Assembly: GCF_900113305.1 (NCBI RefSeq)
Contig: NZ_FOOW01000010.1
Coordinates: 1-64,000 of the forward strand
Reading direction: 5' to 3'
Length of the DNA: 64,000 nt
From: Prevotella sp. KH2C16
Lineage (GTDB): Bacteria > Bacteroidota > Bacteroidia > Bacteroidales > Bacteroidaceae
Shown in pieces: positions 1 through 64,000 of the stretch. The first letter of the stretch is position 1, and every line of letters starts with the position of its first letter. The notes beneath the pieces were generated by a model, which did not search any database, was not told the DNA's origin, and saw only the letters and a program-made list of their open reading frames with translations. The translations under genes and the position numbers were made by a program.

Positions 1-1
1 A

Positions 2-301
2 CTCTTCGAGCATCTCTTCGACCAGGGCATCCATCTCGTGCATGGCCTCAAGGCCAACATGAAGAATAAGCTCATGCCCATGTGGGACAAGATCATGCTC
101 AGAAAAAGGTACATCATCGAGTGTATCAACGAATTGCTCAAGAACAAGGCCAACCTCGTGCATTCACGACACCGGTCCATACACAACTTTATGATGAACC
201 TATGCTCGGCTCTCGCGGCCTACTGTTTCTTTGACAACAAGCCGGAGGCGCTGCCAGTGCATGTGGAGAAATCAAGACAATTAGAGCTATTTGCATGGTA
301 A
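2..301 (+). CDS. IS982-family transposase, C-terminal part (5' end outside window)
   Basis: The reading frame is open from the first bases of the window and stops at 299-301, so only about the last 99 residues of the transposase are seen. The visible part carries the IS982-type C-terminal pattern: a lysine-rich stretch ending in KRYIIECINELLKN, then HSRHRSIHNFMMNL, then a hydrophobic tail. In IS982/IS1187 elements this region holds the last acidic residue of the DDE catalytic triad (the E of IIE). I cannot tell whether the upstream part is intact. The sequence after the stop (302-495) shows no gene. The terminal inverted repeat of the element should lie just downstream but cannot be defined from one end. 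Confidence 0.8.
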   Translation, partial: LFEHLFDQGIHLVHGLKANMKNKLMPMWDKIMLRKRYIIECINELLKNKANLVHSRHRSIHNFMMNLCSALAAYCFFDNKPEALPVHVEKSRQLELFAW

Positions 302-495
302 TCTTATCCCGAACTCGCGTATATATGGAACTATGAAAACCATGCGCCCGGACACAGAACCGGCCGGCATGCCACAACTTCGCTTCGTCCAAGACAAAGC
401 AGACCCGCGGGAATATCCCTATGAATGCTCTCCACGGCAGAATACCCCTTGGAAACAGACTGTCGTGTCTTGCTCCCGAGGCAAGTATAGCCCCT

Positions 496-732
496 CTATT
501 TCTTGGTGAACAGCGAGACTATCCACAGCAGGAGCACGGCTCCCACAACGGCGGTGCCTATCTGGCCGAGGGTTCCACCCCAGCTAATACCCAGCCAGCC
601 AAGCACATTACCACCAAGCCAGCCACCTACGAGGCCAAGCAGCAAATCGATGACACATCCCGACCCTTCATGCTTGAAAAGACGGCTGGCAATGAAGCCG
701 GCAACAATTCCTATGATAATTGTCCAAATCAT
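496..732 (-). CDS. GlsB/YeaQ/YmgE-family small membrane protein
   Basis: This 78-residue protein consists almost entirely of three hydrophobic segments with glycine zippers (IIIGIVAGFIASRLF, LLLGLVGGWLGGNVLGWLG, IGTAVVGAVLLLWIVSLF). It is a typical transglycosylase-associated/GlsB inner-membrane protein; the family is linked to stress responses but its biochemical role is unknown. A longer frame starts at 765, but I chose the start at 732 (MIWTIIIG) because this fits the usual family N-terminus, an AAAGGA-like sequence lies just upstream, and the TATATTTG -7 box at 763-770 lies inside the longer version. It is monocistronic and faces the IS982 remnant. Confidence 0.85.
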   Translation of the reverse strand: MIWTIIIGIVAGFIASRLFKHEGSGCVIDLLLGLVGGWLGGNVLGWLGISWGGTLGQIGTAVVGAVLLLWIVSLFTKK

Positions 733-762
733 AATTGCAGTTCCTTTAATGTTTATCGTCAG

Positions 763-770
763 CAAATATA
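763..770 (-). promoter_or_regulatory. Bacteroidota -7 promoter box for the GlsB-like gene
   Basis: TATATTTG on the minus strand matches the TAnnTTTG -7 element. It lies about 30 bases upstream of the chosen start at 732. No clear TTTG -33 element is visible at the expected distance. Confidence 0.45.
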
Positions 771-841
771 CGACTTTTTGTTCTAATTTTCCATAAAAAT
801 ATCAATTTTTAAGATATTAAAGAATTGAAAGAATGGTTTTC

Positions 842-873
842 CTTGGAAATTAGGCAGAAAAACTATAACTTTG
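842..873 (+). promoter_or_regulatory. Promoter of the anchored coiled-coil/exporter gene group
   Basis: A TTG-containing -33 box at 842-845 is followed after 20 bases by TAACTTTG at 866-873, matching the Bacteroidota TTTG/TAnnTTTG architecture. It lies about 28 bases upstream of the start at 901. Confidence 0.6.
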
Positions 874-900
874 CAAGTGGTTTACGCATTAATCACGATT

Positions 901-1773
901 ATGAAGACAAAGATTTTACTCCCACTGATTCTCCTACTCCTGTTGCTGATCGGCGGCTTGGTGTATCTCTACCTGAACCTCGACCGGCAGAAGCAGGAGA
1001 ACAAGGCTATGCAGGAACTCGCCGAGCTTGACAAGCAGGAAATGGAAAACCAATACCAGCAGTTCGCACAGCAATACAGCGAGATGAAAACCCAGATAAA
1101 CAACGACTCCATCGTCGCTCAGCTCACCGCGGAACAGGAAAAGACCCAGAGGCTCCTCCGTGAACTCAAGGAAACGAAGAGCTCCGACGCACGGGAAATC
1201 ACCCGGCTGAAGAAAGAACTGGCCACCGTGAGAGCCGTCCTGCGAAGCTATGTGATGGAGATTGACTCGCTGAACCGCCTGAACCAGAACCTCGCGGCAG
1301 AGAATACGCGCGTGAAAGGACAGTATGAAGAGGCCACGCGGCAGATTGAAACCCTCAGCACCGACAAGGCATCGCTCTCCGAGAAAGTGGCCATTGCCGC
1401 CCAGCTCGACGCCATCGGCATCAGCATCCAGGCCAAGGACAAGCACGGAAGAACCACCGACAGGGTGGCTAAGGCCAAGGTGTTGCAAGTAAACTTCTCG
1501 CTGGCAAAGAATGTTACGGCCCAGAGCGGCATGAAGAACATCTATGTGCGCATCTCCTCTCCGGCGGGCGGAGTGCTCGGAAACGCGGGCACCTTCAACT
1601 ACGAGAACCGCAGCCTGCAGGCCTCCATGAAGAAAAGCGTGGAGTACGGAGGCCAGGAGACGCCCGTCTCCATGTACTGGAATGTTACGCAGGCACTGGT
1701 CAGCGGCACCTATAGTGCCAGCATCTTTGCCGACGGAAACATGATAGGATCTAAAAGTGTTACTTTAAAATAG
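901..1773 (+). CDS. Membrane-anchored coiled-coil protein of unknown function
   Basis: This 290-residue protein begins with an uncleaved-looking signal anchor (ILLPLILLLLLLIGGLVYLYL, roughly residues 4-24). A charged, Q/E/K-rich region follows to about residue 170 with clear coiled-coil character. The last ~110 residues form a compact beta-rich domain containing VRISSPAGGVLG and a closing SIFADGNMIGSKSVTL strand. The start at 901 is 10 codons inside a longer frame; it begins the hydrophobic anchor and follows the promoter, while the upstream start would overlap the -7 box. It ends 4 bases before the tolC-like gene, so it probably opens the exporter operon. I do not recognise the family; similar anchored coiled-coil proteins are common in Bacteroidota envelopes. 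Confidence 0.75.
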   Translation: MKTKILLPLILLLLLLIGGLVYLYLNLDRQKQENKAMQELAELDKQEMENQYQQFAQQYSEMKTQINNDSIVAQLTAEQEKTQRLLRELKETKSSDAREITRLKKELATVRAVLRSYVMEIDSLNRLNQNLAAENTRVKGQYEEATRQIETLSTDKASLSEKVAIAAQLDAIGISIQAKDKHGRTTDRVAKAKVLQVNFSLAKNVTAQSGMKNIYVRISSPAGGVLGNAGTFNYENRSLQASMKKSVEYGGQETPVSMYWNVTQALVSGTYSASIFADGNMIGSKSVTLK

Positions 1774-1777
1774 ACGG

Positions 1778-3289
1778 ATGAAGAAGGTATTTTTAGCGAT
1801 AGGCTTCTGCCTCATGGCATTCAACCTGCAAGCGCAACGAGTGCTGAGCCTCGACAGTTGCCGGGCTCTGGCATTGCGCAACAACAAGCAGCTGAATGTA
1901 TCACGGCTGAAGCAGGATGTGGCCATGAATCTACGCAAGGCCGCACGCACCAAATATCTGCCGAAGATTGACGCATTGGGAGGCTACGAATACTTCAGCA
2001 AGGAGATTTCCCTGCTCAACAACAGGCAGAAAGCGACATTGAACGGGCTGGGCTCCAACATCGTAGCCGGTGCCTCATCCACGCTCAATACAGACATCGG
2101 CAACATCCTGACAGGGCTTGCACAGCAGGGCATCATCACCCCGCAGGCCGCCCAGCAGTTAGGCGCCATGCTCCAGCAGGCCGGCAGCAGCATCGGTGCT
2201 CCCCTCGCCCAGGCCGGCGACCGGTTCGGGCAAAGCATTGCAGACGCCTTCAGGACCGACACGAGAAACATCTGGTCGGGAGCCGTCATGCTGCGCCAGC
2301 CCGTCTTCATGGGGGGAGCCATCATCGCTGCCAACCGTCTGGCCGACCTGGGGGAAGACCTGGCCCGGAACGACCTGAGCCTCAAATCGCAGAGCACTCT
2401 CTATGACATAGACCAGACCTACTGGCTGGTGGTATCATTGAAGCAGAAGCAAAAGCTGGCCCTGAGCTTCAAGAACCTCGTCAAGAAGCTGAGCGACGAT
2501 GTCCACAAGATGATCAGGGAGGGGGTGGCTACCAAGGCCGACGGCCTCCGGGTGGATGTAAAGGTAAACGAGGCTGACATGGCCGTTACCCAGGTCGACG
2601 ACGGACTGGTGCTCGCCAAGATGCTGCTCTGTCAGCTGTGCGGCCTTCCCGCCGACGAATCCATCACGCTTCTTGACGAAGACAAGGAGAATCTTTCCAC
2701 GATAAGCGCCGCGGAAAGCTACTCCGCCGACTCCACCTACAGCAGCCGGCCGGAAGTAAGAATGCTGCAAAATGCCGTCGACATGAGCAAGGAAAACACC
2801 CGGCTCGTGCGTGCGATGTATCTCCCGCACATCGCGCTCACCGGCGGCTACATGATCTCAAACCCCAATGTGTTCAACGGTTTTGAGCGCAAGTTCTCCG
2901 GAGTATGGAATGTGGGTGTGCTGGTTCAGGTTCCCCTGTGGAACTGGTTTGAGGGAGTCTACAAGGTCAGAGCCACCAAAGCTGCCACAAGCATGGCCAT
3001 GATGGAGCTCGGCGATGTGCAGGAAAAGATAAACCTGCAGGTTACCCAAAGCCGCTTCAAGCTCAAGGAGGCGCAGAAGCGCCATGCCATGGCGCAGGAA
3101 AACATGAAGAGCGCGGAGGAAAACCTGCGCTGCGCAAACCTCGGATTCAAGGAAGGCGTGATGCAGATTGCCGATGTCATGGCAGCCCAGACTGCCTGGC
3201 AGAAGGCTCAGAATCAGAAAATCGATGCCGAAATAGAGGTGAAACTGGCACAAGTAAACCTGCAGAAGGCACTCGGCATTTTGGAATAA
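1778..3289 (+). CDS. TolC-family outer-membrane efflux protein
   Basis: This 503-residue protein has a cleavable signal peptide ending in FNLQAQ (about residue 20) and two outer-membrane-efflux repeats. The alpha-helical hairpin segments are rich in Q/A/N (for example KLALSFKNLVKKLSDDVHKM and the C-terminal AQTAWQKAQNQKIDAEIEVK). It would trimerise into the outer-membrane/periplasmic channel of a tripartite exporter. A Gly/Ala/Gln-rich insertion near residues 85-150 enlarges the first repeat. It sits between the anchored coiled-coil gene and an HlyD-type adaptor, with short gaps on both sides, indicating one transcription unit with the two ABC-2 permeases downstream. Confidence 0.93.
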   Translation: MKKVFLAIGFCLMAFNLQAQRVLSLDSCRALALRNNKQLNVSRLKQDVAMNLRKAARTKYLPKIDALGGYEYFSKEISLLNNRQKATLNGLGSNIVAGASSTLNTDIGNILTGLAQQGIITPQAAQQLGAMLQQAGSSIGAPLAQAGDRFGQSIADAFRTDTRNIWSGAVMLRQPVFMGGAIIAANRLADLGEDLARNDLSLKSQSTLYDIDQTYWLVVSLKQKQKLALSFKNLVKKLSDDVHKMIREGVATKADGLRVDVKVNEADMAVTQVDDGLVLAKMLLCQLCGLPADESITLLDEDKENLSTISAAESYSADSTYSSRPEVRMLQNAVDMSKENTRLVRAMYLPHIALTGGYMISNPNVFNGFERKFSGVWNVGVLVQVPLWNWFEGVYKVRATKAATSMAMMELGDVQEKINLQVTQSRFKLKEAQKRHAMAQENMKSAEENLRCANLGFKEGVMQIADVMAAQTAWQKAQNQKIDAEIEVKLAQVNLQKALGILE

Positions 3290-3310
3290 GAAAGAAAAAA
3301 GAATCAAGAT

Positions 3311-4297
3311 ATGTCAGCAAAACAACAACACAACAACATCCTCTTAGCCGTTCTGGGATTCATTGCGGTGGTGGTTATCGTTGCCCTTATCGGCTTCTTC
3401 ACACTTGGAAGGCAAGAGGACATCGTACAAGGCGAGGTTGAGGTTTCAGAGTATCGCGTGTCATCCAAGCTCCCGGGACGAGTCGTCGAGCTCCGGGTAA
3501 AGGAAGGCGACTATGTACATGCCGGCGACACGCTTGCCATATTGCAGGTTCCGGAGGTAGACGCGCAAAGAAATGTGGCGCAGGCTACCGGCGAGGCGGC
3601 CAAGGCCATACAAGACCTTACCGATGCGGGAGCCCGCAAGGAGCAGATTCAGGGTGCCTACCAGCTCTACCAACAGGCACAGGCGGCCAGCGAAATTGCC
3701 AGGAAAACCTACACCCGCATGCAGAATCTGTATGACGAGGGAGTAATCAGCGGCCAGAAGCGCGACGAGGCTTTCGCCGCCTACAAGGCAACGGAGGCTC
3801 AGGTAAAGGCTGCCAAGAGCCAGTACGACCTTGCCCGCAACGGCGCCCGCGAGCAGGAGAAGCAGGTAGCCGCAAAGAATGCACAGGCTGCGAAGAGCGC
3901 CGTGGAGGTGGTAAACTCACTTTTAAAGGAAACCGTACAGGTGTCGCAGGTGGAAGGCGAAGTGGCCAATGTCTATCCGAAGGTGGGCGAACTCGTGGGC
4001 CTGGGATCGCCCATCATGAGCATATCCGTGATGAGCGACCTGTGGGGAACCTTCAATGTGCGGGAAGACAAGCTGAAAGGGCTCAAGGTGGGCGACACCT
4101 TCACGGCATTCTCTCCTGCCTTCAATAAAGACCTGAAGATGAAAGTCTTCTATATCAAGGACGAGGGTTCCTATGCCACTTGGAAGGCCACGAAGACCAC
4201 GGGGCAGTATGACCTGAAGACATTTGAGGTGAAAGCCCGGCCTACCGACAAGTTCGAAGGGCTCCGCCCGGGCATGAGCCTGATTATCAAAGAATAG
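3311..4297 (+). CDS. HlyD/EmrA-type membrane fusion protein
   Basis: This 328-residue protein has one N-terminal membrane segment (ILLAVLGFIAVVVIVALIGFF, about residues 10-31) and a biotinyl-lipoyl-like half motif (SKLPGRVVELRVKEGDYV). A long alpha-helical hairpin rich in A, Q and K follows (about 90-200), then a beta-barrel domain near residues 215-320. It is the periplasmic adaptor joining the TolC-type channel upstream (21-base gap) to the two inner-membrane permeases downstream. The single N-terminal anchor and the permease context resemble YbhG/YhiI-type adaptors of ABC exporters more than RND adaptors. The substrate cannot be deduced. Confidence 0.92.
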   Translation: MSAKQQHNNILLAVLGFIAVVVIVALIGFFTLGRQEDIVQGEVEVSEYRVSSKLPGRVVELRVKEGDYVHAGDTLAILQVPEVDAQRNVAQATGEAAKAIQDLTDAGARKEQIQGAYQLYQQAQAASEIARKTYTRMQNLYDEGVISGQKRDEAFAAYKATEAQVKAAKSQYDLARNGAREQEKQVAAKNAQAAKSAVEVVNSLLKETVQVSQVEGEVANVYPKVGELVGLGSPIMSISVMSDLWGTFNVREDKLKGLKVGDTFTAFSPAFNKDLKMKVFYIKDEGSYATWKATKTTGQYDLKTFEVKARPTDKFEGLRPGMSLIIKE

Positions 4298-4321
4298 TAT
4301 TGCGCTGTCAGGAGAGGTGGA

Positions 4322-5485
4322 ATGCTGAAACAGATATACCATATCGCAGTAAGGGAATGTGGAATTCTAAGGAAGAATCCCATCTATGTGTTCTGCATGG
4401 TGATATTCCCGATTGTGTGCATCCTCTTCTTTACCTCGCTGATGAACGAGGGCCAGCCCATAGAGATGCCCGTAGGCGTCGTAGACCTGGACAACACCGC
4501 CACCTCTCGCAGCATGATCCGCACGCTCGACGGCTTCCAGACTTCGCATGTGGTGGCCCGGTATCCCAATGTGAATGAAGCCCGGCAGGCCATTCAGAGA
4601 AATCAGATATTCGCCTTTCTGTATATTCCGAAAGGTACGACCAGCGAGCTGCTGTCGTCCCGGCAGCCGAAGATTTCATTCTATTACAGCAGCGTTACGC
4701 TCGTCGCGGGCTCCACTTTGTTCCGCGACTTGAAGACCGTTGCCACGCTGGGGTCCGCCGCCGTGGGCTCCGCCAAGCTGTCGGCAGTAGGCAAGACAAG
4801 CAGGGAAATCGCCACTTCCCTCCAGCCCATTGCCGTCGACCTGCACATGATAGGCAACCCGTGGGGCAACTATAATGTCTATCTGAGCACCTCCATGCTG
4901 CCCGGCGTGCTGATGATATTCATCTTCCTCATCACCCCCTACTCCATAGGCACCGAGCTGAAGTTCAAGACTTCACAAGAGCTCATCCGCATGGCAGGGG
5001 GCAACATCCATGTGGCCATTGCCGGAAAGATGCTGCCGCAGCTGCTGATCTTCCTGGCAATGTTCTACGGCTATGAGTTCTATATCTTCCATATCCTCCA
5101 GTTTCCGCACCCCGGAGGCATCGTCCCCATCCTCCTGGCAGGGTTGCTGGCGGTGCTGTCGGCCCAGGCGTTCGGCATCTTTGCCTTCGGTCTGATGCCC
5201 TCCCTGCGCATGTCGATGAGTATATGTTCGCTGTGGTCGGTGCTCAGCTTCTCCACGAGCGGCGCCACCTATCCGCTCTTTTCGATGAGCCCGATGATCG
5301 AGGCACTGGCCCAACTGTTCCCCCTGCGGCACTATTACATGATCTACCAGACAAGTATCTTCAACGGATTTCCCCTCTCCGACTGCTTTTGGAACATCGG
5401 TGCGATGATTATCTTCATAGCACTCCCGATGCTTACCATCAATCATATCAAGACTGCCATGGAGAAATATGTCTACATTCCATAG
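4322..5485 (+). CDS. ABC-2-type transporter permease (first of pair)
   Basis: This 387-residue permease has one N-terminal membrane helix after RECGILRKNP and a large periplasmic domain starting VGVVDLDNTATSRSMIRTLD. Five further membrane helices fill the C-terminal half (from about residue 195). This is the ABC2_membrane_3 (YhhJ/YbhR/YbhS) arrangement, which normally works as a heterodimer with a second permease and a separate ATPase. The next permease gene starts 3 bases after its stop. No ATP-binding subunit is encoded in this operon, so it must come from elsewhere. Confidence 0.92.
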   Translation: MLKQIYHIAVRECGILRKNPIYVFCMVIFPIVCILFFTSLMNEGQPIEMPVGVVDLDNTATSRSMIRTLDGFQTSHVVARYPNVNEARQAIQRNQIFAFLYIPKGTTSELLSSRQPKISFYYSSVTLVAGSTLFRDLKTVATLGSAAVGSAKLSAVGKTSREIATSLQPIAVDLHMIGNPWGNYNVYLSTSMLPGVLMIFIFLITPYSIGTELKFKTSQELIRMAGGNIHVAIAGKMLPQLLIFLAMFYGYEFYIFHILQFPHPGGIVPILLAGLLAVLSAQAFGIFAFGLMPSLRMSMSICSLWSVLSFSTSGATYPLFSMSPMIEALAQLFPLRHYYMIYQTSIFNGFPLSDCFWNIGAMIIFIALPMLTINHIKTAMEKYVYIP

Positions 5486-5488
5486 CCT

Positions 5489-6802
5489 ATGAGAGAAGAC
5501 GGACTACTGCATCGCATCACGGAGGGCCTCAAGGACATGTGCTATATATGGGCCAAGGAAATGCGCTCCACCATCACCGACGAGGGAGTACTCATCTTCT
5601 GCGTGCTCGTGCCGCTGTTCTATCCGCTGCTCTACTCGTGGATTTACAACAACGAGGTGGTCAGGGATGTCAGCGTAGCCGTCGTAGACCTCGACCATTC
5701 GCACGCAAGCCGCCAGTTCATCCGCATGTTCGACGGAGGAAGCGACACCAAGGTGGCCTACTACTGCAACAGCCTTGACGAGGCAAAAACGCTCGTCGGC
5801 AAGCAAGCCGTCCACGGAGTGCTCTACTTCCCAAGTGATTTCGAGAAACGACTGAACCGCGGAGAGCAGGCACATGTGGGCGTTTACTGCGACATGAGCC
5901 TGATGCTTACCTACAAGGCTATCTACCAGACGGCCCAAGCTGTATCCCAGGACATAAACTCGAAGATACAGATATCGCAGTCGGGCGGCTTTACCAATCG
6001 CGACGATGAGATTTCCACCAAGCCCCTGGACTTTGATGAAGTGCCCATCTTCAATGCCACCGGAGGCTATGGCAACGCCATCCTGCCGGGCGTGCTGATA
6101 CTCATCCTGCAGCAGACGCTGCTCCTCGGCATCGGCCTCTCTGCCGGCACGGCGCGCGAGAACAACCGCTATCAGGACCTCGTGCCCATCTCGCGCCACT
6201 ATAACGGCATCTTCCGAATCGTGCTGGGCAAATCGATGTGCTACTTCATGATCTACAGTGTCATGGCGGCTTACATCACTCTGTGCGTGCCCCACTTCTT
6301 CTCGTTCACCTCCATGGTAACGGCCAAGACGCTCATCGGGCTGATGCTGCCCTATCTGCTGGCATGCATCTTCTTCGGGATGGCCCTGTCGTGCCTGGTA
6401 AGATACCGTGAGAATGTGATGCTCCTGGTGGTATTCACCTCGCTGCCCTTCCTCTTCATGACGGGCATCAGCTGGCCACAGACCAACATCCCGGGCATCT
6501 GGCAGGGCATAGCATGGCTCTTCCCCTCCACCTTCGGAGTGCGTGGATTCATGCGCATCAACGAGATGGGGGCCTCTCTGGCCGATATCCAAGTGGAATA
6601 TCAGGCACTCTGGATTCAGGTAGTGGCCTACTTTTTCCTGACCTGTCTGGTCTATCGCTATCAGATTCTGCACACGCGGCGGCACGCTTACGACCGCTTA
6701 GAGGTGCTGAAACGCAAGGCCCGGGAAGCCCGCGAGCGCAAGGCGACACAAGTAGCAGCCATGACAGCAGAGCCTTCAGGCGACAGCACGGAACGCCCAT
6801 AG
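5489..6802 (+). CDS. ABC-2-type transporter permease (second of pair)
   Basis: This 437-residue paralogue of the preceding permease has the same plan: an N-terminal helix, a periplasmic domain opening with VAVVDLDHSHASRQFIRMFD, and a six-helix ABC-2 region. It differs by a charged cytoplasmic C-terminal tail of about 45 residues rich in R, K, A and E (VLKRKAREARERKATQ). It probably forms the inner-membrane heterodimer of the tripartite exporter with the gene just upstream. It is the last gene of the operon; a three-unit palindromic array lies between it and convergent mrp. Confidence 0.92.
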   Translation: MREDGLLHRITEGLKDMCYIWAKEMRSTITDEGVLIFCVLVPLFYPLLYSWIYNNEVVRDVSVAVVDLDHSHASRQFIRMFDGGSDTKVAYYCNSLDEAKTLVGKQAVHGVLYFPSDFEKRLNRGEQAHVGVYCDMSLMLTYKAIYQTAQAVSQDINSKIQISQSGGFTNRDDEISTKPLDFDEVPIFNATGGYGNAILPGVLILILQQTLLLGIGLSAGTARENNRYQDLVPISRHYNGIFRIVLGKSMCYFMIYSVMAAYITLCVPHFFSFTSMVTAKTLIGLMLPYLLACIFFGMALSCLVRYRENVMLLVVFTSLPFLFMTGISWPQTNIPGIWQGIAWLFPSTFGVRGFMRINEMGASLADIQVEYQALWIQVVAYFFLTCLVYRYQILHTRRHAYDRLEVLKRKAREARERKATQVAAMTAEPSGDSTERP

Positions 6803-6839
6803 CCATCCTTTCTTTTCCTCCTTGCCGTTAACAGCTTGA

Positions 6840-6900
6840 CAAAATCGCCGATTTTATTCATAAAAATCGCCGATTTCATTGAACGAAATCGGCGATTTTG
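6840..6900. repeat. 22-bp-period palindromic array, type A, three units
   Basis: Three 17-bp units begin at 6840, 6862 and 6884, exactly 22 bases apart. Each has the form (a/c)nAAAT-CGsCG-ATTTnn. Units two and three are reverse complements over 15 bases and could form a stem (6863-6877 with 6885-6899). It lies between the convergent permease and mrp genes, so it could serve as a bidirectional terminator here, but the same array type occurs elsewhere between divergent genes. Confidence 0.85.
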
Positions 6901-6938
6901 TAAAGCTCTCTATAGCCTCCGTGAAAACTCACGACGGC

Positions 6939-8042
6939 CTAATCGTTCTTCACATGCAATATCTGCGTCTTCGGCTTCTCGCGGTTACGCTTGTTGGTTA
7001 CCGTAACCACGGCCTGCGCAAGGTTGATAAAGGCCTGCCCCGTAGCGGTCTCATAGTCGAGGGCCGAGGGCGTTCCCCCGTCGCCGTTCTCGCAAATGCT
7101 CTGCACGATGGGTATCTGCGCCAGCAACGGCACGCCCATTTCCTCCGCCAGACGCTTGCATCCCTCACGGCCGAAGATGTAATACCGGTTTTCGGGAAGC
7201 TCTGCCGGAGTGAACCACGCCATGTTCTCCACAAGGCCCAGGATGGGCACATTCACCTTTTCATTGCGATACATGTCGATGCCCTTGCGTGCATCGGCCA
7301 GCGCAACGCTCTGCGGAGTAGACACGATAACGGCTCCCGTGATGCTCAGCGTCTGCAAGAGCGTCAGGTGAATGTCGGAAGTGCCGGGAGGAGTGTCAAG
7401 GATAAAGTAGTCCAACTCTCCCCAGTCGGCGTCGGCAATGAGCTGTTTCAGCGCCGAGGTGGCCATCCCGCCGCGCCAGAGAGTGGCTGTGTCGGGATTG
7501 ACGAAGAAGCCGATGGACAACATCTCCACGCCGTATTTCTCAACGGGCTCTATCAGGTCGCGACCGTCCTTGTGCACCCCATAGGGGCGGACATTCTCCA
7601 CGCCGAACATCTTAGGCATCGACGGGCCGAAGATGTCGGTGTCGAGCAGTCCCACCTTGTAGCCTAACCGCGCCAGGGAGATGGCCAGGTTGACCGAGAC
7701 GGTCGACTTCCCCACTCCGCCCTTGCCGGAACTCACGGCGATGATGTTCTTCACCTGGGGCAGCAACTTCTCCACTTCGGGACGCGGGGCAGACCTGAAC
7801 TCGGTCTGGATTTCCACCTCCACCTCCTTGCCCACATGGTAATGGATGGCCGCCTCGGCAGCTTTCACGGTCGACTTGAGGAACGGGTCGGTGTCCCGGG
7901 GAAACAAAAGCACGATGCGCACCTTCATGCCGTTGATGCTCGGCGTGTCTGCCAGCATCTCACTCTCTATCAAGTTCTTCTTCGTACCCGGATAGATCAC
8001 GGTAGCCAAGGCATCGGTGATAAGCTTGGGATATAATGTCAT
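6939..8042 (-). CDS. Mrp/NBP35-family P-loop ATPase (iron-sulfur carrier type)
   Basis: This 367-residue protein has an N-terminal MIP18/DUF59-type domain (about residues 1-90) and a deviant Walker A motif SSGKGGVGKST (105-115). A second block has DTDIFGPSMP and the family segment LDTPPGTSDIHLTLLQ. Mrp/ApbC/Ind1 proteins bind and transfer Fe-S clusters. The usual C-terminal CxxC is not visible: the corresponding segment reads ENMAWFTPAELPENRYYIFG. Known Bacteroidota homologues, as I recall them, share this form, so cluster ligation may differ. The gene is monocistronic with its own promoter and converges on the exporter operon. Confidence 0.93.
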   Translation of the reverse strand: MTLYPKLITDALATVIYPGTKKNLIESEMLADTPSINGMKVRIVLLFPRDTDPFLKSTVKAAEAAIHYHVGKEVEVEIQTEFRSAPRPEVEKLLPQVKNIIAVSSGKGGVGKSTVSVNLAISLARLGYKVGLLDTDIFGPSMPKMFGVENVRPYGVHKDGRDLIEPVEKYGVEMLSIGFFVNPDTATLWRGGMATSALKQLIADADWGELDYFILDTPPGTSDIHLTLLQTLSITGAVIVSTPQSVALADARKGIDMYRNEKVNVPILGLVENMAWFTPAELPENRYYIFGREGCKRLAEEMGVPLLAQIPIVQSICENGDGGTPSALDYETATGQAFINLAQAVVTVTNKRNREKPKTQILHVKND

Positions 8043-8070
8043 AATTGTTTTTATATATTCTTCTATCCTA

Positions 8071-8102
8071 CAAAATTACACAAAATAAGTAGGATGAGCA
8101 AG
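8071..8102 (-). promoter_or_regulatory. Promoter of mrp
   Basis: On the minus strand, CTTG at 8102-8099 is followed after 20 bases by TAATTTTG at 8078-8071, upstream of the ATG at 8042. It lies back to back with the promoter of the GH115-like gene. Confidence 0.6.
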
Positions 8103-8118
8103 CCAAGAGGAGGAAAAA

Positions 8119-8150
8119 TTTGGATATTTCGGTTTTTTACCGTAACTTTG
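8119..8150 (+). promoter_or_regulatory. Consensus promoter abutting the GH115-like start codon
   Basis: TTTG at 8119-8122, a 20-base spacer, then TAACTTTG at 8143-8150 form a textbook Bacteroidota promoter. The ATG at 8156 starts only 5 bases after the -7 box, so the transcript should be leaderless or nearly so. Confidence 0.75.
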
Positions 8151-8155
8151 CAATA

Positions 8156-9991
8156 ATGAAATCAAGAATCCTCATCACGCTTTTCGTCAGCCTCCTCGCC
8201 CTCTCCGCGATGGCAAAAGAGGTGGTATGGTTCAATGGTCGCCAAAGTGTCTCCTACCAGTTTCACGGCAAAAAATCGCTGATTATCGACATGGCCCTCG
8301 ACCTCTTCAGCGACGACATGCACCAGCTCACCGGCAAGCGGGCTGAATCCCGTGAAGGAGGAACCATCGAGATCTTCGAGCTCGACAAGCTGAAAGACAA
8401 GGATTTCATCCAGCTGCAGAAGCGGAAGCTCCCCATCGAGCGCATCATCGCCAAGGAAGACGCCTTCTATATCGGATGCCAGGGAGGGAAAATCGTGGTC
8501 GTAGGCAGCAACACTTACGGCACGGCTTACGGCATACTGGAGCTCTCGCGCCTTGCGGGAGTCTCTCCCTGGATAGGATGGAACGACGCCCGCCCTGCGC
8601 GAAAGCACTATCTCGCCCTGAAAAGCGACTTCTACACCGTGCAATGGCCATCGGTCGAGAAGCGCGGTTTCTATGTAGACAACAGCAAGTTCGACCAGCG
8701 AAGCCTCACGGAACTGCTTCTCCGTCTGCGCGGAAACACCCTCCTGCATAAGCCCGCCACGGCAAAAGACGGCACCAAGGTGCTGCAACTGCCCGAGCGC
8801 TGGCTGCCGAGCACGCAGCCCGGATTCATCTATTGCGAGATGCAGCAGGCCTATCGGCACGGCGCGACGCATGAATGGATCATGAGCCTCAACAACCCGA
8901 GGGTGGACGCCTACCAGCTCTCGCTCTTCATGGACATGGCCTGGAACATCAGCCGCATCAACGAATCGAATATCCAGTCGCACTATGGAGAATGGCTTGC
9001 AGACATGTTCGGAGAGCATGCTGCTGCCCGATTGCTACCCGTGATGACCGAATATTACCACCTGGTCGGCATCCGCAAGCCGGAACAGATGAATGTGGAA
9101 TTTGCCGCCGATGCCTTCGGCAATGAGCTCGAACGCTACATCGACAACTACAAGGATGTGGCTTCGGCGCTCACGCCGGTGGAGAAACTCATCCCGGAAC
9201 ACCTGCAGGACGCATACTTCGCAACGATAAAATATCCCGTATATGCCGCCTGGGCCATGGCCACCAAGCAGCTTCAGGCCTTGGAGGCACGGCATATCGG
9301 GCGGCCGGAGTCGTTTCTGCACGACTCGGAAGCACTGCAGTCGGCCGTGCGCAGCTGGAAAGCCCACGGGGAAATCCTGCAGCTCACCGCTTATTATAAC
9401 GACAACTTGGCTCGTGGGAAATGGAAAGGCACGCTCGACATCACCGACAATCCGCTGATTCTCGGCGAGCCGCAGTTCCCGAAAAAGATTACAAAGAAAG
9501 AGATAGAGAAATACGGAAACGCACCGCATGTGCCCTTCAGCATGGATACAGACAATGCCCTGGTAAAGAACGCAGCAGACTACCGCAAGGCTCCCCGGGG
9601 CTCACGAGCCATCCAGATGCTGGGACACAGCATGAAGGCCATTACCGTTCCGCAAGGCGAGAGCCTCTCATTCTCGTTCTATTCGGAGTGGGAAGCCGAC
9701 GCAGTCATCCGGATTGCGGTCATTCCTACATCTGGCGACCACCGTTTCTATGTCAATGTGGATGGGAAAATCTATGACTTTACCGATACGACAGACCCGG
9801 AATCCGCTCAGGGAATTGCCGATGCCGAGCGTGGACAGGCCGTGAGAAACCTCAAGGTGCACCTTACGCGCAATAGCCACAGCATCGATATCCAAGCCGT
9901 AGGGGATGCCGTCGTCGTCGATCAGGTCATGGTCGACTACAATCCTTATCGCATATTCTATATGTTCCCCATAGCTCCGGCCCTGCATTAG
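8156..9991 (+). CDS. GH115-like protein lacking the central catalytic barrel region
   Basis: This 611-residue protein has a signal peptide (MKSRILITLFVSLLALSAMA). The first ~195 residues resemble the N-terminal part of GH115 alpha-glucuronidases (YGTAYGILELSRLAGVSPW, then KRGFYVDNSKFDQRSLTELLLRL-RGN). Later parts also match: HEWIMSLNNPRVDAYQLSLFMDMAWN and the C-terminal Y-rich and beta regions. Between about residues 200 and 222 the chain jumps from the first barrel strand to a short linker, where GH115 enzymes normally carry some 200-300 residues including the active-site acids. The frame is open throughout, so this is a deletion in the lineage, not a frameshift. It may be a binding or scaffold protein. 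The start at 8156 begins the signal peptide and follows the promoter. Confidence 0.7.
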   Translation: MKSRILITLFVSLLALSAMAKEVVWFNGRQSVSYQFHGKKSLIIDMALDLFSDDMHQLTGKRAESREGGTIEIFELDKLKDKDFIQLQKRKLPIERIIAKEDAFYIGCQGGKIVVVGSNTYGTAYGILELSRLAGVSPWIGWNDARPARKHYLALKSDFYTVQWPSVEKRGFYVDNSKFDQRSLTELLLRLRGNTLLHKPATAKDGTKVLQLPERWLPSTQPGFIYCEMQQAYRHGATHEWIMSLNNPRVDAYQLSLFMDMAWNISRINESNIQSHYGEWLADMFGEHAAARLLPVMTEYYHLVGIRKPEQMNVEFAADAFGNELERYIDNYKDVASALTPVEKLIPEHLQDAYFATIKYPVYAAWAMATKQLQALEARHIGRPESFLHDSEALQSAVRSWKAHGEILQLTAYYNDNLARGKWKGTLDITDNPLILGEPQFPKKITKKEIEKYGNAPHVPFSMDTDNALVKNAADYRKAPRGSRAIQMLGHSMKAITVPQGESLSFSFYSEWEADAVIRIAVIPTSGDHRFYVNVDGKIYDFTDTTDPESAQGIADAERGQAVRNLKVHLTRNSHSIDIQAVGDAVVVDQVMVDYNPYRIFYMFPIAPALH

Positions 9992-10009
9992 GCAAGGAAG
10001 CCCAAACCC

Positions 10010-10780
10010 TTACTTTGCGGTCTTCCGGTCAGAACGCTTCTCGCGATGATAGCTGCGATAGTCGTCCAAAGGAATCTCCACCTCCGGCTCCGTGAGCTCT
10101 CCTTGCCTTGGCAAGCGGAATTTCTGGTATCTTATGTTCAGTCCTCTTTCTATCCACATCGACTCATAATAGGTCTGGATGCCCAGAATCTTGCTCGTCT
10201 CCTCGTCAATACCCTCCGTATGATAGAGGTCTTCCGTCCTGAAGAGCAGGGGAAGGTTATTCACATCCACCACATAAGAGGTATAAGTGAAGAGAAAATT
10301 CGAGTCGGTCTTCAGGTGGATGAGGCCTCCGTCGACAAGAAAGTTGCGGTATCGGTTCAGGAAGAACGGGCTCGAAAGGCGCTTACGGGCGTTTTTCATC
10401 TGGGGATCAGAGAATGTAAGCCATATTTCCCGCACCTCGTCCTCCGCAAAAAAGCGGTCTATCATCTCGATATTGGTGCGCAGGAAAGCCACATTCTGCA
10501 GGTTTTCCTCCAACGCCATCTTGGCTCCCGTCCACATACGGGCGCCCTTGATGTCGACTCCTATGAAGTTCATGTCCGGGAAAAGCTTGGCCAAGCCTAC
10601 CGTATATTCCCCCTTTCCGCAGCCCAGTTCGAGGATAATGGGATTCCCGTTCTTGAAGTATTGCTCGCCCCAATGCCCTTTCATGGCAAACGGAACCTTG
10701 CTGACTACAGAAAAGGGAGCCTGGAAGACATTCCTGAATGTCTCCATTTCAGCAAACTTGGCCAACTTTCCTTTGCTCAT
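10010..10780 (-). CDS. trmB: tRNA (guanine-46-N7)-methyltransferase
   Basis: This 256-residue enzyme methylates G46 of tRNA with S-adenosylmethionine. The SAM-binding motif [16 protein letters not shown] lies at about residues 49-64, followed by [13 protein letters not shown] and the TrmB signature [15 protein letters not shown]. The last differs slightly from the proteobacterial FPDPWHKKRH form, as expected in Bacteroidota. The N- and C-termini are slightly extended relative to E. coli TrmB. The stop lies 18 bases from the convergent GH115-like gene. It is probably co-transcribed behind ilvE, whose stop is 6 bases before this start. Confidence 0.93.
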
Positions 10781-10786
10781 AAAACA

Positions 10787-11803
10787 CTATTCTACAACTA
10801 CGGTTGTCCATCCATGCTTGTCCTCAAGGGTTCCATACTGAATACCTCGAAGGGTATCATACAGCTTCCGGGACCACGGACCCGGTTCCTCGCCGTATTC
10901 AATATGGGCGCCGGTGTCAAGGTCATCAATGTAAGAAATCGGCGAGATGACCGCCGCCGTGCCGCAGGCACCCGCCTCCTCAAAGGTTGCCAGCTCCTCG
11001 TAAGGTATCTGACGACGCTCCACCTTCATGCCCAAGTCCTCGGCAACCTGCATCAGACTCTTGTTGGTAATGCTTGGAAGAATGGAAGAAGACTTCGGCG
11101 TGATGTATGTGTTGTTCTTGATGCCGAAGAAATTTGCCGCCCCGCACTCGTCCATATACTTCTTTTCCTTCGCGTCGAGATAGAATTCCGACGCATATCC
11201 CTTTGCCGCGGCCAGGTTATGGGCATACAGTGAGGCCGCATAGTTGCCGCCCACCTTGTATTTGCCGGTACCCAACGGAGCCGAACGGTCATAGTTATGG
11301 ACGATGGCGTAAGGGTTACTCTGGAAGCCGCCCTTGAAGTACGGGCCTACGGGAGTTACTAAAATGACAAACATATAGTCGCGAGCGGCATGAACGCCTA
11401 CCTGCGGCGTGATGCCTATCAGCAATGGGCGGATGTACAAGGTGGAACCGCTCTCGTAAGTGGGAACCCACTCCTGGTTGAGCCGAACCACCTTTTTCAC
11501 CATCTCCTCGAACATTTCCGTCGGAAGCTCAGGCATTACGATGTAGCGGCAAGTGCTCTGCAGCCGCTTCGCATTCTCGTCCATGCGGAAGACGCGAATC
11601 TTTCCGTCGGGGCAGCGATAGGCCTTCAGCCCCTCAAAAGCCTCCTGGCCGTAATGCAGACAGGCAGCCGCTATTGATATATTGAATGTATCCTCTGAAC
11701 AGACTTCTATCTCGCCCCACTGGCCGTTGTGGTAATAGCAACGCACATTATAGTCCGTCTTCATATACCCGAACGACAAATTCTCCCAATCGATATTCTT
11801 CAT
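10787..11803 (-). CDS. ilvE: Branched-chain amino acid aminotransferase
   Basis: This 338-residue class IV PLP-dependent aminotransferase interconverts leucine, isoleucine and valine with their 2-oxo acids. The PLP lysine is K183 within GTGKYKVGGNYAAS. Other family landmarks are HYGQEAFEGLKAYR and the ECGAANFFGI segment. The start at 11803 (MKNIDWENLSFGY) matches the family N-terminus; an 18-codon extension upstream would run over the promoter region. It is followed closely by trmB. Its substrates link it to the leucine genes at 53-57 kb. Confidence 0.95.
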   Translation of the reverse strand: MKNIDWENLSFGYMKTDYNVRCYYHNGQWGEIEVCSEDTFNISIAAACLHYGQEAFEGLKAYRCPDGKIRVFRMDENAKRLQSTCRYIVMPELPTEMFEEMVKKVVRLNQEWVPTYESGSTLYIRPLLIGITPQVGVHAARDYMFVILVTPVGPYFKGGFQSNPYAIVHNYDRSAPLGTGKYKVGGNYAASLYAHNLAAAKGYASEFYLDAKEKKYMDECGAANFFGIKNNTYITPKSSSILPSITNKSLMQVAEDLGMKVERRQIPYEELATFEEAGACGTAAVISPISYIDDLDTGAHIEYGEEPGPWSRKLYDTLRGIQYGTLEDKHGWTTVVVE

Positions 11804-11834
11804 TGTTTTCTGATTTAAAAGTGATACTTTGCTA

Positions 11835-11866
11835 CAAAAATACGAATAATTCCACACTTCAGCAAA
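11835..11866 (-). promoter_or_regulatory. Promoter of ilvE-trmB
   Basis: On the minus strand, TTTG at 11866-11863, a 20-base spacer and TATTTTTG at 11842-11835 match the Bacteroidota consensus closely. The ilvE ATG follows about 32 bases downstream, which supports the shorter ilvE start. Confidence 0.7.
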
Positions 11867-11883
11867 TATTCCTCCGAGAAAAC

Positions 11884-12075
11884 TTACTTTTCGTCGAGAG
11901 CTTTCTTGACTTCTGCATCTGTCTTGGTCAGCTTATCCTTACAAAGCTTTATCAGTTTCTGCGCAGTCTTGAGCTTTTCCGTGAGATCGTCGATGTCAAG
12001 CTCGTCGTTCTCCATCTGCTCCACGATTTCCTCAAGTTGCCTGACAGCCTCTTCATATTTGATTTCCTTCGCCAT
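11884..12075 (-). CDS. xseB: Exodeoxyribonuclease VII small subunit
   Basis: This 63-residue protein is the small subunit of ExoVII, several copies of which coat the large subunit and control its single-strand exonuclease activity. It is all helical, with the XseB pattern KYEEAVRQLEEIVEQMENDE followed by LTEKLKTAQKLIKLCKDKL. The length is typical for the family. It starts 5 bases after the xseA stop, giving the usual xseA-xseB pair. Confidence 0.93.
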   Translation of the reverse strand: MAKEIKYEEAVRQLEEIVEQMENDELDIDDLTEKLKTAQKLIKLCKDKLTKTDAEVKKALDEK

Positions 12076-12080
12076 ATCGT

Positions 12081-13376
12081 TTACTTTATGATTGATTTAA
12101 TTGTGCCATTTGCCACCCGCGTCTCTATCTCATAGCCGCTCTTCAAGCTGTCCGCGTCTTTCACGGCGCACCCCTCGTAAAGCGTTATAGAGTATCCACG
12201 CTTCAACATCAGCTGGGGATCCATCAGGCGGAGCTTTTCCTCAAGCAACCTGATTTGCTGCCTCTTTGCCTCCATGAGGCGGCCTACAAGCGCGTTGATA
12301 GCCACTTCGCGTGCGCTGAGCTGCCACCTCTGACTCTCCAACTTGCCCTGAACCCTTGAGGCGAAATCCCTCATGAGGCCGTCCAGGCGCAACTCCTGCC
12401 GTGTCCGGAAAAGGCGGAACAATGCCGGAATTTTCTCTGACAGACGAGACAACCGCATGCGCTCGTATTCCATCCGCCGGCCAACGAGACTCAACAAGGC
12501 TTCCTGCGCCTCCATTATGCGCATATAGACCCTTGAGAGATGGTCGACCAAGAAGGCCGCGGCGGCAGTCGGGGTCTTCACCCGAGTATTCGAAACCATG
12601 TCCAGGACACTCTCGTCGCGCTCATGTCCGATACCCGTTATAATCGGCAGAGGGAAGTTTGCCACATTCTCTGCGAGGCTGAGCGTGTCGAAACCCGACA
12701 TGTCCGCCGTGGCTCCCCCGCCCCTTATGATTACCACGACATCATAGTCGTCAAGTCTTTCATTGATGGCATTGAGGGCGGAAATCACGCTCTGCTCCAC
12801 CTGCTCGCCCTGCATGATGGCAGGGAAAAGCGTGGGATGGAATACGAGGCCATACTCGTTGTTATCCAACTGATTGCAGAAATCGCCATAGCCAGCCGCC
12901 GTCTCGCTCGATATCACGGCTATCCGCTGGGCAAAAAGGGGGATTGCCAGTTCCTTTTGCAACTCAAACACTCCTTCTTCCTGCAACTGCCGGATAATTT
13001 CCTGACGCTTCCGAGCCATGTCGCCAAGCGTGAATGTCGGGTCGATATCCGATATATTATACGAGAATCCGAATGCCTCGTGGAAGGTGGCCTTTACTTT
13101 CAGCAAGACCTTCAGGCCGGCATGCAGCGACTGGCCGGTTACGCTCTCAAAGTGGGCACGCACATACATCCACCTCGCTTTCCAGCAGATGGCCCGTGCC
13201 CGGGCTATCGGCGTCTTGCTGGACTCGTCCTTCTGCACAAGCTCCATGTAGCAATGTCCCCTGTCGTTGACTTCCGAGAGTTCTGCCTCTACCCAATATT
13301 CATCGGGCATGGAAACCTCTATCGTCTCGCGGACGAGTTCGTTGAGTTCGTAAAGAGTCAGGGTATGCTGCGCCAT
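12081..13376 (-). CDS. xseA: Exodeoxyribonuclease VII large subunit
   Basis: This 431-residue subunit has an N-terminal OB-fold (tRNA_anti type, about 1-110), a catalytic region with VIIRGGGATADMSGFD and PIITGIGHERDESVLD, and a helical C-terminal arm. The arm binds XseB. The complex degrades single-stranded DNA to oligonucleotides and takes part in repair and in trimming of damaged ends. The length is normal. It lies 6 bases after the stop of the upstream protease gene and 5 bases before xseB, so the three may be co-transcribed from the protease promoter. Confidence 0.95.
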   Translation of the reverse strand: MAQHTLTLYELNELVRETIEVSMPDEYWVEAELSEVNDRGHCYMELVQKDESSKTPIARARAICWKARWMYVRAHFESVTGQSLHAGLKVLLKVKATFHEAFGFSYNISDIDPTFTLGDMARKRQEIIRQLQEEGVFELQKELAIPLFAQRIAVISSETAAGYGDFCNQLDNNEYGLVFHPTLFPAIMQGEQVEQSVISALNAINERLDDYDVVVIIRGGGATADMSGFDTLSLAENVANFPLPIITGIGHERDESVLDMVSNTRVKTPTAAAAFLVDHLSRVYMRIMEAQEALLSLVGRRMEYERMRLSRLSEKIPALFRLFRTRQELRLDGLMRDFASRVQGKLESQRWQLSAREVAINALVGRLMEAKRQQIRLLEEKLRLMDPQLMLKRGYSITLYEGCAVKDADSLKSGYEIETRVANGTIKSIIK

Positions 13377-13382
13377 ATAAGT

Positions 13383-14756
13383 TTATTTTCCCATCTGATA
13401 GGCCTTCCAGAAATCCGGGATTCCATATCCGAACACATTGTCGGGAGTGCCGGCGCGGTCGCCGCTTGCCCTTACCAGTTCGATGATTTCCCTTGCTGTC
13501 TTTCCGGGAAGCGCCTGCCACAGGCAGGCAACCATACCGCAACAGATCGGGGAGGCAAAGGATGTCCCGTTCGCAGTCGTGTTAACGCCCCGCCCACTGA
13601 ACACCCGGGCCGCCCCGCCAAGGGCCATCACATCGGGCTTGACCCGCCCGTCCTGCGACGGACCGAGGGAGCTGAAGTTGGTATTGACGCCCCGCGCATC
13701 GACGGCACCCACAGTCAGGACATCCTCCGCATCACCGGGAGGCGTGATTTTCTTCCACGGTTCGTCGCCGGAATTTCCCGCACTGCACACCAGGAGCATG
13801 CCTTTTCCGGCAAGCATAGATGCCGCCCGGGAAATAAAAGTAGTTCTGCCGTCAAGCTCGGCATACCTGAAATTGGTGCTCTTATCATCAAACTGGGCAT
13901 AGCCCAGCGAGCTGTTGAGCACATCCACGCCCAGGCTGTCGGCATATTCAGCGGCCATCGCCCAGCTGTCTTCTTCCGAGAGGCTCTCCGTGGGACCATA
14001 TTCCGAGCGCAAGAGCACATAGTGAGCCCCCGGAGCCGTGCCCACATAGCGGAACGAGTCGATAACTGCCATGCAGGAAAGCACCATCGTGCCGTGGTCA
14101 AGCAGCTGGTAAATGTCCGACTTATAAGGATATACGAAGTCGCGCGTAGATTCAACCATGACCCTCTTGAATGCCGGGATGATGTCCGCATTCATGTAGC
14201 CGCCGTCGATAACGCCTATGAGCATGCCCTCTCCACGAAAGCCTGCTTCATGCAGCCTGCGGCCGTTGAGCTGCTCTATCTGCCTCGCCGCGCTGCCGTA
14301 AAGCTGCCCGGGAATGATTGCCGTGGTATCGCTCTTCAAAGGAAAGACCCTCTGCCGGGAGATGGAGTCGGGCGAATGGAATACGCATTTCACGCCCGTT
14401 ACGAACGGGAAAGCTGCCAATCCACCGGCATGCAGCGAATCCGTGAGCTTCACCAAGGCCGTATTGTTCCATTTGCTCCCGCCGACGACCTCGAATCCTG
14501 CCGACTTCAGCTCGTCAAGATATTTCTGAGACAAAGGCAAGTCAGTGGAGTCCACCTTCAACCCCTGCCTCTCACGCCGCTGCAACGACCGCTCCGAGAG
14601 GAACTTCCCGGGACGCCTGAGGGAGTATTTCGTGCCCTTCTTGTCTTTCAGCTGTACACGGAAAAGCCAGGTCTTACCGCCCGGAAAGGCAATTTTCTGT
14701 GCCTGCGTGAGGTTACAGAACAACAAAAGCACCAGTATATAGAGTATTTTCTTCAT
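13383..14756 (-). CDS. Exported S8 (subtilisin-like) serine peptidase
   Basis: This 457-residue protein has a signal peptide (ILYILVLLLFCNLTQAQ), a propeptide-like N-terminal region to about residue 165 and a subtilase domain. The catalytic triad is visible as D184 (LIGVIDGGYM), H221 (LDHGTMVLSC) and S399 (GTSFASPICC), with the oxyanion asparagine in SAGNSG (N328). It ends soon after the catalytic domain without a recognisable type IX C-terminal sorting domain, so it is probably periplasmic or released another way. I chose the start at 14756 because it begins the signal peptide; a 9-codon longer start would run closer to the promoter. Confidence 0.9.
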   Translation of the reverse strand: MKKILYILVLLLFCNLTQAQKIAFPGGKTWLFRVQLKDKKGTKYSLRRPGKFLSERSLQRRERQGLKVDSTDLPLSQKYLDELKSAGFEVVGGSKWNNTALVKLTDSLHAGGLAAFPFVTGVKCVFHSPDSISRQRVFPLKSDTTAIIPGQLYGSAARQIEQLNGRRLHEAGFRGEGMLIGVIDGGYMNADIIPAFKRVMVESTRDFVYPYKSDIYQLLDHGTMVLSCMAVIDSFRYVGTAPGAHYVLLRSEYGPTESLSEEDSWAMAAEYADSLGVDVLNSSLGYAQFDDKSTNFRYAELDGRTTFISRAASMLAGKGMLLVCSAGNSGDEPWKKITPPGDAEDVLTVGAVDARGVNTNFSSLGPSQDGRVKPDVMALGGAARVFSGRGVNTTANGTSFASPICCGMVACLWQALPGKTAREIIELVRASGDRAGTPDNVFGYGIPDFWKAYQMGK

Positions 14757-14780
14757 GATCTTGATTCCTAAACCATATTG

Positions 14781-14812
14781 CAAAAGTAGTGCTATTTTCG
14801 CTAAGTACCAAA
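14781..14812 (-). promoter_or_regulatory. Promoter of the S8 peptidase gene
   Basis: TTTG at 14812-14809, a 20-base spacer and TACTTTTG at 14788-14781 (minus strand) match the consensus. The ATG at 14756 follows about 25 bases later. Confidence 0.7.
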
Positions 14813-14829
14813 TTTTACACCTTATTTAT

Positions 14830-14860
14830 ATTGTAGTCTCTTACTTTTTTGCTATCTTTG
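14830..14860 (+). promoter_or_regulatory. Promoter of the MATE exporter gene
   Basis: ATTG at 14830-14833, a 19-base spacer and TATCTTTG at 14853-14860 precede the ATG at 14881. It is divergent from the peptidase promoter, with no overlap. Confidence 0.65.
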
Positions 14861-14880
14861 CATTCTGTAAAACCAAGCCA

Positions 14881-16266
14881 ATGGACAACAAGAAAGCGAC
14901 GCTGGAACTGGGCAGCAAGCCTGTCGGACAACTGCTGTGGCAGTATGCCCTTCCGGCCATCATTGCCATGACCGCCTCTTCCCTGTACAATATCATCGAC
15001 AGAATCTTCATCGGGCAGGTGGTAGGGCCGCTGGCCATCTCGGGGCTTGCCATCACCTTTCCCTTCATGAACCTCTCCGGAGCCTTCGGGGCGGCCGTGG
15101 GCGTGGGAGCCTCGACGGCCATTTCCGTGAAGTTAGGCCAGAAAGACTACGATACGGCGGAGAATCTGCTGGGCAACACGGTAACCCTGAACCTCATCAT
15201 CGGCTTTCTCTTCGCCGTCGTCTGCCTGGTATTCCTCGACCCCATCCTGCGTTTCTTCGGAGCGAGCGACGCCACCCTGCCCTATGCCCGCGACTTCATG
15301 CAGGTGATTCTGGCAGGAAACATCATCACGCACATGTATTTTGGCATGAACGCCGTGCTCCGCGCGGCTTCCAAACCCAGGCAGGCCATGTATGCCACGA
15401 TATTCACCGTGGCGATGAACATCCTGCTCGACATCGTCTTCATATGGTGGTGGCACTGGGGAATCCGCGGCGCGGCCTTCGCCACCATGCTCTCGCAGAC
15501 CCTCGCACTGGTATATCAGATGAGGCTCTTCTCCGACAAAAAAGAGCTTCTGCACCTGAAAAAGGGCATCTACAGGCTGAAGGCCGACCTTGTGAAGAAC
15601 ATCGTCGGCATCGGCATCTCCCCGTTCCTGATGAACGCCTGTGCCTGTATCATCGTCATCTTCATGAACAACCAGCTTGTCAGCTATGGCGGCGACCTGA
15701 GCGTGGGAGCCTATGGCATCTCAAACGGAGTGGCCACGGTATTCATTATGTTCGTCATCGGGCTGAACCAGGGCATGCAGCCTATCGCCGGATACAACTA
15801 CGGGAGCCTGCAGTTCGACCGCCTGATGCATGTGCTGAAGCTGGCCATCCTCGCGGCAACCGTCATCATGACCACGGGCTGGGCCATCGGGATGCTCATC
15901 CCGGGTCTGCTCGCGCGCATGTTCACCACCGACGCCACGCTCATCGGGATGTCCGTCAAGGCCATCCGCATCAATATGCTCCTCTTCCCGATCATCGGTT
16001 ACCAGATGGTGGTTACCAACTTTTTCCAATGCATAGGGAAAGTGAAAATCAGCATTTTCCTCTCTCTTTCCAGACAGTTGCTTTTCCTCCTGCCCTGCCT
16101 GCTGATACTTCCCCGCTTCTGGGATATTGACGGCGTATGGTATTCCCTGCCCGTTTCAGACGCCACGGCATCGGTGGTGGCTCTCGCGATTATGATTATC
16201 TATATGAGAAAATTCAATAAACAACATAAAGAAATGCAAGATGGAGCAGCAGAAAATCATCATTAA
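14881..16266 (+). CDS. MATE-family multidrug/cation antiporter
   Basis: This 461-residue inner-membrane protein has about 12 hydrophobic segments in two homologous halves. MATE landmarks are PAIIAMTASSLYNIIDRIFIG near the N-terminus and NQGMQPIAGYNYG in the second half. It would export cationic or aromatic compounds in exchange for sodium or protons; the substrate is not deducible. The long upstream extension of the frame is not used: the start at 14881 (MDNKKATLELGSKPVGQLLW) fits the family and follows the -7 box by 20 bases. Its 3' end overlaps the cytidylate-kinase-like gene by 26 bases. Confidence 0.93.
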   Translation: MDNKKATLELGSKPVGQLLWQYALPAIIAMTASSLYNIIDRIFIGQVVGPLAISGLAITFPFMNLSGAFGAAVGVGASTAISVKLGQKDYDTAENLLGNTVTLNLIIGFLFAVVCLVFLDPILRFFGASDATLPYARDFMQVILAGNIITHMYFGMNAVLRAASKPRQAMYATIFTVAMNILLDIVFIWWWHWGIRGAAFATMLSQTLALVYQMRLFSDKKELLHLKKGIYRLKADLVKNIVGIGISPFLMNACACIIVIFMNNQLVSYGGDLSVGAYGISNGVATVFIMFVIGLNQGMQPIAGYNYGSLQFDRLMHVLKLAILAATVIMTTGWAIGMLIPGLLARMFTTDATLIGMSVKAIRINMLLFPIIGYQMVVTNFFQCIGKVKISIFLSLSRQLLFLLPCLLILPRFWDIDGVWYSLPVSDATASVVALAIMIIYMRKFNKQHKEMQDGAAENHH

Positions 16267-16879
16267 CATCGGCCGGCAGATAGGCAGCGGCGGATGCACC
16301 ATCGCCCAGATGCTGGCCAAGGAGTTCGGCGCGAAGCTATACGACAAGGAAATCCTGAACCTTGCCGCCAAGGAGAGCGGCTTCTCCGAGAAGTTCTTCG
16401 AGCAGAACGATGAAAGGAAAGGCTTCGCGAAGTCGCTCTTCCACATCCATGTACCCCTGCTCGGAGAAGGCAATTTCTATAAGAACGACTTCTCGCAGGA
16501 GAGCCTCTACCAGTTTCAGAGCAATGCCATCAAGAAGGCGGCAGCCGAGGGAAACTGCGTCTTCGTGGGCCGCACGGCCGACTATGTGCTGCGCGACAAC
16601 CCCGACAAGGTCGACATCTTCATCACGGCCGACATGGACGACCGCATCCGGAGGGTGGCCGAGCGCCACCAGTTCACGGAAGAAAGGGCCCGGAGACATA
16701 TCGTGGACGGCGAAAGCAGTCGTTCCTCCTACTACAACTACTATACCGGGAAGCGTTGGGGAAGCAGCGAGAGCTACGACCTCTGCGTCAATTCGAGCGT
16801 GTTGGGCATAGAAGCTACCGGGAAGTTTATCGCCGACTTCATCAGGAAAAAGTTTTACAGCGAAAGTGATATGCCGTAA
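16241..16879 (+). CDS. Cytidylate kinase-like protein
   Basis: This 212-residue P-loop protein belongs to the Cytidylate_kin2 group. It opens with INIGRQIGSGGCTIAQMLA, where GRQIGSGG is the nucleotide-binding loop, followed by LYDKEILNLAAKESG. A central FVGRTADYVLRDNP segment and an arginine-rich lid (RIRRVAERHQFTEERARRHI) follow. The family resembles CMP kinase but its members are usually distinct from the essential cmk, so nucleotide specificity is uncertain. Translation is probably coupled to the MATE gene through the 26-base overlap. A palindromic array follows its stop. Confidence 0.85.
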   Translation: MEQQKIIINIGRQIGSGGCTIAQMLAKEFGAKLYDKEILNLAAKESGFSEKFFEQNDERKGFAKSLFHIHVPLLGEGNFYKNDFSQESLYQFQSNAIKKAAAEGNCVFVGRTADYVLRDNPDKVDIFITADMDDRIRRVAERHQFTEERARRHIVDGESSRSSYYNYYTGKRWGSSESYDLCVNSSVLGIEATGKFIADFIRKKFYSESDMP

Positions 16880-16910
16880 ACAGGAGAGTAAAAAGCCGTC
16901 AGAAGGCGGG

Positions 16911-16971
16911 CTTTTAGCCGTTAGAAGGCAACCTTTTAACGGCTAAAAGGAAAGCAAAAGGCGGCCTTTTG
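16911..16971. repeat. 22-bp-period palindromic array, type B, three units
   Basis: Three 17-bp units start at 16911, 16933 and 16955, exactly 22 bases apart: CTTTTA-GCCGT-TAGAAG, CTTTTA-ACGGC-TAAAAG and CAAAAG-GCGGC-CTTTTG. The last two are perfect 6-bp inverted repeats round a 5-bp core. Units one and two can also pair with each other over 12 bases (16911-16922 with 16938-16949). The array lies between two co-directional genes and could terminate transcription after the kinase-like gene. Confidence 0.8.
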
Positions 16972-17011
16972 AAATACGGCTCATAACCAACTGGATATCA
17001 AGAGATTAGAA

Positions 17012-17524
17012 ATGACAAAAAAGATAGGAATCATCAGCGACACCCACGGATATTGGGACGAAAAATACTTACAGTATTTCGACTCCTGCGATGAGGTCTG
17101 GCATGCGGGCGACATCGGCTCCACGGAGGTAGCCGACAAGTTCGAGGCCATGCACCCGCTATTCCGAGCCGTACACGGCAACATCGACGGCCAGGACATC
17201 CGGTGCCGCTACCCCGAGGTGCTGCGGTTCCGATGCGAAGAAGTGGATGTATTGATGAAGCACATCGGCGGCTATCCGGGCAACTACGACCGCTCCATCC
17301 AGAGCCGCCTCTATGCCTCCCCGCCCAACCTCTTCATCTCCGGACACTCGCATATACTGAAGGTGAAGTTCGACAAGACGCTCAACCTGCTGCACATCAA
17401 CCCCGGAGCCGCGGGTATGCAGGGGTGGCACACGGATCGCACGATCGTCCGCCTCACCATCGAAGGAAAGAAATTCACCGACTGCGAGCTCATCACGCTC
17501 GGCGAGCACGGCAACAGAATATGA
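17012..17524 (+). CDS. YfcE/MJ0936-type metallophosphoesterase
   Basis: This 170-residue calcineurin-like phosphoesterase shows all metal-binding blocks: GIISDTHGYW, HAGDIGS, GNIDGQ (a variant of GNCD/GNxD), a histidine in MKHIGGYPGN and GHSHILKV. INPGAAG follows. Family members hydrolyse phosphodiesters with Mn2+ or Ni2+, but natural substrates are mostly unknown. The length is typical. The next gene starts 2 bases after its stop, suggesting a small operon with two tiny membrane proteins and then possibly the nucleotide-sugar genes. Confidence 0.92.
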   Translation: MTKKIGIISDTHGYWDEKYLQYFDSCDEVWHAGDIGSTEVADKFEAMHPLFRAVHGNIDGQDIRCRYPEVLRFRCEEVDVLMKHIGGYPGNYDRSIQSRLYASPPNLFISGHSHILKVKFDKTLNLLHINPGAAGMQGWHTDRTIVRLTIEGKKFTDCELITLGEHGNRI

Positions 17525-17525
17525 C

Positions 17526-17726
17526 ATGGGAAGGAAGACTTTGACACATCTGGGCAAGGCTCTTGTCTTCGGGGTGGTATTCACCGTCATCGGGATGGCC
17601 TTCGATGTCGTCTTCGTGGACGAGGCTCAAAGGGTGCCGTGGGAGTTTTTCCTGCAGGGCGCGCTCGTCTACTTCTTCCTGATAGGCCTCCGGAAGCTCG
17701 AAGAGATATACATGAAACGAAACTAA
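17526..17726 (+). CDS. Small two-helix membrane protein, unknown function
   Basis: This 66-residue protein has two hydrophobic stretches (ALVFGVVFTVIGMAFDVVFV and FFLQGALVYFFLIGL) separated by a short charged loop and ended by a basic tail. I do not recognise it. It begins 2 bases after the phosphoesterase stop and ends 20 bases before another small membrane protein. The tight packing and clear membrane pattern argue that it is real. Confidence 0.65.
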   Translation: MGRKTLTHLGKALVFGVVFTVIGMAFDVVFVDEAQRVPWEFFLQGALVYFFLIGLRKLEEIYMKRN

Positions 17727-17746
17727 GAACTTAAAATCAGAAAGAC

Positions 17747-17932
17747 ATGACACGACGCAAAGGAATCATTGGACTCGCCTCAGTCGAGGCTGTTCTTTTT
17801 ATCATCATCTTCTTATTGTATGCGCAAGAAGTCATCGGGATTACCTTGATGCTTGGGCTTTTCATCGGCATAGCACTCATTACATCAACGGCCCTCTTCC
17901 TCATCATCAGGAATACGCCTCCCGAGGAATAG
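17747..17932 (+). CDS. Small two-helix membrane protein, unknown function
   Basis: This 61-residue protein has two strongly hydrophobic helices (SVEAVLFIIIFLLYAQEVIG and LMLGLFIGIALITSTALFLI) with a basic N-terminus (TRRKG) and an acidic C-terminus (RNTPPEE). I do not recognise the family. It sits between the preceding small protein and the dTDP-glucose dehydratase gene (37-base gap), all on the plus strand. Confidence 0.6.
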   Translation: MTRRKGIIGLASVEAVLFIIIFLLYAQEVIGITLMLGLFIGIALITSTALFLIIRNTPPEE

Positions 17933-17969
17933 GTTCTAAACAGGAAACAAATAAAAAACATATACGAAT

Positions 17970-19118
17970 ATGAAAACTTATCTGGTAACAGGAGCCGCCG
18001 GATTCATCGGCGCAAACTATATCAAGTATCTCCTCCACAGGAAATATGCCCGTGAAGACATCAAGGTCATCATCCTCGACGCCCTCACCTATGCCGGCAA
18101 TCTGGGCACCATCAAGGACGACATCGACAATCGCCGCTGCCTCTTCGTCAAGGGCGACATCCGCGACCGGCAGCTCGCCGACCGCCTGTTTGCTGAAAAC
18201 GACATCGACTATGTGGTCAACTTCGCGGCCGAAAGCCATGTAGACCGCTCCATAGAAGACCCTCAGCTCTTCCTGAGCGTCAACATCCTCGGCACGCAGA
18301 ACCTGCTCGACGCGGCCCGCCGGGCATGGGTTACGGGCAAGGACAGCCAGGGCTACCCCACCTGGAAGCCGGGCAAGCGATACCACCAGGTGTCCACCGA
18401 CGAGGTCTACGGCTCCCTCGGTGTCACGGGATACTTCACGGAGCAGACCCCGCTGTGCCCTCACAGCCCGTATTCCGCTGCCAAGACGAGTGCCGATCTC
18501 TTCGTAATGGCCTACCACGACACCTATCACATGCCCGTGAGCATCACCCGTTGCTCTAACAACTACGGGCCCTACCACTTCCCCGAGAAGCTCATCCCGC
18601 TCATCATCAACAACATCCTGGAAGGCAAGCAACTGCCCGTCTACGGCAAGGGAGAGAACATTCGCGACTGGCTTTATGTCGAGGACCACTGCAAGGCCAT
18701 AGACATGGTGGTGCGCGAAGGCAGAGAAGGCGAGGTATACAATGTCGGCGGACACAACGAAATGAAGAATATCGACATCGTGAAGCTCACCATCAAGACC
18801 ATCCACGACATGATGCAGGAGGACAAGAGCCTGCGCAAGGTGCTCAAGAAGCAAGAGAAAGACGAGAACGGAGACATCCGCATCGACTGGATCAACGACA
18901 GTCTCATCACCTTCGTAGCAGACCGGCTCGGCCATGATGCCCGCTACGGCATCGACCCCACCAAGATCAAGAACGACCTGGGGTGGTATCCCGAGACCAA
19001 GTTTGCCGACGGCATCGTGAAGACCATCCGCTGGAACCTCGAGAACCAGCAGTGGATTCAGGAGGTAACGAGCGGCGACTACCAGAAGTATTATGAACAG
19101 ATGTACGGAAACCGATAA
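17970..19118 (+). CDS. rfbB: dTDP-glucose 4,6-dehydratase
   Basis: This 382-residue extended short-chain dehydrogenase makes dTDP-4-keto-6-deoxyglucose. The NAD-binding motif GAAGFIGANY lies at residues 8-17, VNFAAESHVDRSIEDP is the RmlB signature, and the catalytic YxxxK is in SPYSAAKTSADLF. It is a little longer than the enterobacterial enzyme because of the insertion VTGKDSQGYPTWKPGKRYHQ, as in Bacteroidota homologues. It heads a run of five tightly spaced genes ending with an aminotransferase; three of those downstream genes use the same kind of nucleotide sugar, so the product is probably a 3-amino- or 3-acylamino-3,6-dideoxyhexose for a surface glycan. Confidence 0.95.
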   Translation: MKTYLVTGAAGFIGANYIKYLLHRKYAREDIKVIILDALTYAGNLGTIKDDIDNRRCLFVKGDIRDRQLADRLFAENDIDYVVNFAAESHVDRSIEDPQLFLSVNILGTQNLLDAARRAWVTGKDSQGYPTWKPGKRYHQVSTDEVYGSLGVTGYFTEQTPLCPHSPYSAAKTSADLFVMAYHDTYHMPVSITRCSNNYGPYHFPEKLIPLIINNILEGKQLPVYGKGENIRDWLYVEDHCKAIDMVVREGREGEVYNVGGHNEMKNIDIVKLTIKTIHDMMQEDKSLRKVLKKQEKDENGDIRIDWINDSLITFVADRLGHDARYGIDPTKIKNDLGWYPETKFADGIVKTIRWNLENQQWIQEVTSGDYQKYYEQMYGNR

Positions 19119-19133
19119 TCCAGACCCGGCAAG

Positions 19134-20315
19134 ATGAAGAAAATCATGCTCCTCGGTTCCGGTGAACTGGGCAAGGAATTTACGATAGCGGCCAAGCGGG
19201 CAGGACTCTATGTCATAGCCTGCGACAACTACGAGGGCGCACCGGCCATGCAGGTAGCCGATGAATGCGAGGTGTTCTCCATGCTCAACGGCGACGCCCT
19301 TGCCGACGCAGTGCACCGCCATCGACCCGACATCATCGTCCCCGAGATAGAGGCCATCCGCACCGAGCGGCTCTTCGAGTTTGAGAAAGCGGGTATTCAG
19401 GTGGTCCCCTCGGCCAAGGCCGTGAACTACACGATGAACCGCCGGGCCATCCGCGACCTCGCATCACGGGAGTTAGGCCTGCGCACAGCCAGGTATTTCT
19501 ATGCGAAAAGCTTCGACGAGTTCCGTCGGGCGGCCGACGAGATAGGCTTCCCGTGCGTGGTCAAGCCCCTGATGAGTTCGTCCGGCCACGGCCAGAGCTA
19601 TGTGCACAACGACGACGAACTGCACGAGGCCTACCGGGAGGCCATGGAAGAAGGGCGCGGCGATGTCAGGGAAGTGATTATCGAGGAGTTCATCGACTTC
19701 CAATCAGAGTTCACCCTGCTCACCGTTACCCAGAAAAACGGCCCCACCCTGTTCTGTCCGCCCATCGGGCATGTACAGAAAGGCGGCGACTATCGCGAGA
19801 GCTGGCAGCCGTTTCAGCTGCCCGCCAAGGCTCTCAAGACCGCCCAGCACATGGCCGCCGAGGTTACCAAGGCACTCACGGGATATGGCATCTGGGGCGT
19901 GGAGTTCTTCCTCACCCGACAGGGAGAGGTCATCTTCTCGGAACTCTCGCCCCGCCCGCACGACACGGGCATGGTTACCCTCGGCCATACCACCAACCTC
20001 AGCGAGTTTGAACTGCACCTCCGGGCCGTCATGGGATGGCCCATTCCCGCCATTCATCTGGAGCATTGCGGCTGCTCGGCGGTCATCCTCTCGCCCGTGG
20101 AGAGCCGCGAGCCGCTCGACTACAACCTCGTGGAAGCCCTGAGTGAAGACCGCACCCGCATACGCATCTTCGGCAAGCCCGTGGCTCATGTAGGGCGCAG
20201 AATGGGTGTCGCACTGTGCTACGGCGAGCTTGGCGACGACCTCAATGCCCTGCGCGACAAGGCAAAACGACTGGCAAAGACGGTTCTCGGCACCGATCCT
20301 TATATGAAGAAATGA
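19134..20315 (+). CDS. purT: Formate-dependent phosphoribosylglycinamide formyltransferase
   Basis: This 393-residue ATP-grasp enzyme uses formate and ATP to formylate GAR in purine synthesis. It has the N-terminal pre-grasp motif [10 protein letters not shown], the ATP-grasp region [17 protein letters not shown], and the PurT blocks [13 protein letters not shown] and [15 protein letters not shown]. The length matches E. coli PurT. It lies 15 bases after rfbB, and its TGA overlaps the ATG of the ketoisomerase gene (ATGA), so it is embedded in a sugar operon. The sequence gives no sign that its substrate has changed; the placement is odd for a purine gene. Confidence 0.93.
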
Positions 20316-20719
20316 CCTTAGGAAGAATCATAGAGCTTTCCAAAATCCTCGATCCGCGCGGCAATCTCACGGTAACGGAGGAACTGAAGGACATTCCCTT
20401 CGATATCAGGCGCGTCTACTGGGTGTATGATGTGCCCTCCGGGGAAAGCCGGGGAGGCCATGCCCACAAGACTTGCCGCGAGTTTATCATCGCCGTGAGC
20501 GGGTCGTTCTCGGTTACGCTCAACAACGGTAGAGAGCAGAAGACCTACCTCCTGAACCACCCCTACCAAGGACTTCTCGTGGAAACCGGCACATGGCGCA
20601 CCCTCGACGACTTCTCTTCGGGAGCCGTCTGTCTGGTTCTTGCCTCGGAATTCTTCAGCGAAGACGACTATATCCGCGACTTCGACGAATACCTGGAATA
20701 CCTGCGATGTTCGAAATAA
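20312..20719 (+). CDS. FdtA/QdtA-type dTDP-sugar 3,4-ketoisomerase (cupin)
   Basis: This 135-residue cupin isomerises dTDP-4-keto-6-deoxyglucose to the 3-keto form, preparing C3 for amination. The signature elements are [24 protein letters not shown], the basic pocket [18 protein letters not shown] and the terminal FDEYLEYL. The start at 20312 overlaps the purT stop and matches the family N-terminus; the longer frame upstream is a read-back inside purT. The product is passed to the aminotransferase two genes downstream. FdtA (galacto) and QdtA (gluco) cannot be separated by eye. Confidence 0.9.
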
Positions 20720-21645
20720 GACGATATACGGCCGAAGACAAGGCGCTCTGGGACCGATATGTAGGCAAGGCCAGAAACGCTACTTTCCTCTTTTATCGCG
20801 ACTACATGGACTATCATGCCGACCGGTTCGAGGACTTTTCGCTCCTGTTCTACAAAGGCAGGAGACTCTATGCGCTGCTCCCTGCCCACCGGGAAGGCAC
20901 CACACTCTACTCCCACTTCGGCCTCACCTATGGCGGACTGCTCATGGACATCCATGTAACGGCCGCCGACACCTGCGTCCTCTTTGAGGAACTCAACGGC
21001 TGGCTGCGGGCGCAAGGCTTCCGAAAGGTGGTCTATCGCCCCGTTCCCTGGGTCTATCACAGGCATCCGTCAGAAGAAGATCTCTATGCCATTTACTGGA
21101 AATGCGGGGCAAGACTGCGCTCGAGAAACATCGGGACGACGATTTTCATGCAGCAGCACCTGCGCTGGCGCAAGGATCATCTGCGCCGACTCCGCAAGTC
21201 CAAGGCCGGCGGCGTCATTGTCAGAAGTGATGCCCCGCTCGCAGAATTCTGGGAAATCCTGAATAAAAACCTAATGAACCGCTTTCAAGCCAGACCCGTC
21301 CACACACTCGAGGAGATAGAGTTATTGAGGTCTCGGTTCCCTAAGAACATCATTCAATACAGCGCCTACAAGGACGGGCACATCATCGGAGGCATCACTT
21401 TCTATATCACCGCCCGGGTGGTCCACGGCCAGTATAGCGCCACCAACGCAGAGGGAAAGGAGCTGGGAGCCATGGAGGCAATCTACGAACGGGTTATGTA
21501 TCACGACTATCCGCAATATCCTTATCTCGACTTCGGCAGTTCCACCGAGCAGAACGGCAGTTGGCTGAACGAAGGACTGATAGCCCACAAGGAGGGATAT
21601 GGCGGCCGGAGCGTGGTCTACGACACTTACGAATGGGACTTATGA
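20707..21645 (+). CDS. GNAT/FemAB-like acyltransferase
   Basis: This 312-residue protein begins [19 protein letters not shown] and has two GNAT-like halves, as in FemAB and BioF2-like enzymes. A C-terminal [20 protein letters not shown] segment leads into [18 protein letters not shown]. It probably transfers an acyl or aminoacyl group to the amino sugar made by its neighbours, or it may modify a peptide or lipid; this is inferred from position. It overlaps the ketoisomerase gene by 13 bases, and its TGA overlaps the aminotransferase ATG. It is not the left-handed beta-helix type acetyltransferase (FdtC/QdtC) usually found in this pathway. Confidence 0.75.
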
Positions 21646-22742
21646 TAGCATATCAGGACTTGAAACGCGTTACTTCACGGCATCAGGAGGAGCTTCAGGC
21701 GGCCGTGAGGCAGGTCATAGACAGCGGCCGATACCTGCAAGGGCAGGCCGTAGAGAGGTTTGAAAACCACTATGCCGACTACATCGGCACCCGCCATTGC
21801 GTGTCGTGCGCCAGCGGACTGGATGCCCTCACGCTCATTCTCCGCGCCTACAAGGAGACGGGGATATTGAGGGAGGGCGACGAGGTCATCGTCCCGGCCA
21901 ACACCTACATCGCCTCCATCCTCTCCATTACGGAGAATCTGCTCAAGCCGATACTGGTGGAACCGAGCCTCCTGACCTATGAGATTGACGACACGAAGAT
22001 AGAGGAAGCCATCACCGAAAGGACACGCGCCGTGATGATCGTCCATCTCTACGGTCGCAATTCGTTTACTCCCAAGATAGCGGAGATATGCCGAAGACAT
22101 CATCTGAAGCTCATCGAGGACAATGCACAGGCACACGGATGCGAGTTTGAAGGGCGCAAGACCGGCTCCTTAGGCGATGCCGCCGCCCACAGCTTCTATC
22201 CCGCAAAGAACCTCGGAGCACTCGGCGACGCCGGTGCCGTTACCACCGACGACGACGAACTGTCGTCCGCCATCCGCGCGTTAGGCAACTATGGCAGCAA
22301 CAAGAAGTATATCTTTCCCTATAAAGGGCGAAACAGCCGTATGGACGAGATACAAGCCGCCGTGCTGGATGTAAAGCTGCGATACCTTGACGACGACAAC
22401 CAGAATCGCCGGGAGATAGCGGAATTTTATTTAAGGAATATATCCAATCCGCTGGTTCACAACCCCTTACCAGGAAAGAGAGACAATGTCTGGCACATTT
22501 TCCCCGCCCGCTGCGAACATCGCGACGAGCTTCAGGAATACTTGCGACGGCAGGGCATTGAGACGATGATTCACTATCCCGTCCCGCCCCACCGTCAGGA
22601 ATGCTACAAGGAGCTCGGAATCCTCCGGCTGCCCATCACCGAAAAGATTCATCGGGAGGAAATAAGCATTCCTGTCTATCCATGTTTAGACAGACAGGAA
22701 TACACCTATATCGCCGAGAAAATCAACGAGTTTGAAACCTAA
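21642..22742 (+). CDS. DegT/DnrJ/EryC1-family sugar aminotransferase (FdtB/QdtB-like)
   Basis: This 366-residue PLP enzyme aminates a 3-keto-6-deoxyhexose nucleotide using glutamate. The PLP lysine lies in [20 protein letters not shown], preceded by [29 protein letters not shown] is the C-terminal family block. The start at 21642 overlaps the acyltransferase stop (ATGA), which favours it over the upstream frame start. It closes the nucleotide-sugar operon. Its stop codon overlaps the stop of the convergent deoxynucleoside kinase gene, leaving no room for a terminator. Confidence 0.93.
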
Positions 22743-23374
22743 TCCTGCTTAGCGCCCTCAAAGGGGAACAGCCCGTACAGTTCCGCGTCTATCGTATCGG
22801 TAATCTGCTGGAAGTCCTTAGGGTCGCTCTCAAACTTCAGCTTGTCGCCGTCCACTATCATCAGCCGCCCTTCATAGCCGGCTATCCACTCCTCATAGCG
22901 GTTGTTAAGCCCCTGAAGATAGTCTATGCGGATAGACTTCTCGTAGTCGCGCCCGCGCTTCTCTATCTGCTCCACGATGTTCGGAATCGACGAGCGGATG
23001 TAGATCATGAGGTCAGGAAGCTTGACGAGCGACATCATCAGGTCGAAGAGATCGGTATAGTTGTCGAAGTCGCGGTCGCTCATCATGCCCATGTCGTGCA
23101 GGTTTGGCGCGAAGATTCGCGCGTCCTCGAAGATCGTGCGGTCCTGAACGATGGTCTCGGAGCTTTTTGAAATCTCCACTACATCTCGGAATCGCTTGTT
23201 CAGAAAGTAAATCTGAAGGTTGAAAGCCCATCGGTTCATATCGGCATAATAGTCCTCCAAGTAGGGATTGTTGTCGACTGGCTCGAAGTGGGGTGTCCAC
23301 CCGTATCGTTTGGCAAGCATCTTGGTGAGGGTGGTCTTGCCGCTTCCTATGTTTCCGGCTATTGCTATATGCAT
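22739..23374 (-). CDS. Deoxynucleoside kinase (tandem copy 2)
   Basis: This 211-residue kinase of the dCK/dGK family has the P-loop GNIGSGKTT at residues 7-15, [14 protein letters not shown] (substrate-binding acidic residues) and [12 protein letters not shown]. An arginine-rich lid follows ([15 protein letters not shown]). It phosphorylates deoxynucleosides for salvage. It lies 15 bases downstream of a closely related kinase gene, an arrangement known from lactobacilli where two paralogues form a dAK/dGK pair. Specificity of either copy cannot be read from the sequence. Confidence 0.93.
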
Positions 23375-23389
23375 AACTGTAAGGTTTGA

Positions 23390-24019
23390 TTATTCGTTCT
23401 GATTGGAGAAAAGGCCGAAGAGGTTGGCGTCCACCTTGTCTACGATCTGCGCCAGCTGCTTCGGGTTATGCTGGAAGTCTATGTCGTCGACATCCACCAC
23501 AAGCACCTTTCCCTTATACTTATTGAAGATGAAATCCTCGTATCTCTCGTTGAGATTGGTCAGGTAATCAAGCGGCATTGTCTGCTCATAGTCCCGCCCG
23601 CGCTTCTGTATATTGGCCACGAGATGCGGCACCGAGGCGCGCAGATAGATCATCAGGTCGGGATATTTCACGATCATCATCATCGACTCGAACAGCCCCA
23701 TATAGGTGTCGAAGTCGCGGTCCGAGAGATGCCCCATGGCCTTGTTCGTGGCCGTGAACACATAGACGCCCTCGTAGATGGAACGATCCTGGATGATGGT
23801 GTCCTCGGATTTGGCGATGGCCAGCAGGTCCTTGAAGCGCTCCTTGAGGAAATAGACCTCCATGTTAAGCGACCATCGGGGTATATCCTTATAGTAATCC
23901 TCAAGATAAGGATTATAGTCCACGGCCTCGAAGCGTGGCGTCCAGCCGTAGTGTCTTGCCAGCATTGTGGTCAATGTGGTCTTTCCGCTGCCAATGTTTC
24001 CCGCAATTGCAATATGCAC
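23390..24019 (-). CDS. Deoxynucleoside kinase (tandem copy 1, GTG start)
   Basis: This 209-residue paralogue shares the first sixteen residues almost exactly with the downstream copy (P-loop GNIGSGKTT) and also has [26 protein letters not shown] and KRGRDYEQTMPLDYL. Differences cluster in the substrate pocket (VFTATNKAMG versus [10 protein letters not shown]), suggesting distinct base preference. Translation starts with GTG at 24019-24017. A TACCTTTG -7 box at 24070-24063 lies upstream. The two genes probably form one transcript. Confidence 0.93.
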   Translation of the reverse strand: MHIAIAGNIGSGKTTLTTMLARHYGWTPRFEAVDYNPYLEDYYKDIPRWSLNMEVYFLKERFKDLLAIAKSEDTIIQDRSIYEGVYVFTATNKAMGHLSDRDFDTYMGLFESMMMIVKYPDLMIYLRASVPHLVANIQKRGRDYEQTMPLDYLTNLNERYEDFIFNKYKGKVLVVDVDDIDFQHNPKQLAQIVDKVDANLFGLFSNQNE

Positions 24020-24062
24020 CTTTTATTCTTCTTTATTAGATTCGTATCGAGTGATTTCATGG

Positions 24063-24070
24063 CAAAGGTA
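24063..24070 (-). promoter_or_regulatory. -7 promoter box for the deoxynucleoside kinase pair
   Basis: TACCTTTG on the minus strand matches TAnnTTTG, about 44 bases upstream of the GTG start. No clear -33 box is visible. Confidence 0.45.
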
Positions 24071-24213
24071 ACAAAATTCCCAGAGTTACCATTCCTTTTA
24101 ACGATATTTTTAAGCAATAATTGTAATCCGGGCGGCACGCCGGGGGACGGAAGGCGACTACCGAAACACCTCCAGACGGCTTCCGGATTTTCTTTTTGCC
24201 GCTACCCGCCAGA

Positions 24214-24274
24214 TAAAATCGGCGATTTTGTCCCATGATTTCGGCGATTTTGTCGCACAATCTCGCCGATTTTG
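24214..24274. repeat. 22-bp-period palindromic array, type A, three units
   Basis: Units start at 24214, 24236 and 24258 with exactly 22-base steps: TAAAAT-CGGCG-ATTTTG, TGATTT-CGGCG-ATTTTG and CAATCT-CGCCG-ATTTTG. Unlike the other type A arrays it lies between divergent genes (kinase pair and topoisomerase III), so a terminator role is unlikely here. The rest of the 354-base gap holds only the two promoters. Confidence 0.85.
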
Positions 24275-24342
24275 TCAGAGTGCCTGCCGCCTTTCATGAA
24301 ACAAATAATCGTCCTTCCTGCCACCGAGTGAAATATTTTTCT

Positions 24343-24350
24343 TATCTTTG
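24343..24350 (+). promoter_or_regulatory. -7 promoter box for topoisomerase III
   Basis: TATCTTTG matches the Bacteroidota -7 element and lies 23 bases upstream of the ATG at 24374. Confidence 0.55.
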
Positions 24351-24373
24351 CACTTCAGAAAAAGTTTTCCAAC

Positions 24374-26362
24374 ATGATAGTTTGTATTGCCGAGAAACCC
24401 AGCGTAGCCAAGGACATAGCACGAATCATCGGAGCTACGGCCTCCCACGACGGCTACATGGAGGGCAACGGATACCAGGTTACATGGACTTTCGGCCACC
24501 TCTGCTGCCTCAAGGAGCCCGACGACTACAGCGAGAACTGGAAACACTGGAGCCTCGCCGCCCTGCCCATGATTCCCGCACGCTTCGGCATCAAGCTCAT
24601 CGAGGACGCCGGAATCAAGAAGCAGTTCGCCATTATAGAGCGGCTCATGCAGGCGGCCGACGGCATCATCAACTGCGGCGACGCCGGCCAGGAGGGCGAA
24701 CTGATTCAGCGGTGGGTGATGCAGAAGGCCAACGCCACCTGTCCGGTCAGGCGACTGTGGATTTCCTCGATGACCGACGAGGCCATCCGCGAGGGTTTCC
24801 AGCGGCTGAAAGACCAGGGCGAATACCAGAGCCTCTATCTCGCAGGGCTCTCACGGGCCATCGGCGACTGGCTCCTGGGCATGAACGCCACCCGCCTCTA
24901 CACGCTCAAGTACGGCCAGAACAGGCAGGTGTTGAGCATCGGACGCGTGCAGACGCCCACCCTCGCGCTGATAGTGAACCGGCAGAAGGAAATCGACGGC
25001 TTCAAGCCCGAGCCCTACTGGATTCTGGCAACGATATACCGCGACACGCAGTTCACGGCCACCAAGGGCAAGTTTCTCAGCAAGGAAGAGGGCGAGAAAG
25101 CCTTCGAGACCATTGCGGGAAAACCCTTCACGGTTACCGATGTGCAGAAGAAGAAGGGCACGGAGGCACCGCCCCACCTCTACGACCTCACCTCGCTGCA
25201 GGTGGACTGCAACCGTAAGTTCAGCTATTCGGCCGACATGACGCTCAAGCTCATACAGAGTCTCTACGAGAAGAAGTTCACCACCTATCCCCGCGTGGAC
25301 ACGCAATACCTCTCGGACGACATCTACCCCAAGTGTCCCGCCATCCTCAAGGGACTCGACGGATATGCCCCCCTCACCCAGCCGATTGTCGGAAAGAAAC
25401 TCCGCAAGGACAAAAAGGTGTTCGACACCTCGAAGGTTACCGACCACCATGCCATCATTCCTACCGGCGTTCCTGCCCGCGGGCTCACCGATATGGAGCG
25501 GAATGTCTACGAACTGGTGGCCCTGCGCTTCATCAGCGTGTTCTATCCCGACTGCAAATTCTCCACCACCACGGTCATGGGAACGGCTGGCGAGGTGGAA
25601 TTCAAGGTCAGCGGCAAGGAGATTCTCGACCCCGGATGGCATGCCGTGTATGCCAAGGAAGAGCAGAAGGCAACCGACGAAGACAGCAAGAGCGGCGACG
25701 AGGAGCGCACCCTGCCCTCGTTCATTGTCGGCGAGACGGGGCCGCACACGCCCACCCTTACCGAGAAGTGGACCACACCGCCCAAATACTACACCGAGGC
25801 GACGCTGCTCCGCGCCATGGAGACGGCCGGCAAGTTCGTGGAAGACGAGGAACTGCGCGCCGCCTTGAAGGAAAACGGCATCGGAAGACCGTCGTCGAGA
25901 GCCGGAATCATAGAGACCCTCTTCAAGCGACGCTACATCCGCCGCGAGCGCAAGAACCTGCTCGCCACCCCCACGGGCATCGAACTCATCGACACCATCC
26001 ACGAAAGACTGCTCACGAGCTGTGAACTCACGGGCATCTGGGAGAAGAAACTGCGCGACATCGAGCACAAGACCTACGACCCCCAGCAGTTCATCAACGA
26101 GCTGAAAGAGCAGATCGGCAACATCGTAACCGATGTGCTGAGCGACAACTCCAACCGCCGGGTAGCCACGACCACCGAGGCCGACCTCAAGAAGAGAAGC
26201 CCCCGCAAGCAGGCTCCGCGGCTGAAAGCCGACGACACCCTCATCGGCAAGCCCTGTCCCAAATGCGGCAAGGGCACTATTATAAAAGGTAAAACTGCCT
26301 ACGGATGCAGCAACTGGAAGAACGGATGCGACTTCCGCCTGCCGTTCGAGGATAAAGCATAG
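24374..26362 (+). CDS. topB: DNA topoisomerase III (type IA)
   Basis: This 662-residue enzyme relaxes and decatenates DNA. The TOPRIM domain contains IAEKPSVAKDIARIIG with the catalytic glutamate at residue 7 and CGDAGQEGEL with D103. The active-site tyrosine is Y305 in KFTTYPRVDTQYL. The C-terminus has a single four-cysteine zinc-binding element (PCPKCGKGTI through GCSNWKNGCDF). Length and domain order fit TopB proteins of Bacteroidota, where both chromosomal and mobile-element copies exist. Here it lies alone with its own promoter and no mobilisation genes nearby. Confidence 0.93.
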   Translation: MIVCIAEKPSVAKDIARIIGATASHDGYMEGNGYQVTWTFGHLCCLKEPDDYSENWKHWSLAALPMIPARFGIKLIEDAGIKKQFAIIERLMQAADGIINCGDAGQEGELIQRWVMQKANATCPVRRLWISSMTDEAIREGFQRLKDQGEYQSLYLAGLSRAIGDWLLGMNATRLYTLKYGQNRQVLSIGRVQTPTLALIVNRQKEIDGFKPEPYWILATIYRDTQFTATKGKFLSKEEGEKAFETIAGKPFTVTDVQKKKGTEAPPHLYDLTSLQVDCNRKFSYSADMTLKLIQSLYEKKFTTYPRVDTQYLSDDIYPKCPAILKGLDGYAPLTQPIVGKKLRKDKKVFDTSKVTDHHAIIPTGVPARGLTDMERNVYELVALRFISVFYPDCKFSTTTVMGTAGEVEFKVSGKEILDPGWHAVYAKEEQKATDEDSKSGDEERTLPSFIVGETGPHTPTLTEKWTTPPKYYTEATLLRAMETAGKFVEDEELRAALKENGIGRPSSRAGIIETLFKRRYIRRERKNLLATPTGIELIDTIHERLLTSCELTGIWEKKLRDIEHKTYDPQQFINELKEQIGNIVTDVLSDNSNRRVATTTEADLKKRSPRKQAPRLKADDTLIGKPCPKCGKGTIIKGKTAYGCSNWKNGCDFRLPFEDKA

Positions 26363-26452
26363 ACCCCTCCTCTCGTTTCCCACACTTATGAAAGTCATAC
26401 GGGGCCGGGCAATAAACCCGCCCAGGAATCGTTATATCAGAAAGAATTGGAA

Positions 26453-28522
26453 ATGCGTAGAAGCCTCTATATATATGGTTTACTGATTGCGCTGACACTC
26501 CTGACGGGGTGCAGCATCGAGCGCAACATCAAGAAGGGCGAGAAAAGTCTGGCTCTTGGCGAGTATTATGACGCGGGAGAATACTTCCGCAAGGCCTATC
26601 AGGCCACCCCGCCCAAGGAGCGTGACCAACGGGGAAGGCTCGCCCTAAAGATTGCGCAATGCTATGAGAAAATCAACCAGCACCAGCGAGCCATCGGAGC
26701 CTATAGGAATGCCATCCGCTATAACAAGGCAAATGTAAGCGACCACCTGTCGTTGGCCCGGCAACTCATGAAGAACGGCTCCTATAAAGAGGCTGCCGAT
26801 GAGTTTCAGATAGTGATAGACTCCCTGCCCGACAGCCAACAGGCGAAGACCGGACTGCAGGCTGCCCAGAGTGCGGCGAAGGTTAAGGAACTCGGCTCTC
26901 GCTACACCGTGAAGCGCATGGCGGTGTTCAACTCCCGACGGGCAGACTATTCCCCGATGCTCACAGGCGATGAATACGACCGCCTCTACTTCACCAGTAC
27001 ACGCAACGAGGCCGCGGGCGACGAGCTGAGCGGCATCACCGGAGCCAAGAACGGGGACATCTTCATCTCGGAAAAAGACGACAAAGGCAAATGGAGCAAG
27101 CCCGAACCCGTGAGCGGCGGGCTGAACACGGCCTATGACGAGGGGGCTTGCTGCTTCTCTCCCGACCAGCGCGAGATGTATCTCACACAGTGTACGACCG
27201 ACCCGAGTGCGCCCCGCTATGCACAGATCGTTACCTCCAGCCGGGCAGACGCGGCCTGGGGCAAGGCCGGCGAGCTGCAGCTCACGCGCGACACGCTGTC
27301 CAGCTATGCCCATCCGGCCGTCTCGCCTGACGGGCAGTGGCTGTATTTCACCTCCGATATGCCCGGTGGCATGGGCGGTCTTGACATCTGGCGGGTAAGG
27401 CTTACATCGGCAGGAGTTGGCGGAGTAGAGAACCTGGGGAGTCCCATCAATACCGAAGGCGACGAGGAATTTCCTACTTTCCGGCCGAACGGCGATCTCT
27501 ATTTTTCCAGCAACGGACATGGAGGATTAGGCGGGCTGGACATCTATATTGCCAAAATCAATAGTGAGGGGCACTACGAACTGGAGCATCCCGGATACCC
27601 GCTCAATTCCCAGGGCGACGACTTCGGCATGACTTTCGAGGGTCCGCACAATCGGGGATACTTCTCGTCAAATAGGGGCGACGGTCGCGGATGGGACCAC
27701 ATCTTCTCCTTTGAGAATCCCGAAGTGGTCAATACCATCAAGGGCTGGGTGTATGAAATCGACGGATACGAACTCCCCCAGGCACAAGTCTACATCGTGG
27801 GGAACGACGGAACCAACCAGAAACTTAGCGTACATCGCGACGGTTCGTTCACGCAGGTCGTGAAGCCAGGCGTAGACTATATTCTTTTAGCAACCTGCAA
27901 GGGGTACTTGAACCATAAGGAAGAGGTGAGCGTAAGGAAGACCGAGGAGTCGGACGAGACCGTCCTGCAGTTCCCCTTGGCAAATATCTCGGCGCCCGTA
28001 TTGATAGACAACATCTTCTACGACTTCGACAAGGCGACCTTGAGGCCGGAATCGCAGACGGCACTCGACGAGCTCGTGAGCCTTCTTAACCAGAATCCGA
28101 ATGTAACCATAGAGCTAAGTGCCCATGCAGACTATAAGGGTTCGTCTGAATATAACAAGGGACTCTCGCAGCGGCGGGCAGAGTCGGTGGTCAATTATCT
28201 CATCAGCAAGGGCATTGCGAAAGACCGGCTGACCCCCAAGGGATATGGAAAGGAGAAGCCCAAGACCATCAACAAAAAGGCGGCAGACAAATATCCCTGG
28301 CTCAAGGAGGGAGATGTATTGACCGAGGAGTTCATCAAACAGCAGAAAGAGGAGAACCAGGAGACTTGCAACCAGCTGAACCGCCGGACGGAATTCACCG
28401 TATTGCGCATCACCTACGGCCTGTTTGACGAGAACGGACAACTAAAGAAACAGCCCCAGACCAAGAAGAAAAGCCCGGATGCAAAAGACGAGGAGGAAGG
28501 CACTACCTTCATCTTCGACTAA
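26453..28522 (+). CDS. PorE-like T9SS-associated OmpA-family lipoprotein
   Basis: This 689-residue protein has a lipoprotein signal with lipobox LTGC (cysteine near residue 20). TPR helices follow (about 30-130), then a PD40/WD40-like beta-propeller with repeated DxxxLYFTS-type strands (PMLTGDEYDRLYFTS, PDGQWLYFTSDM, PNGDLYFSSNGHGG). A carboxypeptidase-regulatory-like domain lies near 425-500 and a C-terminal OmpA peptidoglycan-binding domain after YDFDKATLRPES. This is the domain order of Porphyromonas PorE (PG1058), which tethers the type IX secretion system to the cell wall. The OmpA domain has a lysine-rich insertion and tail. It stands alone; function is assigned from architecture, and other OmpA/PD40 proteins remain possible. 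Confidence 0.8.
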   Translation: MRRSLYIYGLLIALTLLTGCSIERNIKKGEKSLALGEYYDAGEYFRKAYQATPPKERDQRGRLALKIAQCYEKINQHQRAIGAYRNAIRYNKANVSDHLSLARQLMKNGSYKEAADEFQIVIDSLPDSQQAKTGLQAAQSAAKVKELGSRYTVKRMAVFNSRRADYSPMLTGDEYDRLYFTSTRNEAAGDELSGITGAKNGDIFISEKDDKGKWSKPEPVSGGLNTAYDEGACCFSPDQREMYLTQCTTDPSAPRYAQIVTSSRADAAWGKAGELQLTRDTLSSYAHPAVSPDGQWLYFTSDMPGGMGGLDIWRVRLTSAGVGGVENLGSPINTEGDEEFPTFRPNGDLYFSSNGHGGLGGLDIYIAKINSEGHYELEHPGYPLNSQGDDFGMTFEGPHNRGYFSSNRGDGRGWDHIFSFENPEVVNTIKGWVYEIDGYELPQAQVYIVGNDGTNQKLSVHRDGSFTQVVKPGVDYILLATCKGYLNHKEEVSVRKTEESDETVLQFPLANISAPVLIDNIFYDFDKATLRPESQTALDELVSLLNQNPNVTIELSAHADYKGSSEYNKGLSQRRAESVVNYLISKGIAKDRLTPKGYGKEKPKTINKKAADKYPWLKEGDVLTEEFIKQQKEENQETCNQLNRRTEFTVLRITYGLFDENGQLKKQPQTKKKSPDAKDEEEGTTFIFD

Positions 28523-28562
28523 GCAGCGGCACTCTTCCCACTGTCTGCAGGCGCACCTTCCC

Positions 28563-28901
28563 CTATCTCTCTGCCACTATGAGATTGTGGAGAGATACGA
28601 CCATGATCGTCAATACGGCGAGATAGAGAGTAATCGGGGTAAGTCCCGGCAGCTGGACGGACGAGAAGAAACCTACGACATCACCCAGGATATTGCCCAA
28701 AACCATGCGCAGACTGTCGAAACAATCCAGCAGGAAGAACATGGCAATGCCCGCAACCGTGCAGACAAATGTCCATATCCGGCTGGCACGACGCGCCCCG
28801 TCGGGCAACTGATTCACGACTCTGTGCGAGAATCCGTTGTCTTCTATTTCCACTTTATGCTCCTCGAAGAACCGAGCCACGAGCCTGTCATCATTTTCCA
28901 T
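28563..28901 (-). CDS. DUF5056-like membrane protein, possible anti-sigma partner
   Basis: This 112-residue protein has a cytoplasmic N-terminus (MENDDRLVARFFEEHKVEIEDNGFSHRVV) and two hydrophobic segments (IWTFVCTVAGIAMFFLLDCF and ITLYLAVLTIMVVSLHNLIV). The N-terminus resembles DUF5056 proteins that follow ECF sigma genes in Bacteroidota. It overlaps the end of the sigma-factor gene by about 11 bases, so the two are translationally coupled. An anti-sigma role is inferred only from position and topology. Upstream in-frame starts at 28904 and 28910 are possible. Confidence 0.7.
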   Translation of the reverse strand: MENDDRLVARFFEEHKVEIEDNGFSHRVVNQLPDGARRASRIWTFVCTVAGIAMFFLLDCFDSLRMVLGNILGDVVGFFSSVQLPGLTPITLYLAVLTIMVVSLHNLIVAER

Positions 28902-29433
28902 CATAACCATTTTGTCTTAAATAGGTTGCCAGTTTCTGCTTTCCACGCGATAGATGCGACTTCACCGTGCCCTCTGCCAGCCCTGTAATGGCCGCAATCC
29001 GTTCTATCGGCTGCCCCTCCATCAGTTGCAGGACGATGCAGGTACGCTCGTTTCCGCCTAAGATTGAAAGGGCTTGCTGCAAGTCCATCCTCAGATTGCT
29101 GTCGCCCGTTTCAGAGTTCTTTCTTGCCACGGCCGGTGCTTCAAGGTCGCCTGTCGGCTTATTACTACGCGTGTAATCATAGAAAACATTATATGCAATG
29201 CGGTAGAGCCATGTCGAGAAGCTCGCCGCACCGCGAAATTTCGAGAGGTTTACATACGCCTTTATGAAGGTATCCTGTGCCAGGTCGTCGCTCAGTTGCT
29301 CGTCGCCCAGGGTCTGGGAGAGGAAGAAACGGCGCACGGGCGACTGATATTTCACAACCAGCTTGTCGAAAGCCCTGCGATTGTGGAATACCGCCGCTTG
29401 GGTAACCAGAGAGATATCTTCCAGATTCTTCAC
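28891..29433 (-). CDS. ECF-type RNA polymerase sigma factor
   Basis: This 180-residue sigma factor has region 2 (FDKLVVKYQSPVRRFFLSQT, DDLAQDTFIKAYVNLSKF, FSTWLYRIAYNVFYDYTR) and region 4 with a helix-turn-helix (LMEGQPIERIAAITGLAEGTV-KSHLSRGK). It would direct RNA polymerase to an unidentified regulon. It is the middle gene of a trio: a DUF6249-like membrane protein gene ends just upstream and the DUF5056-like gene overlaps its 3' end. No dedicated promoter is evident between it and the following gene. Confidence 0.93.
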   Translation of the reverse strand: MKNLEDISLVTQAAVFHNRRAFDKLVVKYQSPVRRFFLSQTLGDEQLSDDLAQDTFIKAYVNLSKFRGAASFSTWLYRIAYNVFYDYTRSNKPTGDLEAPAVARKNSETGDSNLRMDLQQALSILGGNERTCIVLQLMEGQPIERIAAITGLAEGTVKSHLSRGKQKLATYLRQNGYDGK

Positions 29434-29442
29434 TTCGTGCGC

Positions 29443-30102
29443 TTAGAATTCGTTGTCTTTTGTGTCTTGTTTCTTCGACGATCTTGAGATGGCCAGCTGG
29501 CCTAAACCGTAACAGGCAATCAGCGCACCCACCCCAGCCAGCGTGGAAGACCCCCAGATATAGAACATGATGAAGAGGCCGACACCGATGGCAATGTTGC
29601 GGATGCCCCGCTTGTAGAGGTAGTCTACGCTCTGTTTGTCAACCGGTTTCATCGCTTCCGGTATCGCCTGACCTGACTCCATGGCCTTCTCCGCCAGTGC
29701 CACGCGGTCGTTATGGCGCTTGACCAGATAGCGTAATACCAGCAGAATGACGATAAACGGAAACAACAAGAACAAGAAGATGATCAAGAAGACGAAAGCG
29801 GCAAGCGCGATGCCGCCGCCCGTAGCCAGCAGTTCCCTCAATCCGAAGATGTTGAAGTCGCCATCATCAAAGTCTGTGTCCATACCGTAATGCCGGCTCT
29901 GGCTTTCTTCAATGATGGAGTCCTGTGTCTCGCTGGCGGAAGTCGAGGTCGTGTCAGAGAACGCTTCAATGCCCCCGTCTTGCTTCACCGTGTCTTTGTC
30001 TACCGTTGTAACCTGCGCATGATGCCGGTGCTTGGGAGCTGCATCCATCTGTGTTGCACTGAGAGTAAGCATCAGTGCGAGTGCTATCAAGGTTTGTTTC
30101 AT
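29443..30102 (-). CDS. DUF6249-like exported/membrane protein
   Basis: This 219-residue protein has a signal peptide (TLIALALMLTLSATQMDA) and a Ser/Thr/Asp-rich periplasmic linker. Membrane helices follow: one long pair (GGIALAAFVFLIIFLFLLFPFIVILLVLRY) and a second after a cytoplasmic KPVDKQSVDYLYKRGIRN segment. It resembles the DUF6249 family. It ends 10 bases before the sigma-factor gene and so probably belongs to the same transcript. It may be part of an envelope-sensing module with the sigma factor, but no function is known to me. A start three codons upstream (30111) is equally possible. Confidence 0.7.
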   Translation of the reverse strand: MKQTLIALALMLTLSATQMDAAPKHRHHAQVTTVDKDTVKQDGGIEAFSDTTSTSASETQDSIIEESQSRHYGMDTDFDDGDFNIFGLRELLATGGGIALAAFVFLIIFLFLLFPFIVILLVLRYLVKRHNDRVALAEKAMESGQAIPEAMKPVDKQSVDYLYKRGIRNIAIGVGLFIMFYIWGSSTLAGVGALIACYGLGQLAISRSSKKQDTKDNEF

Positions 30103-30160
30103 ATGCTTCACTTTTGGTTTTTTTTCTGTCCGTTAGACGCATCTGTCGCAGATTTAGTTG

Positions 30161-30188
30161 CAAAGTAACTATTTTTTTTTTACTTTTG
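30161..30188. promoter_or_regulatory. Divergent promoter region between DUF6249 and methyltransferase genes
   Basis: Plus strand: TACTTTTG at 30181-30188 preceded after 20 bases by a GTTG-type -33, with the ATG at 30205. Minus strand: TTACTTTG at 30168-30161 matches the -7 element with one mismatch. The two promoters overlap, so transcription of the two operons may interfere. Confidence 0.5.
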
Positions 30189-30204
30189 CAAGGGAAATAG
30201 TTAG

Positions 30205-31491
30205 ATGATAATGAATCTGCCAGAAGAATTTACGGCCTACACGCGCAGTCTGATAGGCGATGAGCGGTATCAGCGACTCGTTGAGGGACTCGCCGCCGAG
30301 CCTCCGGTGAGCATTCGGCTGAACCTCTTCAAGGCAGATTCCGACACGGTGGAGATACCTTTGGCCGATGAGCCCGTACCCTGGTGCAAAGGCGGATACT
30401 ACCTCAAGCAACGCCCCGAATTCACCTTCGACCCCCTCTTCCATGCCGGTCTCTATTATGTTCAGGAAGCCTCGTCGATGTTTCTGCATCATGTGCTGCG
30501 CCAAACCGTGGACCGCCCCGTCGTGATGCTCGACCTCTGCGCCGCCCCGGGAGGCAAGTCCACCGTAGCCCGGGCCGCCCTGCCCGAGGGCAGCGTCCTC
30601 TTTTCGAACGAGCCGATGCGGCAGCGGGCGCAGATTCTGAATGAGAACATCCTGAAGTTCGGGCATCCCGATGTCGTGGCTACCAACAACTATGCCCGCG
30701 ACTACCGGCGCACAGGACTGCTTTTCGATGTCGTCTTGGCCGATGTGCCCTGCTCCGGCGAGGGCATGTTCCGCAAAGACGAGGGGGCAATAGCGGAGTG
30801 GAGCCCTCAGAATGTTGACAGATGCCGTCGACTGCAACGGGAAATCGTGGCGGACATCTGGCCCCAACTGAGACCGGGAGGCATACTCATCTACTCCACC
30901 TGTACCTTCAATGCCCACGAGAATGAGGAAAACGCGGCATGGATAGCCCGTGAGCTCGGGGCGGAATTCATCGAAATAGACACCCCGGAGGAATGGAACA
31001 TCACGGGGCCGCTTGTCGGCAAGGATCCCGTCTATCGCTTCCTGCCGGGCTATTCGCGGGGCGAAGGCCTTTTCATGGCCGTCCTCAGGAAAGCCGGAGA
31101 CTCCCCCCTCGAAGGCGGCAAGAACAAGCAAGGCCTCAAAATGCTGAACATCCTGAGCCATGGCATCAAGCCCGACGAGACAAAAGGCAAAAACCTGATT
31201 CCCGATATATCAAAGGCTCTCTCCATCCAAGCCGACAAAGAGGCCTATCCGCATGTGGAAGTGTCGTGGGAACAGGCAATAAGCTATCTGCGGCACGAGG
31301 CCGTCAGTCTGCCCGCCGACACGCCCCGGGGAGTGGTGCTGCTGACCTATCAGGGACAGCCGATAGGATTCGAGAAGAACATAGGCAACCGGGCCAACAA
31401 CCTCTACCCGCAGGAATGGCGCATCAAGAGCACGCATGTGCCGGAAAAACCGGAAATACTCATCATGAAACAGAAACCCAACACACAATGA
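30205..31491 (+). CDS. RsmB/RsmF-family rRNA cytosine-C5 methyltransferase
   Basis: This 428-residue SAM-dependent enzyme of the NOL1/NOP2/sun family has motif [14 protein letters not shown]. The two catalytic cysteines are in [12 protein letters not shown] and [13 protein letters not shown]. The C-terminal ~120 residues form the PUA-like domain typical of RsmF/YebU ([17 protein letters not shown]). It probably methylates 16S rRNA. The alternative start at 30211 ([14 protein letters not shown]) is equally plausible. Its TGA overlaps the thyA ATG (ATGA), so the three genes methyltransferase-thyA-folA form one operon. Confidence 0.92.
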
Positions 31492-32282
31492 AACAATATC
31501 TAAACCTCCTCGACCGCATCCTCACGGAGGGTGCCGTAAAGACCGACCGCACCGGCACGGGCACCAAGAGCGTATTCGGACACCAGATGAGATTCAACCT
31601 CAAAGACGGATTCCCGCTGCTCACCACCAAGAAACTGCACCTGAAATCCATCATCTACGAATTGCTATGGTTTCTCCAGGGCGACACCAACATCCAATAT
31701 CTGAAGGAGCACGGCGTATCGATCTGGGACGAATGGGCCGACGAAAACGGCGACCTGGGCCCCGTCTACGGCAAGCAATGGAGGGCGTGGGAGGGTTCCG
31801 ACGGCACCGTCGTCGACCAGATCAGCCAGTGCGTAGACCTCATCAGGCACCATCCCGAGAGCCGCCGCATCATCGTAAACGCATGGAATGTGGCCGACCT
31901 GCCCCGCATGGCCCTGTCGCCCTGCCACTGTCTGTTCCAGTTCTATGTGGCCGACGGCAAGCTCAGCCTGCAGCTCTACCAGCGTTCGGCCGACACATTC
32001 CTCGGCGTGCCCTTCAACATAGCCAGCTATGCGCTGTTGCTGATGATGATGGCCCAGGTAACGGGACTCAAGCCCGGCGAGTTCATTCACACCACCGGCG
32101 ACACCCATCTCTACCTGAACCACCTGGAACAGGCCCGCCTCCAGCTCACCCGGGAGCCCCGCCCGCTGCCCAGAATGCTGATAAACCCCGATGTGAAAAG
32201 CATCTTCGACTTCAAATACGAGGACTTCGAGCTTATCGACTACCACCCCTGGCCACACATAGCGGCCAAGGTATCGGTGTAA
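31488..32282 (+). CDS. thyA: Thymidylate synthase
   Basis: This 264-residue enzyme converts dUMP to dTMP with methylenetetrahydrofolate. The nucleophile is C146 in [14 protein letters not shown], at the same number as in E. coli. Other conserved blocks are [35 protein letters not shown] and [13 protein letters not shown]. Length is exactly the standard 264. The start at 31488 overlaps the preceding stop (ATGA); the longer upstream frame is an artefact inside the methyltransferase gene. It is followed after 11 bases by folA, which regenerates tetrahydrofolate from its product. Confidence 0.97.
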
Positions 32283-32293
32283 AAATAAGACCT

Positions 32294-32776
32294 ATGAGAA
32301 TCAACATCATCGCCGCCGTAGCTCGGAATCGCGCCATCGGCTATCAGAACAAACTGCTCTATTGGCTGCCCGACGACCTGAAACGCTTCAAGGCCCTTAC
32401 CTCCGGGCACACCATCATCATGGGGCGGAAGACCTTCGAGAGCCTTCCCAAGGGCGCCCTGCCCAACCGCCGCAATGTGGTCTTGAGCCGGAGCGGGCAG
32501 CAGTTTGCGGGCTGCGACAGCTATCGATCGCTCGACGAGGCACTGCGCCACTGCCTGCCCGACGAGGACATATATATAATAGGTGGGGCAAGCGTCTACC
32601 GACAGGCACTCAATAAGGCCGACCGGCTCTGCCTGACGGAGGTGGACGACACCCCGGAAAACGCCGATGCCTTCTTTCCCGAGTATGAAGACTGGAAAGA
32701 GGCGGCGCGCGAGGAGCATCCTGCCGACGACCGCCATGCCCACGCCTATGCCTTCGTAGATTATGTAAAGGCATAG
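32294..32776 (+). CDS. folA: Dihydrofolate reductase
   Basis: This 160-residue enzyme reduces dihydrofolate with NADPH. Family features are INIIAAVARNRAIGYQNKL at the N-terminus, LPDDLKRFK with the catalytic aspartate at D28, MGRKTFESLP (NADPH-binding) and IIGGASVYRQAL. The start at 32294 gives the standard length; the upstream part of the frame lies inside thyA. It is the last gene of the operon and is followed by a type A palindromic array. Confidence 0.96.
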   Translation: MRINIIAAVARNRAIGYQNKLLYWLPDDLKRFKALTSGHTIIMGRKTFESLPKGALPNRRNVVLSRSGQQFAGCDSYRSLDEALRHCLPDEDIYIIGGASVYRQALNKADRLCLTEVDDTPENADAFFPEYEDWKEAAREEHPADDRHAHAYAFVDYVKA

Positions 32777-32784
32777 AACAGGCC

Positions 32785-32880
32785 GACAAAATCGGCGAGA
32801 TTGTCCGGCAAAATCGGCGATTTTGTTCCATGATTTCGCCGATTTTGTCAGCCTGAAGACGGCTTATCGCCCTGCGGGGA
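32785..32880. repeat. 96-bp repeat copy 1, containing a type A 22-bp-period array
   Basis: Within it, units start at 32787, 32809, 32831 and 32853 (22-base steps): CAAAAT-CGGCG-AGATTG, CAAAAT-CGGCG-ATTTTG, TGATTT-CGCCG-ATTTTG and CTGAAG-ACGGC-TTATCG. The whole 96 bases recur in direct orientation at 45955-46050 with one difference (T here, C there, at offset 64). The copy lies between convergent folA and the hybrid regulator gene. Bases 32881-32967 show nothing further. Confidence 0.92.
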
Positions 32881-32967
32881 GGCGTCGACGGGCGACAGGG
32901 GATGCGGCGGATGCCTGGAGCGGAGAGGCCTGATATCAGGATTGGATGAGACCGGATACAGCCCTCC

Positions 32968-35900
32968 CTATTCTTCTTTCTTCTGCCGGAACTCCTTAGG
33001 CAGGCAGTTATAGCGCTTTGCGAACTCACGGTAAAAGAACGCCCGGTTGCGGAAACCGCACAGGCTGATGATTTCGGATATCGTCTTGGAACTGGACCTG
33101 AGCATCCTTTCCGCATGGCGCATCCTGTATTCTATAATGAAATCGTTGGGCGACATGTTGATAATCGTCTTCAACTTACGATAGAGCTGTGAGCGGCTGA
33201 CGGCCAGATCCTGTGCAAAGAGCGTGGGATTATAGTTCTCGTCGGCGTAATGCTCGCTGACGACCCTGACGGCGGCGAGCAGGAAGCGGCGCGATTCCTC
33301 GGTCATATCCTTGGAGTCGAACTTGCGGATATAGGCAGAGGGAGAGGCCGAGAACTCTTTCAGGCGTGCGGCTTCCTGGATGTTTCTGTCGACCAAGGCC
33401 TTGAGATAGCTTGTGTGGAAAGGCTTTTCGAGAATGGCATTGGCCCCGGTTTGCAGAATATTGACATTGCTGTCTTTTTCTCCCTCGTTGCAAATCGCTA
33501 TGATAGGGGCATACTGGGTGTGTGCATTGGCGCGGATAGCATCTATCAGGGCGAGGTCGCTCCCTTCCATATCGTAGACGACGAGGTCGATGGTCGTGTG
33601 GAGAATGCTGCCGAGCTCTGCCTCGTCAGTACAGGTGATGATGTTGTATTGGCTGTCGAGAATGTCGCGGATAAACTGTGCCATCCGCGGGTCTTGCTCG
33701 ATCACGAGAATGCTTTTGTCCTTATTGCTCAAGATTCTTTCAAGTGGAGTCTGGGGCTTTCTTTCCTGCTCTTTCCCTGTCTTCACCTCTTTTAGTTCCA
33801 AGACTTTGACGATGAAGGTCGTATGCAGTTCGTCGTCTTTCTGAATCGACACGCTTCCGCCCATTCTCTTGGCGAGATCGTTGCCCAGGGTAAGCCCTAT
33901 GGTAGGGTCGTCCTTGCCTGCCGACATGTTGTTCTCAAAGTTGTCGAGGGCCTTGTATGAATTGAATATGTCAGAAAAATCGTCGCTCTTCGGCGAAGTG
34001 CCTTGGTAAGAAAGCCTGATCTCCACTCCCTCCGGGCGGCTGCCGGAATGGCGGATGACGAAATCGCTCTGGGCCTGGATGTTGTGCATGATATAGCTTG
34101 CGAGATTATAGATAATCTTGGAAAGCACCGTCTTGTCGGTAACAATATAATGGGGTTGCTCTGAATTGATGATGTCCAGGTTGATGTCTTTCTCGAGGAT
34201 GCTGGCCGAAAAACTGTCGATGGTGATTTTCAGGAGTTCGGTCAGGTCGGCTCTTTCGGCAATGAGAGCCTGCGTGTTTTCTTCGGCCGACTGTATTTCT
34301 GACATCTGCTTGATCTGCAGACTCATTTGCCTGATATGCTCGTCGATGCGGAGAAGCTCGGGTGAGAGATTTCCTTCATAGCCTTTGCGGTCGCGGATAT
34401 GTTCCAACGCGTCATATATCTGGGTGATGTTGTTGGAGAATTTGCCGGTTACATTGGCGAAGAAACGAAGCTTGGCATGGTGGATATTCTCGCGATTGTG
34501 CTGTCGCTGATGCTCCATCTCGCGCTGGTGCCGGCGTTGCAGGCGCCTTTTCTTTGCCTTGTAAATGAGCCGGATGACGAGAATGATTGCAGCGATGTAC
34601 AGCAGGACGGCCCACCATCTGCCCCATACGGGGTATGAAATGTGGATGGGAATGGACAGATAGGTCTGCGACCATTGATGGGCAGCGTTGCTTTGCCGGG
34701 CGTAGAGGGTGTAGTTGCCGGACGGAAGCTCGTTGAGAAAGATGGTCTTCGTATTGCCTACATTGATCCAGGGCGAGTCGTCGTCATGGAGAAACGCGCG
34801 CCGCCTGATGAGTTTATAGGATAATTCGCATCGGTCATTATCAAGATAGTCGAGCACGGAGAATGACAACTCCAGGGACTTCGCATCATGGCTTACTCTC
34901 AGGGGGGCAGAGAGTGGCATCTGTGCGTTGTCTATTTTGAGCGAGTTGAGCATCAGTTTGGGCATGAAGCCGTTGCTTTGGATGAGTGCGGGATGAATGA
35001 TGCTGAAGCCGTTGGTGCCCCCGAAGTAGATTTCCCGTCCGTGATCGGCCGACATGCCTGCGCCGTCTGAGAACTCGTCTCCTTGCAGTCCGTCTTTATG
35101 CGTGAAGCTTGTGAAGGTGAGATTCCTCTGTATGCGCGCGATACCATTGCTCGTACTGATCCATATATTGTGGTAAAGGTCTTCCTGGATGCTGTGTATG
35201 TTTATGTTCCGGAGCTTGCCTTCGGTTCCCACATGGGTAAAGCGAGGGGCGGAGCTGCCGGTGTCCAGGATGTCAAGCCCCTGTGTCGTCCCGATCCAAA
35301 GACGCTTCCGGGTGTCTTTGTACAGGGATATGACATCATTGCTGACCAGTGACTGATGGTCTTTGGCATTGCTGCGATAGGCTGTGATACGCTGATTCCG
35401 GGTGTTCAACCTTATGAGTCCGCCGCCTCGGGTGCCCAGCCACAGGAACGGCTTGTCGAGAACCTGGGCGTAGACGATGTCGCTCTGAAGCGATGTGGCC
35501 TTTTGCGAATTGTAGACATGCACTCGCGTAACGGTGTCCCCACGATAGTTGACGCGGAGGAGGCCGTTTCCGCTTGTCCCGATATACAGCGTGGAATCAT
35601 TGGCAGCCACGATAGAATAGATAGAGAAAACCTCTTTGCGGTCGTCGGAAGACCGGAATCGCATGGGATAAAGCCGGCCGTTACGATAATAGGAAAGGCC
35701 TACGCCGTCGGTGCCGACCCATATCCTTCGGTCTGCACCGACACCTTTGCAGAGGGAAAACACCGCATTGTAGGAGCGGCCTGCACCGACATTCAGGGAC
35801 TGGAGAAGCTCCAGGCCATTATCTGCCAGGCGTTGATAGACAAGAAGTCCTTCGCCCTTGGTTCCGACAAGTATTTCCTCCTTGTCCTGCAAGATGCACC

Positions 35901-36906
35901 TAACCGGCAGATTCTTCTTTCCCGTGGGATAGGAATTGATGTATTTTGTCTTTGCGTAGCACTGGTAGATGCCACGGCCGTCGGTTCCCACCCAGAGAAT
36001 GTCCTGCGTTCCCCGGCAAAGTGATGTTACTGCGATATCCGATAAGAAATGCTTCGTTTCGGCCGGTGTGTGGATGTAATAGCCATTGTCTGTCCCGAAG
36101 AAATACCGTTGCCGGGTGTCGCGGCAGACGGAGAGTAGCTTGTCGGAAGTAGACCAAACGGCCTGGAAGGTGCGTGAGGGCTGGTCAAGCTTGAGAACCT
36201 TGCTTCCTGACTGCCCCCAAATGTTGCCGTCGTTGTCGAAAAGAATCTTTTCGCACTCGTTGCGCCATGCAATCCGGGCTTTCTGAAACATCGTCTTGCC
36301 GTCAAAAGCATATCGGTAGAGGTATCGGTGTGTAACAATCCATAGTAGCCGGTTGGATTCAAAGTTTATTTGCATGACAGGCTCTTGCGGGGCCCTGTCC
36401 ATTTTCAGGGGCTGGAAGTTCTCGGCCTCCTTATTAAAGAGATATAAAGGGCCGTTGGCAAAGTTGCCGATTACCTGGCCTTGATTGTTAATGGCACATT
36501 TAAAGGTATGTTCGGCAAAATGAGTCGTTTTGGGGCTGTTCAGGAAATATCGCCTTGACTGTCCGCTTCTCTTGTTGAACCTGTTCAGCCCCCAATCCGA
36601 TACAATCCATAAATATAGCGAATCTTCTTCCTGAATATCTCTGATAACGGGATGTGAGAGTGTAGTTGCGTCGCCCGTGATAGAGTGGTATTGTGTGAAA
36701 TGATTGCCATCATATCGGTTAAGGCCGTCCCATGTCCCAATCCATACAACTCCAGTCCGATCCTGGAATATTACATTTACAGAACTGTTACTCATTCCTT
36801 GGTTGTTGTCCAAATGGAAGTAGTCCCAGATCTTTGCACCCATTAATGCCGTTGAGCAGCAGATAATCAACAGGAATGCCCGGAACAAATGTCTACATAG
36901 GTTCAT
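32968..36906 (-). CDS. Hybrid two-component system regulator with degenerate kinase core
   Basis: This 1312-residue protein is the PUL sensor-regulator. It has an N-terminal signal/anchor, two seven-bladed Reg_prop propellers (about 30-660), a Y_Y_Y domain (to about 755), a membrane helix (AVLLYIAAIILVIRLIY), a kinase-like region, a receiver and an AraC-type helix-turn-helix at the C-terminus (1216-1312). The kinase region is degenerate: the H-box reads FFANVTGKFSNNI (residues 820-822 TGK instead of the usual SHE). The N-box reads NLASYIMHN, and the DxGxG box is absent. The receiver keeps the putative phospho-aspartate D1112 and K1161 but its acidic pocket is EQD rather than EDN. It faces the GH130-SusCD operon across a 230-base regulatory gap. 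It is probably ligand-controlled without autophosphorylation. Confidence 0.93.
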   Translation of the reverse strand: MNLCRHLFRAFLLIICCSTALMGAKIWDYFHLDNNQGMSNSSVNVIFQDRTGVVWIGTWDGLNRYDGNHFTQYHSITGDATTLSHPVIRDIQEEDSLYLWIVSDWGLNRFNKRSGQSRRYFLNSPKTTHFAEHTFKCAINNQGQVIGNFANGPLYLFNKEAENFQPLKMDRAPQEPVMQINFESNRLLWIVTHRYLYRYAFDGKTMFQKARIAWRNECEKILFDNDGNIWGQSGSKVLKLDQPSRTFQAVWSTSDKLLSVCRDTRQRYFFGTDNGYYIHTPAETKHFLSDIAVTSLCRGTQDILWVGTDGRGIYQCYAKTKYINSYPTGKKNLPVRCILQDKEEILVGTKGEGLLVYQRLADNGLELLQSLNVGAGRSYNAVFSLCKGVGADRRIWVGTDGVGLSYYRNGRLYPMRFRSSDDRKEVFSIYSIVAANDSTLYIGTSGNGLLRVNYRGDTVTRVHVYNSQKATSLQSDIVYAQVLDKPFLWLGTRGGGLIRLNTRNQRITAYRSNAKDHQSLVSNDVISLYKDTRKRLWIGTTQGLDILDTGSSAPRFTHVGTEGKLRNINIHSIQEDLYHNIWISTSNGIARIQRNLTFTSFTHKDGLQGDEFSDGAGMSADHGREIYFGGTNGFSIIHPALIQSNGFMPKLMLNSLKIDNAQMPLSAPLRVSHDAKSLELSFSVLDYLDNDRCELSYKLIRRRAFLHDDDSPWINVGNTKTIFLNELPSGNYTLYARQSNAAHQWSQTYLSIPIHISYPVWGRWWAVLLYIAAIILVIRLIYKAKKRRLQRRHQREMEHQRQHNRENIHHAKLRFFANVTGKFSNNITQIYDALEHIRDRKGYEGNLSPELLRIDEHIRQMSLQIKQMSEIQSAEENTQALIAERADLTELLKITIDSFSASILEKDINLDIINSEQPHYIVTDKTVLSKIIYNLASYIMHNIQAQSDFVIRHSGSRPEGVEIRLSYQGTSPKSDDFSDIFNSYKALDNFENNMSAGKDDPTIGLTLGNDLAKRMGGSVSIQKDDELHTTFIVKVLELKEVKTGKEQERKPQTPLERILSNKDKSILVIEQDPRMAQFIRDILDSQYNIITCTDEAELGSILHTTIDLVVYDMEGSDLALIDAIRANAHTQYAPIIAICNEGEKDSNVNILQTGANAILEKPFHTSYLKALVDRNIQEAARLKEFSASPSAYIRKFDSKDMTEESRRFLLAAVRVVSEHYADENYNPTLFAQDLAVSRSQLYRKLKTIINMSPNDFIIEYRMRHAERMLRSSSKTISEIISLCGFRNRAFFYREFAKRYNCLPKEFRQKKEE

Positions 36907-37136
36907 AAGCCGTTTTTATTTTGCGGTAAATATATACATTTTTTATTTTATATACGAACATATGGGCAAATTTAATAGTTTTTTGTATATTTCCGTTTCA
37001 AACCAGTCTATTAAGGTTTACTTTTCGGAAAGAAACCCCTATATACAACTTTGAACATAAGGTATACTTCTATGTTCTGTTTTTAGTCCTATATTTGCCA
37101 CAAAATCAAAAACTTCTAACCCAATAACTGAAATTT
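36907..37136. promoter_or_regulatory. Divergent regulatory region of the polysaccharide-utilisation locus
   Basis: This 230-base A+T-rich gap separates the regulator gene from the GH130 operon. On the plus strand TATATTTG at 37090-37097 is a good -7 box, 40 bases upstream of the GH130 ATG. On the minus strand TATATTTA at 36934-36927 is a weaker candidate for the regulator. Operator sites for the AraC domain are expected here, but I cannot define them by eye. Confidence 0.55.
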
Positions 37137-38177
37137 ATGGATATAGCAAAAAGAGACAGTCTGAATCCTGTTTTGAGACCAAGAGATTTCCGTCCGGCCA
37201 TTGAAGGAATGGAAATAGCATGTCTTCTCAATCCGGGTGTTTTTAAAATCAATGGGAGAACAGGATTATTGATACGAGTGGCAGAGAGGCCGACCCAACA
37301 GACAGGAAAGATTAGTTTCCCTATTTATACGGGAGACGGGTTTAAAGTGCTCGAGTTTAATCAGGACGACCCGGAATTGGATGCCTCTGATCCGCGCGTA
37401 ATCAAATATAAAGGAAAGGATTATCTGACCACCTTATCCTATCTACGCTTTGCTTTTAGTGATGACGGTGTCCATTTCTACGAGAATCCGGATTATCCGC
37501 CAATCTTTGGAAGCCGCCCGTCTGAATCTTTCGGAATAGAAGACTGCCGTGTGGCGACAATGGACGACGGCTATTACCTGACTTTTACGGAAGTATCCCC
37601 TGTTGCGGTAGGCGTCGGCATGATGCATACGACAGATTTCAAGAACTTTGTTCATGAAGGAATGATTTTCCCGCCACACAATAAGGATTGCGCTTTCTTT
37701 GAAGAAAAGATAGGCGATAAGTATTATGCCTTCCATCGCCCAAGTAGTCCGGAACTCGGTGGCAACTATATGTGGATAGCTGAGAGCCCGGATCGCGTTC
37801 ATTGGGGGCGCCATACCTGTGTGGCAACAACGCGCGAGGGGCATTTCGACAGTGCGCGTCTTGGGGCGGGGGCATCTCCCATCAAGACCGCTGACGGATG
37901 GCTTGAAATCTATCATGGGGCAACGGCCGAGAACAGATATTGCCTGGGAGCGATGCTTCTGGATTTGAGCAATCCTACTCATGTGCTGGCGCGTAGCGAA
38001 GAGCCCATCATGGAACCTGTCGCACCGTATGAGCAGACGGGCTTCTTCGGCAATGTGGTATTCAGCAACGGCCAGATTATTGACGGCGACACCATCCATA
38101 TATATTATGGGGCAAGCGATGAGGTAATCTGCAAGGCAGAGCTGTCAATAGCGGAAATTCTGCGCTCTTTAAAATAG
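37137..38177 (+). CDS. GH130 beta-mannoside phosphorylase or hydrolase
   Basis: This 346-residue five-bladed propeller protein has no signal peptide. GH130 landmarks are LLNPGVFKINGRTGLLIRVAE near the start, SFGIEDCRVATMDDGYYLTF, VGVGMMHTTDFKNF and KTADGWLEIYHGA. GH130 enzymes either phosphorolyse or hydrolyse beta-1,2- or beta-1,4-mannosides, depending on subfamily. The similarity of the IEDCR/VGVG region to beta-1,2-mannan enzymes is suggestive, not proven. As a cytoplasmic enzyme directly followed by an MFS transporter gene, it probably cleaves an imported mannoside. It is the first gene of the operon, controlled by the facing regulator. Confidence 0.88.
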   Translation: MDIAKRDSLNPVLRPRDFRPAIEGMEIACLLNPGVFKINGRTGLLIRVAERPTQQTGKISFPIYTGDGFKVLEFNQDDPELDASDPRVIKYKGKDYLTTLSYLRFAFSDDGVHFYENPDYPPIFGSRPSESFGIEDCRVATMDDGYYLTFTEVSPVAVGVGMMHTTDFKNFVHEGMIFPPHNKDCAFFEEKIGDKYYAFHRPSSPELGGNYMWIAESPDRVHWGRHTCVATTREGHFDSARLGAGASPIKTADGWLEIYHGATAENRYCLGAMLLDLSNPTHVLARSEEPIMEPVAPYEQTGFFGNVVFSNGQIIDGDTIHIYYGASDEVICKAELSIAEILRSLK

Positions 38178-38184
38178 GCTGGTC

Positions 38185-39441
38185 ATGAATCGATTAACAA
38201 AGGAATTACAGTTCTTCCGTAGTCAGGAGCATAACATGAAGGTCCTCTTGCTGACCAACATGATTTATGCGTTCGTTCTGCCCGTGGTGGAAATCTTTGC
38301 CGGTGCGTATGTAATGCGTAACACCAATGATCCGGCCATGGTGGCATATTACCAACTGGCCATGTATGTAGGCGTAGTCTCCACCTCATTGGTCAATGGA
38401 CTTTTATTGAAATTGGTAAAAATCAAGATACTCTATGCTGCCGGCATCCTTATCAGTGGTGTTTCACTTGGCGGTATGATGCTCATTACGAATCTGGGCT
38501 TTGTCGAGTTAGGCCTTGCCGGCTTCCTCTTAGGTGCGGCCTCAGGTTTCTTCTGGACGAACAGATACCTTCTTGCGCTATACAACACAGACGATGGGAA
38601 CAGGAACTATTATTTTGGATTGGAGTCTTTCTTCTTTTCCGTTGCAAATATTACGGTTCCATTGGTAATTGGCGCATTCATTGGGGGCTTGGACGGTATG
38701 AAGCTCTTGGGAACCACATTCGATGCAAACTTCTGTTACAAGATAGTGATGGTGGTCGTCGTGCTTATCACGATAATTTCCGTATCAATCCTCTGGCGCG
38801 GGAATTTTGTAATGCCGAAAGATACAAGTTTCATCCATTTCAGATTTCATGTATTATGGCGCAAGATGCTAACCCTTGCTTCCCTGAAAGGCATGGTACA
38901 GGGCTTTCTTGTTACAGCGCCAGCCATTCTGGTAATGAGATTTGTGGGCGAAGAAGGTGCTCTCGGCACAATACAGGGCATCAGTGGAGCCTTAACCGCC
39001 ATCTTGGTTTATGTGCTTGGTCGCATAGCCCGTCCTCAAGACCGTTTATGGATATTGTTAGGAAGCGTATTGGTCTTCTTCGTCGGTACATTATTCAATG
39101 GTCTTCTTTTCTCTGCAATAGGCGTTATTATGTTTGTTCTCTGCAAGGTTATCTTTCAGCCACTATTCGATTTGGCTTATTACCCCGTCATGATGAAGAC
39201 CATTGATGTAGTAGCGAAAATCGAAAAACGGAATGAATATACTTACATAATGACCCATGAAGTCGGTCTGTTTTGCGGGAGATTTCTCGGATTAGGGCTG
39301 TTTATCTTGCTGGCATATCTTGTGTCTGAAGACTTCGCATTGAAATATGCCCTCATTATAGTGGCTGGCCTACAGACCCTGACCTATCCCTTGGCTAAAA
39401 ACATTACTAAGTCGTCTGATGAATACGCTAAAAATCTTTAA
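38185..39441 (+). CDS. MFS-type inner-membrane sugar transporter
   Basis: This 418-residue protein has about 12 hydrophobic segments in two halves. It starts with a cytoplasmic NRLTKELQFFRSQEHNMK, and a central charged loop (FVMPKDTSFIHFRFHVLWRK) joins the two halves. Oligosaccharide-permease-like MFS proteins are common next to GH130 genes in Bacteroidota. It presumably carries the mannoside product into the cytoplasm for the GH130 enzyme encoded 7 bases upstream. Specificity cannot be read from the sequence. Confidence 0.85.
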   Translation: MNRLTKELQFFRSQEHNMKVLLLTNMIYAFVLPVVEIFAGAYVMRNTNDPAMVAYYQLAMYVGVVSTSLVNGLLLKLVKIKILYAAGILISGVSLGGMMLITNLGFVELGLAGFLLGAASGFFWTNRYLLALYNTDDGNRNYYFGLESFFFSVANITVPLVIGAFIGGLDGMKLLGTTFDANFCYKIVMVVVVLITIISVSILWRGNFVMPKDTSFIHFRFHVLWRKMLTLASLKGMVQGFLVTAPAILVMRFVGEEGALGTIQGISGALTAILVYVLGRIARPQDRLWILLGSVLVFFVGTLFNGLLFSAIGVIMFVLCKVIFQPLFDLAYYPVMMKTIDVVAKIEKRNEYTYIMTHEVGLFCGRFLGLGLFILLAYLVSEDFALKYALIIVAGLQTLTYPLAKNITKSSDEYAKNL

Positions 39442-39444
39442 TAT

Positions 39445-41187
39445 ATGAAAAGGAGAAAGGAACTTTTGATTTTTTTGTTGGTTTGCTCGTCGTTGTGGGC
39501 AATCAATGTAAATGCGGGCAACAAAGTATCTTTGGGGAAGCCTGTCCGGCAAGTTTCGATTTCAAGGATTGACCAAATGCCCGATATGCCAGAGAGTTAT
39601 GAGATGCTTGACTGGAAGGGAAAGGCTAAAAAGTTTGATGCCTATGTCTTTGACTGGCACAATCAAGGAAAGACCGGACCGCTTATCTGGAAGGATGATG
39701 TGCGGCGTAATGTCAACCAAACCACCTTTGGACTTTATACGGCTATCGGTGATATCCGTCAGGGACCGATGCATAACGGAGGAGAATTCCACGAGTCGCT
39801 CAATTCTCTTGCTGCCTTGTTAGGTGCCGGACTGGTCGGCATAGACAAGACAAATCAGGATGGTTATAACTATGTGAAGATGGTGCAAAACTTCTTTAAT
39901 AGTGATAATGGCTGGAATATCATTATGAATAACACCAATCCGCAGGTGGCCAATCTCGGCGGGGGCTATGGGCGTGACTGGTGGTATGATGTTCTTCCCA
40001 ATGCCTTGTATTATGCCATGAGTGATGTCTTCCCCAATGTGGAAGGGTCAGAGCAAATCATGCGCCAAATTGCCGAGAAGTTTACCCAGGCCGATTCTGT
40101 TCTGAATGGCAACTATGACTATTCTTATTTCGACTATGGGAAACTTTGTGGCGGGAGAAACCATATCCCTTATCAGCAAGATGCTGCCGGAGGTCATGCC
40201 TATGTCTTGCTTTCTGCTTATAAGAAGTTTGGTGATAAACGCTATTTGCAGCATAGCGAAAGTGCCATCGAGGCATTGCTCGGCCAGAAAGAAAGCCGTT
40301 TCTATGAAGCCTTGCTGCCATTAGGCGTTTATGTTGCGGCCTATTTGAATGCGACGGAGGGAAAACACTATGACACCCATAAACTCTTGGATTGGGTATT
40401 TGATGGATGTATGAGTGATTCCGGGCGTAAGGGCTGGGGCATCATTGTCGGTAAATGGGGCAAGTATGATGTGAGTGGTTTGCAAGGAAATATCCTTGAT
40501 GGGGGTGGTTATGCATTCCTTATGAACAGTATCAAGCCTGCCTGGCCTTTTGTTTCGATGGTGAAATATGAGCCTCAGTTTGCTACGGCCATCGGTAAAT
40601 GGATGCTTAATAACGCAAGTGCATGTCGTCTGTTCTTTCCAGGTAATATTGATCTGAAGAATCAATGGGCACCTGAATTCCGGGATCTGACAGACAATAA
40701 TATTGCCTATGAGGGACTTCGCAAGGCCGATGACTATGGTAAAGAATCATTGAAAGGTGTTTCACCCGTAGCTATTGGCGACGGACCGAAGTGGATAGAA
40801 GGCAATCCCACCACGAGTATGTTCAGTGTCTATAGTACATCGCCTATAGGCATTCTGGGGGCGATTGTGGATACAACAGATGTAAGAGGTATTTTGAAGC
40901 TCGACTGCAATGCCACTGATTTCTTTTCTGTACGCCCTTATCCTGTATATCTATTCTATAATCCATATTCAGATAATAAATATGTTACCTATCATGCACA
41001 TGGCAAATGCGATTTGTATGATGTCGTGGGGCAATGTTATGTGGCAGAGAATGTCGCAAAGGATCGGAAGATTATGATTCCTGCTAAAAAAGCCCGCTTG
41101 ATATATGAATTGCCGGCAGGAACAAGGCTGAGCAGGAAAGGCAATAGTATCGTTGCAAACAAGAAATATACAATTTTCTATAAATAA
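39445..41187 (+). CDS. Unrecognised exported protein of the PUL, possible (alpha/alpha)-barrel carbohydrate enzyme
   Basis: This 580-residue protein has a signal peptide (LLIFLLVCSSLWAINVNA). I do not recognise its family. The central region (about 80-400) alternates helical segments with aromatic/glycine turns such as GGGYGRDWWYDVLPNALYY, LCGGRNHIPYQQDAAGGHAY and NILDGGGYAFLMNSIKPAW. This is reminiscent of (alpha/alpha)-barrel glycosidases and lyases. The last ~120 residues look like a beta-sandwich. It lies 3 bases after the MFS gene and 16 bases before susC. It is the only candidate periplasmic or surface enzyme in this locus, so it probably does the first cleavage of the polysaccharide; that is inference from position. 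Confidence 0.7.
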   Translation: MKRRKELLIFLLVCSSLWAINVNAGNKVSLGKPVRQVSISRIDQMPDMPESYEMLDWKGKAKKFDAYVFDWHNQGKTGPLIWKDDVRRNVNQTTFGLYTAIGDIRQGPMHNGGEFHESLNSLAALLGAGLVGIDKTNQDGYNYVKMVQNFFNSDNGWNIIMNNTNPQVANLGGGYGRDWWYDVLPNALYYAMSDVFPNVEGSEQIMRQIAEKFTQADSVLNGNYDYSYFDYGKLCGGRNHIPYQQDAAGGHAYVLLSAYKKFGDKRYLQHSESAIEALLGQKESRFYEALLPLGVYVAAYLNATEGKHYDTHKLLDWVFDGCMSDSGRKGWGIIVGKWGKYDVSGLQGNILDGGGYAFLMNSIKPAWPFVSMVKYEPQFATAIGKWMLNNASACRLFFPGNIDLKNQWAPEFRDLTDNNIAYEGLRKADDYGKESLKGVSPVAIGDGPKWIEGNPTTSMFSVYSTSPIGILGAIVDTTDVRGILKLDCNATDFFSVRPYPVYLFYNPYSDNKYVTYHAHGKCDLYDVVGQCYVAENVAKDRKIMIPAKKARLIYELPAGTRLSRKGNSIVANKKYTIFYK

Positions 41188-41203
41188 CTAAAATCTTTAA
41201 TCT

Positions 41204-44200
41204 ATGGTAAAAAAATTAATGACATTCTTATTTGCCTTGATATTTACGGCATCAGCGTATGCCCAGCAAGGCAAGACTATTAGTGGAACTGTCTATGACA
41301 ATAGTACAGGTGAACCACTAATTGGCGCGACCGTGCGTGAAACCGGGACCTCGAATGGAACCGTAACTGACATTGACGGACACTATCAGTTAACACTCAA
41401 TTCCAATCAGATTACAATTTCCTATGTAGGTTATGAAACGACAGATATTAAGATACTTAAAGATGGTCGTTACGATGTTCGTCTTTTGTCTGACAATATG
41501 ATGGATGAAATTGTCGTCGTTGGTTATGGCACGCAACGCCGCAGCGACTTGACGGGGTCTCTTTCTTCCGTTGGCGAGAAGGATTTCAAGAACTATGCTA
41601 CTTCCAATGTATCCAATCTCCTGGCGGGTAAGGCCGCAGGTGTGTTTGTCAGCACGAGTTCCGGACAGCCGGGTTCTGATGCCGTAGTTCGCGTCCGTGG
41701 CTTGGGAACTGTCAACGATAATAATCCCCTTTATGTCGTCGATGGTCAGTTCATGGATAACATCAGCAGCCTGAATCCTGCCGACATCGAGCGTATTGAA
41801 GTGTTAAAGGATGCATCGGCAAGTGCAATCTATGGCTCTCGTGGTTCTAATGGTGTAATCCTTGTTACAACTAAGGGTGGATTGAAAGAACAAACATCCA
41901 TAACTTTGGATGCGGCCATAGGTGTTCGAAGCAGTTATAAAGCTCTCGACATGATGAATAGTGAGCAGTATTATAACTTTATCACGACGGCTTATGGAAA
42001 TGATCCTACTTTCGACAAGACGCGTTTCACTAATCAGTACAAGAAAGGCTATAGCACCGACTGGTGGGATGAGGCTACGCACAATGCGGTCAACCAGAAT
42101 TATAATTTGAGCGTACGCACGGGTAACGAGAAATCTCGTACGGCTTTCAGCTTAGGTTATGTTGATGAGGATGGTGCTATTATCGAGACTGGTTTTAAGC
42201 GTGTTTCCGCCCGGCTCAATCAAGAGTATGATTTGAATAAGTATGTAACGATAGGCGGGACGGTGAATATTGCTAAGATGACCAAGCGCGACTCCGGTAG
42301 TCTGCCTTCGTTTGACTTTATCCAGAAGGCTGATCCTTTCACTCCCGTTATCAATCCCTTGGTTGATCCCTCTTCGGAGAACTATGAGTATAACAAGTGG
42401 GCACCTACAGAGTGGTCTTTCGATCCTAATCCCGTGTCTATCTTGAAACTGAACGACCGTAAGAACGAAATGTTTAATGTGTTTGGCAATGTGTTTGCGA
42501 AGATAAACTTCACAAAAGACTTGTACTATCGGATTCAGTATAGCTTTGAACGCAACAGCGACACCTTTAAAGGATTCGTACCTATCTATACAGCGACATT
42601 CTCTGATGATATGCTTGGTAATCGTGAAAGCAAGTATAACACAGAAACGCAGATGTCTCATAATACAAATACGGTCAAGAATTACCTCGTCGAACAGCGT
42701 TTGAATTACACCCACAGCTTCGGCCTCCACCATTTGGATGCCATGGTAGCCCTGACCTACGAGAAGAACAGTTTCGAGGGCCTCAATGCTTTCAAGCGTC
42801 ATGCTCTGGGCAATGATGAAATCTATCGTGTGCTTAGCGCACAAACAGCCGGCGACAAGACATCTGGCGACAAGGAGACAACTTCCATGCTTTCTTATCT
42901 CGGCCGTATCAATTATTCTTATGACGACCGCTATCTGGCCACGGTCAATTTCCGTGCCGACGGCTCTTCCCGTTTTGCCAAGAACAATCGCTGGGGCTAT
43001 TTCCCTTCGTTCTCTCTCGGTTGGCGCATCAGCAACGAGAAGTTCTTCCAAAATTCCAAGCTCAGTTCCGTCGTTGATAACATGAAGCTGCGTCTTGGTT
43101 GGGGACAGAACGGCAATCAGCGCATAGATGCCAATGCCCCATTGACACTTATCGGTACCGATAATGAGAAGAAGTGGTATTTCGGTAATGGCTGGTCTCA
43201 AGGTTATATCCCCACCTATCAGGGCAATTCTGAAATCAAATGGGAAACCAGCCAGCAAACCAATATCGGACTGGATGTAACGATGTTCCATAACGCACTT
43301 GAGTTCTCACTCGATTATTATATCAAGCAGACCAAGGATATGTTGCTCAATATGCCGATTCCTTCTTTCGGTGCCTTTCCCAATAGTCCGTTCTTCAATG
43401 CGGGAGACTTGCGTAATAATGGATTTGAGTTCGTAGCCAACTATCGGAATCATCTTAATGATTTCAACTATTTTGCTGGCCTTAACTTCTCTACATATAA
43501 GACAACTGTAACCAAGTTGACTTCCGAGTATCTCACGGGAGCCGTCAGTCGTACTTATGAAGGAGGTCCCATCGGTCGTTTCTGGGGTTACAAGCAAATT
43601 GGCATTTTCCAGAATCAAGCCGAGATTGACGGTTATGTAGATAACGACGGCAATAAAATTCAGCCTAACGCCCATCCGGGGGACTTCAAGTTTGCCAAGT
43701 TGGGCAAGTCGGGCGCATTGAGCGACGACCAGGATCGCACTTTCATCGGAGATCCGAATCCGGATTTGATTTACGGTTTCAACCTGGGCTTCGAGTATAA
43801 GGGCTTTGATTTTACCGCCGCTTTCCAGGGAACCATCGGCAACGACATTTATAATGCGGCAAAGGGAACCTTGTCCATTCCCGGCTATCAGAACGCCTTG
43901 GCCGATGCCTATACAAATGCTTGGAAGCAGGAAGGCGACCATGCCACTTATCCGCGCATAACGACCAATAACGACAACAACAACTACCGTGTTTCTTCCT
44001 TCATGGTTGAAGACGGCTCTTATCTCCGCTTGCAGAATCTCCAGATTGGCTATACATTGCCCAAGAGCCTCATGGCCAAGTTGAACTATATGAAGTCGGC
44101 TCGCATTTATATTTCGGCTCAGAATCTCTTCACGCTTACAGGATACAGCGGACTTGATCCGGATCTTGGTGCTGGAAGCCCACTTGATATGGGATATGAC

Positions 44201-44257
44201 AACACGCGCTACCCGTCTTCCAGAACTTTTATGTTCGGTGTTAATCTTCAGTTTTAA
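41204..44257 (+). CDS. SusC/RagA-family TonB-linked outer-membrane receptor
   Basis: This 1017-residue protein has a signal peptide (MTFLFALIFTASAYAQ), an N-terminal carboxypeptidase-regulatory-like domain (KTISGTVYDNSTGEPLIGAT), a TonB-box-like DEIVVVGYG, a plug with LLAGKAAGVFVS and SSLNPADIERIEVLKDASAS, and a beta-barrel ending in FMFGVNLQF. It imports oligosaccharides across the outer membrane with its SusD partner, encoded 20 bases downstream. Energy comes from a TonB/ExbBD system such as that at 46.8-49.1 kb. Base composition is more A+T rich than flanking genes. Confidence 0.96.
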   Translation: MVKKLMTFLFALIFTASAYAQQGKTISGTVYDNSTGEPLIGATVRETGTSNGTVTDIDGHYQLTLNSNQITISYVGYETTDIKILKDGRYDVRLLSDNMMDEIVVVGYGTQRRSDLTGSLSSVGEKDFKNYATSNVSNLLAGKAAGVFVSTSSGQPGSDAVVRVRGLGTVNDNNPLYVVDGQFMDNISSLNPADIERIEVLKDASASAIYGSRGSNGVILVTTKGGLKEQTSITLDAAIGVRSSYKALDMMNSEQYYNFITTAYGNDPTFDKTRFTNQYKKGYSTDWWDEATHNAVNQNYNLSVRTGNEKSRTAFSLGYVDEDGAIIETGFKRVSARLNQEYDLNKYVTIGGTVNIAKMTKRDSGSLPSFDFIQKADPFTPVINPLVDPSSENYEYNKWAPTEWSFDPNPVSILKLNDRKNEMFNVFGNVFAKINFTKDLYYRIQYSFERNSDTFKGFVPIYTATFSDDMLGNRESKYNTETQMSHNTNTVKNYLVEQRLNYTHSFGLHHLDAMVALTYEKNSFEGLNAFKRHALGNDEIYRVLSAQTAGDKTSGDKETTSMLSYLGRINYSYDDRYLATVNFRADGSSRFAKNNRWGYFPSFSLGWRISNEKFFQNSKLSSVVDNMKLRLGWGQNGNQRIDANAPLTLIGTDNEKKWYFGNGWSQGYIPTYQGNSEIKWETSQQTNIGLDVTMFHNALEFSLDYYIKQTKDMLLNMPIPSFGAFPNSPFFNAGDLRNNGFEFVANYRNHLNDFNYFAGLNFSTYKTTVTKLTSEYLTGAVSRTYEGGPIGRFWGYKQIGIFQNQAEIDGYVDNDGNKIQPNAHPGDFKFAKLGKSGALSDDQDRTFIGDPNPDLIYGFNLGFEYKGFDFTAAFQGTIGNDIYNAAKGTLSIPGYQNALADAYTNAWKQEGDHATYPRITTNNDNNNYRVSSFMVEDGSYLRLQNLQIGYTLPKSLMAKLNYMKSARIYISAQNLFTLTGYSGLDPDLGAGSPLDMGYDNTRYPSSRTFMFGVNLQF

Positions 44258-44277
44258 GAAACTTAGAATCATTTGAT

Positions 44278-45828
44278 ATGAAAAAGATATTTTATGGCAT
44301 TATCGGTCTTATAGCAGCATTCTCCCTGACGGCTTGCAGCCTTGATGAACCGACATATGCAAAGACTACCAGTGAAAATTTCTATAAGACGCAGTCGGAA
44401 ATAGAAGAAGCCCTTACCGGGGCGTATCTTCAACTGCGTACCACTTGGAATGAATATGCACTCAACTTCTATTTCGTGGGAGACTGTTCCACGGACGATG
44501 CCTTGAAAGGAAGCACCGACGGCGACCGCGCCGAAGTGATGGAACTTCAGAACTTTACGGTCTATTCAACGAATGGCGAGGTCGGCCGCAGATGGGAAAT
44601 CCTCTACCGGCTTATCAATCGTTGCAATGAAGTCATTGCCCACGCTCCCTCCGCTCAGGGCGACAAGGAGATCCTGACTCGCTATGCCAATGAGGCCAAG
44701 GCCTTGCGTGCGTTTGGCTATTACAGTCTTGCAAGCACTTTCGGCGGCGTTCCCCTGCTCACTGTGCCGCTGGATCCGAAGGCCATCCTCAAAGTTCCCC
44801 GTGCGTCGATCGAGGATGTCTATGCACAGATCATACAGGACTGTACCGATGCCTCTGCCTTACCTGCCAAGGGCTCTTATAGCGAGGCAGAGCAATACCA
44901 TGTTACCCGCGGCTTTGCCAAGACCATGCTGGCCAAAACTTATATGTTTAAGGGCGACTATGCAAATGCCGAGAAGGTGTTGCATGAAATCGTAGAGACT
45001 GACAAAGACTACGCATTGCTGTCTGATTATGGCCTCAACTGGACAAAAGAAAACGAGAACAGCTCCGAGTCTGTGTTCGAACTGCCCAACCAACTCTATG
45101 ACAAGACCGTCGCAACGGGCACCAATGTGCCTCATTTCTTCACCAGCCGCGATGTGCCAGGCTATCAGGGCTATGGCTTCCATGTGCCGACGACCGACCT
45201 GTTTAACGCTTTCGACAAGGATGATCCCCGGCAGACCTATGTGTTTACCCGTACGGGCGATCGCTACAAGGGCGACTCGCGGGCGCAGGACAACCATCAG
45301 TCTGCCACCGGTTTCCACGACTATAAGATGACGGTTCCCGCAGTAGAAAAGGCTGGTTTTGATGTCTGGATGATCAGCTACAACATTCGCCTCATCCGAT
45401 ATGCCGATGTACTCTTGCTCTATGCCGAGGCTTTGAATGAAAACAACAAGCCGGCTGAGGCTCTTAAATACCTGAATATGGTTCGCCGCCGGGCACGCAA
45501 CACGAACCCGATGGATCCCCGCAAGGATCTTCAGGCCTATGTTCCGCCTACGGGCCCCAATACTTTGCCCGACATTACTGAGACCAACCAGAAGGCTTTG
45601 CGTGAGATTATATGGCATGAGCGCCGCGTGGAACTGGCAATGGAAGGCTGGCGCCGCGACGATCTGATGCGGCAGCACCGCTTCGGCGAGGTGATGCGTG
45701 CCTATGCGGCCAAGTATAATGTCCAGAAAGGCCGTGATTTCAAAGACGACCGCGATTATCTCCTGCCCATTCCGCAGGGAGAAATCGACAAGAGCAACAA
45801 TGTGCTTGTCCAGAATCCGAACTATTAA
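44278..45828 (+). CDS. SusD/RagB-family surface glycan-binding lipoprotein
   Basis: This 516-residue lipoprotein has a signal peptide with lipobox LTAC (cysteine about residue 20) and SusD features: an N-terminal YKTQSEIEEALTGAYLQLR, TPR-like helices with NEAKALRAFGYYSLASTFGGVP, and a C-terminal ALREIIWHERRVELAMEGWRR-DDL. It forms the lid over the SusC channel. It is the last gene of the operon. No SusE/SusF-type or extra surface-binding lipoprotein follows; a hairpin and the second 96-bp repeat come directly after it. Confidence 0.96.
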   Translation: MKKIFYGIIGLIAAFSLTACSLDEPTYAKTTSENFYKTQSEIEEALTGAYLQLRTTWNEYALNFYFVGDCSTDDALKGSTDGDRAEVMELQNFTVYSTNGEVGRRWEILYRLINRCNEVIAHAPSAQGDKEILTRYANEAKALRAFGYYSLASTFGGVPLLTVPLDPKAILKVPRASIEDVYAQIIQDCTDASALPAKGSYSEAEQYHVTRGFAKTMLAKTYMFKGDYANAEKVLHEIVETDKDYALLSDYGLNWTKENENSSESVFELPNQLYDKTVATGTNVPHFFTSRDVPGYQGYGFHVPTTDLFNAFDKDDPRQTYVFTRTGDRYKGDSRAQDNHQSATGFHDYKMTVPAVEKAGFDVWMISYNIRLIRYADVLLLYAEALNENNKPAEALKYLNMVRRRARNTNPMDPRKDLQAYVPPTGPNTLPDITETNQKALREIIWHERRVELAMEGWRRDDLMRQHRFGEVMRAYAAKYNVQKGRDFKDDRDYLLPIPQGEIDKSNNVLVQNPNY

Positions 45829-45876
45829 TCCCGGCTGTCGGGCGGGTGCTTTGTTGCCCCGAGCATAGAGCGGAGT

Positions 45877-45936
45877 CTTTTCACCCCTCAGGTTATGTCT
45901 TCATCTATTGGGAACATAGCTTTGAGGGGTTAAAAG
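45877..45936 (+). terminator. Hairpin after susD
   Basis: The arms CTTTTCACCCCTCA (45877-45890) and TGAGGGGTTAAAAG (45923-45936) pair at 13 of 14 positions, with a second small inverted pair inside the loop. It lies about 50 bases after the susD stop and probably terminates the PUL operon. Confidence 0.6.
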
Positions 45937-46050
45937 ATAAGCCGCCTTCAGGCTGACAAAATCGGCGAGATTGTCCGGCAAAATCGGCGATTTTGTTCCA
46001 TGATTTCGCCGATTTTGCCAGCCTGAAGACGGCTTATCGCCCTGCGGGGA
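45935..46050. repeat. 96-bp repeat copy 2 plus left arm, five-unit type A array
   Basis: Units start at 45935, 45957, 45979, 46001 and 46023, all 22 bases apart. The cores are GCCGC, CGGCG, CGGCG, CGCCG and ACGGC. The first and last units are reverse complements of each other over 19 of 20 bases (45937-45956 with 46020-46039), so the whole array forms one large inverted structure. Bases 45955-46050 duplicate 32785-32880 with one mismatch. It lies between convergent susD and lrp. Confidence 0.92.
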
Positions 46051-46080
46051 ACTGCCGGCAGCCGGACGAGGACTAAACAA

Positions 46081-46115
46081 AGGCCTCCCAAAAGCATGAT
46101 GCTTTTGGGAGGCCT
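46081..46115. terminator. Bidirectional hairpin between susD and the Lrp regulator gene
   Basis: A near-perfect 35-base palindrome (arms AGGCCTCCCAAAAGCAT and its complement). On the minus strand it is followed by a TTGTT tract, so it probably terminates the regulator gene. Confidence 0.75.
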
Positions 46116-46139
46116 CTGTTCATTCTCTCAATCAGGATT

Positions 46140-46634
46140 CTATTCTTCCTCGCCTTCTTCCTCTTCCAGTTCTGCTTCCGGAATCGGCAGCTGACGGTCG
46201 ATAACGGCGTTGAAGGACACGATGGTCTCGCTGCGGGAAAGACCCAGCGGCTGCAACCGGTCGTGGATAATGTTGAGCAGATGATGGTTGTTGCGGGCAT
46301 AAATCTTGATAAACATATCGAATCCGCCCGTGGTATAATGGCATTCCGTAACCTCGGGAATGTTGCGAAGCTTCTCGACTACATCGTCGAACGACTCCGG
46401 ATCCTTAAGATAAAGACCGATGTAAGCGCAGGTTTCATACCCTATCGCTTCCGGATCGATGATGAACTGGGAGCCTTTCAATACGCCCATCGCCCTCAGC
46501 TTGGCGATACGCTGATGGATTGCCGCACCGCTTACATCGCAGGCGCGGGCTACTTCAAGGAACGGAACGCGGGCATCTTCTGCCACCATTTCGAGTATTT
46601 TCCTGTCTAAAGAATCTAATTTATGACTTGCCAT
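46140..46634 (-). CDS. Lrp/AsnC-family transcriptional regulator
   Basis: This 164-residue regulator has an N-terminal helix-turn-helix (LDRKILEMVAEDARVPFLEV and SGAAIHQRIAKLRAMGVLKG) and a C-terminal RAM ligand-binding/oligomerisation domain (ETCAYIGLYLKDPESFDDVV, EVTECHYTTGGFDMFIKIYA). It ends in an unusual run of glutamates (EAELEEEEGEEE). Such proteins respond to amino acids. It is monocistronic with its own promoter and terminator. It may control amino-acid genes such as ilvE or the leu operon, but this is not shown here. Confidence 0.93.
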   Translation of the reverse strand: MASHKLDSLDRKILEMVAEDARVPFLEVARACDVSGAAIHQRIAKLRAMGVLKGSQFIIDPEAIGYETCAYIGLYLKDPESFDDVVEKLRNIPEVTECHYTTGGFDMFIKIYARNNHHLLNIIHDRLQPLGLSRSETIVSFNAVIDRQLPIPEAELEEEEGEEE

Positions 46635-46653
46635 ATGATTACTATTTTACATG

Positions 46654-46684
46654 CAAAGTTAATGTTTATAATTTATAATTGCAA
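46654..46684 (-). promoter_or_regulatory. Promoter of the Lrp-type regulator
   Basis: On the minus strand, a TTG -33 at 46684-46682 and TAACTTTG at 46661-46654 are separated by 20 bases, upstream of the ATG at 46634. Confidence 0.6.
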
Positions 46685-46759
46685 CTTTTCATGGTTTTTT
46701 CTTACAAAATTATTGCTTTCTTTGAAAAAACAAGTGGCAGGACACGAAAAGCGAGGCCC

Positions 46760-47215
46760 TTAACGGGGTGCTTTCTCCTGGTCGGCAGAATAGCTTATCT
46801 TCAAGGCTCCCGCACGGCGAAGAGCCTGCTTGACATCCGTAATGACGCCCATCTTCGTCTTCCGGTCAGCCTTCAGCGATACGGTCATCAGTTCTTTCTC
46901 CTCCGGCGACAAATGAGAGACCACGGATTTCATGTACCGCTCTATCTCGTCCAGCTGCACATATCTGTCGTTCATCTGGATGACCGTGCCGCCGTCAGCG
47001 CCCAGGGGGGTGCCTATATAAATATGTGTAGCCACCGATTTCTTGACCAGCCGGGTGAGCTCCGTGCCCTGAGGCTGCCGAAACTGCACCCTCACGGTCT
47101 CAGTACGCATGTGGGTTACGATCATGAAGAAGAACAGCACCGTGAAGATAAGGTCGGGCAAGGAGGCCGTATTCAAGGAGGGCACTTGGCGGTCGATGCG
47201 TCGGAACATGCTCAT
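46760..47215 (-). CDS. exbD: ExbD/TolR-family protein (second copy)
   Basis: This 151-residue protein has a short cytoplasmic N-terminus and one membrane helix (LPDLIFTVLFFFMIVTHM) in which the conserved proton-path aspartate sits (SLPDLIF). A periplasmic peptidoglycan-binding-like domain follows. Its start overlaps the stop of the other exbD by 4 bases. With ExbB it would convert proton-motive force into movement of TonB for SusC-type receptors. Two different ExbD proteins per operon are common in Bacteroidota. Confidence 0.9.
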   Translation of the reverse strand: MSMFRRIDRQVPSLNTASLPDLIFTVLFFFMIVTHMRTETVRVQFRQPQGTELTRLVKKSVATHIYIGTPLGADGGTVIQMNDRYVQLDEIERYMKSVVSHLSPEEKELMTVSLKADRKTKMGVITDVKQALRRAGALKISYSADQEKAPR

Positions 47216-47742
47216 CGCCCACCTCCTTCCTGTGTGCCGTTATAGGCTTCTGCCACGCGCTGCGGCCAGTCGGCCTTGATGCTGTCGCGCTCGGCAGAAC
47301 CCAGCTCGGCATACGGCCGGCCGTATTTCCGCTCCGAAGCCCGGTCCCTGACCCGCCGATAGGCTCGGAGAAGCAGGTTCTGTAATTGGAAATAGCTGTC
47401 GTAGGAGGCCTCGGGCGAGGTATCGATGGAGATGAGATGCCGCTTGCCCAGCCGACCGACGAAGTCTTCCACCCGCAGGGTGGCCTCAGCGGCCGAGACG
47501 GGCTTTCCGTCTAACAAGAGCGAGTCGCCGCCGGTGATGCGGAAGCTGAGCAGTGTGCCCTTCTCCACATCCGTCTCCACCTGTTCCTCCTGATTGTCGG
47601 CCGGCGGCAGTTGGCGCACGATTCCCTTCTCTAAATCCATCGATGTGGTAACCAGGAAGAATATCAGCAACATGAACGAGATGTCTGCCGTAGAGGTGGT
47701 ATTCAGCCCCGGGACTTCATGCCTGCGCCTTCGGAAATTCAT
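47212..47742 (-). CDS. exbD: ExbD/TolR-family protein (first copy)
   Basis: This 176-residue protein starts MNFRRRRHEVPGLNTTS, with the membrane helix and conserved aspartate in STADISFMLLIFFLVTTSM. The periplasmic part is longer than in the second ExbD, with a C-terminal extension (RASERKYGRPYAELGSAERD). I used the start at 47742 because it gives the usual ExbD N-terminus and overlaps the upstream stop by 4 bases; the longer frame lies inside the neighbour. Confidence 0.9.
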   Translation of the reverse strand: MNFRRRRHEVPGLNTTSTADISFMLLIFFLVTTSMDLEKGIVRQLPPADNQEEQVETDVEKGTLLSFRITGGDSLLLDGKPVSAAEATLRVEDFVGRLGKRHLISIDTSPEASYDSYFQLQNLLLRAYRRVRDRASERKYGRPYAELGSAERDSIKADWPQRVAEAYNGTQEGGGR

Positions 47743-48248
47743 CTGCGCTCCTTTCTGTAATACCGCGTGGCGCCATACAGCACGGCAATGACGGCCATCA
47801 CGATGAGAACCAATGAGGTATTGATAAACATGTCGGCCGTCCTGAGCCACAACGCCTCGGTGAAACGGCTTCCGTTGATGAGCAGTCCTTCTGTCGAGGC
47901 CAGCATAAAGGTGGAGAGAAGCAGGAGTGCCGTAACGCCGATGATGGCAAGGGCTATCCGGCGGACGGGTATCCCGTTGCTGACGGCCTCGCCCTTACCG
48001 GTCTTGCGAACGGTCTTCGCTATGGCGGCAACGGCCACACCGACGGCGACCAGCAGGAAAACCGCCATCAGGAAAATGACGCCGTCGGTGAAAACCGGGG
48101 CATTGAACGACGGGTCGGGCAGGTAAGGCATGTAGAATCCCACAAGATAGAACAAAGCAAAGACCACTGCCACGAGCCCCGTCAGCACATAGAGCACGCG
48201 CGAGGAAATCTTCTCCGCCGAGCAACCGTGTAGTTTTCCCTTCTTCAT
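47739..48248 (-). CDS. Membrane protein between exbB and exbD, unknown function
   Basis: This 169-residue protein begins MKKGKLHGCSAEKISS and has four membrane helices (VLYVLTGLVAVVFALFYLVGFY, GVIFLMAVFLLVAVGVAVAA, IALAIIGVTALLLLSTFMLA and the C-terminal TSLVLIVMAVIAVLYG). I do not recognise a named family, but a similar gene occupies this position in exbBD operons of other Bacteroidota as I recall. Both ends overlap neighbours by 4 bases, so it is translated with ExbB and ExbD and may be an accessory subunit of the motor. Confidence 0.75.
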   Translation of the reverse strand: MKKGKLHGCSAEKISSRVLYVLTGLVAVVFALFYLVGFYMPYLPDPSFNAPVFTDGVIFLMAVFLLVAVGVAVAAIAKTVRKTGKGEAVSNGIPVRRIALAIIGVTALLLLSTFMLASTEGLLINGSRFTEALWLRTADMFINTSLVLIVMAVIAVLYGATRYYRKERR

Positions 48249-49087
48249 TTCCCAAGTTTCTTCTGCTGAATGGCATCGAGCAACGAGATGGCCGACTCCT
48301 CCATCTGAGCCGTGAGGTGGTCGATCTTCGAGAGAATATAGTTGTAGAACACCTGCAGAATGAGGGCTACGATGATACCGAAAATGGTTGTTATCAGCGC
48401 CACTTTCATTCCCGAGGCCACGATAGTGGGACTGATGTCTCCTGCCATCTGAATCTGGTCGAAGGCCATTACCATGCCTATGACGGTGCCCAGGAAGCCA
48501 AGAGACGGCGCGATGGCAATGAAAAGGGTAATCCACGAGCATCCCTTCTCCAGATTGGCAGACTGCACGGAACCATAAGAGGCTATGCTGCGCTCGATGG
48601 TCTCTATCGACTCGTCAATCCGGAGCAGCCCCTGATAGCAAATGCTCGCCACCGGACCTCTCGTTTCCCTGCACTGGCTCTTCGCCCCCTCGATGTCGTC
48701 GGCGGCTATCTTGTCCTCTAAATCAGCCACGAACTTCTTGGCATTGATTTCCGAAAGACTGAGATAAATGATGCGTTCGATACAGAAGGCAAGCCCCAGA
48801 ACCAAGGCCAAGGCCACCAGCGACATGAAACCGGCATTGCCCTCAATGAACTTTTTCTTCAAGGCCTGATGGAAACCCGTGGTCCCGCCGCCAATCATTG
48901 CCGTGTCTGCATCCTCCGTGGCAACGGCGTCCAGCTGTTGCGAAAGGGTGGAATCTATCCCCATTGCCTGAACCACTCTGCCTGCAGAGGCCGCAGAATC
49001 ATCCTGTGCCTGCACCCGAAGGGCAGACAGAAGCACCACGGCAATGAGAAAAGACTTGAACGACAACCTGTTTATCAGCTTCTTCAT
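48245..49087 (-). CDS. exbB: ExbB/TolQ/MotA-family proton channel
   Basis: This 280-residue protein has an N-terminal extension of about 85 residues starting with a signal-like hydrophobic segment (SFKSFLIAVVLLSALRVQAQ) and an acidic periplasmic stretch. Three ExbB helices follow, including GFMSLVALALVLGLAFCIER and the conserved TM2-TM3 region (WITLFIAIAPSLGFLGTVIGMV, ALITTIFGIIVALILQVFYN). It forms the pentameric channel energising TonB. It is the first gene of the exbB-X-exbD-exbD operon. Confidence 0.93.
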   Translation of the reverse strand: MKKLINRLSFKSFLIAVVLLSALRVQAQDDSAASAGRVVQAMGIDSTLSQQLDAVATEDADTAMIGGGTTGFHQALKKKFIEGNAGFMSLVALALVLGLAFCIERIIYLSLSEINAKKFVADLEDKIAADDIEGAKSQCRETRGPVASICYQGLLRIDESIETIERSIASYGSVQSANLEKGCSWITLFIAIAPSLGFLGTVIGMVMAFDQIQMAGDISPTIVASGMKVALITTIFGIIVALILQVFYNYILSKIDHLTAQMEESAISLLDAIQQKKLGK

Positions 49088-49154
49088 AATCTATTTTTCC
49101 GTTCTTAATCCGGCAGGGGCTTCTCTGGAAAACATCCCACACCGGCCGAGAGTG

Positions 49155-49185
49155 CAAAAATAAGCTATTTCCATTGAAATGCCAA
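49155..49185 (-). promoter_or_regulatory. Promoter of the exbB operon
   Basis: TTG at 49185-49183, a 20-base spacer and TATTTTTG at 49162-49155 (minus strand) precede the exbB ATG at 49087 by about 68 bases. Confidence 0.6.
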
Positions 49186-49313
49186 GCGGATTTGTATAAT
49201 ATTTCTAAAAAACGAATCGATGGCAATTGCACCATCCAGAAAGAAGTCTGATTATTCCCCACCGCCGCTCATAAATTAGACAATTTATAAATTGCAAAAA
49301 TATTCTCGCTATT

Positions 49314-49346
49314 TTTGGGTAGTTCGGAAATTATATTGTAAATTTG
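49314..49346 (+). promoter_or_regulatory. Promoter of the ferredoxin gene
   Basis: TTTG at 49314-49317, a 21-base spacer and TAAATTTG at 49339-49346 match the consensus fully. The leader to the ATG at 49431 is about 80 bases. The remaining gap between 49186 and 49313 shows nothing recognisable. Confidence 0.7.
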
Positions 49347-49430
49347 CATCGTCAATTGTAGGTATCATCATCCGAAAGACAAAAGAGAATTAAGAACAAC
49401 ATTATAATTTACTTAAAAACAAGATTTATT

Positions 49431-49601
49431 ATGGCTTATGTAATTGGTAACGACTGCATCGCTTGCGGTACATGTATTGATGAGTGCCCGGTAGGCGCTA
49501 TTTCTGAAGGCGATATCTATCACATCGACGCTGATGCGTGCACAGAATGCGGCACATGTGCCAGCGTTTGCCCTAACGAGGCAATCTCTCTTCCTGAATA
49601 A
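49431..49601 (+). CDS. 2[4Fe-4S] ferredoxin
   Basis: This 56-residue protein, short enough to be missed by length filters, has two complete CxxCxxCxxxCP motifs: CIACGTCIDECPVGAI and CTECGTCASVCPNEAI. It is a clostridial-type low-potential electron carrier, probably for pyruvate:ferredoxin oxidoreductase, Rnf or hydrogenase-type partners encoded elsewhere. It starts MAYVIGNDCIACG and has a strong promoter and terminator of its own, which suggests high, independent expression. Codon use is more A/T rich than in the neighbours, as is common for highly expressed genes here. Confidence 0.95.
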   Translation: MAYVIGNDCIACGTCIDECPVGAISEGDIYHIDADACTECGTCASVCPNEAISLPE

Positions 49602-49634
49602 GAGACAAGCTCCTCCTTGCGGGGATTTCAGAAT

Positions 49635-49677
49635 AAAAAGGCTGGCGGATGAAGTTCCTTTCTCTGCCGGTCTTTTT
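49635..49677 (+). terminator. Intrinsic terminator after the ferredoxin gene
   Basis: The arms AAAAAGGCTGGC (49635-49646) and GCCGGTCTTTTT (49666-49677) pair over 12 positions with two G-U wobbles and end in a T tract. A second small hairpin followed by a T run lies at about 49700-49738. Confidence 0.75.
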
Positions 49678-49774
49678 GTTTAAGCACGCAATAAACCCGA
49701 AAGAATCCCGTTTAGGATTCGGGACTCTACCTTTTTTCCCGGTGGAAAATATGCCAGACAAGAAGAAAAGAAAG

Positions 49775-50521
49775 ATGAAGCTACATTTCACGATTCTCCT
49801 CATCCTGCTCACGGGCATTCTGCCCGTCGCCGCTCAGGAACGCATGGTGCAAAACAGGCCGTATACCGACCTCAGGCCCGTGCATTTCGGGATTCTCGTA
49901 GGCACCCACGCGCAGGACCTGGAGTTCAACAACATCGGCGTGCAGACCATCGTCAACGAAGACGGGAGCGAGACACAGGCCCTCATAACCACAGATCAGA
50001 ACCGGTGGGACGCAGGCTTGAATGTAGGCGTACTGGCCGAATTCCGCCTACACGAGAACTTTCAGTTCCGTGTGGCACCGGCTCTCTATTTCGGAAACCG
50101 CCACCTCACCTTCCATAATCACAAGGAAACCGACGGCTCCGGACAGCCCATCATGCAGCAACAAGACCTGAAGACCGTATATGTATCGTCGGCCTTGGAC
50201 CTGATTTTTGCCGCCCCGCGCAGCAACAACCACCGCCCTTATCTCATGGCAGGACTGAATCCGATGCTCAACCTGAGCGGCGGCGACCAAGACTACATCA
50301 AACTGAAGAAGATGGATGTCTTTGCAGAGGTCGGCGTGGGGTGCGATTTCTATCTGCCTTTCTTCAAGCTGCGCCCGGAGCTCAAGTTTCTTTTCGGCCT
50401 GACGAACAGCCTCGACACGAAGCATGCCGACAAATTGAAGGACGCCAACATGCGCCCCTACGCAAAATCAGTAGACAAGGCTCATTCAAAGATGATCGTG
50501 CTTACCTTCTATTTCGAGTGA
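49775..50521 (+). CDS. porT: PorT-like outer-membrane beta-barrel protein (T9SS)
   Basis: This 248-residue protein has a signal peptide (LHFTILLILLTGILPVAAQ) and the PorT/SprT N-terminal signature NRPYTDLRPVHFGILVG. Barrel strands with alternating residues follow (NFQFRVAPALYFGNRHLTF, KLRPELKFLFGLTNSL), ending in the aromatic strand SKMIVLTFYFE. PorT is needed for type IX secretion; its role in the machine is not well defined. A start at 49751 would add eight basic residues (MPDKKKRK) and is possible. With the PorE-like gene at 26.5 kb it shows T9SS genes scattered over this region. No promoter box is clearly visible. Confidence 0.85.
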   Translation: MKLHFTILLILLTGILPVAAQERMVQNRPYTDLRPVHFGILVGTHAQDLEFNNIGVQTIVNEDGSETQALITTDQNRWDAGLNVGVLAEFRLHENFQFRVAPALYFGNRHLTFHNHKETDGSGQPIMQQQDLKTVYVSSALDLIFAAPRSNNHRPYLMAGLNPMLNLSGGDQDYIKLKKMDVFAEVGVGCDFYLPFFKLRPELKFLFGLTNSLDTKHADKLKDANMRPYAKSVDKAHSKMIVLTFYFE

Positions 50522-50586
50522 GGCTTCCACCCCTCAAAAGAAACCATGGAAACACCTAAAAACAACAAACCAATAATTAAAACCAC

Positions 50587-52365
50587 ATGAAAACAAGCAA
50601 ATTCTACACCCTTTTACTCTTACTATGGTGCATCAGCCTCTCGGCAATCGCACAGACAGAGTGGCACAACCCCATGGACACCGCCGTCCCCTACATTGGC
50701 GGAAGAGCGTGGAATGCCGAGATCGGCAACCGTTCTTTCAACCGCATGCCCGACCGGTTCGAAGCTATCATGCCCAAGAGTGTATGGAGCCTGCAGAGCC
50801 AATGTGCCGGTCTGTCAGTGCGTTTCGTAAGCAATTCCAAGAACATCACCGTCAGATACGGCCTTGCCTTCAACGCCGACGGCAACCGCAACATGGCTCC
50901 GCTCAACCATTCAGGCGTAGACCTCTACGGAAAGACTGCCGACGGCGACTATCACTGGATAGGAACCCACATGAGCTGGAAGTGGACAAGTAGCAAGACA
51001 GACACCATTTCCATGCGCTGGGAACGACTCTCCCCCCCCTCGCACAAGGAACGCGGCATAGAATATGTGCTCTACCTTCCCAACTACAACAGGCTCAAAT
51101 ATGTGGAAATAGGTGTCGACAAGGGTGCCCAGTTCCAATTCCTCCACGAGAGCGCGGAGCGTCCCGTGGTCGTCTATGGCTCCAGCATCATTCAGGGAGC
51201 CTCCCCCTCGCGCCCCGGACTGATGATAACCAACCTCGTGCAGAGGGAACTCGGCTATCCCATCGTCAACCTCGGCTTCTCGGGCTCGGCACGAATGGAG
51301 ACCCCGCTCTTCGACGCCATGTCGGAAATAGACGCCCGCGCCTTTGTCATCGACCCGATGCCCAACAGCTTCCGGTTAGACCGCGACACCATCATCAACC
51401 GCGCCAAGCGGGGCGTCTACAAGCTGCGCAGCAAGAGCCAGGCTCCCATCCTGCTCGTAGAAGCCCACGGCATGGGCGACAAAGTGTTCCGTGCCGATGT
51501 CGAGGACATGTACCGCAAGGGCGACAGCTACCTGCACGAGGCCTACCAGCAGTTGCAGGCCGAAGGCGTGAAAGGACTCTACTACCTGCCGCACAGCGAC
51601 ATCGACATGCAGGACAACGACATGGTGGAGGGCTCGCACCCCAACGACCTCGGCAACCGGATATATGCCGACGCCTACGAGAAGAAGCTCCGCGAAATGC
51701 TGCAGGAAGACGAATGGAACAAGCGATACCCTCCCGTAACGCAGCGACGCGACGGATGCTATGAGTGGATGGCGCGGCACAATGCCGTCATCGCCCTCAA
51801 CCACACCACCAACCCCGAGATCCTGCTCATCGGCAACTCGATAACCCACTTCTGGGGAGGCAACCCCCAGATGGGCTTTAACAACGGCGGGGAGGCCTGG
51901 AACAAGACTTTCGGAAAACGCCGCGTAACCAACATGGGCTTCGGATGGGACCGCATAGAGAATGTTTTCTGGCGTATCTACCACGGTGAGCTCGAGGGAT
52001 GCTCGCCCAAGCACATCTGCCTGCTCATCGGCATCAACAACTATGCCAACAAGGCGGAAGACATAGCACAAGGCATCGTCGACCTCGCCGCCCTCATCCG
52101 CAAGCGGCAGCCACAGGCCAAGTTGCACATCATCAAAGTATATCCTGCCCGGAACCGCGAGGAGAAGGTGGCCCGAATCAACCGACTGCTCGAAGCGAAG
52201 CTCGTGTGCGACGACCACACCGACCTGCTCGACTTCAACAAGAGCCTCCTCCTGCCAGACGGAAGCGGAAAGATAGACCCGCAATTCTTCGGCAGCGACG
52301 GGCTGCACCCCAACGAAAAGGGATACACCGTCATCGGAAAGCAACTGAAGAAACACTTGAAGTAA
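50587..52365 (+). CDS. Exported protein with two SGNH/GDSL hydrolase domains
   Basis: This 592-residue protein has a signal peptide (TLLLLLWCISLSAIAQ), a beta-rich SGNH N-terminal domain (about 25-185) and two SGNH hydrolase domains in tandem. Domain one (about 190-375) has VVVYGSSIIQGA with the nucleophile at S199/S200, and EGSHPNDLG near 348-356, where the usual aspartate of DxxH is glutamate. Domain two (about 405-592) has LLIGNSITHFWGG with S418, GINN, and a standard SDGLHPNEKGY. Such proteins are often carbohydrate acetylesterases or platelet-activating-factor-like acetylhydrolases. It is monocistronic; substrates are unknown. Confidence 0.88.
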   Translation: MKTSKFYTLLLLLWCISLSAIAQTEWHNPMDTAVPYIGGRAWNAEIGNRSFNRMPDRFEAIMPKSVWSLQSQCAGLSVRFVSNSKNITVRYGLAFNADGNRNMAPLNHSGVDLYGKTADGDYHWIGTHMSWKWTSSKTDTISMRWERLSPPSHKERGIEYVLYLPNYNRLKYVEIGVDKGAQFQFLHESAERPVVVYGSSIIQGASPSRPGLMITNLVQRELGYPIVNLGFSGSARMETPLFDAMSEIDARAFVIDPMPNSFRLDRDTIINRAKRGVYKLRSKSQAPILLVEAHGMGDKVFRADVEDMYRKGDSYLHEAYQQLQAEGVKGLYYLPHSDIDMQDNDMVEGSHPNDLGNRIYADAYEKKLREMLQEDEWNKRYPPVTQRRDGCYEWMARHNAVIALNHTTNPEILLIGNSITHFWGGNPQMGFNNGGEAWNKTFGKRRVTNMGFGWDRIENVFWRIYHGELEGCSPKHICLLIGINNYANKAEDIAQGIVDLAALIRKRQPQAKLHIIKVYPARNREEKVARINRLLEAKLVCDDHTDLLDFNKSLLLPDGSGKIDPQFFGSDGLHPNEKGYTVIGKQLKKHLK

Positions 52366-52433
52366 CGGCCGCTGCCATCCCGGCAGTCGCCCCCGCCCCC
52401 TGCGCCCGCACCAAGCGGCGAAAAGAATAATGA

Positions 52434-52475
52434 CCCCAGCCCCCGGCCGACACACTCAAAGGCCGGGGGCTGGGG
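52434..52475 (+). terminator. Strong GC hairpin after the SGNH hydrolase gene
   Basis: Perfect 15-bp arms CCCCAGCCCCCGGCC (52434-52448) and complement (52461-52475) with a 12-base loop. There is only a weak T tract after it. Apart from this and the array at 52776-52858, the 559-base gap 52366-52924 shows no gene or RNA I can recognise. Confidence 0.6.
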
Positions 52476-52775
52476 TTGCATATGAGTCCTCATGGCGCGC
52501 CAAGCCCTGCCCTTAAAGGAGCAAGTCCTGACAATCATGCATGAAAAAGCACGATCCATATGACAGATTCTTAAAAAAACGGCACGATTGCTTGCACATC
52601 CCAACATAAATGCTTAATTTTGTAATCAAGACAAAAGAAACAAGCCGGCGATACCCGCAGACACCCCGCCGGGCATGAGCGAAAGCCGACGGCACAGGCC
52701 GCGACAGGGAAAACGGCGTGCGGCGGTATGTCCTTCACCGGCAAGCGATATCGACGGCCGCCATTTACCGGCTGA

Positions 52776-52858
52776 TTACCAGTAAGTGGTAAAGGTGTTA
52801 CCAGCCGTTGGTAATGACATTACACGCCGCTTGTAACACGATTACACACGGCGTGTAA
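52776..52858. repeat. 22-bp-period palindromic array, type C, four units, upstream of leuC
   Basis: Four 17-bp inverted repeats start at 52776, 52798, 52820 and 52842, exactly 22 bases apart: TTACCA-GTAAG-TGGTAA, TTACCA-GCCGT-TGGTAA, TTACAC-GCCGC-TTGTAA and TTACAC-ACGGC-GTGTAA. The arms drift but remain complementary in three of four units (one mismatch in the third). The last unit ends 66 bases before the leuC ATG. It could be an operator array for the leu operon or an intergenic repeat related to the other arrays in this window. Confidence 0.85.
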
Positions 52859-52924
52859 TAAAGTCGGAAGCTGCCCCCGTCGGCAGCCGCCCTTGTTTCG
52901 TAAAAAGATAAATGCCGCTATAGA

Positions 52925-54316
52925 ATGAATACTTTGTTTGACAAGATTTGGGATAAGCATGTGGTTCAGACCATTACCGACGGTCCCACACAGCTGTATA
53001 TCGACCGCCTCTACTGCCACGAGGTAACGACCCCACAGGCGTTCGACGGGCTCCGGGAGCGAGGACTGAAATGCATGCGCCCCGGGCAGATTATCTGCAT
53101 GCCCGACCACAACCTGCCCACACACGACCAGGACAAGCCCATTGCCGACCCCGTGGGCAGGAAGCAGGTGGATGCCCTCGACAGAAACTGTGCCGACTTC
53201 GGGCTGACGGAATACAAGATGAACACCAAGGACAACGGCATCGTGCATGTCGTGGGCCCGGAAAAGGGGCTCTCGCTGCCGGGCATGACCATCGTCTGCG
53301 GCGACTCCCACACCAGCACGCACGGCGCCGTGGGGGCGATAGCCTTCGGCATAGGCACCAGCGAGGTGGAAATGGTGATGGCCTCGCAGTGCGTTCTCCA
53401 GCAGAAGCCCAAGTCTATGCGCATCAGCATCCACGGCAGCCTCGGCCCCGGCGTTACCGCCAAGGACCTCGCACTCTTCCTCATGGCAAGGCTCACCACC
53501 TCGGGAGCCACCGGCTACTTCGTGGAATATGCCGGTCAAGCGGTCAGGGAGCTTTCCATGGAAGGGCGGCTCACCCTCTGCAACCTCTCCATCGAGATGG
53601 GGGCACGGGGCGGATTCGTGGCTCCCGACGAGACCACCTTCGAATACCTCCAAGGCCGCGAGCATGCGCCGAAAGGAGAAAAGTGGACCCGCGCCGTAGC
53701 CTACTGGCGCACCCTGCGGAGCGGCGACGATGCCGTGTTCGACAAGGAGGTGGAATTCGACGCTGCCGACATCGAGCCGCGCATCACCTACGGCACCAAT
53801 CCCGGCATGGGCATAGGCATCAGCGAGCGCATCCCACGCCTTGAGGACATCGCCGAAAGGCAACAGGCGGCGTTCATGAAATCACTCCGTTACATGGGCT
53901 TGGAGCCCGGCAGGCCGCTGCTCGGGCTGCCCGTGGACTATGTGTTCCTCGGTGCCTGTACCAACGGGCGCATAGAAGACTTCCGTGCCTTTGCCTCCAT
54001 CGTGCAGGGAAAACACAAGGCCGAAGGCATCACGGCGTGGCTCGTGCCCGGCTCATGGGCCGTGGAACGGCAGATACGCGACGAGGGACTGGACCGCATC
54101 CTGCAGGCGGCGGGATTCGAAATCCGGCAGCCGGGCTGCTCGGCATGCCTGGCCATGAACGACGACAAGGTGCCTACGGGCAAATACTGCGTCGCCACGA
54201 GCAACCGCAACTTTGAAGGCCGGCAGGGGCCGGGGGCGCGCACCATCCTCGCCTCACCGCTCGTTGCGGCCGCAGCGGCAATAACAGGTAAGATAACAGA
54301 CCCACGAACACTATGA
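52925..54316 (+). CDS. leuC: 3-isopropylmalate dehydratase large subunit
   Basis: This 463-residue aconitase-family subunit isomerises 2- to 3-isopropylmalate. The 4Fe-4S ligands are the cysteine in [13 protein letters not shown] and the two in [13 protein letters not shown]. Other landmarks are [14 protein letters not shown] at the N-terminus, [19 protein letters not shown] and [18 protein letters not shown]. Length is typical of the bacterial heterodimeric enzyme. It heads the operon leuC-leuD-synthase-leuB with overlapping genes and lies behind the palindromic array. Confidence 0.97.
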
Positions 54317-54903
54317 AACAGAAATTCGACATCATAACAAGCAGCTGCGTTCCCCTCCCCCTGGAGAACATAGACACCGACCAGATCATCCCCTCGCGCT
54401 ATCTGAAGGCCACCGACAAGAAAGGCTTCGGCGACAACCTCTTCCGCGACTGGCGATATAACGAGGACGGGTCGGCAAGGCAAGACTTCGTGCTGAACGA
54501 CCCCTCCTACGGCGGGTGCATCCTCGTGGCGGGCAAGAACTTCGGCTGCGGCTCCTCCCGTGAGCACGCGGCATGGGCCATAGCGGGCTATGGATTCCGC
54601 GTGGTCATCAGCTCGTTCTTCGCCGACATCCACAAGAACAACGAGCTCAACAACTTCGTCTTGCCGGTGGCGGTCAGCGAGAAATTCCTGAAAGAGCTTT
54701 TCGACTGCATCGACGGCGACCACCAGACGCAGGTAAGGGTAGACTTGCCCCGCCAGACGGTTACCAACCTTGCAACAGGCCACGGCGAGCACTTCGAAAT
54801 CAACGGCTATAAGAAGCACTGCCTGACGAACGGACTTGACGACATAGACTATCTGCTGGAGAACAAAGACAAAATAGAAGCATGGGAACAGTCGAACAAA
54901 TAG
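54313..54903 (+). CDS. leuD: 3-isopropylmalate dehydratase small subunit
   Basis: This 196-residue partner of LeuC carries the swivel domain. Key elements are [20 protein letters not shown] near the start and [17 protein letters not shown] in the middle. The start overlaps the leuC stop by 4 bases (ATGA), indicating coupled, stoichiometric translation. Its 3' end overlaps the following synthase gene by 22 bases. Confidence 0.97.
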
Positions 54904-56456
54904 CCGGCCGCTACCGCCCCACGCCGCCATCGATAGAAATCATGGACTCCACCCTGCGCGACGGCGAGCAGACCAACGGGGTCTCCTTTCAGCCGCACGA
55001 GAAGCTCGTGATAGCCCGCATGCTGCTCCGCGATGTCAATGTAGACCGTATCGAGGTGGGCTCGGCCCGGGTCTCAGACGGCGAGAAAGAGGCTGTCAGG
55101 ATGATCTGCCGCAGTGCCGAGCGCGACGGAATGATAGGTCGCATCGAGGTATTGGGCTTTGTAGACGGCCATCTCTCCGTCGACTGGATCAAGGATTGCG
55201 GCGGACAGATAATCAACCTGCTGGCCAAAGGCAGCCTCAGACACTGCACGCAGCAGCTCCACAAGTCGCCCGAAGAACATCTGGACGACATCAGCCGGGT
55301 AATCGACTATGCCCAGCGGCAGCAGATGAGCATAAATCTCTACCTCGAAGACTGGAGCAACGGCATGAAGGAATCTCCCGAATATGTCTATCGGATGATG
55401 GAAAGATTCAGGGATGCACCCGTCAAACGCTTCCTCCTCGCCGACACCCTGGGCATCATGAATCCGCTGCAATGCGTGGAATACATCCATAAAATGGTGA
55501 AGCGCTACCCCGACAAGCACTTCGATTTCCATGCCCACAACGACTACGACCTCGCCGTATCCAACTCTCTCGCAGCCGTATTAAGCGGCTGCAAGGGACT
55601 TCATGTTACCGTGAACGGGCTCGGCGAGCGTTGTGGCAACGCCCCCCTGTCAAGCGTGCAGGCCATCCTGAAGGATCACTTCCATGCCCGCACGAACATC
55701 CGGGAAGACAAGCTCAACGCCGTCAGCCGGCTTGTGGAAGGCTATAGCGGCATCGCCGTGGCTCCCAACCAGCCCATCGTGGGAGACAATGTGTTTACGC
55801 AAGTAGCGGGCGTGCATGCCGACGGCGACAACAAGGACAACCTCTATTGCAACGATCTTGTCCCGGAGCGGTTCGGCAGAAAGCGCGCCTACGCCCTCGG
55901 AAAGACCAGCGGACAGGCCAACATTGCCCAGAACCTGAAGGAGCTGGGACTGGAACTCACGCCCGAGCAGACCCGCAAGGTTACGGAAAGAATCAACCAG
56001 CTCGGCGACCGCAAGGAAATCGTTACACAGGACGACCTCCCCTACATCGTGAGCGATGTGCTCAAGCACGATGTGAACAATGAAAAGGTAAAGCTGCTCA
56101 GCTACATGGTCAGCACCACCTACGGCCTGAAGCCCATGGCCAGCATAAAGGTTGAGATCAACGGAATGACCTATGATGCCGAGGCTACCGGCGACGGGCA
56201 GTATGATGCCTTCGTAAAGGCACTGCGCAAAATATACAAGGAGAAGCTCAATCGCACCTTCCCCCTCCTGGCAAACTATGCCGTTACCATCCCTCCCGGC
56301 GGCCGCACCGACGCCCTGGTGCAGACTATCATCACCTGGCACAACGGCGACAAGCTGCTCCGCACCCGCGGACTGGATGCCGACCAGACGGAAGCAGCCA
56401 TCAAGGCCACCTTCAAGATGCTCAACATCATCGAGGAAGAGATGCCAGGAAACTGA
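54882..56456 (+). CDS. 2-isopropylmalate synthase / (R)-citramalate synthase family
   Basis: This 524-residue enzyme of the HMGL/DRE-TIM family condenses acetyl-CoA with a 2-oxo acid. The barrel begins [19 protein letters not shown], with the metal-binding histidines in [15 protein letters not shown]. The C-terminal LeuA dimer/allosteric domain spans about 390-520. The position between leuD and leuB suggests leucine synthesis. However, Bacteroidota often carry two such genes, one of which makes citramalate for isoleucine, and the sequence alone does not settle which this is. A canonical leuA is not otherwise present in this window. Its start overlaps leuD by 22 bases. Confidence 0.85.
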
Positions 56457-56506
56457 CCAGACGGCATCCTGACAACATGAGATTATAACCTAAAACAAAC
56501 TGCCAT

Positions 56507-57571
56507 ATGAAACTGAAAATTGCCATATTGCCCGGCGACGGCATCGGGCCGGAGGTGATGAGACAAGGCATCGCCACGATGGATGCCATCGCCAGGAAGT
56601 TCGGACACGAGTTCGAATACAGCGAAGCACTCTGCGGAGCCCATGGAATAGAGGCCGTAGGCGATCCTTTCCCTGACTCCACCTTCCAGGTTTGCATGGA
56701 TGCCGACGCCGTGCTTTTTGCTGCCGTCGGCGACCCGAAGTACGACAACGACCCTACAGCCAAGGTCCGGCCGGAGACGGGACTGCTTGCCATGCGCAAG
56801 AAGCTGGGCTTGTTTGCAAACATTCGCCCCGTGCAGACCTTCGAATGCCTGCTCCACAATTCACCGTTGCGCAAGGAATTGATCAAGGGAGCCGACTTCG
56901 TCGTCATCCGCGAACTGACCGGAGGCATGTATTTCGGCGAGAAATATCAGGACAACGACAAGGCCTACGACACCGATTTCTACAGCCGGCCGGAGATAGA
57001 GCGCATCCTGAAGGTGGGGTTTGAATATGCCCGCCGGCGCAAAAGGCATCTCACCGTGGTCGACAAGGCCAATGTCCTGGCTTCAAGTCGCCTGTGGCGG
57101 CAGATCGCAAAGGAGATGGAGCCGCACTATCCAGAGGTTACCACCGACTATATGTTCATCGACAACGCCTCCATGCGCGTCCTCACGGAGCCCCGCTTCT
57201 TTGATGTCATTGTTACGGAGAACACTTTCGGCGACATCCTCACCGACGAGACGAGCTGCATCACGGGAAGTATGGGGCTGCAACCATCGGCTTCGCTGGG
57301 CGAGCACACCCCGCTCTTCGAACCCGTACACGGCTCTTGGCCGCAGGCCGCAGGACAAAACCTCGCCAACCCCATTGCCCAGATACTCTCTGCTGCCATG
57401 CTGCTTGAGCACTTCAGTCTGAAGGAAGAAGGGGCGCTTGTCCGCGAAGCTGTCTCCGCAAGCCTGGACGCGAACATCCGCACGCCCGAGATACAAGTGA
57501 AGGGAGGTGCCCGCTACGGCACGAAAGAGGTCGGCGAATGGATAGCCAACTATATTGCAACCAAAGGATAA
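56507..57571 (+). CDS. leuB: 3-isopropylmalate dehydrogenase
   Basis: This 354-residue NAD-dependent oxidative decarboxylase completes the leucine pathway. Family blocks are [36 protein letters not shown] (substrate-binding arginines), [16 protein letters not shown], and [28 protein letters not shown] with the metal-binding aspartates. [18 protein letters not shown] follows. Length is standard. It is the last gene of the leu operon; its stop lies 19 bases from that of the convergent CapA-like gene. Confidence 0.97.
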
Positions 57572-57590
57572 AGCATCTTGAGCCGGACTC

Positions 57591-58526
57591 CTACTTGTCC
57601 ACCAGCCTCACCCGACAGTTCTCTATCTTGACAAGGAGGCTCTTCACTATGCTCTCCTGCCCTGTAATATTGATTTGAACGACGCATGCCAGAGAGTTCC
57701 GCAACCTCCGCTGGTCGAAGATGAAGTTACCCACGCTGTAGTAAATCATGTGCCCGCGATAGTTTTCCGCGGGTTGCAAAACATGAGGATGATGGCACAC
57801 CAGAATGTCGGCACCCGCGTCGATGAGCCGGTGAGCCTGTTCCCTTTGGCGTGGCAAGACCCGTTCGTGATGCTCCCAGCCCCAATGCAGGCTCACGATA
57901 ATATAGGCCTTGGGGTCTTGCTGGCGAATCATAGCGACGCGGGAGACGAGTGTATCAAACGGCTCTTGCGACACACTGGGGAGCTTGGGAAGGTAAGGAG
58001 TGTTCTCCAAAGGCAGCCGCAGCGACGCCAGCATCCATACTTTGCGCTCCCCGTCTGCCAGCAGAACCGGGGCCGAAGCCTCTTTCTGGGTGGCCCCGGC
58101 ACCAAGGGGAACCATGCCATACCTTATTATATTCTCACGCGTATCGAGCAACCCCGCCCGCCCCTGGTCGATAGAATGGTTGTTGGCGAGGTTCAGATGC
58201 GTGAATCCATGCCGCCGCAAGCCCTGCAACCATTCAGGCTCGGCACGAAAGACAAAGCGTTTGAAGACAGGAGCTTGTATGTGGGTGGCCGGGCATTCCA
58301 GATTGCCCACCACAATATCCGCCTGTCTGAAGAGAGAGTCTATCCCCCTTGAGAAAAGACAATCCACGCCTCCAGTCCGCTCGACGCGCTGCCGCACGCC
58401 ACGGTCAAGCAACACATCGCCCGTCAAGACAATGCGAAGCGTGTCGGCGGCAAGTACGATACCGGGCACGAGCCATAACAGCAACAGGCTAACAGCCCGA
58501 GCTATAGAACACCTCTTCGTTGTCAT
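57591..58526 (-). CDS. CapA/PgsA-family exported phosphoesterase-like protein
   Basis: This 311-residue protein has a signal peptide (RAVSLLLLWLVPGIVLAA) and the bacterial capsule synthesis CapA fold of calcineurin type. Motifs are VLTGDVLLDRGV, VVGNLECPAT, HLNLANNHSIDQGRAGLLDT, VSLHWGWEHHE and CHHPHVLQPAENYRGHMIYYSVGNFIFDQ. Homologues act in poly-gamma-glutamate synthesis, but many Bacteroidota copies have unknown substrates. It overlaps the end of the DUF3160 gene by 38 bases, so the two are coupled. Confidence 0.9.
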   Translation of the reverse strand: MTTKRCSIARAVSLLLLWLVPGIVLAADTLRIVLTGDVLLDRGVRQRVERTGGVDCLFSRGIDSLFRQADIVVGNLECPATHIQAPVFKRFVFRAEPEWLQGLRRHGFTHLNLANNHSIDQGRAGLLDTRENIIRYGMVPLGAGATQKEASAPVLLADGERKVWMLASLRLPLENTPYLPKLPSVSQEPFDTLVSRVAMIRQQDPKAYIIVSLHWGWEHHERVLPRQREQAHRLIDAGADILVCHHPHVLQPAENYRGHMIYYSVGNFIFDQRRLRNSLACVVQINITGQESIVKSLLVKIENCRVRLVDK

Positions 58527-60981
58527 TCGGCATTCCCTTTACCGGGGCTATAATCTCTTTCATCCACTCCGGCTCGCCGGCATGAGGGTGGGTCTTCAAG
58601 GATTTCTGCCACTCCTCGTCGGTCATGCGCGGCTCATCGACCGCCCTGCAGAACTCACGATAAGAGAGCACCGCGCCCCGCGTGAGGTAAAGATACCCTC
58701 CGATTTCCACCACAACATAGATTTCATAGGCAGGTCCGGTGCCCTCGTAGAGCACGCGGTGGCGTTCATCGGGCACATTGTCGCCGTTGGCAGTAAACAC
58801 ATCAGCCACCACCGCAACATTCTTGTCCGTGCCTGACACCTCATCCCAGCCCTGCAACATCTCATCCTTGTTGCTCACCAGCTCCAGGGAGATATTCTCT
58901 ATCGTGGACCCTATTATCTCTATCTGGTTATATTCCTCGTCTGTCGGCTCCTTGCCAGCCAACTCCTTCCGGCTGACAGAAAGGCAGAACTCGGCCAGTT
59001 CGCGTATGCGCTCGGTCGTGGTAGAGAGCTTCGGCGTTACGAGATTATATCTTTTGAAGAGCGCCATGGTCTCATCGACAAGACTTACGGCCTCTTGCCA
59101 GAACTTGACATTGGGCTCCACATAGCCCTTCAGGACGGGCGGCACGGGTCCGCCGTCCCCACACTCGGCCTCTATGGGCTGCTTGGCGTAGAGAATGGCA
59201 TCGTGTTTCAGCTCCGCCCAAGAGGCCAGCATGGCATTCAGAGACTTCTTGCCCCACTGCGGCGTGCGCATGAAATAGGGAGCCCCGGCCACGGAATCGG
59301 CCAACAACTGCAGCGTGCACATCCAGCGATTGGCGATGGTCGTGTCGGTATTTATGCGCTGCATGATGACGCAGGCGCTATCTGTCGCGGCACTAAACCC
59401 CTCCCATTGCCTGTACTCGGGCTGCTGCTTCTGAAGGGTCTGGGCTGTCTCCATGCCCATGGCAGCCATGATGTCAAGTCCCATAGGCACCTCCCTGCGA
59501 CTGGGGAAGTTCTTCGCGTCCACCAATTTCAGCATCGCCTCGGCGTCGGGCTGGTATCGCTGCGGCATGAAGTTGACCTTATATTTGCTTGTATGAACAA
59601 AGAGAGGCTTGATGTGCGTCTGCCTTTCGGCAATGGCTTCCACGCTTTGGCGCAACCGCTTAAGCGATTTCTTGCTATCCTGCTTGCCGCCCAGTCTCCG
59701 GACTTCAGCCCCCACCTGCAGGATGGTTACATTGTCGGGAGCCCCCATGAGATAGGTCAGCGGTTCCGCTACAGACTGGTATTTCGCATGCAGGTCGGGC
59801 TGACTGAGTGCCTCGGCCATGAGCACCGCCCGCTGTAATTGCTCCGGATAGTCCGTACCCAGAGGCACACTCTGCAGCCACATCATGGCCCGGAAGTAAC
59901 GCCCGGCCTGCTCGCTCCGGGTATAGTGGCCGCGCGGGCGGAAGAGGCTGTAGGCAAACAGCACGCTTCGGGGCCCGAAATAGTCGGGGCCGAGGAAGCG
60001 CGACTGGTCGTTTTCGGCGGCCATCACCTTGGCAACCTCCTCTTTCGCCATGCTCTCATAAGCTGCGTTTACGGGAGGAAGCTTATCCGTAAGCAACCGC
60101 AGGGCTACCGCAAAATAAGCCTGACACCACGCCACATTGTCGCGCAAGACCGCGTCTTTGCTGCCCTGCAACTGATTGAGGCGATCGGAGAAATGGCGGT
60201 AGAGCCCGCGGCAGAGTACCGTCATCGTGCCTATCAGCTTCTGTTCCTCCACCTCGCGCAGGCAAGTGTCGAAGTAGAGATGGAAGAGTTGCAGAAACAC
60301 ATCCGTCGTTACGAAGCCGGGGAAGTCGCTGTAGTCGTTCTTCTCGTAGACATGGAAGAGCTGGTTATGCTGTGCCGGCACGATGGCGAAGCCCTGCCGG
60401 GCAAGCATGTCCATCAGCGGCGGCTCGATGGACTCCAGCTGATAGGGGTTGACGATGTTGTCGGTGTTCACCACGCAGCCCGCCTTCGGCTTGAAGTTCA
60501 GCTTCTTCAGCTCGTCCTCGCGAGCCTGAAGCCGCCGCATGAAAGCCTGCTCGGCTGCCGTGTAATGCACCGTCGAGTGCTTTTTCACTTGCTCGTCAAT
60601 CGCCTTGCGCTCCTGCTCCGTGAGCTCGCCTATCCACGACTTGTGCATCTTTTCCAAGGCTTCGCTATAGAGTGATTCCTCTTTATCCCAACGCCCAAAC
60701 AGCGTATCGGTATACCATGTGGTAGAAGAATAAATGGCATTGAGCGTCGCGTCCCGGAAGTTATATCCCTGTCGGGCGGCGGGAGCGTTGCGCAAGACGC
60801 GCAGTTCACTGACAGACAGGTTGGAGATATCCATGTTCAGGTCGAGCTTCTTGTTCAGATTCTCCACGCGGATATGCCCCTTTCCCGGGAGCACGATGCC
60901 TGTTTTCTTGGTCTCCAGACCCTCCTGCGCCATGCCCACTATGGGCAACAGCATCATCGCAATCATCAGTTTCAGTTTCAT
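58489..60981 (-). CDS. DUF3160-family exported protein
   Basis: This 830-residue protein has a signal peptide (LKLMIAMMLLPIVGMAQ). Its large, mostly helical body resembles DUF3160 proteins. Recognisable segments include FPGFVTTDVFLQLFHLYFDTC, RYFRAMMWLQSVPLGTD and a C-terminal GPAYEIYVVVEIGGYLYLTRGAVLSY. The function is unknown. It is the middle gene of a three-gene operon with an FG-GAP-like protein upstream (35-base gap) and CapA downstream (overlap), an arrangement I recall from other Bacteroidota; envelope or glycan maintenance is a guess. Confidence 0.85.
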   Translation of the reverse strand: MKLKLMIAMMLLPIVGMAQEGLETKKTGIVLPGKGHIRVENLNKKLDLNMDISNLSVSELRVLRNAPAARQGYNFRDATLNAIYSSTTWYTDTLFGRWDKEESLYSEALEKMHKSWIGELTEQERKAIDEQVKKHSTVHYTAAEQAFMRRLQAREDELKKLNFKPKAGCVVNTDNIVNPYQLESIEPPLMDMLARQGFAIVPAQHNQLFHVYEKNDYSDFPGFVTTDVFLQLFHLYFDTCLREVEEQKLIGTMTVLCRGLYRHFSDRLNQLQGSKDAVLRDNVAWCQAYFAVALRLLTDKLPPVNAAYESMAKEEVAKVMAAENDQSRFLGPDYFGPRSVLFAYSLFRPRGHYTRSEQAGRYFRAMMWLQSVPLGTDYPEQLQRAVLMAEALSQPDLHAKYQSVAEPLTYLMGAPDNVTILQVGAEVRRLGGKQDSKKSLKRLRQSVEAIAERQTHIKPLFVHTSKYKVNFMPQRYQPDAEAMLKLVDAKNFPSRREVPMGLDIMAAMGMETAQTLQKQQPEYRQWEGFSAATDSACVIMQRINTDTTIANRWMCTLQLLADSVAGAPYFMRTPQWGKKSLNAMLASWAELKHDAILYAKQPIEAECGDGGPVPPVLKGYVEPNVKFWQEAVSLVDETMALFKRYNLVTPKLSTTTERIRELAEFCLSVSRKELAGKEPTDEEYNQIEIIGSTIENISLELVSNKDEMLQGWDEVSGTDKNVAVVADVFTANGDNVPDERHRVLYEGTGPAYEIYVVVEIGGYLYLTRGAVLSYREFCRAVDEPRMTDEEWQKSLKTHPHAGEPEWMKEIIAPVKGMPNDNEEVFYSSGC

Positions 60982-61016
60982 ATCACTTCTTGTTTTTCGT
61001 TTTCATGCCAGTTGAA

Positions 61017-61502
61017 TCAAGGCTTTTCGAAATGTTTTACGGCCTCCGGACGGGTGATTCCCTTGGCGAGAAACCGCACGAAGCGCAGCCCGAAGTCGTC
61101 CCACGCATATTCGGCTACCACATAGAGCCCGTCGGTGGTGGTCTCAAGGCTGCGCACACGGCCGTCGACGAAGCGGAAATCCTCCAGTATGCCGCCGAGC
61201 TTGGACCCCATCCACATCGGGCGCACCTTGCCCTTCACATTCTTGAAGATGAACAGGCGGCGGCCCATCGGATAATAGCGGGTGGCCTTGACCACGCCCA
61301 CGAGAGCCTCGTCAACCCCGTCGCCATTCACATCACCTGCCTGCAAGCGATATACGGGGTAAGGAAGTTTCCACCGGCTGACTGCTCCACCCTGCTCCAG
61401 ACAGAGCCACGACAAGCTGTCGTTCTGCCTTTGAAGGGAGAAAACCTGCGCCTGCACAGCGGTAGCAAATCCTATGAAGAAGAGTAGAAGACAATGTCTC
61501 AT
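61017..61502 (-). CDS. Exported FG-GAP-like small protein
   Basis: This 161-residue protein has a signal peptide (CLLLFFIGFATAVQAQ). A single FG-GAP/integrin-like calcium-binding element, GDVNGDGVDEALVGVV, sits in a beta-rich domain (about 20-150). It leads the operon with the DUF3160 and CapA genes and has its own promoter. I do not know a function; a binding partner role for the DUF3160 protein is possible. Confidence 0.75.
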   Translation of the reverse strand: MRHCLLLFFIGFATAVQAQVFSLQRQNDSLSWLCLEQGGAVSRWKLPYPVYRLQAGDVNGDGVDEALVGVVKATRYYPMGRRLFIFKNVKGKVRPMWMGSKLGGILEDFRFVDGRVRSLETTTDGLYVVAEYAWDDFGLRFVRFLAKGITRPEAVKHFEKP

Positions 61503-61527
61503 TCCAACTCTTTATATCATTCAAGCG

Positions 61528-61557
61528 CAAATATACGAAAATTCCCGAAAAGACAAA
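61528..61557 (-). promoter_or_regulatory. Promoter of the FG-GAP/DUF3160/CapA operon
   Basis: TATATTTG at 61535-61528 (minus strand) with TTTG at 61557-61554; the 18-base spacer is slightly short. It overlaps the terminator hairpin of the upstream ferritin gene. Confidence 0.55.
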
Positions 61558-61576
61558 ACATCTTTCCGGGAATTTT
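61538..61576 (-). terminator. Hairpin after the ferritin gene
   Basis: The arms AAAATTCCCG (61538-61547) and CGGGAATTTT (61567-61576) enclose a 19-base loop, giving a terminator with a T-rich end on the minus strand between ferritin and the next operon. Confidence 0.65.
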
Positions 61577-61607
61577 ATCTCATGATCCACGATGTGGAAA
61601 ACACTTC

Positions 61608-62093
61608 CTACTCCTGTCCGCCGACGATGTCGTCGATGTTGGCAACGGTGTTCCCGTCACGATGACGGAACAGATTCAGGATATCGCGCACGCTGGCTTC
61701 CTCCTCAACCTGCTCGTCTACATACTTGCCCATGAAGTTAGAGGAGGCATGGTCGTGCTCGTCGTCTGCCAGGTCTGCCAGTTTGGCAATCATGTCCGAC
61801 ACTTTCTTCTCGTGCTCCATGGCATTTTCGAAGATCTGTTTCGGGCTCTCGAACTTTGTCGGAACAGCATCGACGGCCGTCAATTTAACCTCGCCGCCAC
61901 GGTTCAGCACGAAGTTTGCCATGTCGAGGGCATGCCCCTTTTCCTCGTCGCTCTGCTTGAACATCCATTTGGCAAAGCCTTTCCAGCCCTCCTTGCGGAA
62001 CCAGAACGCCATCTGGAGATAAAGATTTGAAGAATAAAGCTCTGCGGTAATCTGCGCATTAAACGCATCCTGCATTTTCTTGTTGATATCCAT
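61608..62093 (-). CDS. ftnA: Ferritin (non-heme iron storage protein)
   Basis: This 161-residue four-helix protein stores iron. The ferroxidase ligands are visible in QITAELYSSNLYLQMAFWF (E, Y), SDEEKGHALDMANF (E, E, H) and FENAMEHEKKVSDMI with the following EEASVRDIL helix. It starts MDINKKMQDAFNAQI, the standard bacterial FtnA N-terminus, and has the usual length. It is monocistronic; the upstream region (62094-62240) is A+T rich without a clear promoter match. Confidence 0.96.
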   Translation of the reverse strand: MDINKKMQDAFNAQITAELYSSNLYLQMAFWFRKEGWKGFAKWMFKQSDEEKGHALDMANFVLNRGGEVKLTAVDAVPTKFESPKQIFENAMEHEKKVSDMIAKLADLADDEHDHASSNFMGKYVDEQVEEEASVRDILNLFRHRDGNTVANIDDIVGGQE

Positions 62094-62264
62094 AATCTGA
62101 AAATTGTTTGTTATTACAGAAAAAACCTTCTGCGAGTATATTTATTATTAATAGATTACATAACCATTTATAATTATACATGCAAGAAGTATGCCATTCT
62201 AATCCAGATGGGCAAGGCTGCCTAAAGATTAACAGAAAAAATCGGACGGATTCATTTTTTTTTG

Positions 62265-62272
62265 TAATTTTG
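62265..62272 (+). promoter_or_regulatory. -7 promoter box for the FMN-binding/NapH-like gene
   Basis: TAATTTTG matches TAnnTTTG and lies 25 bases before the ATG at 62298, after a T-rich tract. Confidence 0.5.
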
Positions 62273-62297
62273 CAGAGAATTCATCATCCATCAGTAT

Positions 62298-63383
62298 ATG
62301 ACTAACAAATCAGACAAGTTCAAGCAGTTACTCTGTCTCGCGGCATGCGTTCTGATGATTCTCACCGTCTCCATCCGGCGCGACGGCAAGTGGCTCGGCC
62401 ATAAGGTGGAAGCGGCCGCCGACACCGTCAAGGCCGGCAAGATTCAGACGCTGCAGACGCTGGAAGACGGCACCACGGTCATCAACACCACCCTTCTGGG
62501 CAAGGACATCACGGGCTATGCCGGGACGGTGCCCCTCGAAATCAGGATTAAGGAAGACAAGGTCGTCAGCGTCAAGGCTCTGGACAACGAGGAGACTCCG
62601 GAGTTCTTCGAGCAGGCCTCAAGCCTCCTCGGAAGCTGGGACGGGAAGACCTTGCAGCAGGCCCAGGAACTGAAAGTAGACGCCGTTTCGGGTGCCACCT
62701 TCTCGTCGAAGGCCATCATCGGAAATGTAAGGCAGGGCCTCCAGTTTGCCCTGAAGACCCAGCAGGAGGAGTCGCTCCTCGCCAAGCTCGACCTCTCCGC
62801 CAAGGCCATAGCCGGTCTCATCGTTGCCTTGATGGCCGCCATCCTGCCGCTGTTCGTCAAGAACAGGCGATACCGCCTTGTCCAGCAAGCGCTCAATATC
62901 TTGGTCCTGGGCTTCTGGTGCGGCATGTTTCTCAACTATTCCTCCATCATCGGCTACATGTCTAATGGCATGAATGTGCTCACGCTGATGATTCCCGTCA
63001 TCATGCTCATCACCGCCTTCATCTATCCGCTGTTCGGAAAGAAGTCGTATTACTGCACCCATGTGTGCCCCTTCGGCTCCCTGCAGGAGCTCTCGGGCAA
63101 GTGCGTGAAATACAAGGTGAAGATGAGCCCGCAGACCGTGAGGCGCCTCGATGCCTTCCGGCAGGTGCTCTGGGCCGCGCTGATGTTCTGCCTCTGGACG
63201 GGCGTCTGGGGCGACTGGATAGACTACGAGCCGTTCTCGGCCTTCATCTTCACCTCGGCCTCATGGGTTGTCATCGGCATCGCCATAGGCTTCGTGCTGC
63301 TGTCCACCATCATAACGCGCCCCTACTGCCGGTTCGTATGCCCCACCGGCACATTGTTCAAGTTAAGTCAAAGTTCAAAATAA
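62298..63383 (+). CDS. Membrane FMN-binding (flavinylated) protein with NapH/NosR-like domain
   Basis: This 361-residue protein has an N-terminal membrane helix and a periplasmic FMN-binding domain (about 45-155). That domain carries the flavin-attachment motif DAVSGATFSSKA; the threonine T134 is the expected site of ApbE-catalysed FMN linkage. About five more helices follow, with two cysteine clusters, YYCTHVCPFGSLQE and PYCRFVCPTGTLFK, that are reduced CxxxCP forms of NapH/NosR-type modules. It probably moves electrons across the membrane to an exported acceptor. The nitroreductase gene begins 13 bases after its stop. Confidence 0.88.
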   Translation: MTNKSDKFKQLLCLAACVLMILTVSIRRDGKWLGHKVEAAADTVKAGKIQTLQTLEDGTTVINTTLLGKDITGYAGTVPLEIRIKEDKVVSVKALDNEETPEFFEQASSLLGSWDGKTLQQAQELKVDAVSGATFSSKAIIGNVRQGLQFALKTQQEESLLAKLDLSAKAIAGLIVALMAAILPLFVKNRRYRLVQQALNILVLGFWCGMFLNYSSIIGYMSNGMNVLTLMIPVIMLITAFIYPLFGKKSYYCTHVCPFGSLQELSGKCVKYKVKMSPQTVRRLDAFRQVLWAALMFCLWTGVWGDWIDYEPFSAFIFTSASWVVIGIAIGFVLLSTIITRPYCRFVCPTGTLFKLSQSSK

Positions 63384-63396
63384 GGAGATTCAAGAC

Positions 63397-64000
63397 ATGA
63401 AAACAAGGATATTGATACTGGCTCTCGCCGCCGCACTGGTCTATGTAACCGCAATGCTCGTGCTCCAGAAGACCGCGGAGCCCAAGGCCGCCGACCCCTC
63501 GGAGGCCGTATACAACAACATTCTCACACGCACCAGCGTGCGCAAGTATCAGGACAAGAAAATAGACGACGCCACCATCGAGAAGCTGCTCCGGGCGGGC
63601 ATGGCTGCCCCCACGGCCGGGAACAGGCAACCCTGGCACTTCGTGGTGTGCACGGACAAGGAAGTGCTGGCCGACCTGGCTGCCGCCAATCCTAACGCCG
63701 GCATGGTGGCCCGGGCACCGCTTGCCATCGCGGTGTGCGGCGACAAGGACAAGACCTTCGACGGCGAGGGCGCCGAGATGTGGGTGCAGGACTGCTCGGC
63801 AGCCACCGAGAACATCCTCCTCGCCGCCCACGGGCTTGGCTTAGGGGCCGTATGGACGGGCGTATACCCCGTGAAAGACCGCGTGAGCAAAATCTCCAAG
63901 GCACTGGAATTGCCGGAGACCATCGTCCCGCTCGGGGTCATCGCCATCGGCCATCCCGCCGAAATGCCGGCCGTGAAGCAGAAGTTCAGCGAGGACAATG
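63397..64000 (+). CDS. Exported/anchored nitroreductase-family flavoprotein (3' end outside window)
   Basis: The first 201 residues are visible. An N-terminal signal anchor (ILILALAAALVYVTAMLVL) precedes a nitroreductase domain with the FMN-binding SVRKYQDKKI, APTAGNRQPWHFVV, and the distal block NILLAAHGLGLGAVWTGVYP. IAIGHPAEMP is close to the usual C-terminal end, so little is probably missing. Nitroreductases are normally cytoplasmic; the anchor and the flavinylated neighbour 13 bases upstream suggest that it works outside the inner membrane and receives electrons from that protein. Confidence 0.9.
   Translation, partial: MKTRILILALAAALVYVTAMLVLQKTAEPKAADPSEAVYNNILTRTSVRKYQDKKIDDATIEKLLRAGMAAPTAGNRQPWHFVVCTDKEVLADLAAANPNAGMVARAPLAIAVCGDKDKTFDGEGAEMWVQDCSAATENILLAAHGLGLGAVWTGVYPVKDRVSKISKALELPETIVPLGVIAIGHPAEMPAVKQKFSEDN

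Follow-up and report, generated by a model that had tools for sequence, protein, structure and literature searches.

Intergenic regions of Prevotella sp. KH2C16 carry short arrays of near-palindromic units set at a constant step, and the question raised by this locus is what such arrays are for. The window, that is, the whole stretch of 64,000 nucleotides analysed here (contig NZ_FOOW01000010.1, assembly GCF_900113305.1), contains six of them, and re-reading of the sequence located all six at the positions given in the preliminary description. Each consists of 17-bp units (a 6-bp arm, a 5-bp core and a second 6-bp arm), and the units follow one another at a step of 22 bp in all six arrays with zero exceptions.

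Array 1 (CAAAAT class, 6840..6900) has three units starting at 6840, 6862 and 6884, accompanied by an outer unit at 6818..6834 with a GCCGT core in 22-bp phase and unmatched arms; it is placed between convergent genes, a plus-strand gene that stops at 6802 and a minus-strand gene spanning 6939-8042, which we take by resemblance to be Mrp-like. Array 2 (CTTTTA/CTTTTG class, 16911..16971; three units, starts 16911, 16933 and 16955) has a left outer unit at 16889..16905 with an in-phase GCCGT core and lies between the co-directional genes 16241-16879 and 17012-17524. Array 3 (CAAAAT class, 24214..24274; three units, starts 24214, 24236 and 24258) is flanked by outer units with in-phase GCCGC cores on the left (24192..24208) and on the right (24280..24296) and separates divergent genes, the right-hand one of which (24374-26362) is presumably a DNA topoisomerase III, judging by resemblance. 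Array 4 (CAAAAT class, 32787..32847; three units, starts 32787, 32809 and 32831) is followed by an in-phase outer unit with an ACGGC core at 32853..32869. The three central units of array 5 (CAAAAT class, 45957..46017; starts 45957, 45979 and 46001) lie between convergent genes and are bordered by a left outer unit at 45935..45951 (GCCGC core) and a right one at 46023..46039 (ACGGC core), both in phase and each the inverted repeat of the other, a feature not common to the CAAAAT class. Folding of a whole array into a single hairpin was considered and dropped: array 5 appears to fit such a fold, but the spacers of the other arrays, compared by eye, are not mutually complementary. Array 6 (TTACCA/TTACAC class, 52776..52858) has four units, starting at 52776, 52798, 52820 and 52842, between co-directional genes. 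One grammar is common to the arrays, as had been proposed; the cores of most units fit RCSGY or CGSCG, with exceptions such as GTAAG at 52782.

The same period dominates the wider genome. In a sample of 1,412,307 bp, window included, triplets of successive 6+5+6 units, each with no fewer than 5 of its 6 arm pairs matched, started at 75 places at period 22, at 14 at period 33 and at 0-3 at any of the remaining periods between 17 and 44, the period-33 starts being a by-product of an 11-bp alternation. One shuffled copy gave 0 starts at period 22; periods 25, 26 and 35 had a single start apiece. A stricter count yielded 50 arrays at period 22, 10 at period 44, 3 at period 33, 1 each at periods 21 and 24, and 0 at all remaining periods from 17 to 45. 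The arrays are therefore far more frequent than in the shuffled control and than at other periods, and, because of the 22-bp phasing, all units of an array come to lie on one face of the DNA, as had been suggested. GC content alternates across the array with an 11-bp step, and in the symmetrised CAAAAT consensus (43 arrays) the full 22 bp are palindromic about both core and spacer. Inverted 11-mers in alternation, with one half-site per helical turn, describe the grammar better. The GC-rich cores run on in phase one unit past the matched arms: cores of the form xCSGx/CGSCG, whose genome-wide background rate is 6.8%, occur at offsets -22, 0, 22, 44 and 66 in 56, 74, 80, 78 and 52 of 92 arrays, and at the farther offsets -88, -66, -44, 88 and 110 in 17, 16, 25, 22 and 23.

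These 92 arrays, kept from 100 places at a score of at least 28 after 8 unclassable ones were set aside, fall into four arm classes in the 1.41 Mb of the own genome. Arm covariation differed between the classes: agreement across core or spacer was not clearly raised in GTTTC and CTTTTA arrays, was raised generally, whatever the distance, in TTAC arrays, and fell short across the spacer in CAAAAT arrays. It was this shortfall that led to a half-site rule. Among the 39 of 43 CAAAAT arrays with at least two CGSCG cores, a variant arm occupies slot 2 in 25 and slot 5 in 25, so that the earlier wording of mostly self-complementary units is generous for this class. With variant types that were set only after inspection of the array table, spacer dyads in these 39 arrays pair a consensus with a variant half-site in 65 of 78 cases (shuffle mean 48.3, maximum 63 in 5000). 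Arrays with two variants hold one of each type in 23 of 29 cases against 14.7 expected, although some shuffles equalled or exceeded this number (maximum 25 in 5000). The suggestion that selection acts on the inverted repeat and not on a fixed sequence is hence only partly right, since two arm variants of the CAAAAT class that are not complementary occur repeatedly and follow a composition rule, and the sequence itself also seems to matter.

In other genomes of the genus the arms and cores differ but the geometry is retained, and the 22-bp phasing holds both in further copies and in other species. One arm class was found in 81 of 398 genus genomes and the same arm class in 2 of 295 genomes of the order, the own genome being counted in both. 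No arrays were present in small samples of three relatives (G044, 20 kb; G114, 62 kb; G131, 40 kb), and 80 kb of a fourth (G147) gave only doubtful AT-rich matches. In the named loci, 30 repeats at period 22 and 16 at period 21 reached a score of at least 30, the latter being read as direct repeats or chance; period-22 matches occurred in at most 22 of 80 loci, an upper value that includes some direct repeats (L252, L265), and stricter counts gave 9 places and 18 places (the latter against 6 at period 21).

The distribution of the arrays along the chromosome bears on their role, as do the pairing mismatches considered below. In the sampled parts of the own genome they are spaced roughly 10-15 kb apart. 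Spacing was assessed for 72 of the 92 classified arrays, which lie on four long contiguous stretches and leave 68 gaps, against six nulls of 3000 simulations in which the same number of arrays was put into real intergenic gaps. The test leaned on a crude gene caller and took in classified arrays alone. In it, 7 of 68 gaps were shorter than 5 kb where 22-24 were expected (none of the 3000 simulations went this low in any of the six nulls), and the pooled coefficient of variation (CV) of the gaps was 0.610 against 0.82-0.86 in the nulls (P 0.0000-0.0013); taken contig by contig, the CV test gave P values of 0.013, 0.017, 0.109 and 0.375. A later test that included every place at a score of at least 28, classed or not, found 0 of 8 gaps shorter than 5 kb in a further 120-kb stretch, 100 kb of it new to the sample (null 2.4, P 0.023; CV P 0.219), and 1 of 8 in a 100-kb sample from another species, whose arms mostly differ (null 3.1, P 0.082), where the CV was 0.44 against 0.75 (P 0.049). 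Neighbouring classes are randomly mixed (25 of 68 adjacent pairs belong to the same class; shuffle mean 22.2, sd 3.4), and 6 of the 7 short gaps separate arrays of different classes. The arrays avoid one another whatever their class. They are also over-represented between convergent genes, where 33 of 83 arrays lie compared with 99 of 472 gaps (odds 2.5, P 4e-4), with 12 of 83 between divergent genes; these counts leave out 4 of 87 arrays, 2 within predicted ORFs and 2 at edges.

The preliminary description had left three options, a dedicated DNA-binding protein, a REP-like mobile element and a chromosome-organising site, and the last of these takes the lead because arrays of different classes keep apart. 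The 22-bp phasing, the dyads at core and spacer, the genus-wide geometry with turnover of letters and the mutual avoidance together describe the arrays, and the reading we prefer, with a rough probability of 0.45, is that they are putative protein-bound sites of chromosome organisation. Dimers of a DNA-binding protein would bind the alternating inverted 11-base half-sites side by side, and the arm classes may be read by related proteins, paralogues that differ in half-site preference. The output would be the organisation of the chromosome and not the control of single genes, possibly through a supercoil or domain boundary or through bridging of one array to another. The half-site rule, the mostly non-wobble mismatches, the convergent bias and the presence of the geometry on a mobile replicon also speak for this reading.

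The main rival holds that the arrays are non-autonomous mobile repeats, similar to BIMEs or MITEs, which spread by copying without a host function and whose palindromes are the target of the mobilising enzyme; we regard it as unlikely, and it draws on near-copies among the arrays. Arrays 4 and 5 are 98% identical over 102 bp with different flanks, a second pair is 96% identical over 82 bp, and array 5 with its flanks matches the own genome at least 80 times when both strands are counted, 40 of 126 candidate stretches having been scored. One extra near-copy pair turned out to be one and the same place, counted twice. Near-copies such as arrays 4 and 5 would be needless for a purely functional site, a point against chromosome-organising sites. 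A gene flanked by two near-identical CTTTTA arrays on C33 gave no lead. Against mobility, homology in pairs that span 75 bp or more at an identity of 80% or above ends no more than about 45 bp from the three-unit core, and a constant terminal repeat was not observed. Copying alone would not yield several unrelated classes with one geometry, and avoidance across classes would require a target immunity common to all of them.

A close comparison for such mobility is with the REP/BIME elements, which, in the available part of the source, are intergenic, high in copy number, convergent-biased, regularly spaced and alternating in orientation, palindromic, with several classes per genome and species-specific sequences (PMC2817692). 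The 92 arrays, many intergenic palindromic copies with regular spacing and alternating orientation, share this appearance. They differ in their AT-rich units of 17 bp on a step of exactly 22 bp, a core of 3-4 units and an even chromosomal spacing across classes. Moreover, a GTAG-type head, GT(A/G)G, was not seen by eye in the four class consensuses, and the Y1 transposase (PF01797), present in 22 of 30 genomes searched, gave 0 matches in the own genome (G000, 99.8% complete), which leaves a REP-like element in the strict, RAYT-associated sense unsupported. The BrickBuilt MITE of Porphyromonas gingivalis, from a related order, also comprises dispersed short tandem repeats; as far as the available text of its description goes, these are 23-nt direct repeats inside a longer element whose terminal repeats resemble those of the IS5 family, and the printed consensus is not palindromic (PMC4596501).

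The arrays could instead act in RNA, as tandem hairpins with 6-bp stems and 5-nt loops at transcript ends which stop transcription or protect mRNA, and the excess between convergent genes would suit this quite improbable role, as would the prevailing interpretation of palindromic Bacteroidetes candidates as terminators in the accessible portion of one survey (PMC8040213). The mismatches across the cores are, however, A-A, T-T, A-G or C-T in 230 of 342 cases (G-T 49, A-C 63), and this mostly non-wobble composition favours selection on DNA rather than on RNA hairpins. When 43 co-directional arrays are read on the sense strand, G-T mismatches (32) somewhat outnumber A-C ones (22), but 117 of 171 are non-wobble. 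Blocks between cores occur about equally in both orientations (18/17 and 16/14), and the arrays between divergent genes also count against this role. In the window, to which the scan was confined, a terminator-like match (GC-rich stem and T run) overlaps only 2 of 6 arrays, and next to array 5, at 46081-46115, lies a strong terminator-like hairpin distinct from the array; the arrays are not identified as intrinsic terminators. A search of the window against Rfam returned no family at the gathering score, the best match being mir-249 over array 5 (26.7 bits against a cut-off of 70, E 0.11).

Wrapping sites for DNA gyrase or a histone-like protein, in which the 11-bp AT/GC alternation sets the bend and the palindromes are secondary, are a slightly weaker candidate still. 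The GC alternation, the convergent bias and the array spacing are consistent with such sites, and BIME-2 elements bind gyrase according to the part of the source available (PMC2817692), but a bending code needs neither a letter-for-letter match of the arms nor a composition rule for half-sites. Least probable is a functionless origin by mutation, in which template switching between short inverted repeats next to each other keeps the arms identical. This would give the blocks in both orientations as palindrome inversions do but leaves unexplained the fixed 22-bp step, the conserved cores, the retention of one arm class by 81 of 398 genomes and the even spacing.

Known arrays of binding sites offer two further comparisons. 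Plasmid iterons (e.g., those of RK2 and R6K) are built of units about 17-22 bp long that recur every 22 bp, and they are mostly direct repeats at a single origin beside their own initiator gene. The arrays resemble them in unit size and step and differ in being palindromic and dispersed in a genome without a Rep3_N match (PF01051, 0 in G000; 1 of 12 genomes has one), so that an iteron origin does not describe them. Lambda-type operators likewise consist of three consecutive, slightly different 17-bp palindromic sites, at one locus per phage and with uneven steps of 23-24 bp.

The geometry does appear on a mobile replicon. In a phage-like contig (L295), TTAC...GTAA arrays adjoin a Rep3-like gene and lie between this initiator-like gene and a ParA operon; relatives of its ParA occur in 2633 plasmid and 69 phage records and, among the viral contigs, only in itself. 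Two-unit TTAC matches in 22 viral contigs are at about chance level by a rough estimate, L295 alone having at least three full units, and CAAAAT-class patterns in viral contigs number 0. Iteron-like repeats at 22-bp spacing flank the RepB gene of a Segatella copri plasmid (L324) on both sides, and a period-22 array is absent from 4 of 6 plasmid records (L321/L327, L322/L328, L323 and L325). A period-22 repeat was observed in another plasmid record (L326), and a weak GTTTC array near an integrase-like gene in L298. The 121-aa protein encoded beside the L295 array is without a match in G000 (the best hit among 30 genomes had E 0.229) or a relative in the plasmid collection, and has only 2 in a large protein set; membership of the arrays among partition sites (parS) is unsupported in so far as this one protein lacks a relative in G000. 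A dedicated binding protein was not found in this narrow search, which covered relatives of the 121-aa protein and Rep3_N, and this counts against the reading as chromosome-organising sites.

Returning to chromosome-organising sites, we tentatively suggest that the arrays might belong to an undescribed system of Prevotella-like bacteria, in which related protein families, each with its own half-site, would place one protomer per helical turn on arrays every 10-15 kb; the classes would be interchangeable as chromosome spacers, and the letters would change from one species to the next along an unaltered 22-bp ruler. To our knowledge, few bacteria have evenly placed chromosomal sites with a known purpose. 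Arrays of such rigid geometry, shared across the genus, with interchangeable classes and mutual avoidance, make the spacing of chromosome domains in Bacteroidota testable through one protein, and fast turnover of half-sites under a fixed geometry would record the co-evolution of a DNA-binding protein family with its many sites.

The phased palindromic arrays are a real family that extends across the genus. Rereading the sequence at the six places in the window (6840 to 52858) upheld each array of the preliminary description together with its 22-bp step. In a sample of 1,412,307 bp of the Prevotella sp. KH2C16 genome (3.22 Mb in 58 contigs), when 5 or 6 of the 6 arm pairs were required to match in each 17-bp unit, three consecutive units started at 75 positions at period 22, at 14 positions at period 33 and at 0-3 positions at each remaining period between 17 and 44, and the comparison with shuffled sequence proposed earlier gave no start at period 22 in one shuffled copy. 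A stricter count left 50 arrays at period 22, 10 at period 44 and 0-3 elsewhere. At period 24 the sample also contained 20 high-scoring starts, which may belong to one or two unrelated tandem repeats.

De novo search distinguished the arm classes TTACCA/TTACAC/TTACAA, GTTTCA, CTTTTA and CAAAAT/TAAAAT, to which 92 arrays were assigned (27 TTAC, 11 GTTTC, 11 CTTTTA and 43 CAAAAT). Since the 17-bp unit is composed of 6+5+6 bp and the spacer measures 5 bp, arms recur every 11 bp in alternating orientation, and the entire 22 bp of the CAAAAT class is palindromic around the core as well as around the spacer; an array therefore consists of consecutive 11-mers in alternating inverted orientation, with one 11-mer to each helical turn. 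The phase of the GC-rich cores was maintained one unit beyond the matched arms, an xCSGx or CGSCG core being present at offsets -22, 0, 22, 44 and 66 in 56, 74, 80, 78 and 52 of the 92 arrays. At offsets -88, -66, -44, 88 and 110 such cores were found in 17, 16, 25, 22 and 23 arrays, exceeding the genome-wide rate of 6.8%, and because these farther offsets show no clear step, five phased cores are counted and no more. The arms of the 39 CAAAAT arrays with CGSCG cores were of the consensus CAAAAT or of two variant types, with the consensus arm at the two array ends in 34/39 and 36/39. Exactly one variant, CAATCT-like or TGATTT-like as defined post hoc after the table of arms had been inspected, occurred in 65 of the 78 spacer dyads (within-array shuffles: mean 48.3, maximum 63, n=5000). 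One variant of each type was carried by 23 of the 29 two-variant arrays (expected 14.7, maximum 25), and block orientation was even (18/17 and 16/14). In GTTTC-class arrays of several other species the spacer between units is often ACTTT/AAAGT, and because of this recurrence the spacers of that class may be conserved too.

Three CAAAAT units with up to 3 mismatches matched the KH2C16 genome alone among 40. When up to 1 mismatch was allowed, 22-bp-spaced TTAC arms matched 4 of 151 family genomes, namely KH2C16 itself (86), G189 (4), G095 (1) and G082 (1); the last two are supported by their sequence and not by their count, because the reversed control also gave one match in each of two genomes. 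At phylum level the TTAC arms were confined to KH2C16 among 296 genomes, a sample including two other family members. GTTTC arms (up to 2 mismatches) occurred in 81 of 398 genus genomes, KH2C16 included, and in 2 of 295 genomes of the order, KH2C16 and one of the same family; the reversed control matched 7 of the 398, once each except for G310 (46). The G310 matches represent a CAAAG...CTTTG arm class on the 22-bp step. The de novo search further revealed that the phasing described for the window is kept in other copies and in relatives, with new arms on the same step: ATGAAT-AGGCC-ATTCAT and GTATGT-AGGCT-ACATAC in G072, GTGCGG-AGGCT-TCGCAC in G095, and the arms TTTCCA, GTACAT, CAATCA, CAAAGT and others at Prevotella-group loci. 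It detected no arrays in the sampled sequence of three other relatives.

Arrays of the window are separated by 10.1, 7.3, 8.6, 13.2 and 6.8 kb, and mean gaps in four long stretches of the genome were 9.3, 17.4, 15.0 and 12.5 kb. Among the 72 arrays of these stretches, 7 of 68 gaps were shorter than 5 kb, versus 22-24 when the same numbers were placed randomly in real intergenic gaps, and none of 3000 simulations for each of six choices of eligible gaps gave 7 or fewer. The pooled coefficient of variation (CV) of the gaps was 0.610 against 0.82-0.86 in the null; contig by contig, P was 0.013, 0.017, 0.109 and 0.375. A stretch of 120 kb, made up of 100 kb obtained later and 20 kb already in the first sample, had 0/8 short gaps (null 2.4, P 0.023; CV P 0.219), and 100 kb of G095, another species picked on account of its TTAC match, had 1/8 (null 3.1, P 0.082; CV P 0.049). 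The arm classes seem to be interchangeable for array separation, since their order is random (25/68 same-class neighbours; shuffle 22.2, sd 3.4) and different classes flank 6 of the 7 short gaps. According to crude gene calls, the 87 arrays scoring at least 29 lie between convergent (33), co-directional (38) or divergent (12) genes, inside predicted ORFs (2) or at contig edges (2). Relative to background intergenic gaps above 60 bp (99 convergent, 264 co-directional, 109 divergent), they were over-represented between convergent genes (odds 2.5, P 4e-4), and their divergent deficit was not significant (P 0.085).

The main alternative, that the arrays are mobile repeats without function, is considered less likely than the reading favoured below. 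Arrays are capable of being copied, as shown by two near-copy pairs, the fourth and fifth window arrays being 98% identical over 102 bp and those of another pair 96% identical over 82 bp; where pairs reach 75 bp and 80% identity or more, the homology stops no farther than about 45 bp from the core. The suggestion of a REP-like mobile element was not borne out in its strict sense, as no Y1 transposase was matched in the KH2C16 genome. Compared with BIMEs (PMC2817692), the arrays work somewhat alike, yet two defining features, a Y1 (RAYT-type) transposase gene and a GT(A/G)G head before the palindrome, were not found. The mismatches appear more consistent with selection on a DNA site than with selection acting on an RNA hairpin: those across the core in all classes were A-A, T-T, A-G or C-T in 230 of 342 cases (G-T 49, A-C 63), and in 43 co-directional arrays 117 of 171 sense-strand mismatches were non-wobble (G-T 32, A-C 22). 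Two of the six window arrays overlap a terminator-like match, and a 16-pair terminator-like hairpin at 46081-46115, in the same convergent gap and 42 bp beyond the fifth array, is separate from it.

The preliminary description knew of no account of such a family, and none for Prevotella or Bacteroidota was found among the matches listed from the open PMC literature, as judged by titles and the beginnings of abstracts. For comparison, two further papers concern BrickBuilt (PMC4596501) and P. gingivalis repeats (PMC5771137). PMC8040213 describes palindromic RNA candidates in Bacteroidetes, some of which could be arrays of the same kind.

Similar geometry was encountered on mobile replicons. Two inverted arrays, each of four TTACCA...TCGTAA units with the 22-bp step, are present on the phage-like IMG/VR contig IMGVR_UViG_3300011989_000009 (10110-10192 and 10351-10433). 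They lie between a Rep3-like gene (E 0.0011, short of the Pfam cut-off) and an operon encoding a ParA-like ATPase (AAA_31, E 2.5e-17) together with a 121-aa protein that matches no Pfam family, in what is likely an origin or partition region. Neither the 121-aa protein nor Rep3_N had a match in the KH2C16 genome. The RepB gene of the Segatella copri plasmid NZ_CP085934.1 is flanked on both sides by iteron-like repeats with 22-bp spacing (GTAAACA...TGTGGTTT; 5178-5350, 6899 and 7280), and a period-22 repeat (AATTACATAGTAACATGGGA) lies at 1900 of the Bacteroides uniformis plasmid CP054202.1. The phage-like arrays and the S. copri repeats suggest that plasmid origin or partition regions make use of the same 22-bp step. 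For the chromosomal arrays the best reading, tentatively held at a probability of about 0.45, is that they may serve as protein-bound chromosome-organising sites recognized by a putative reader protein.
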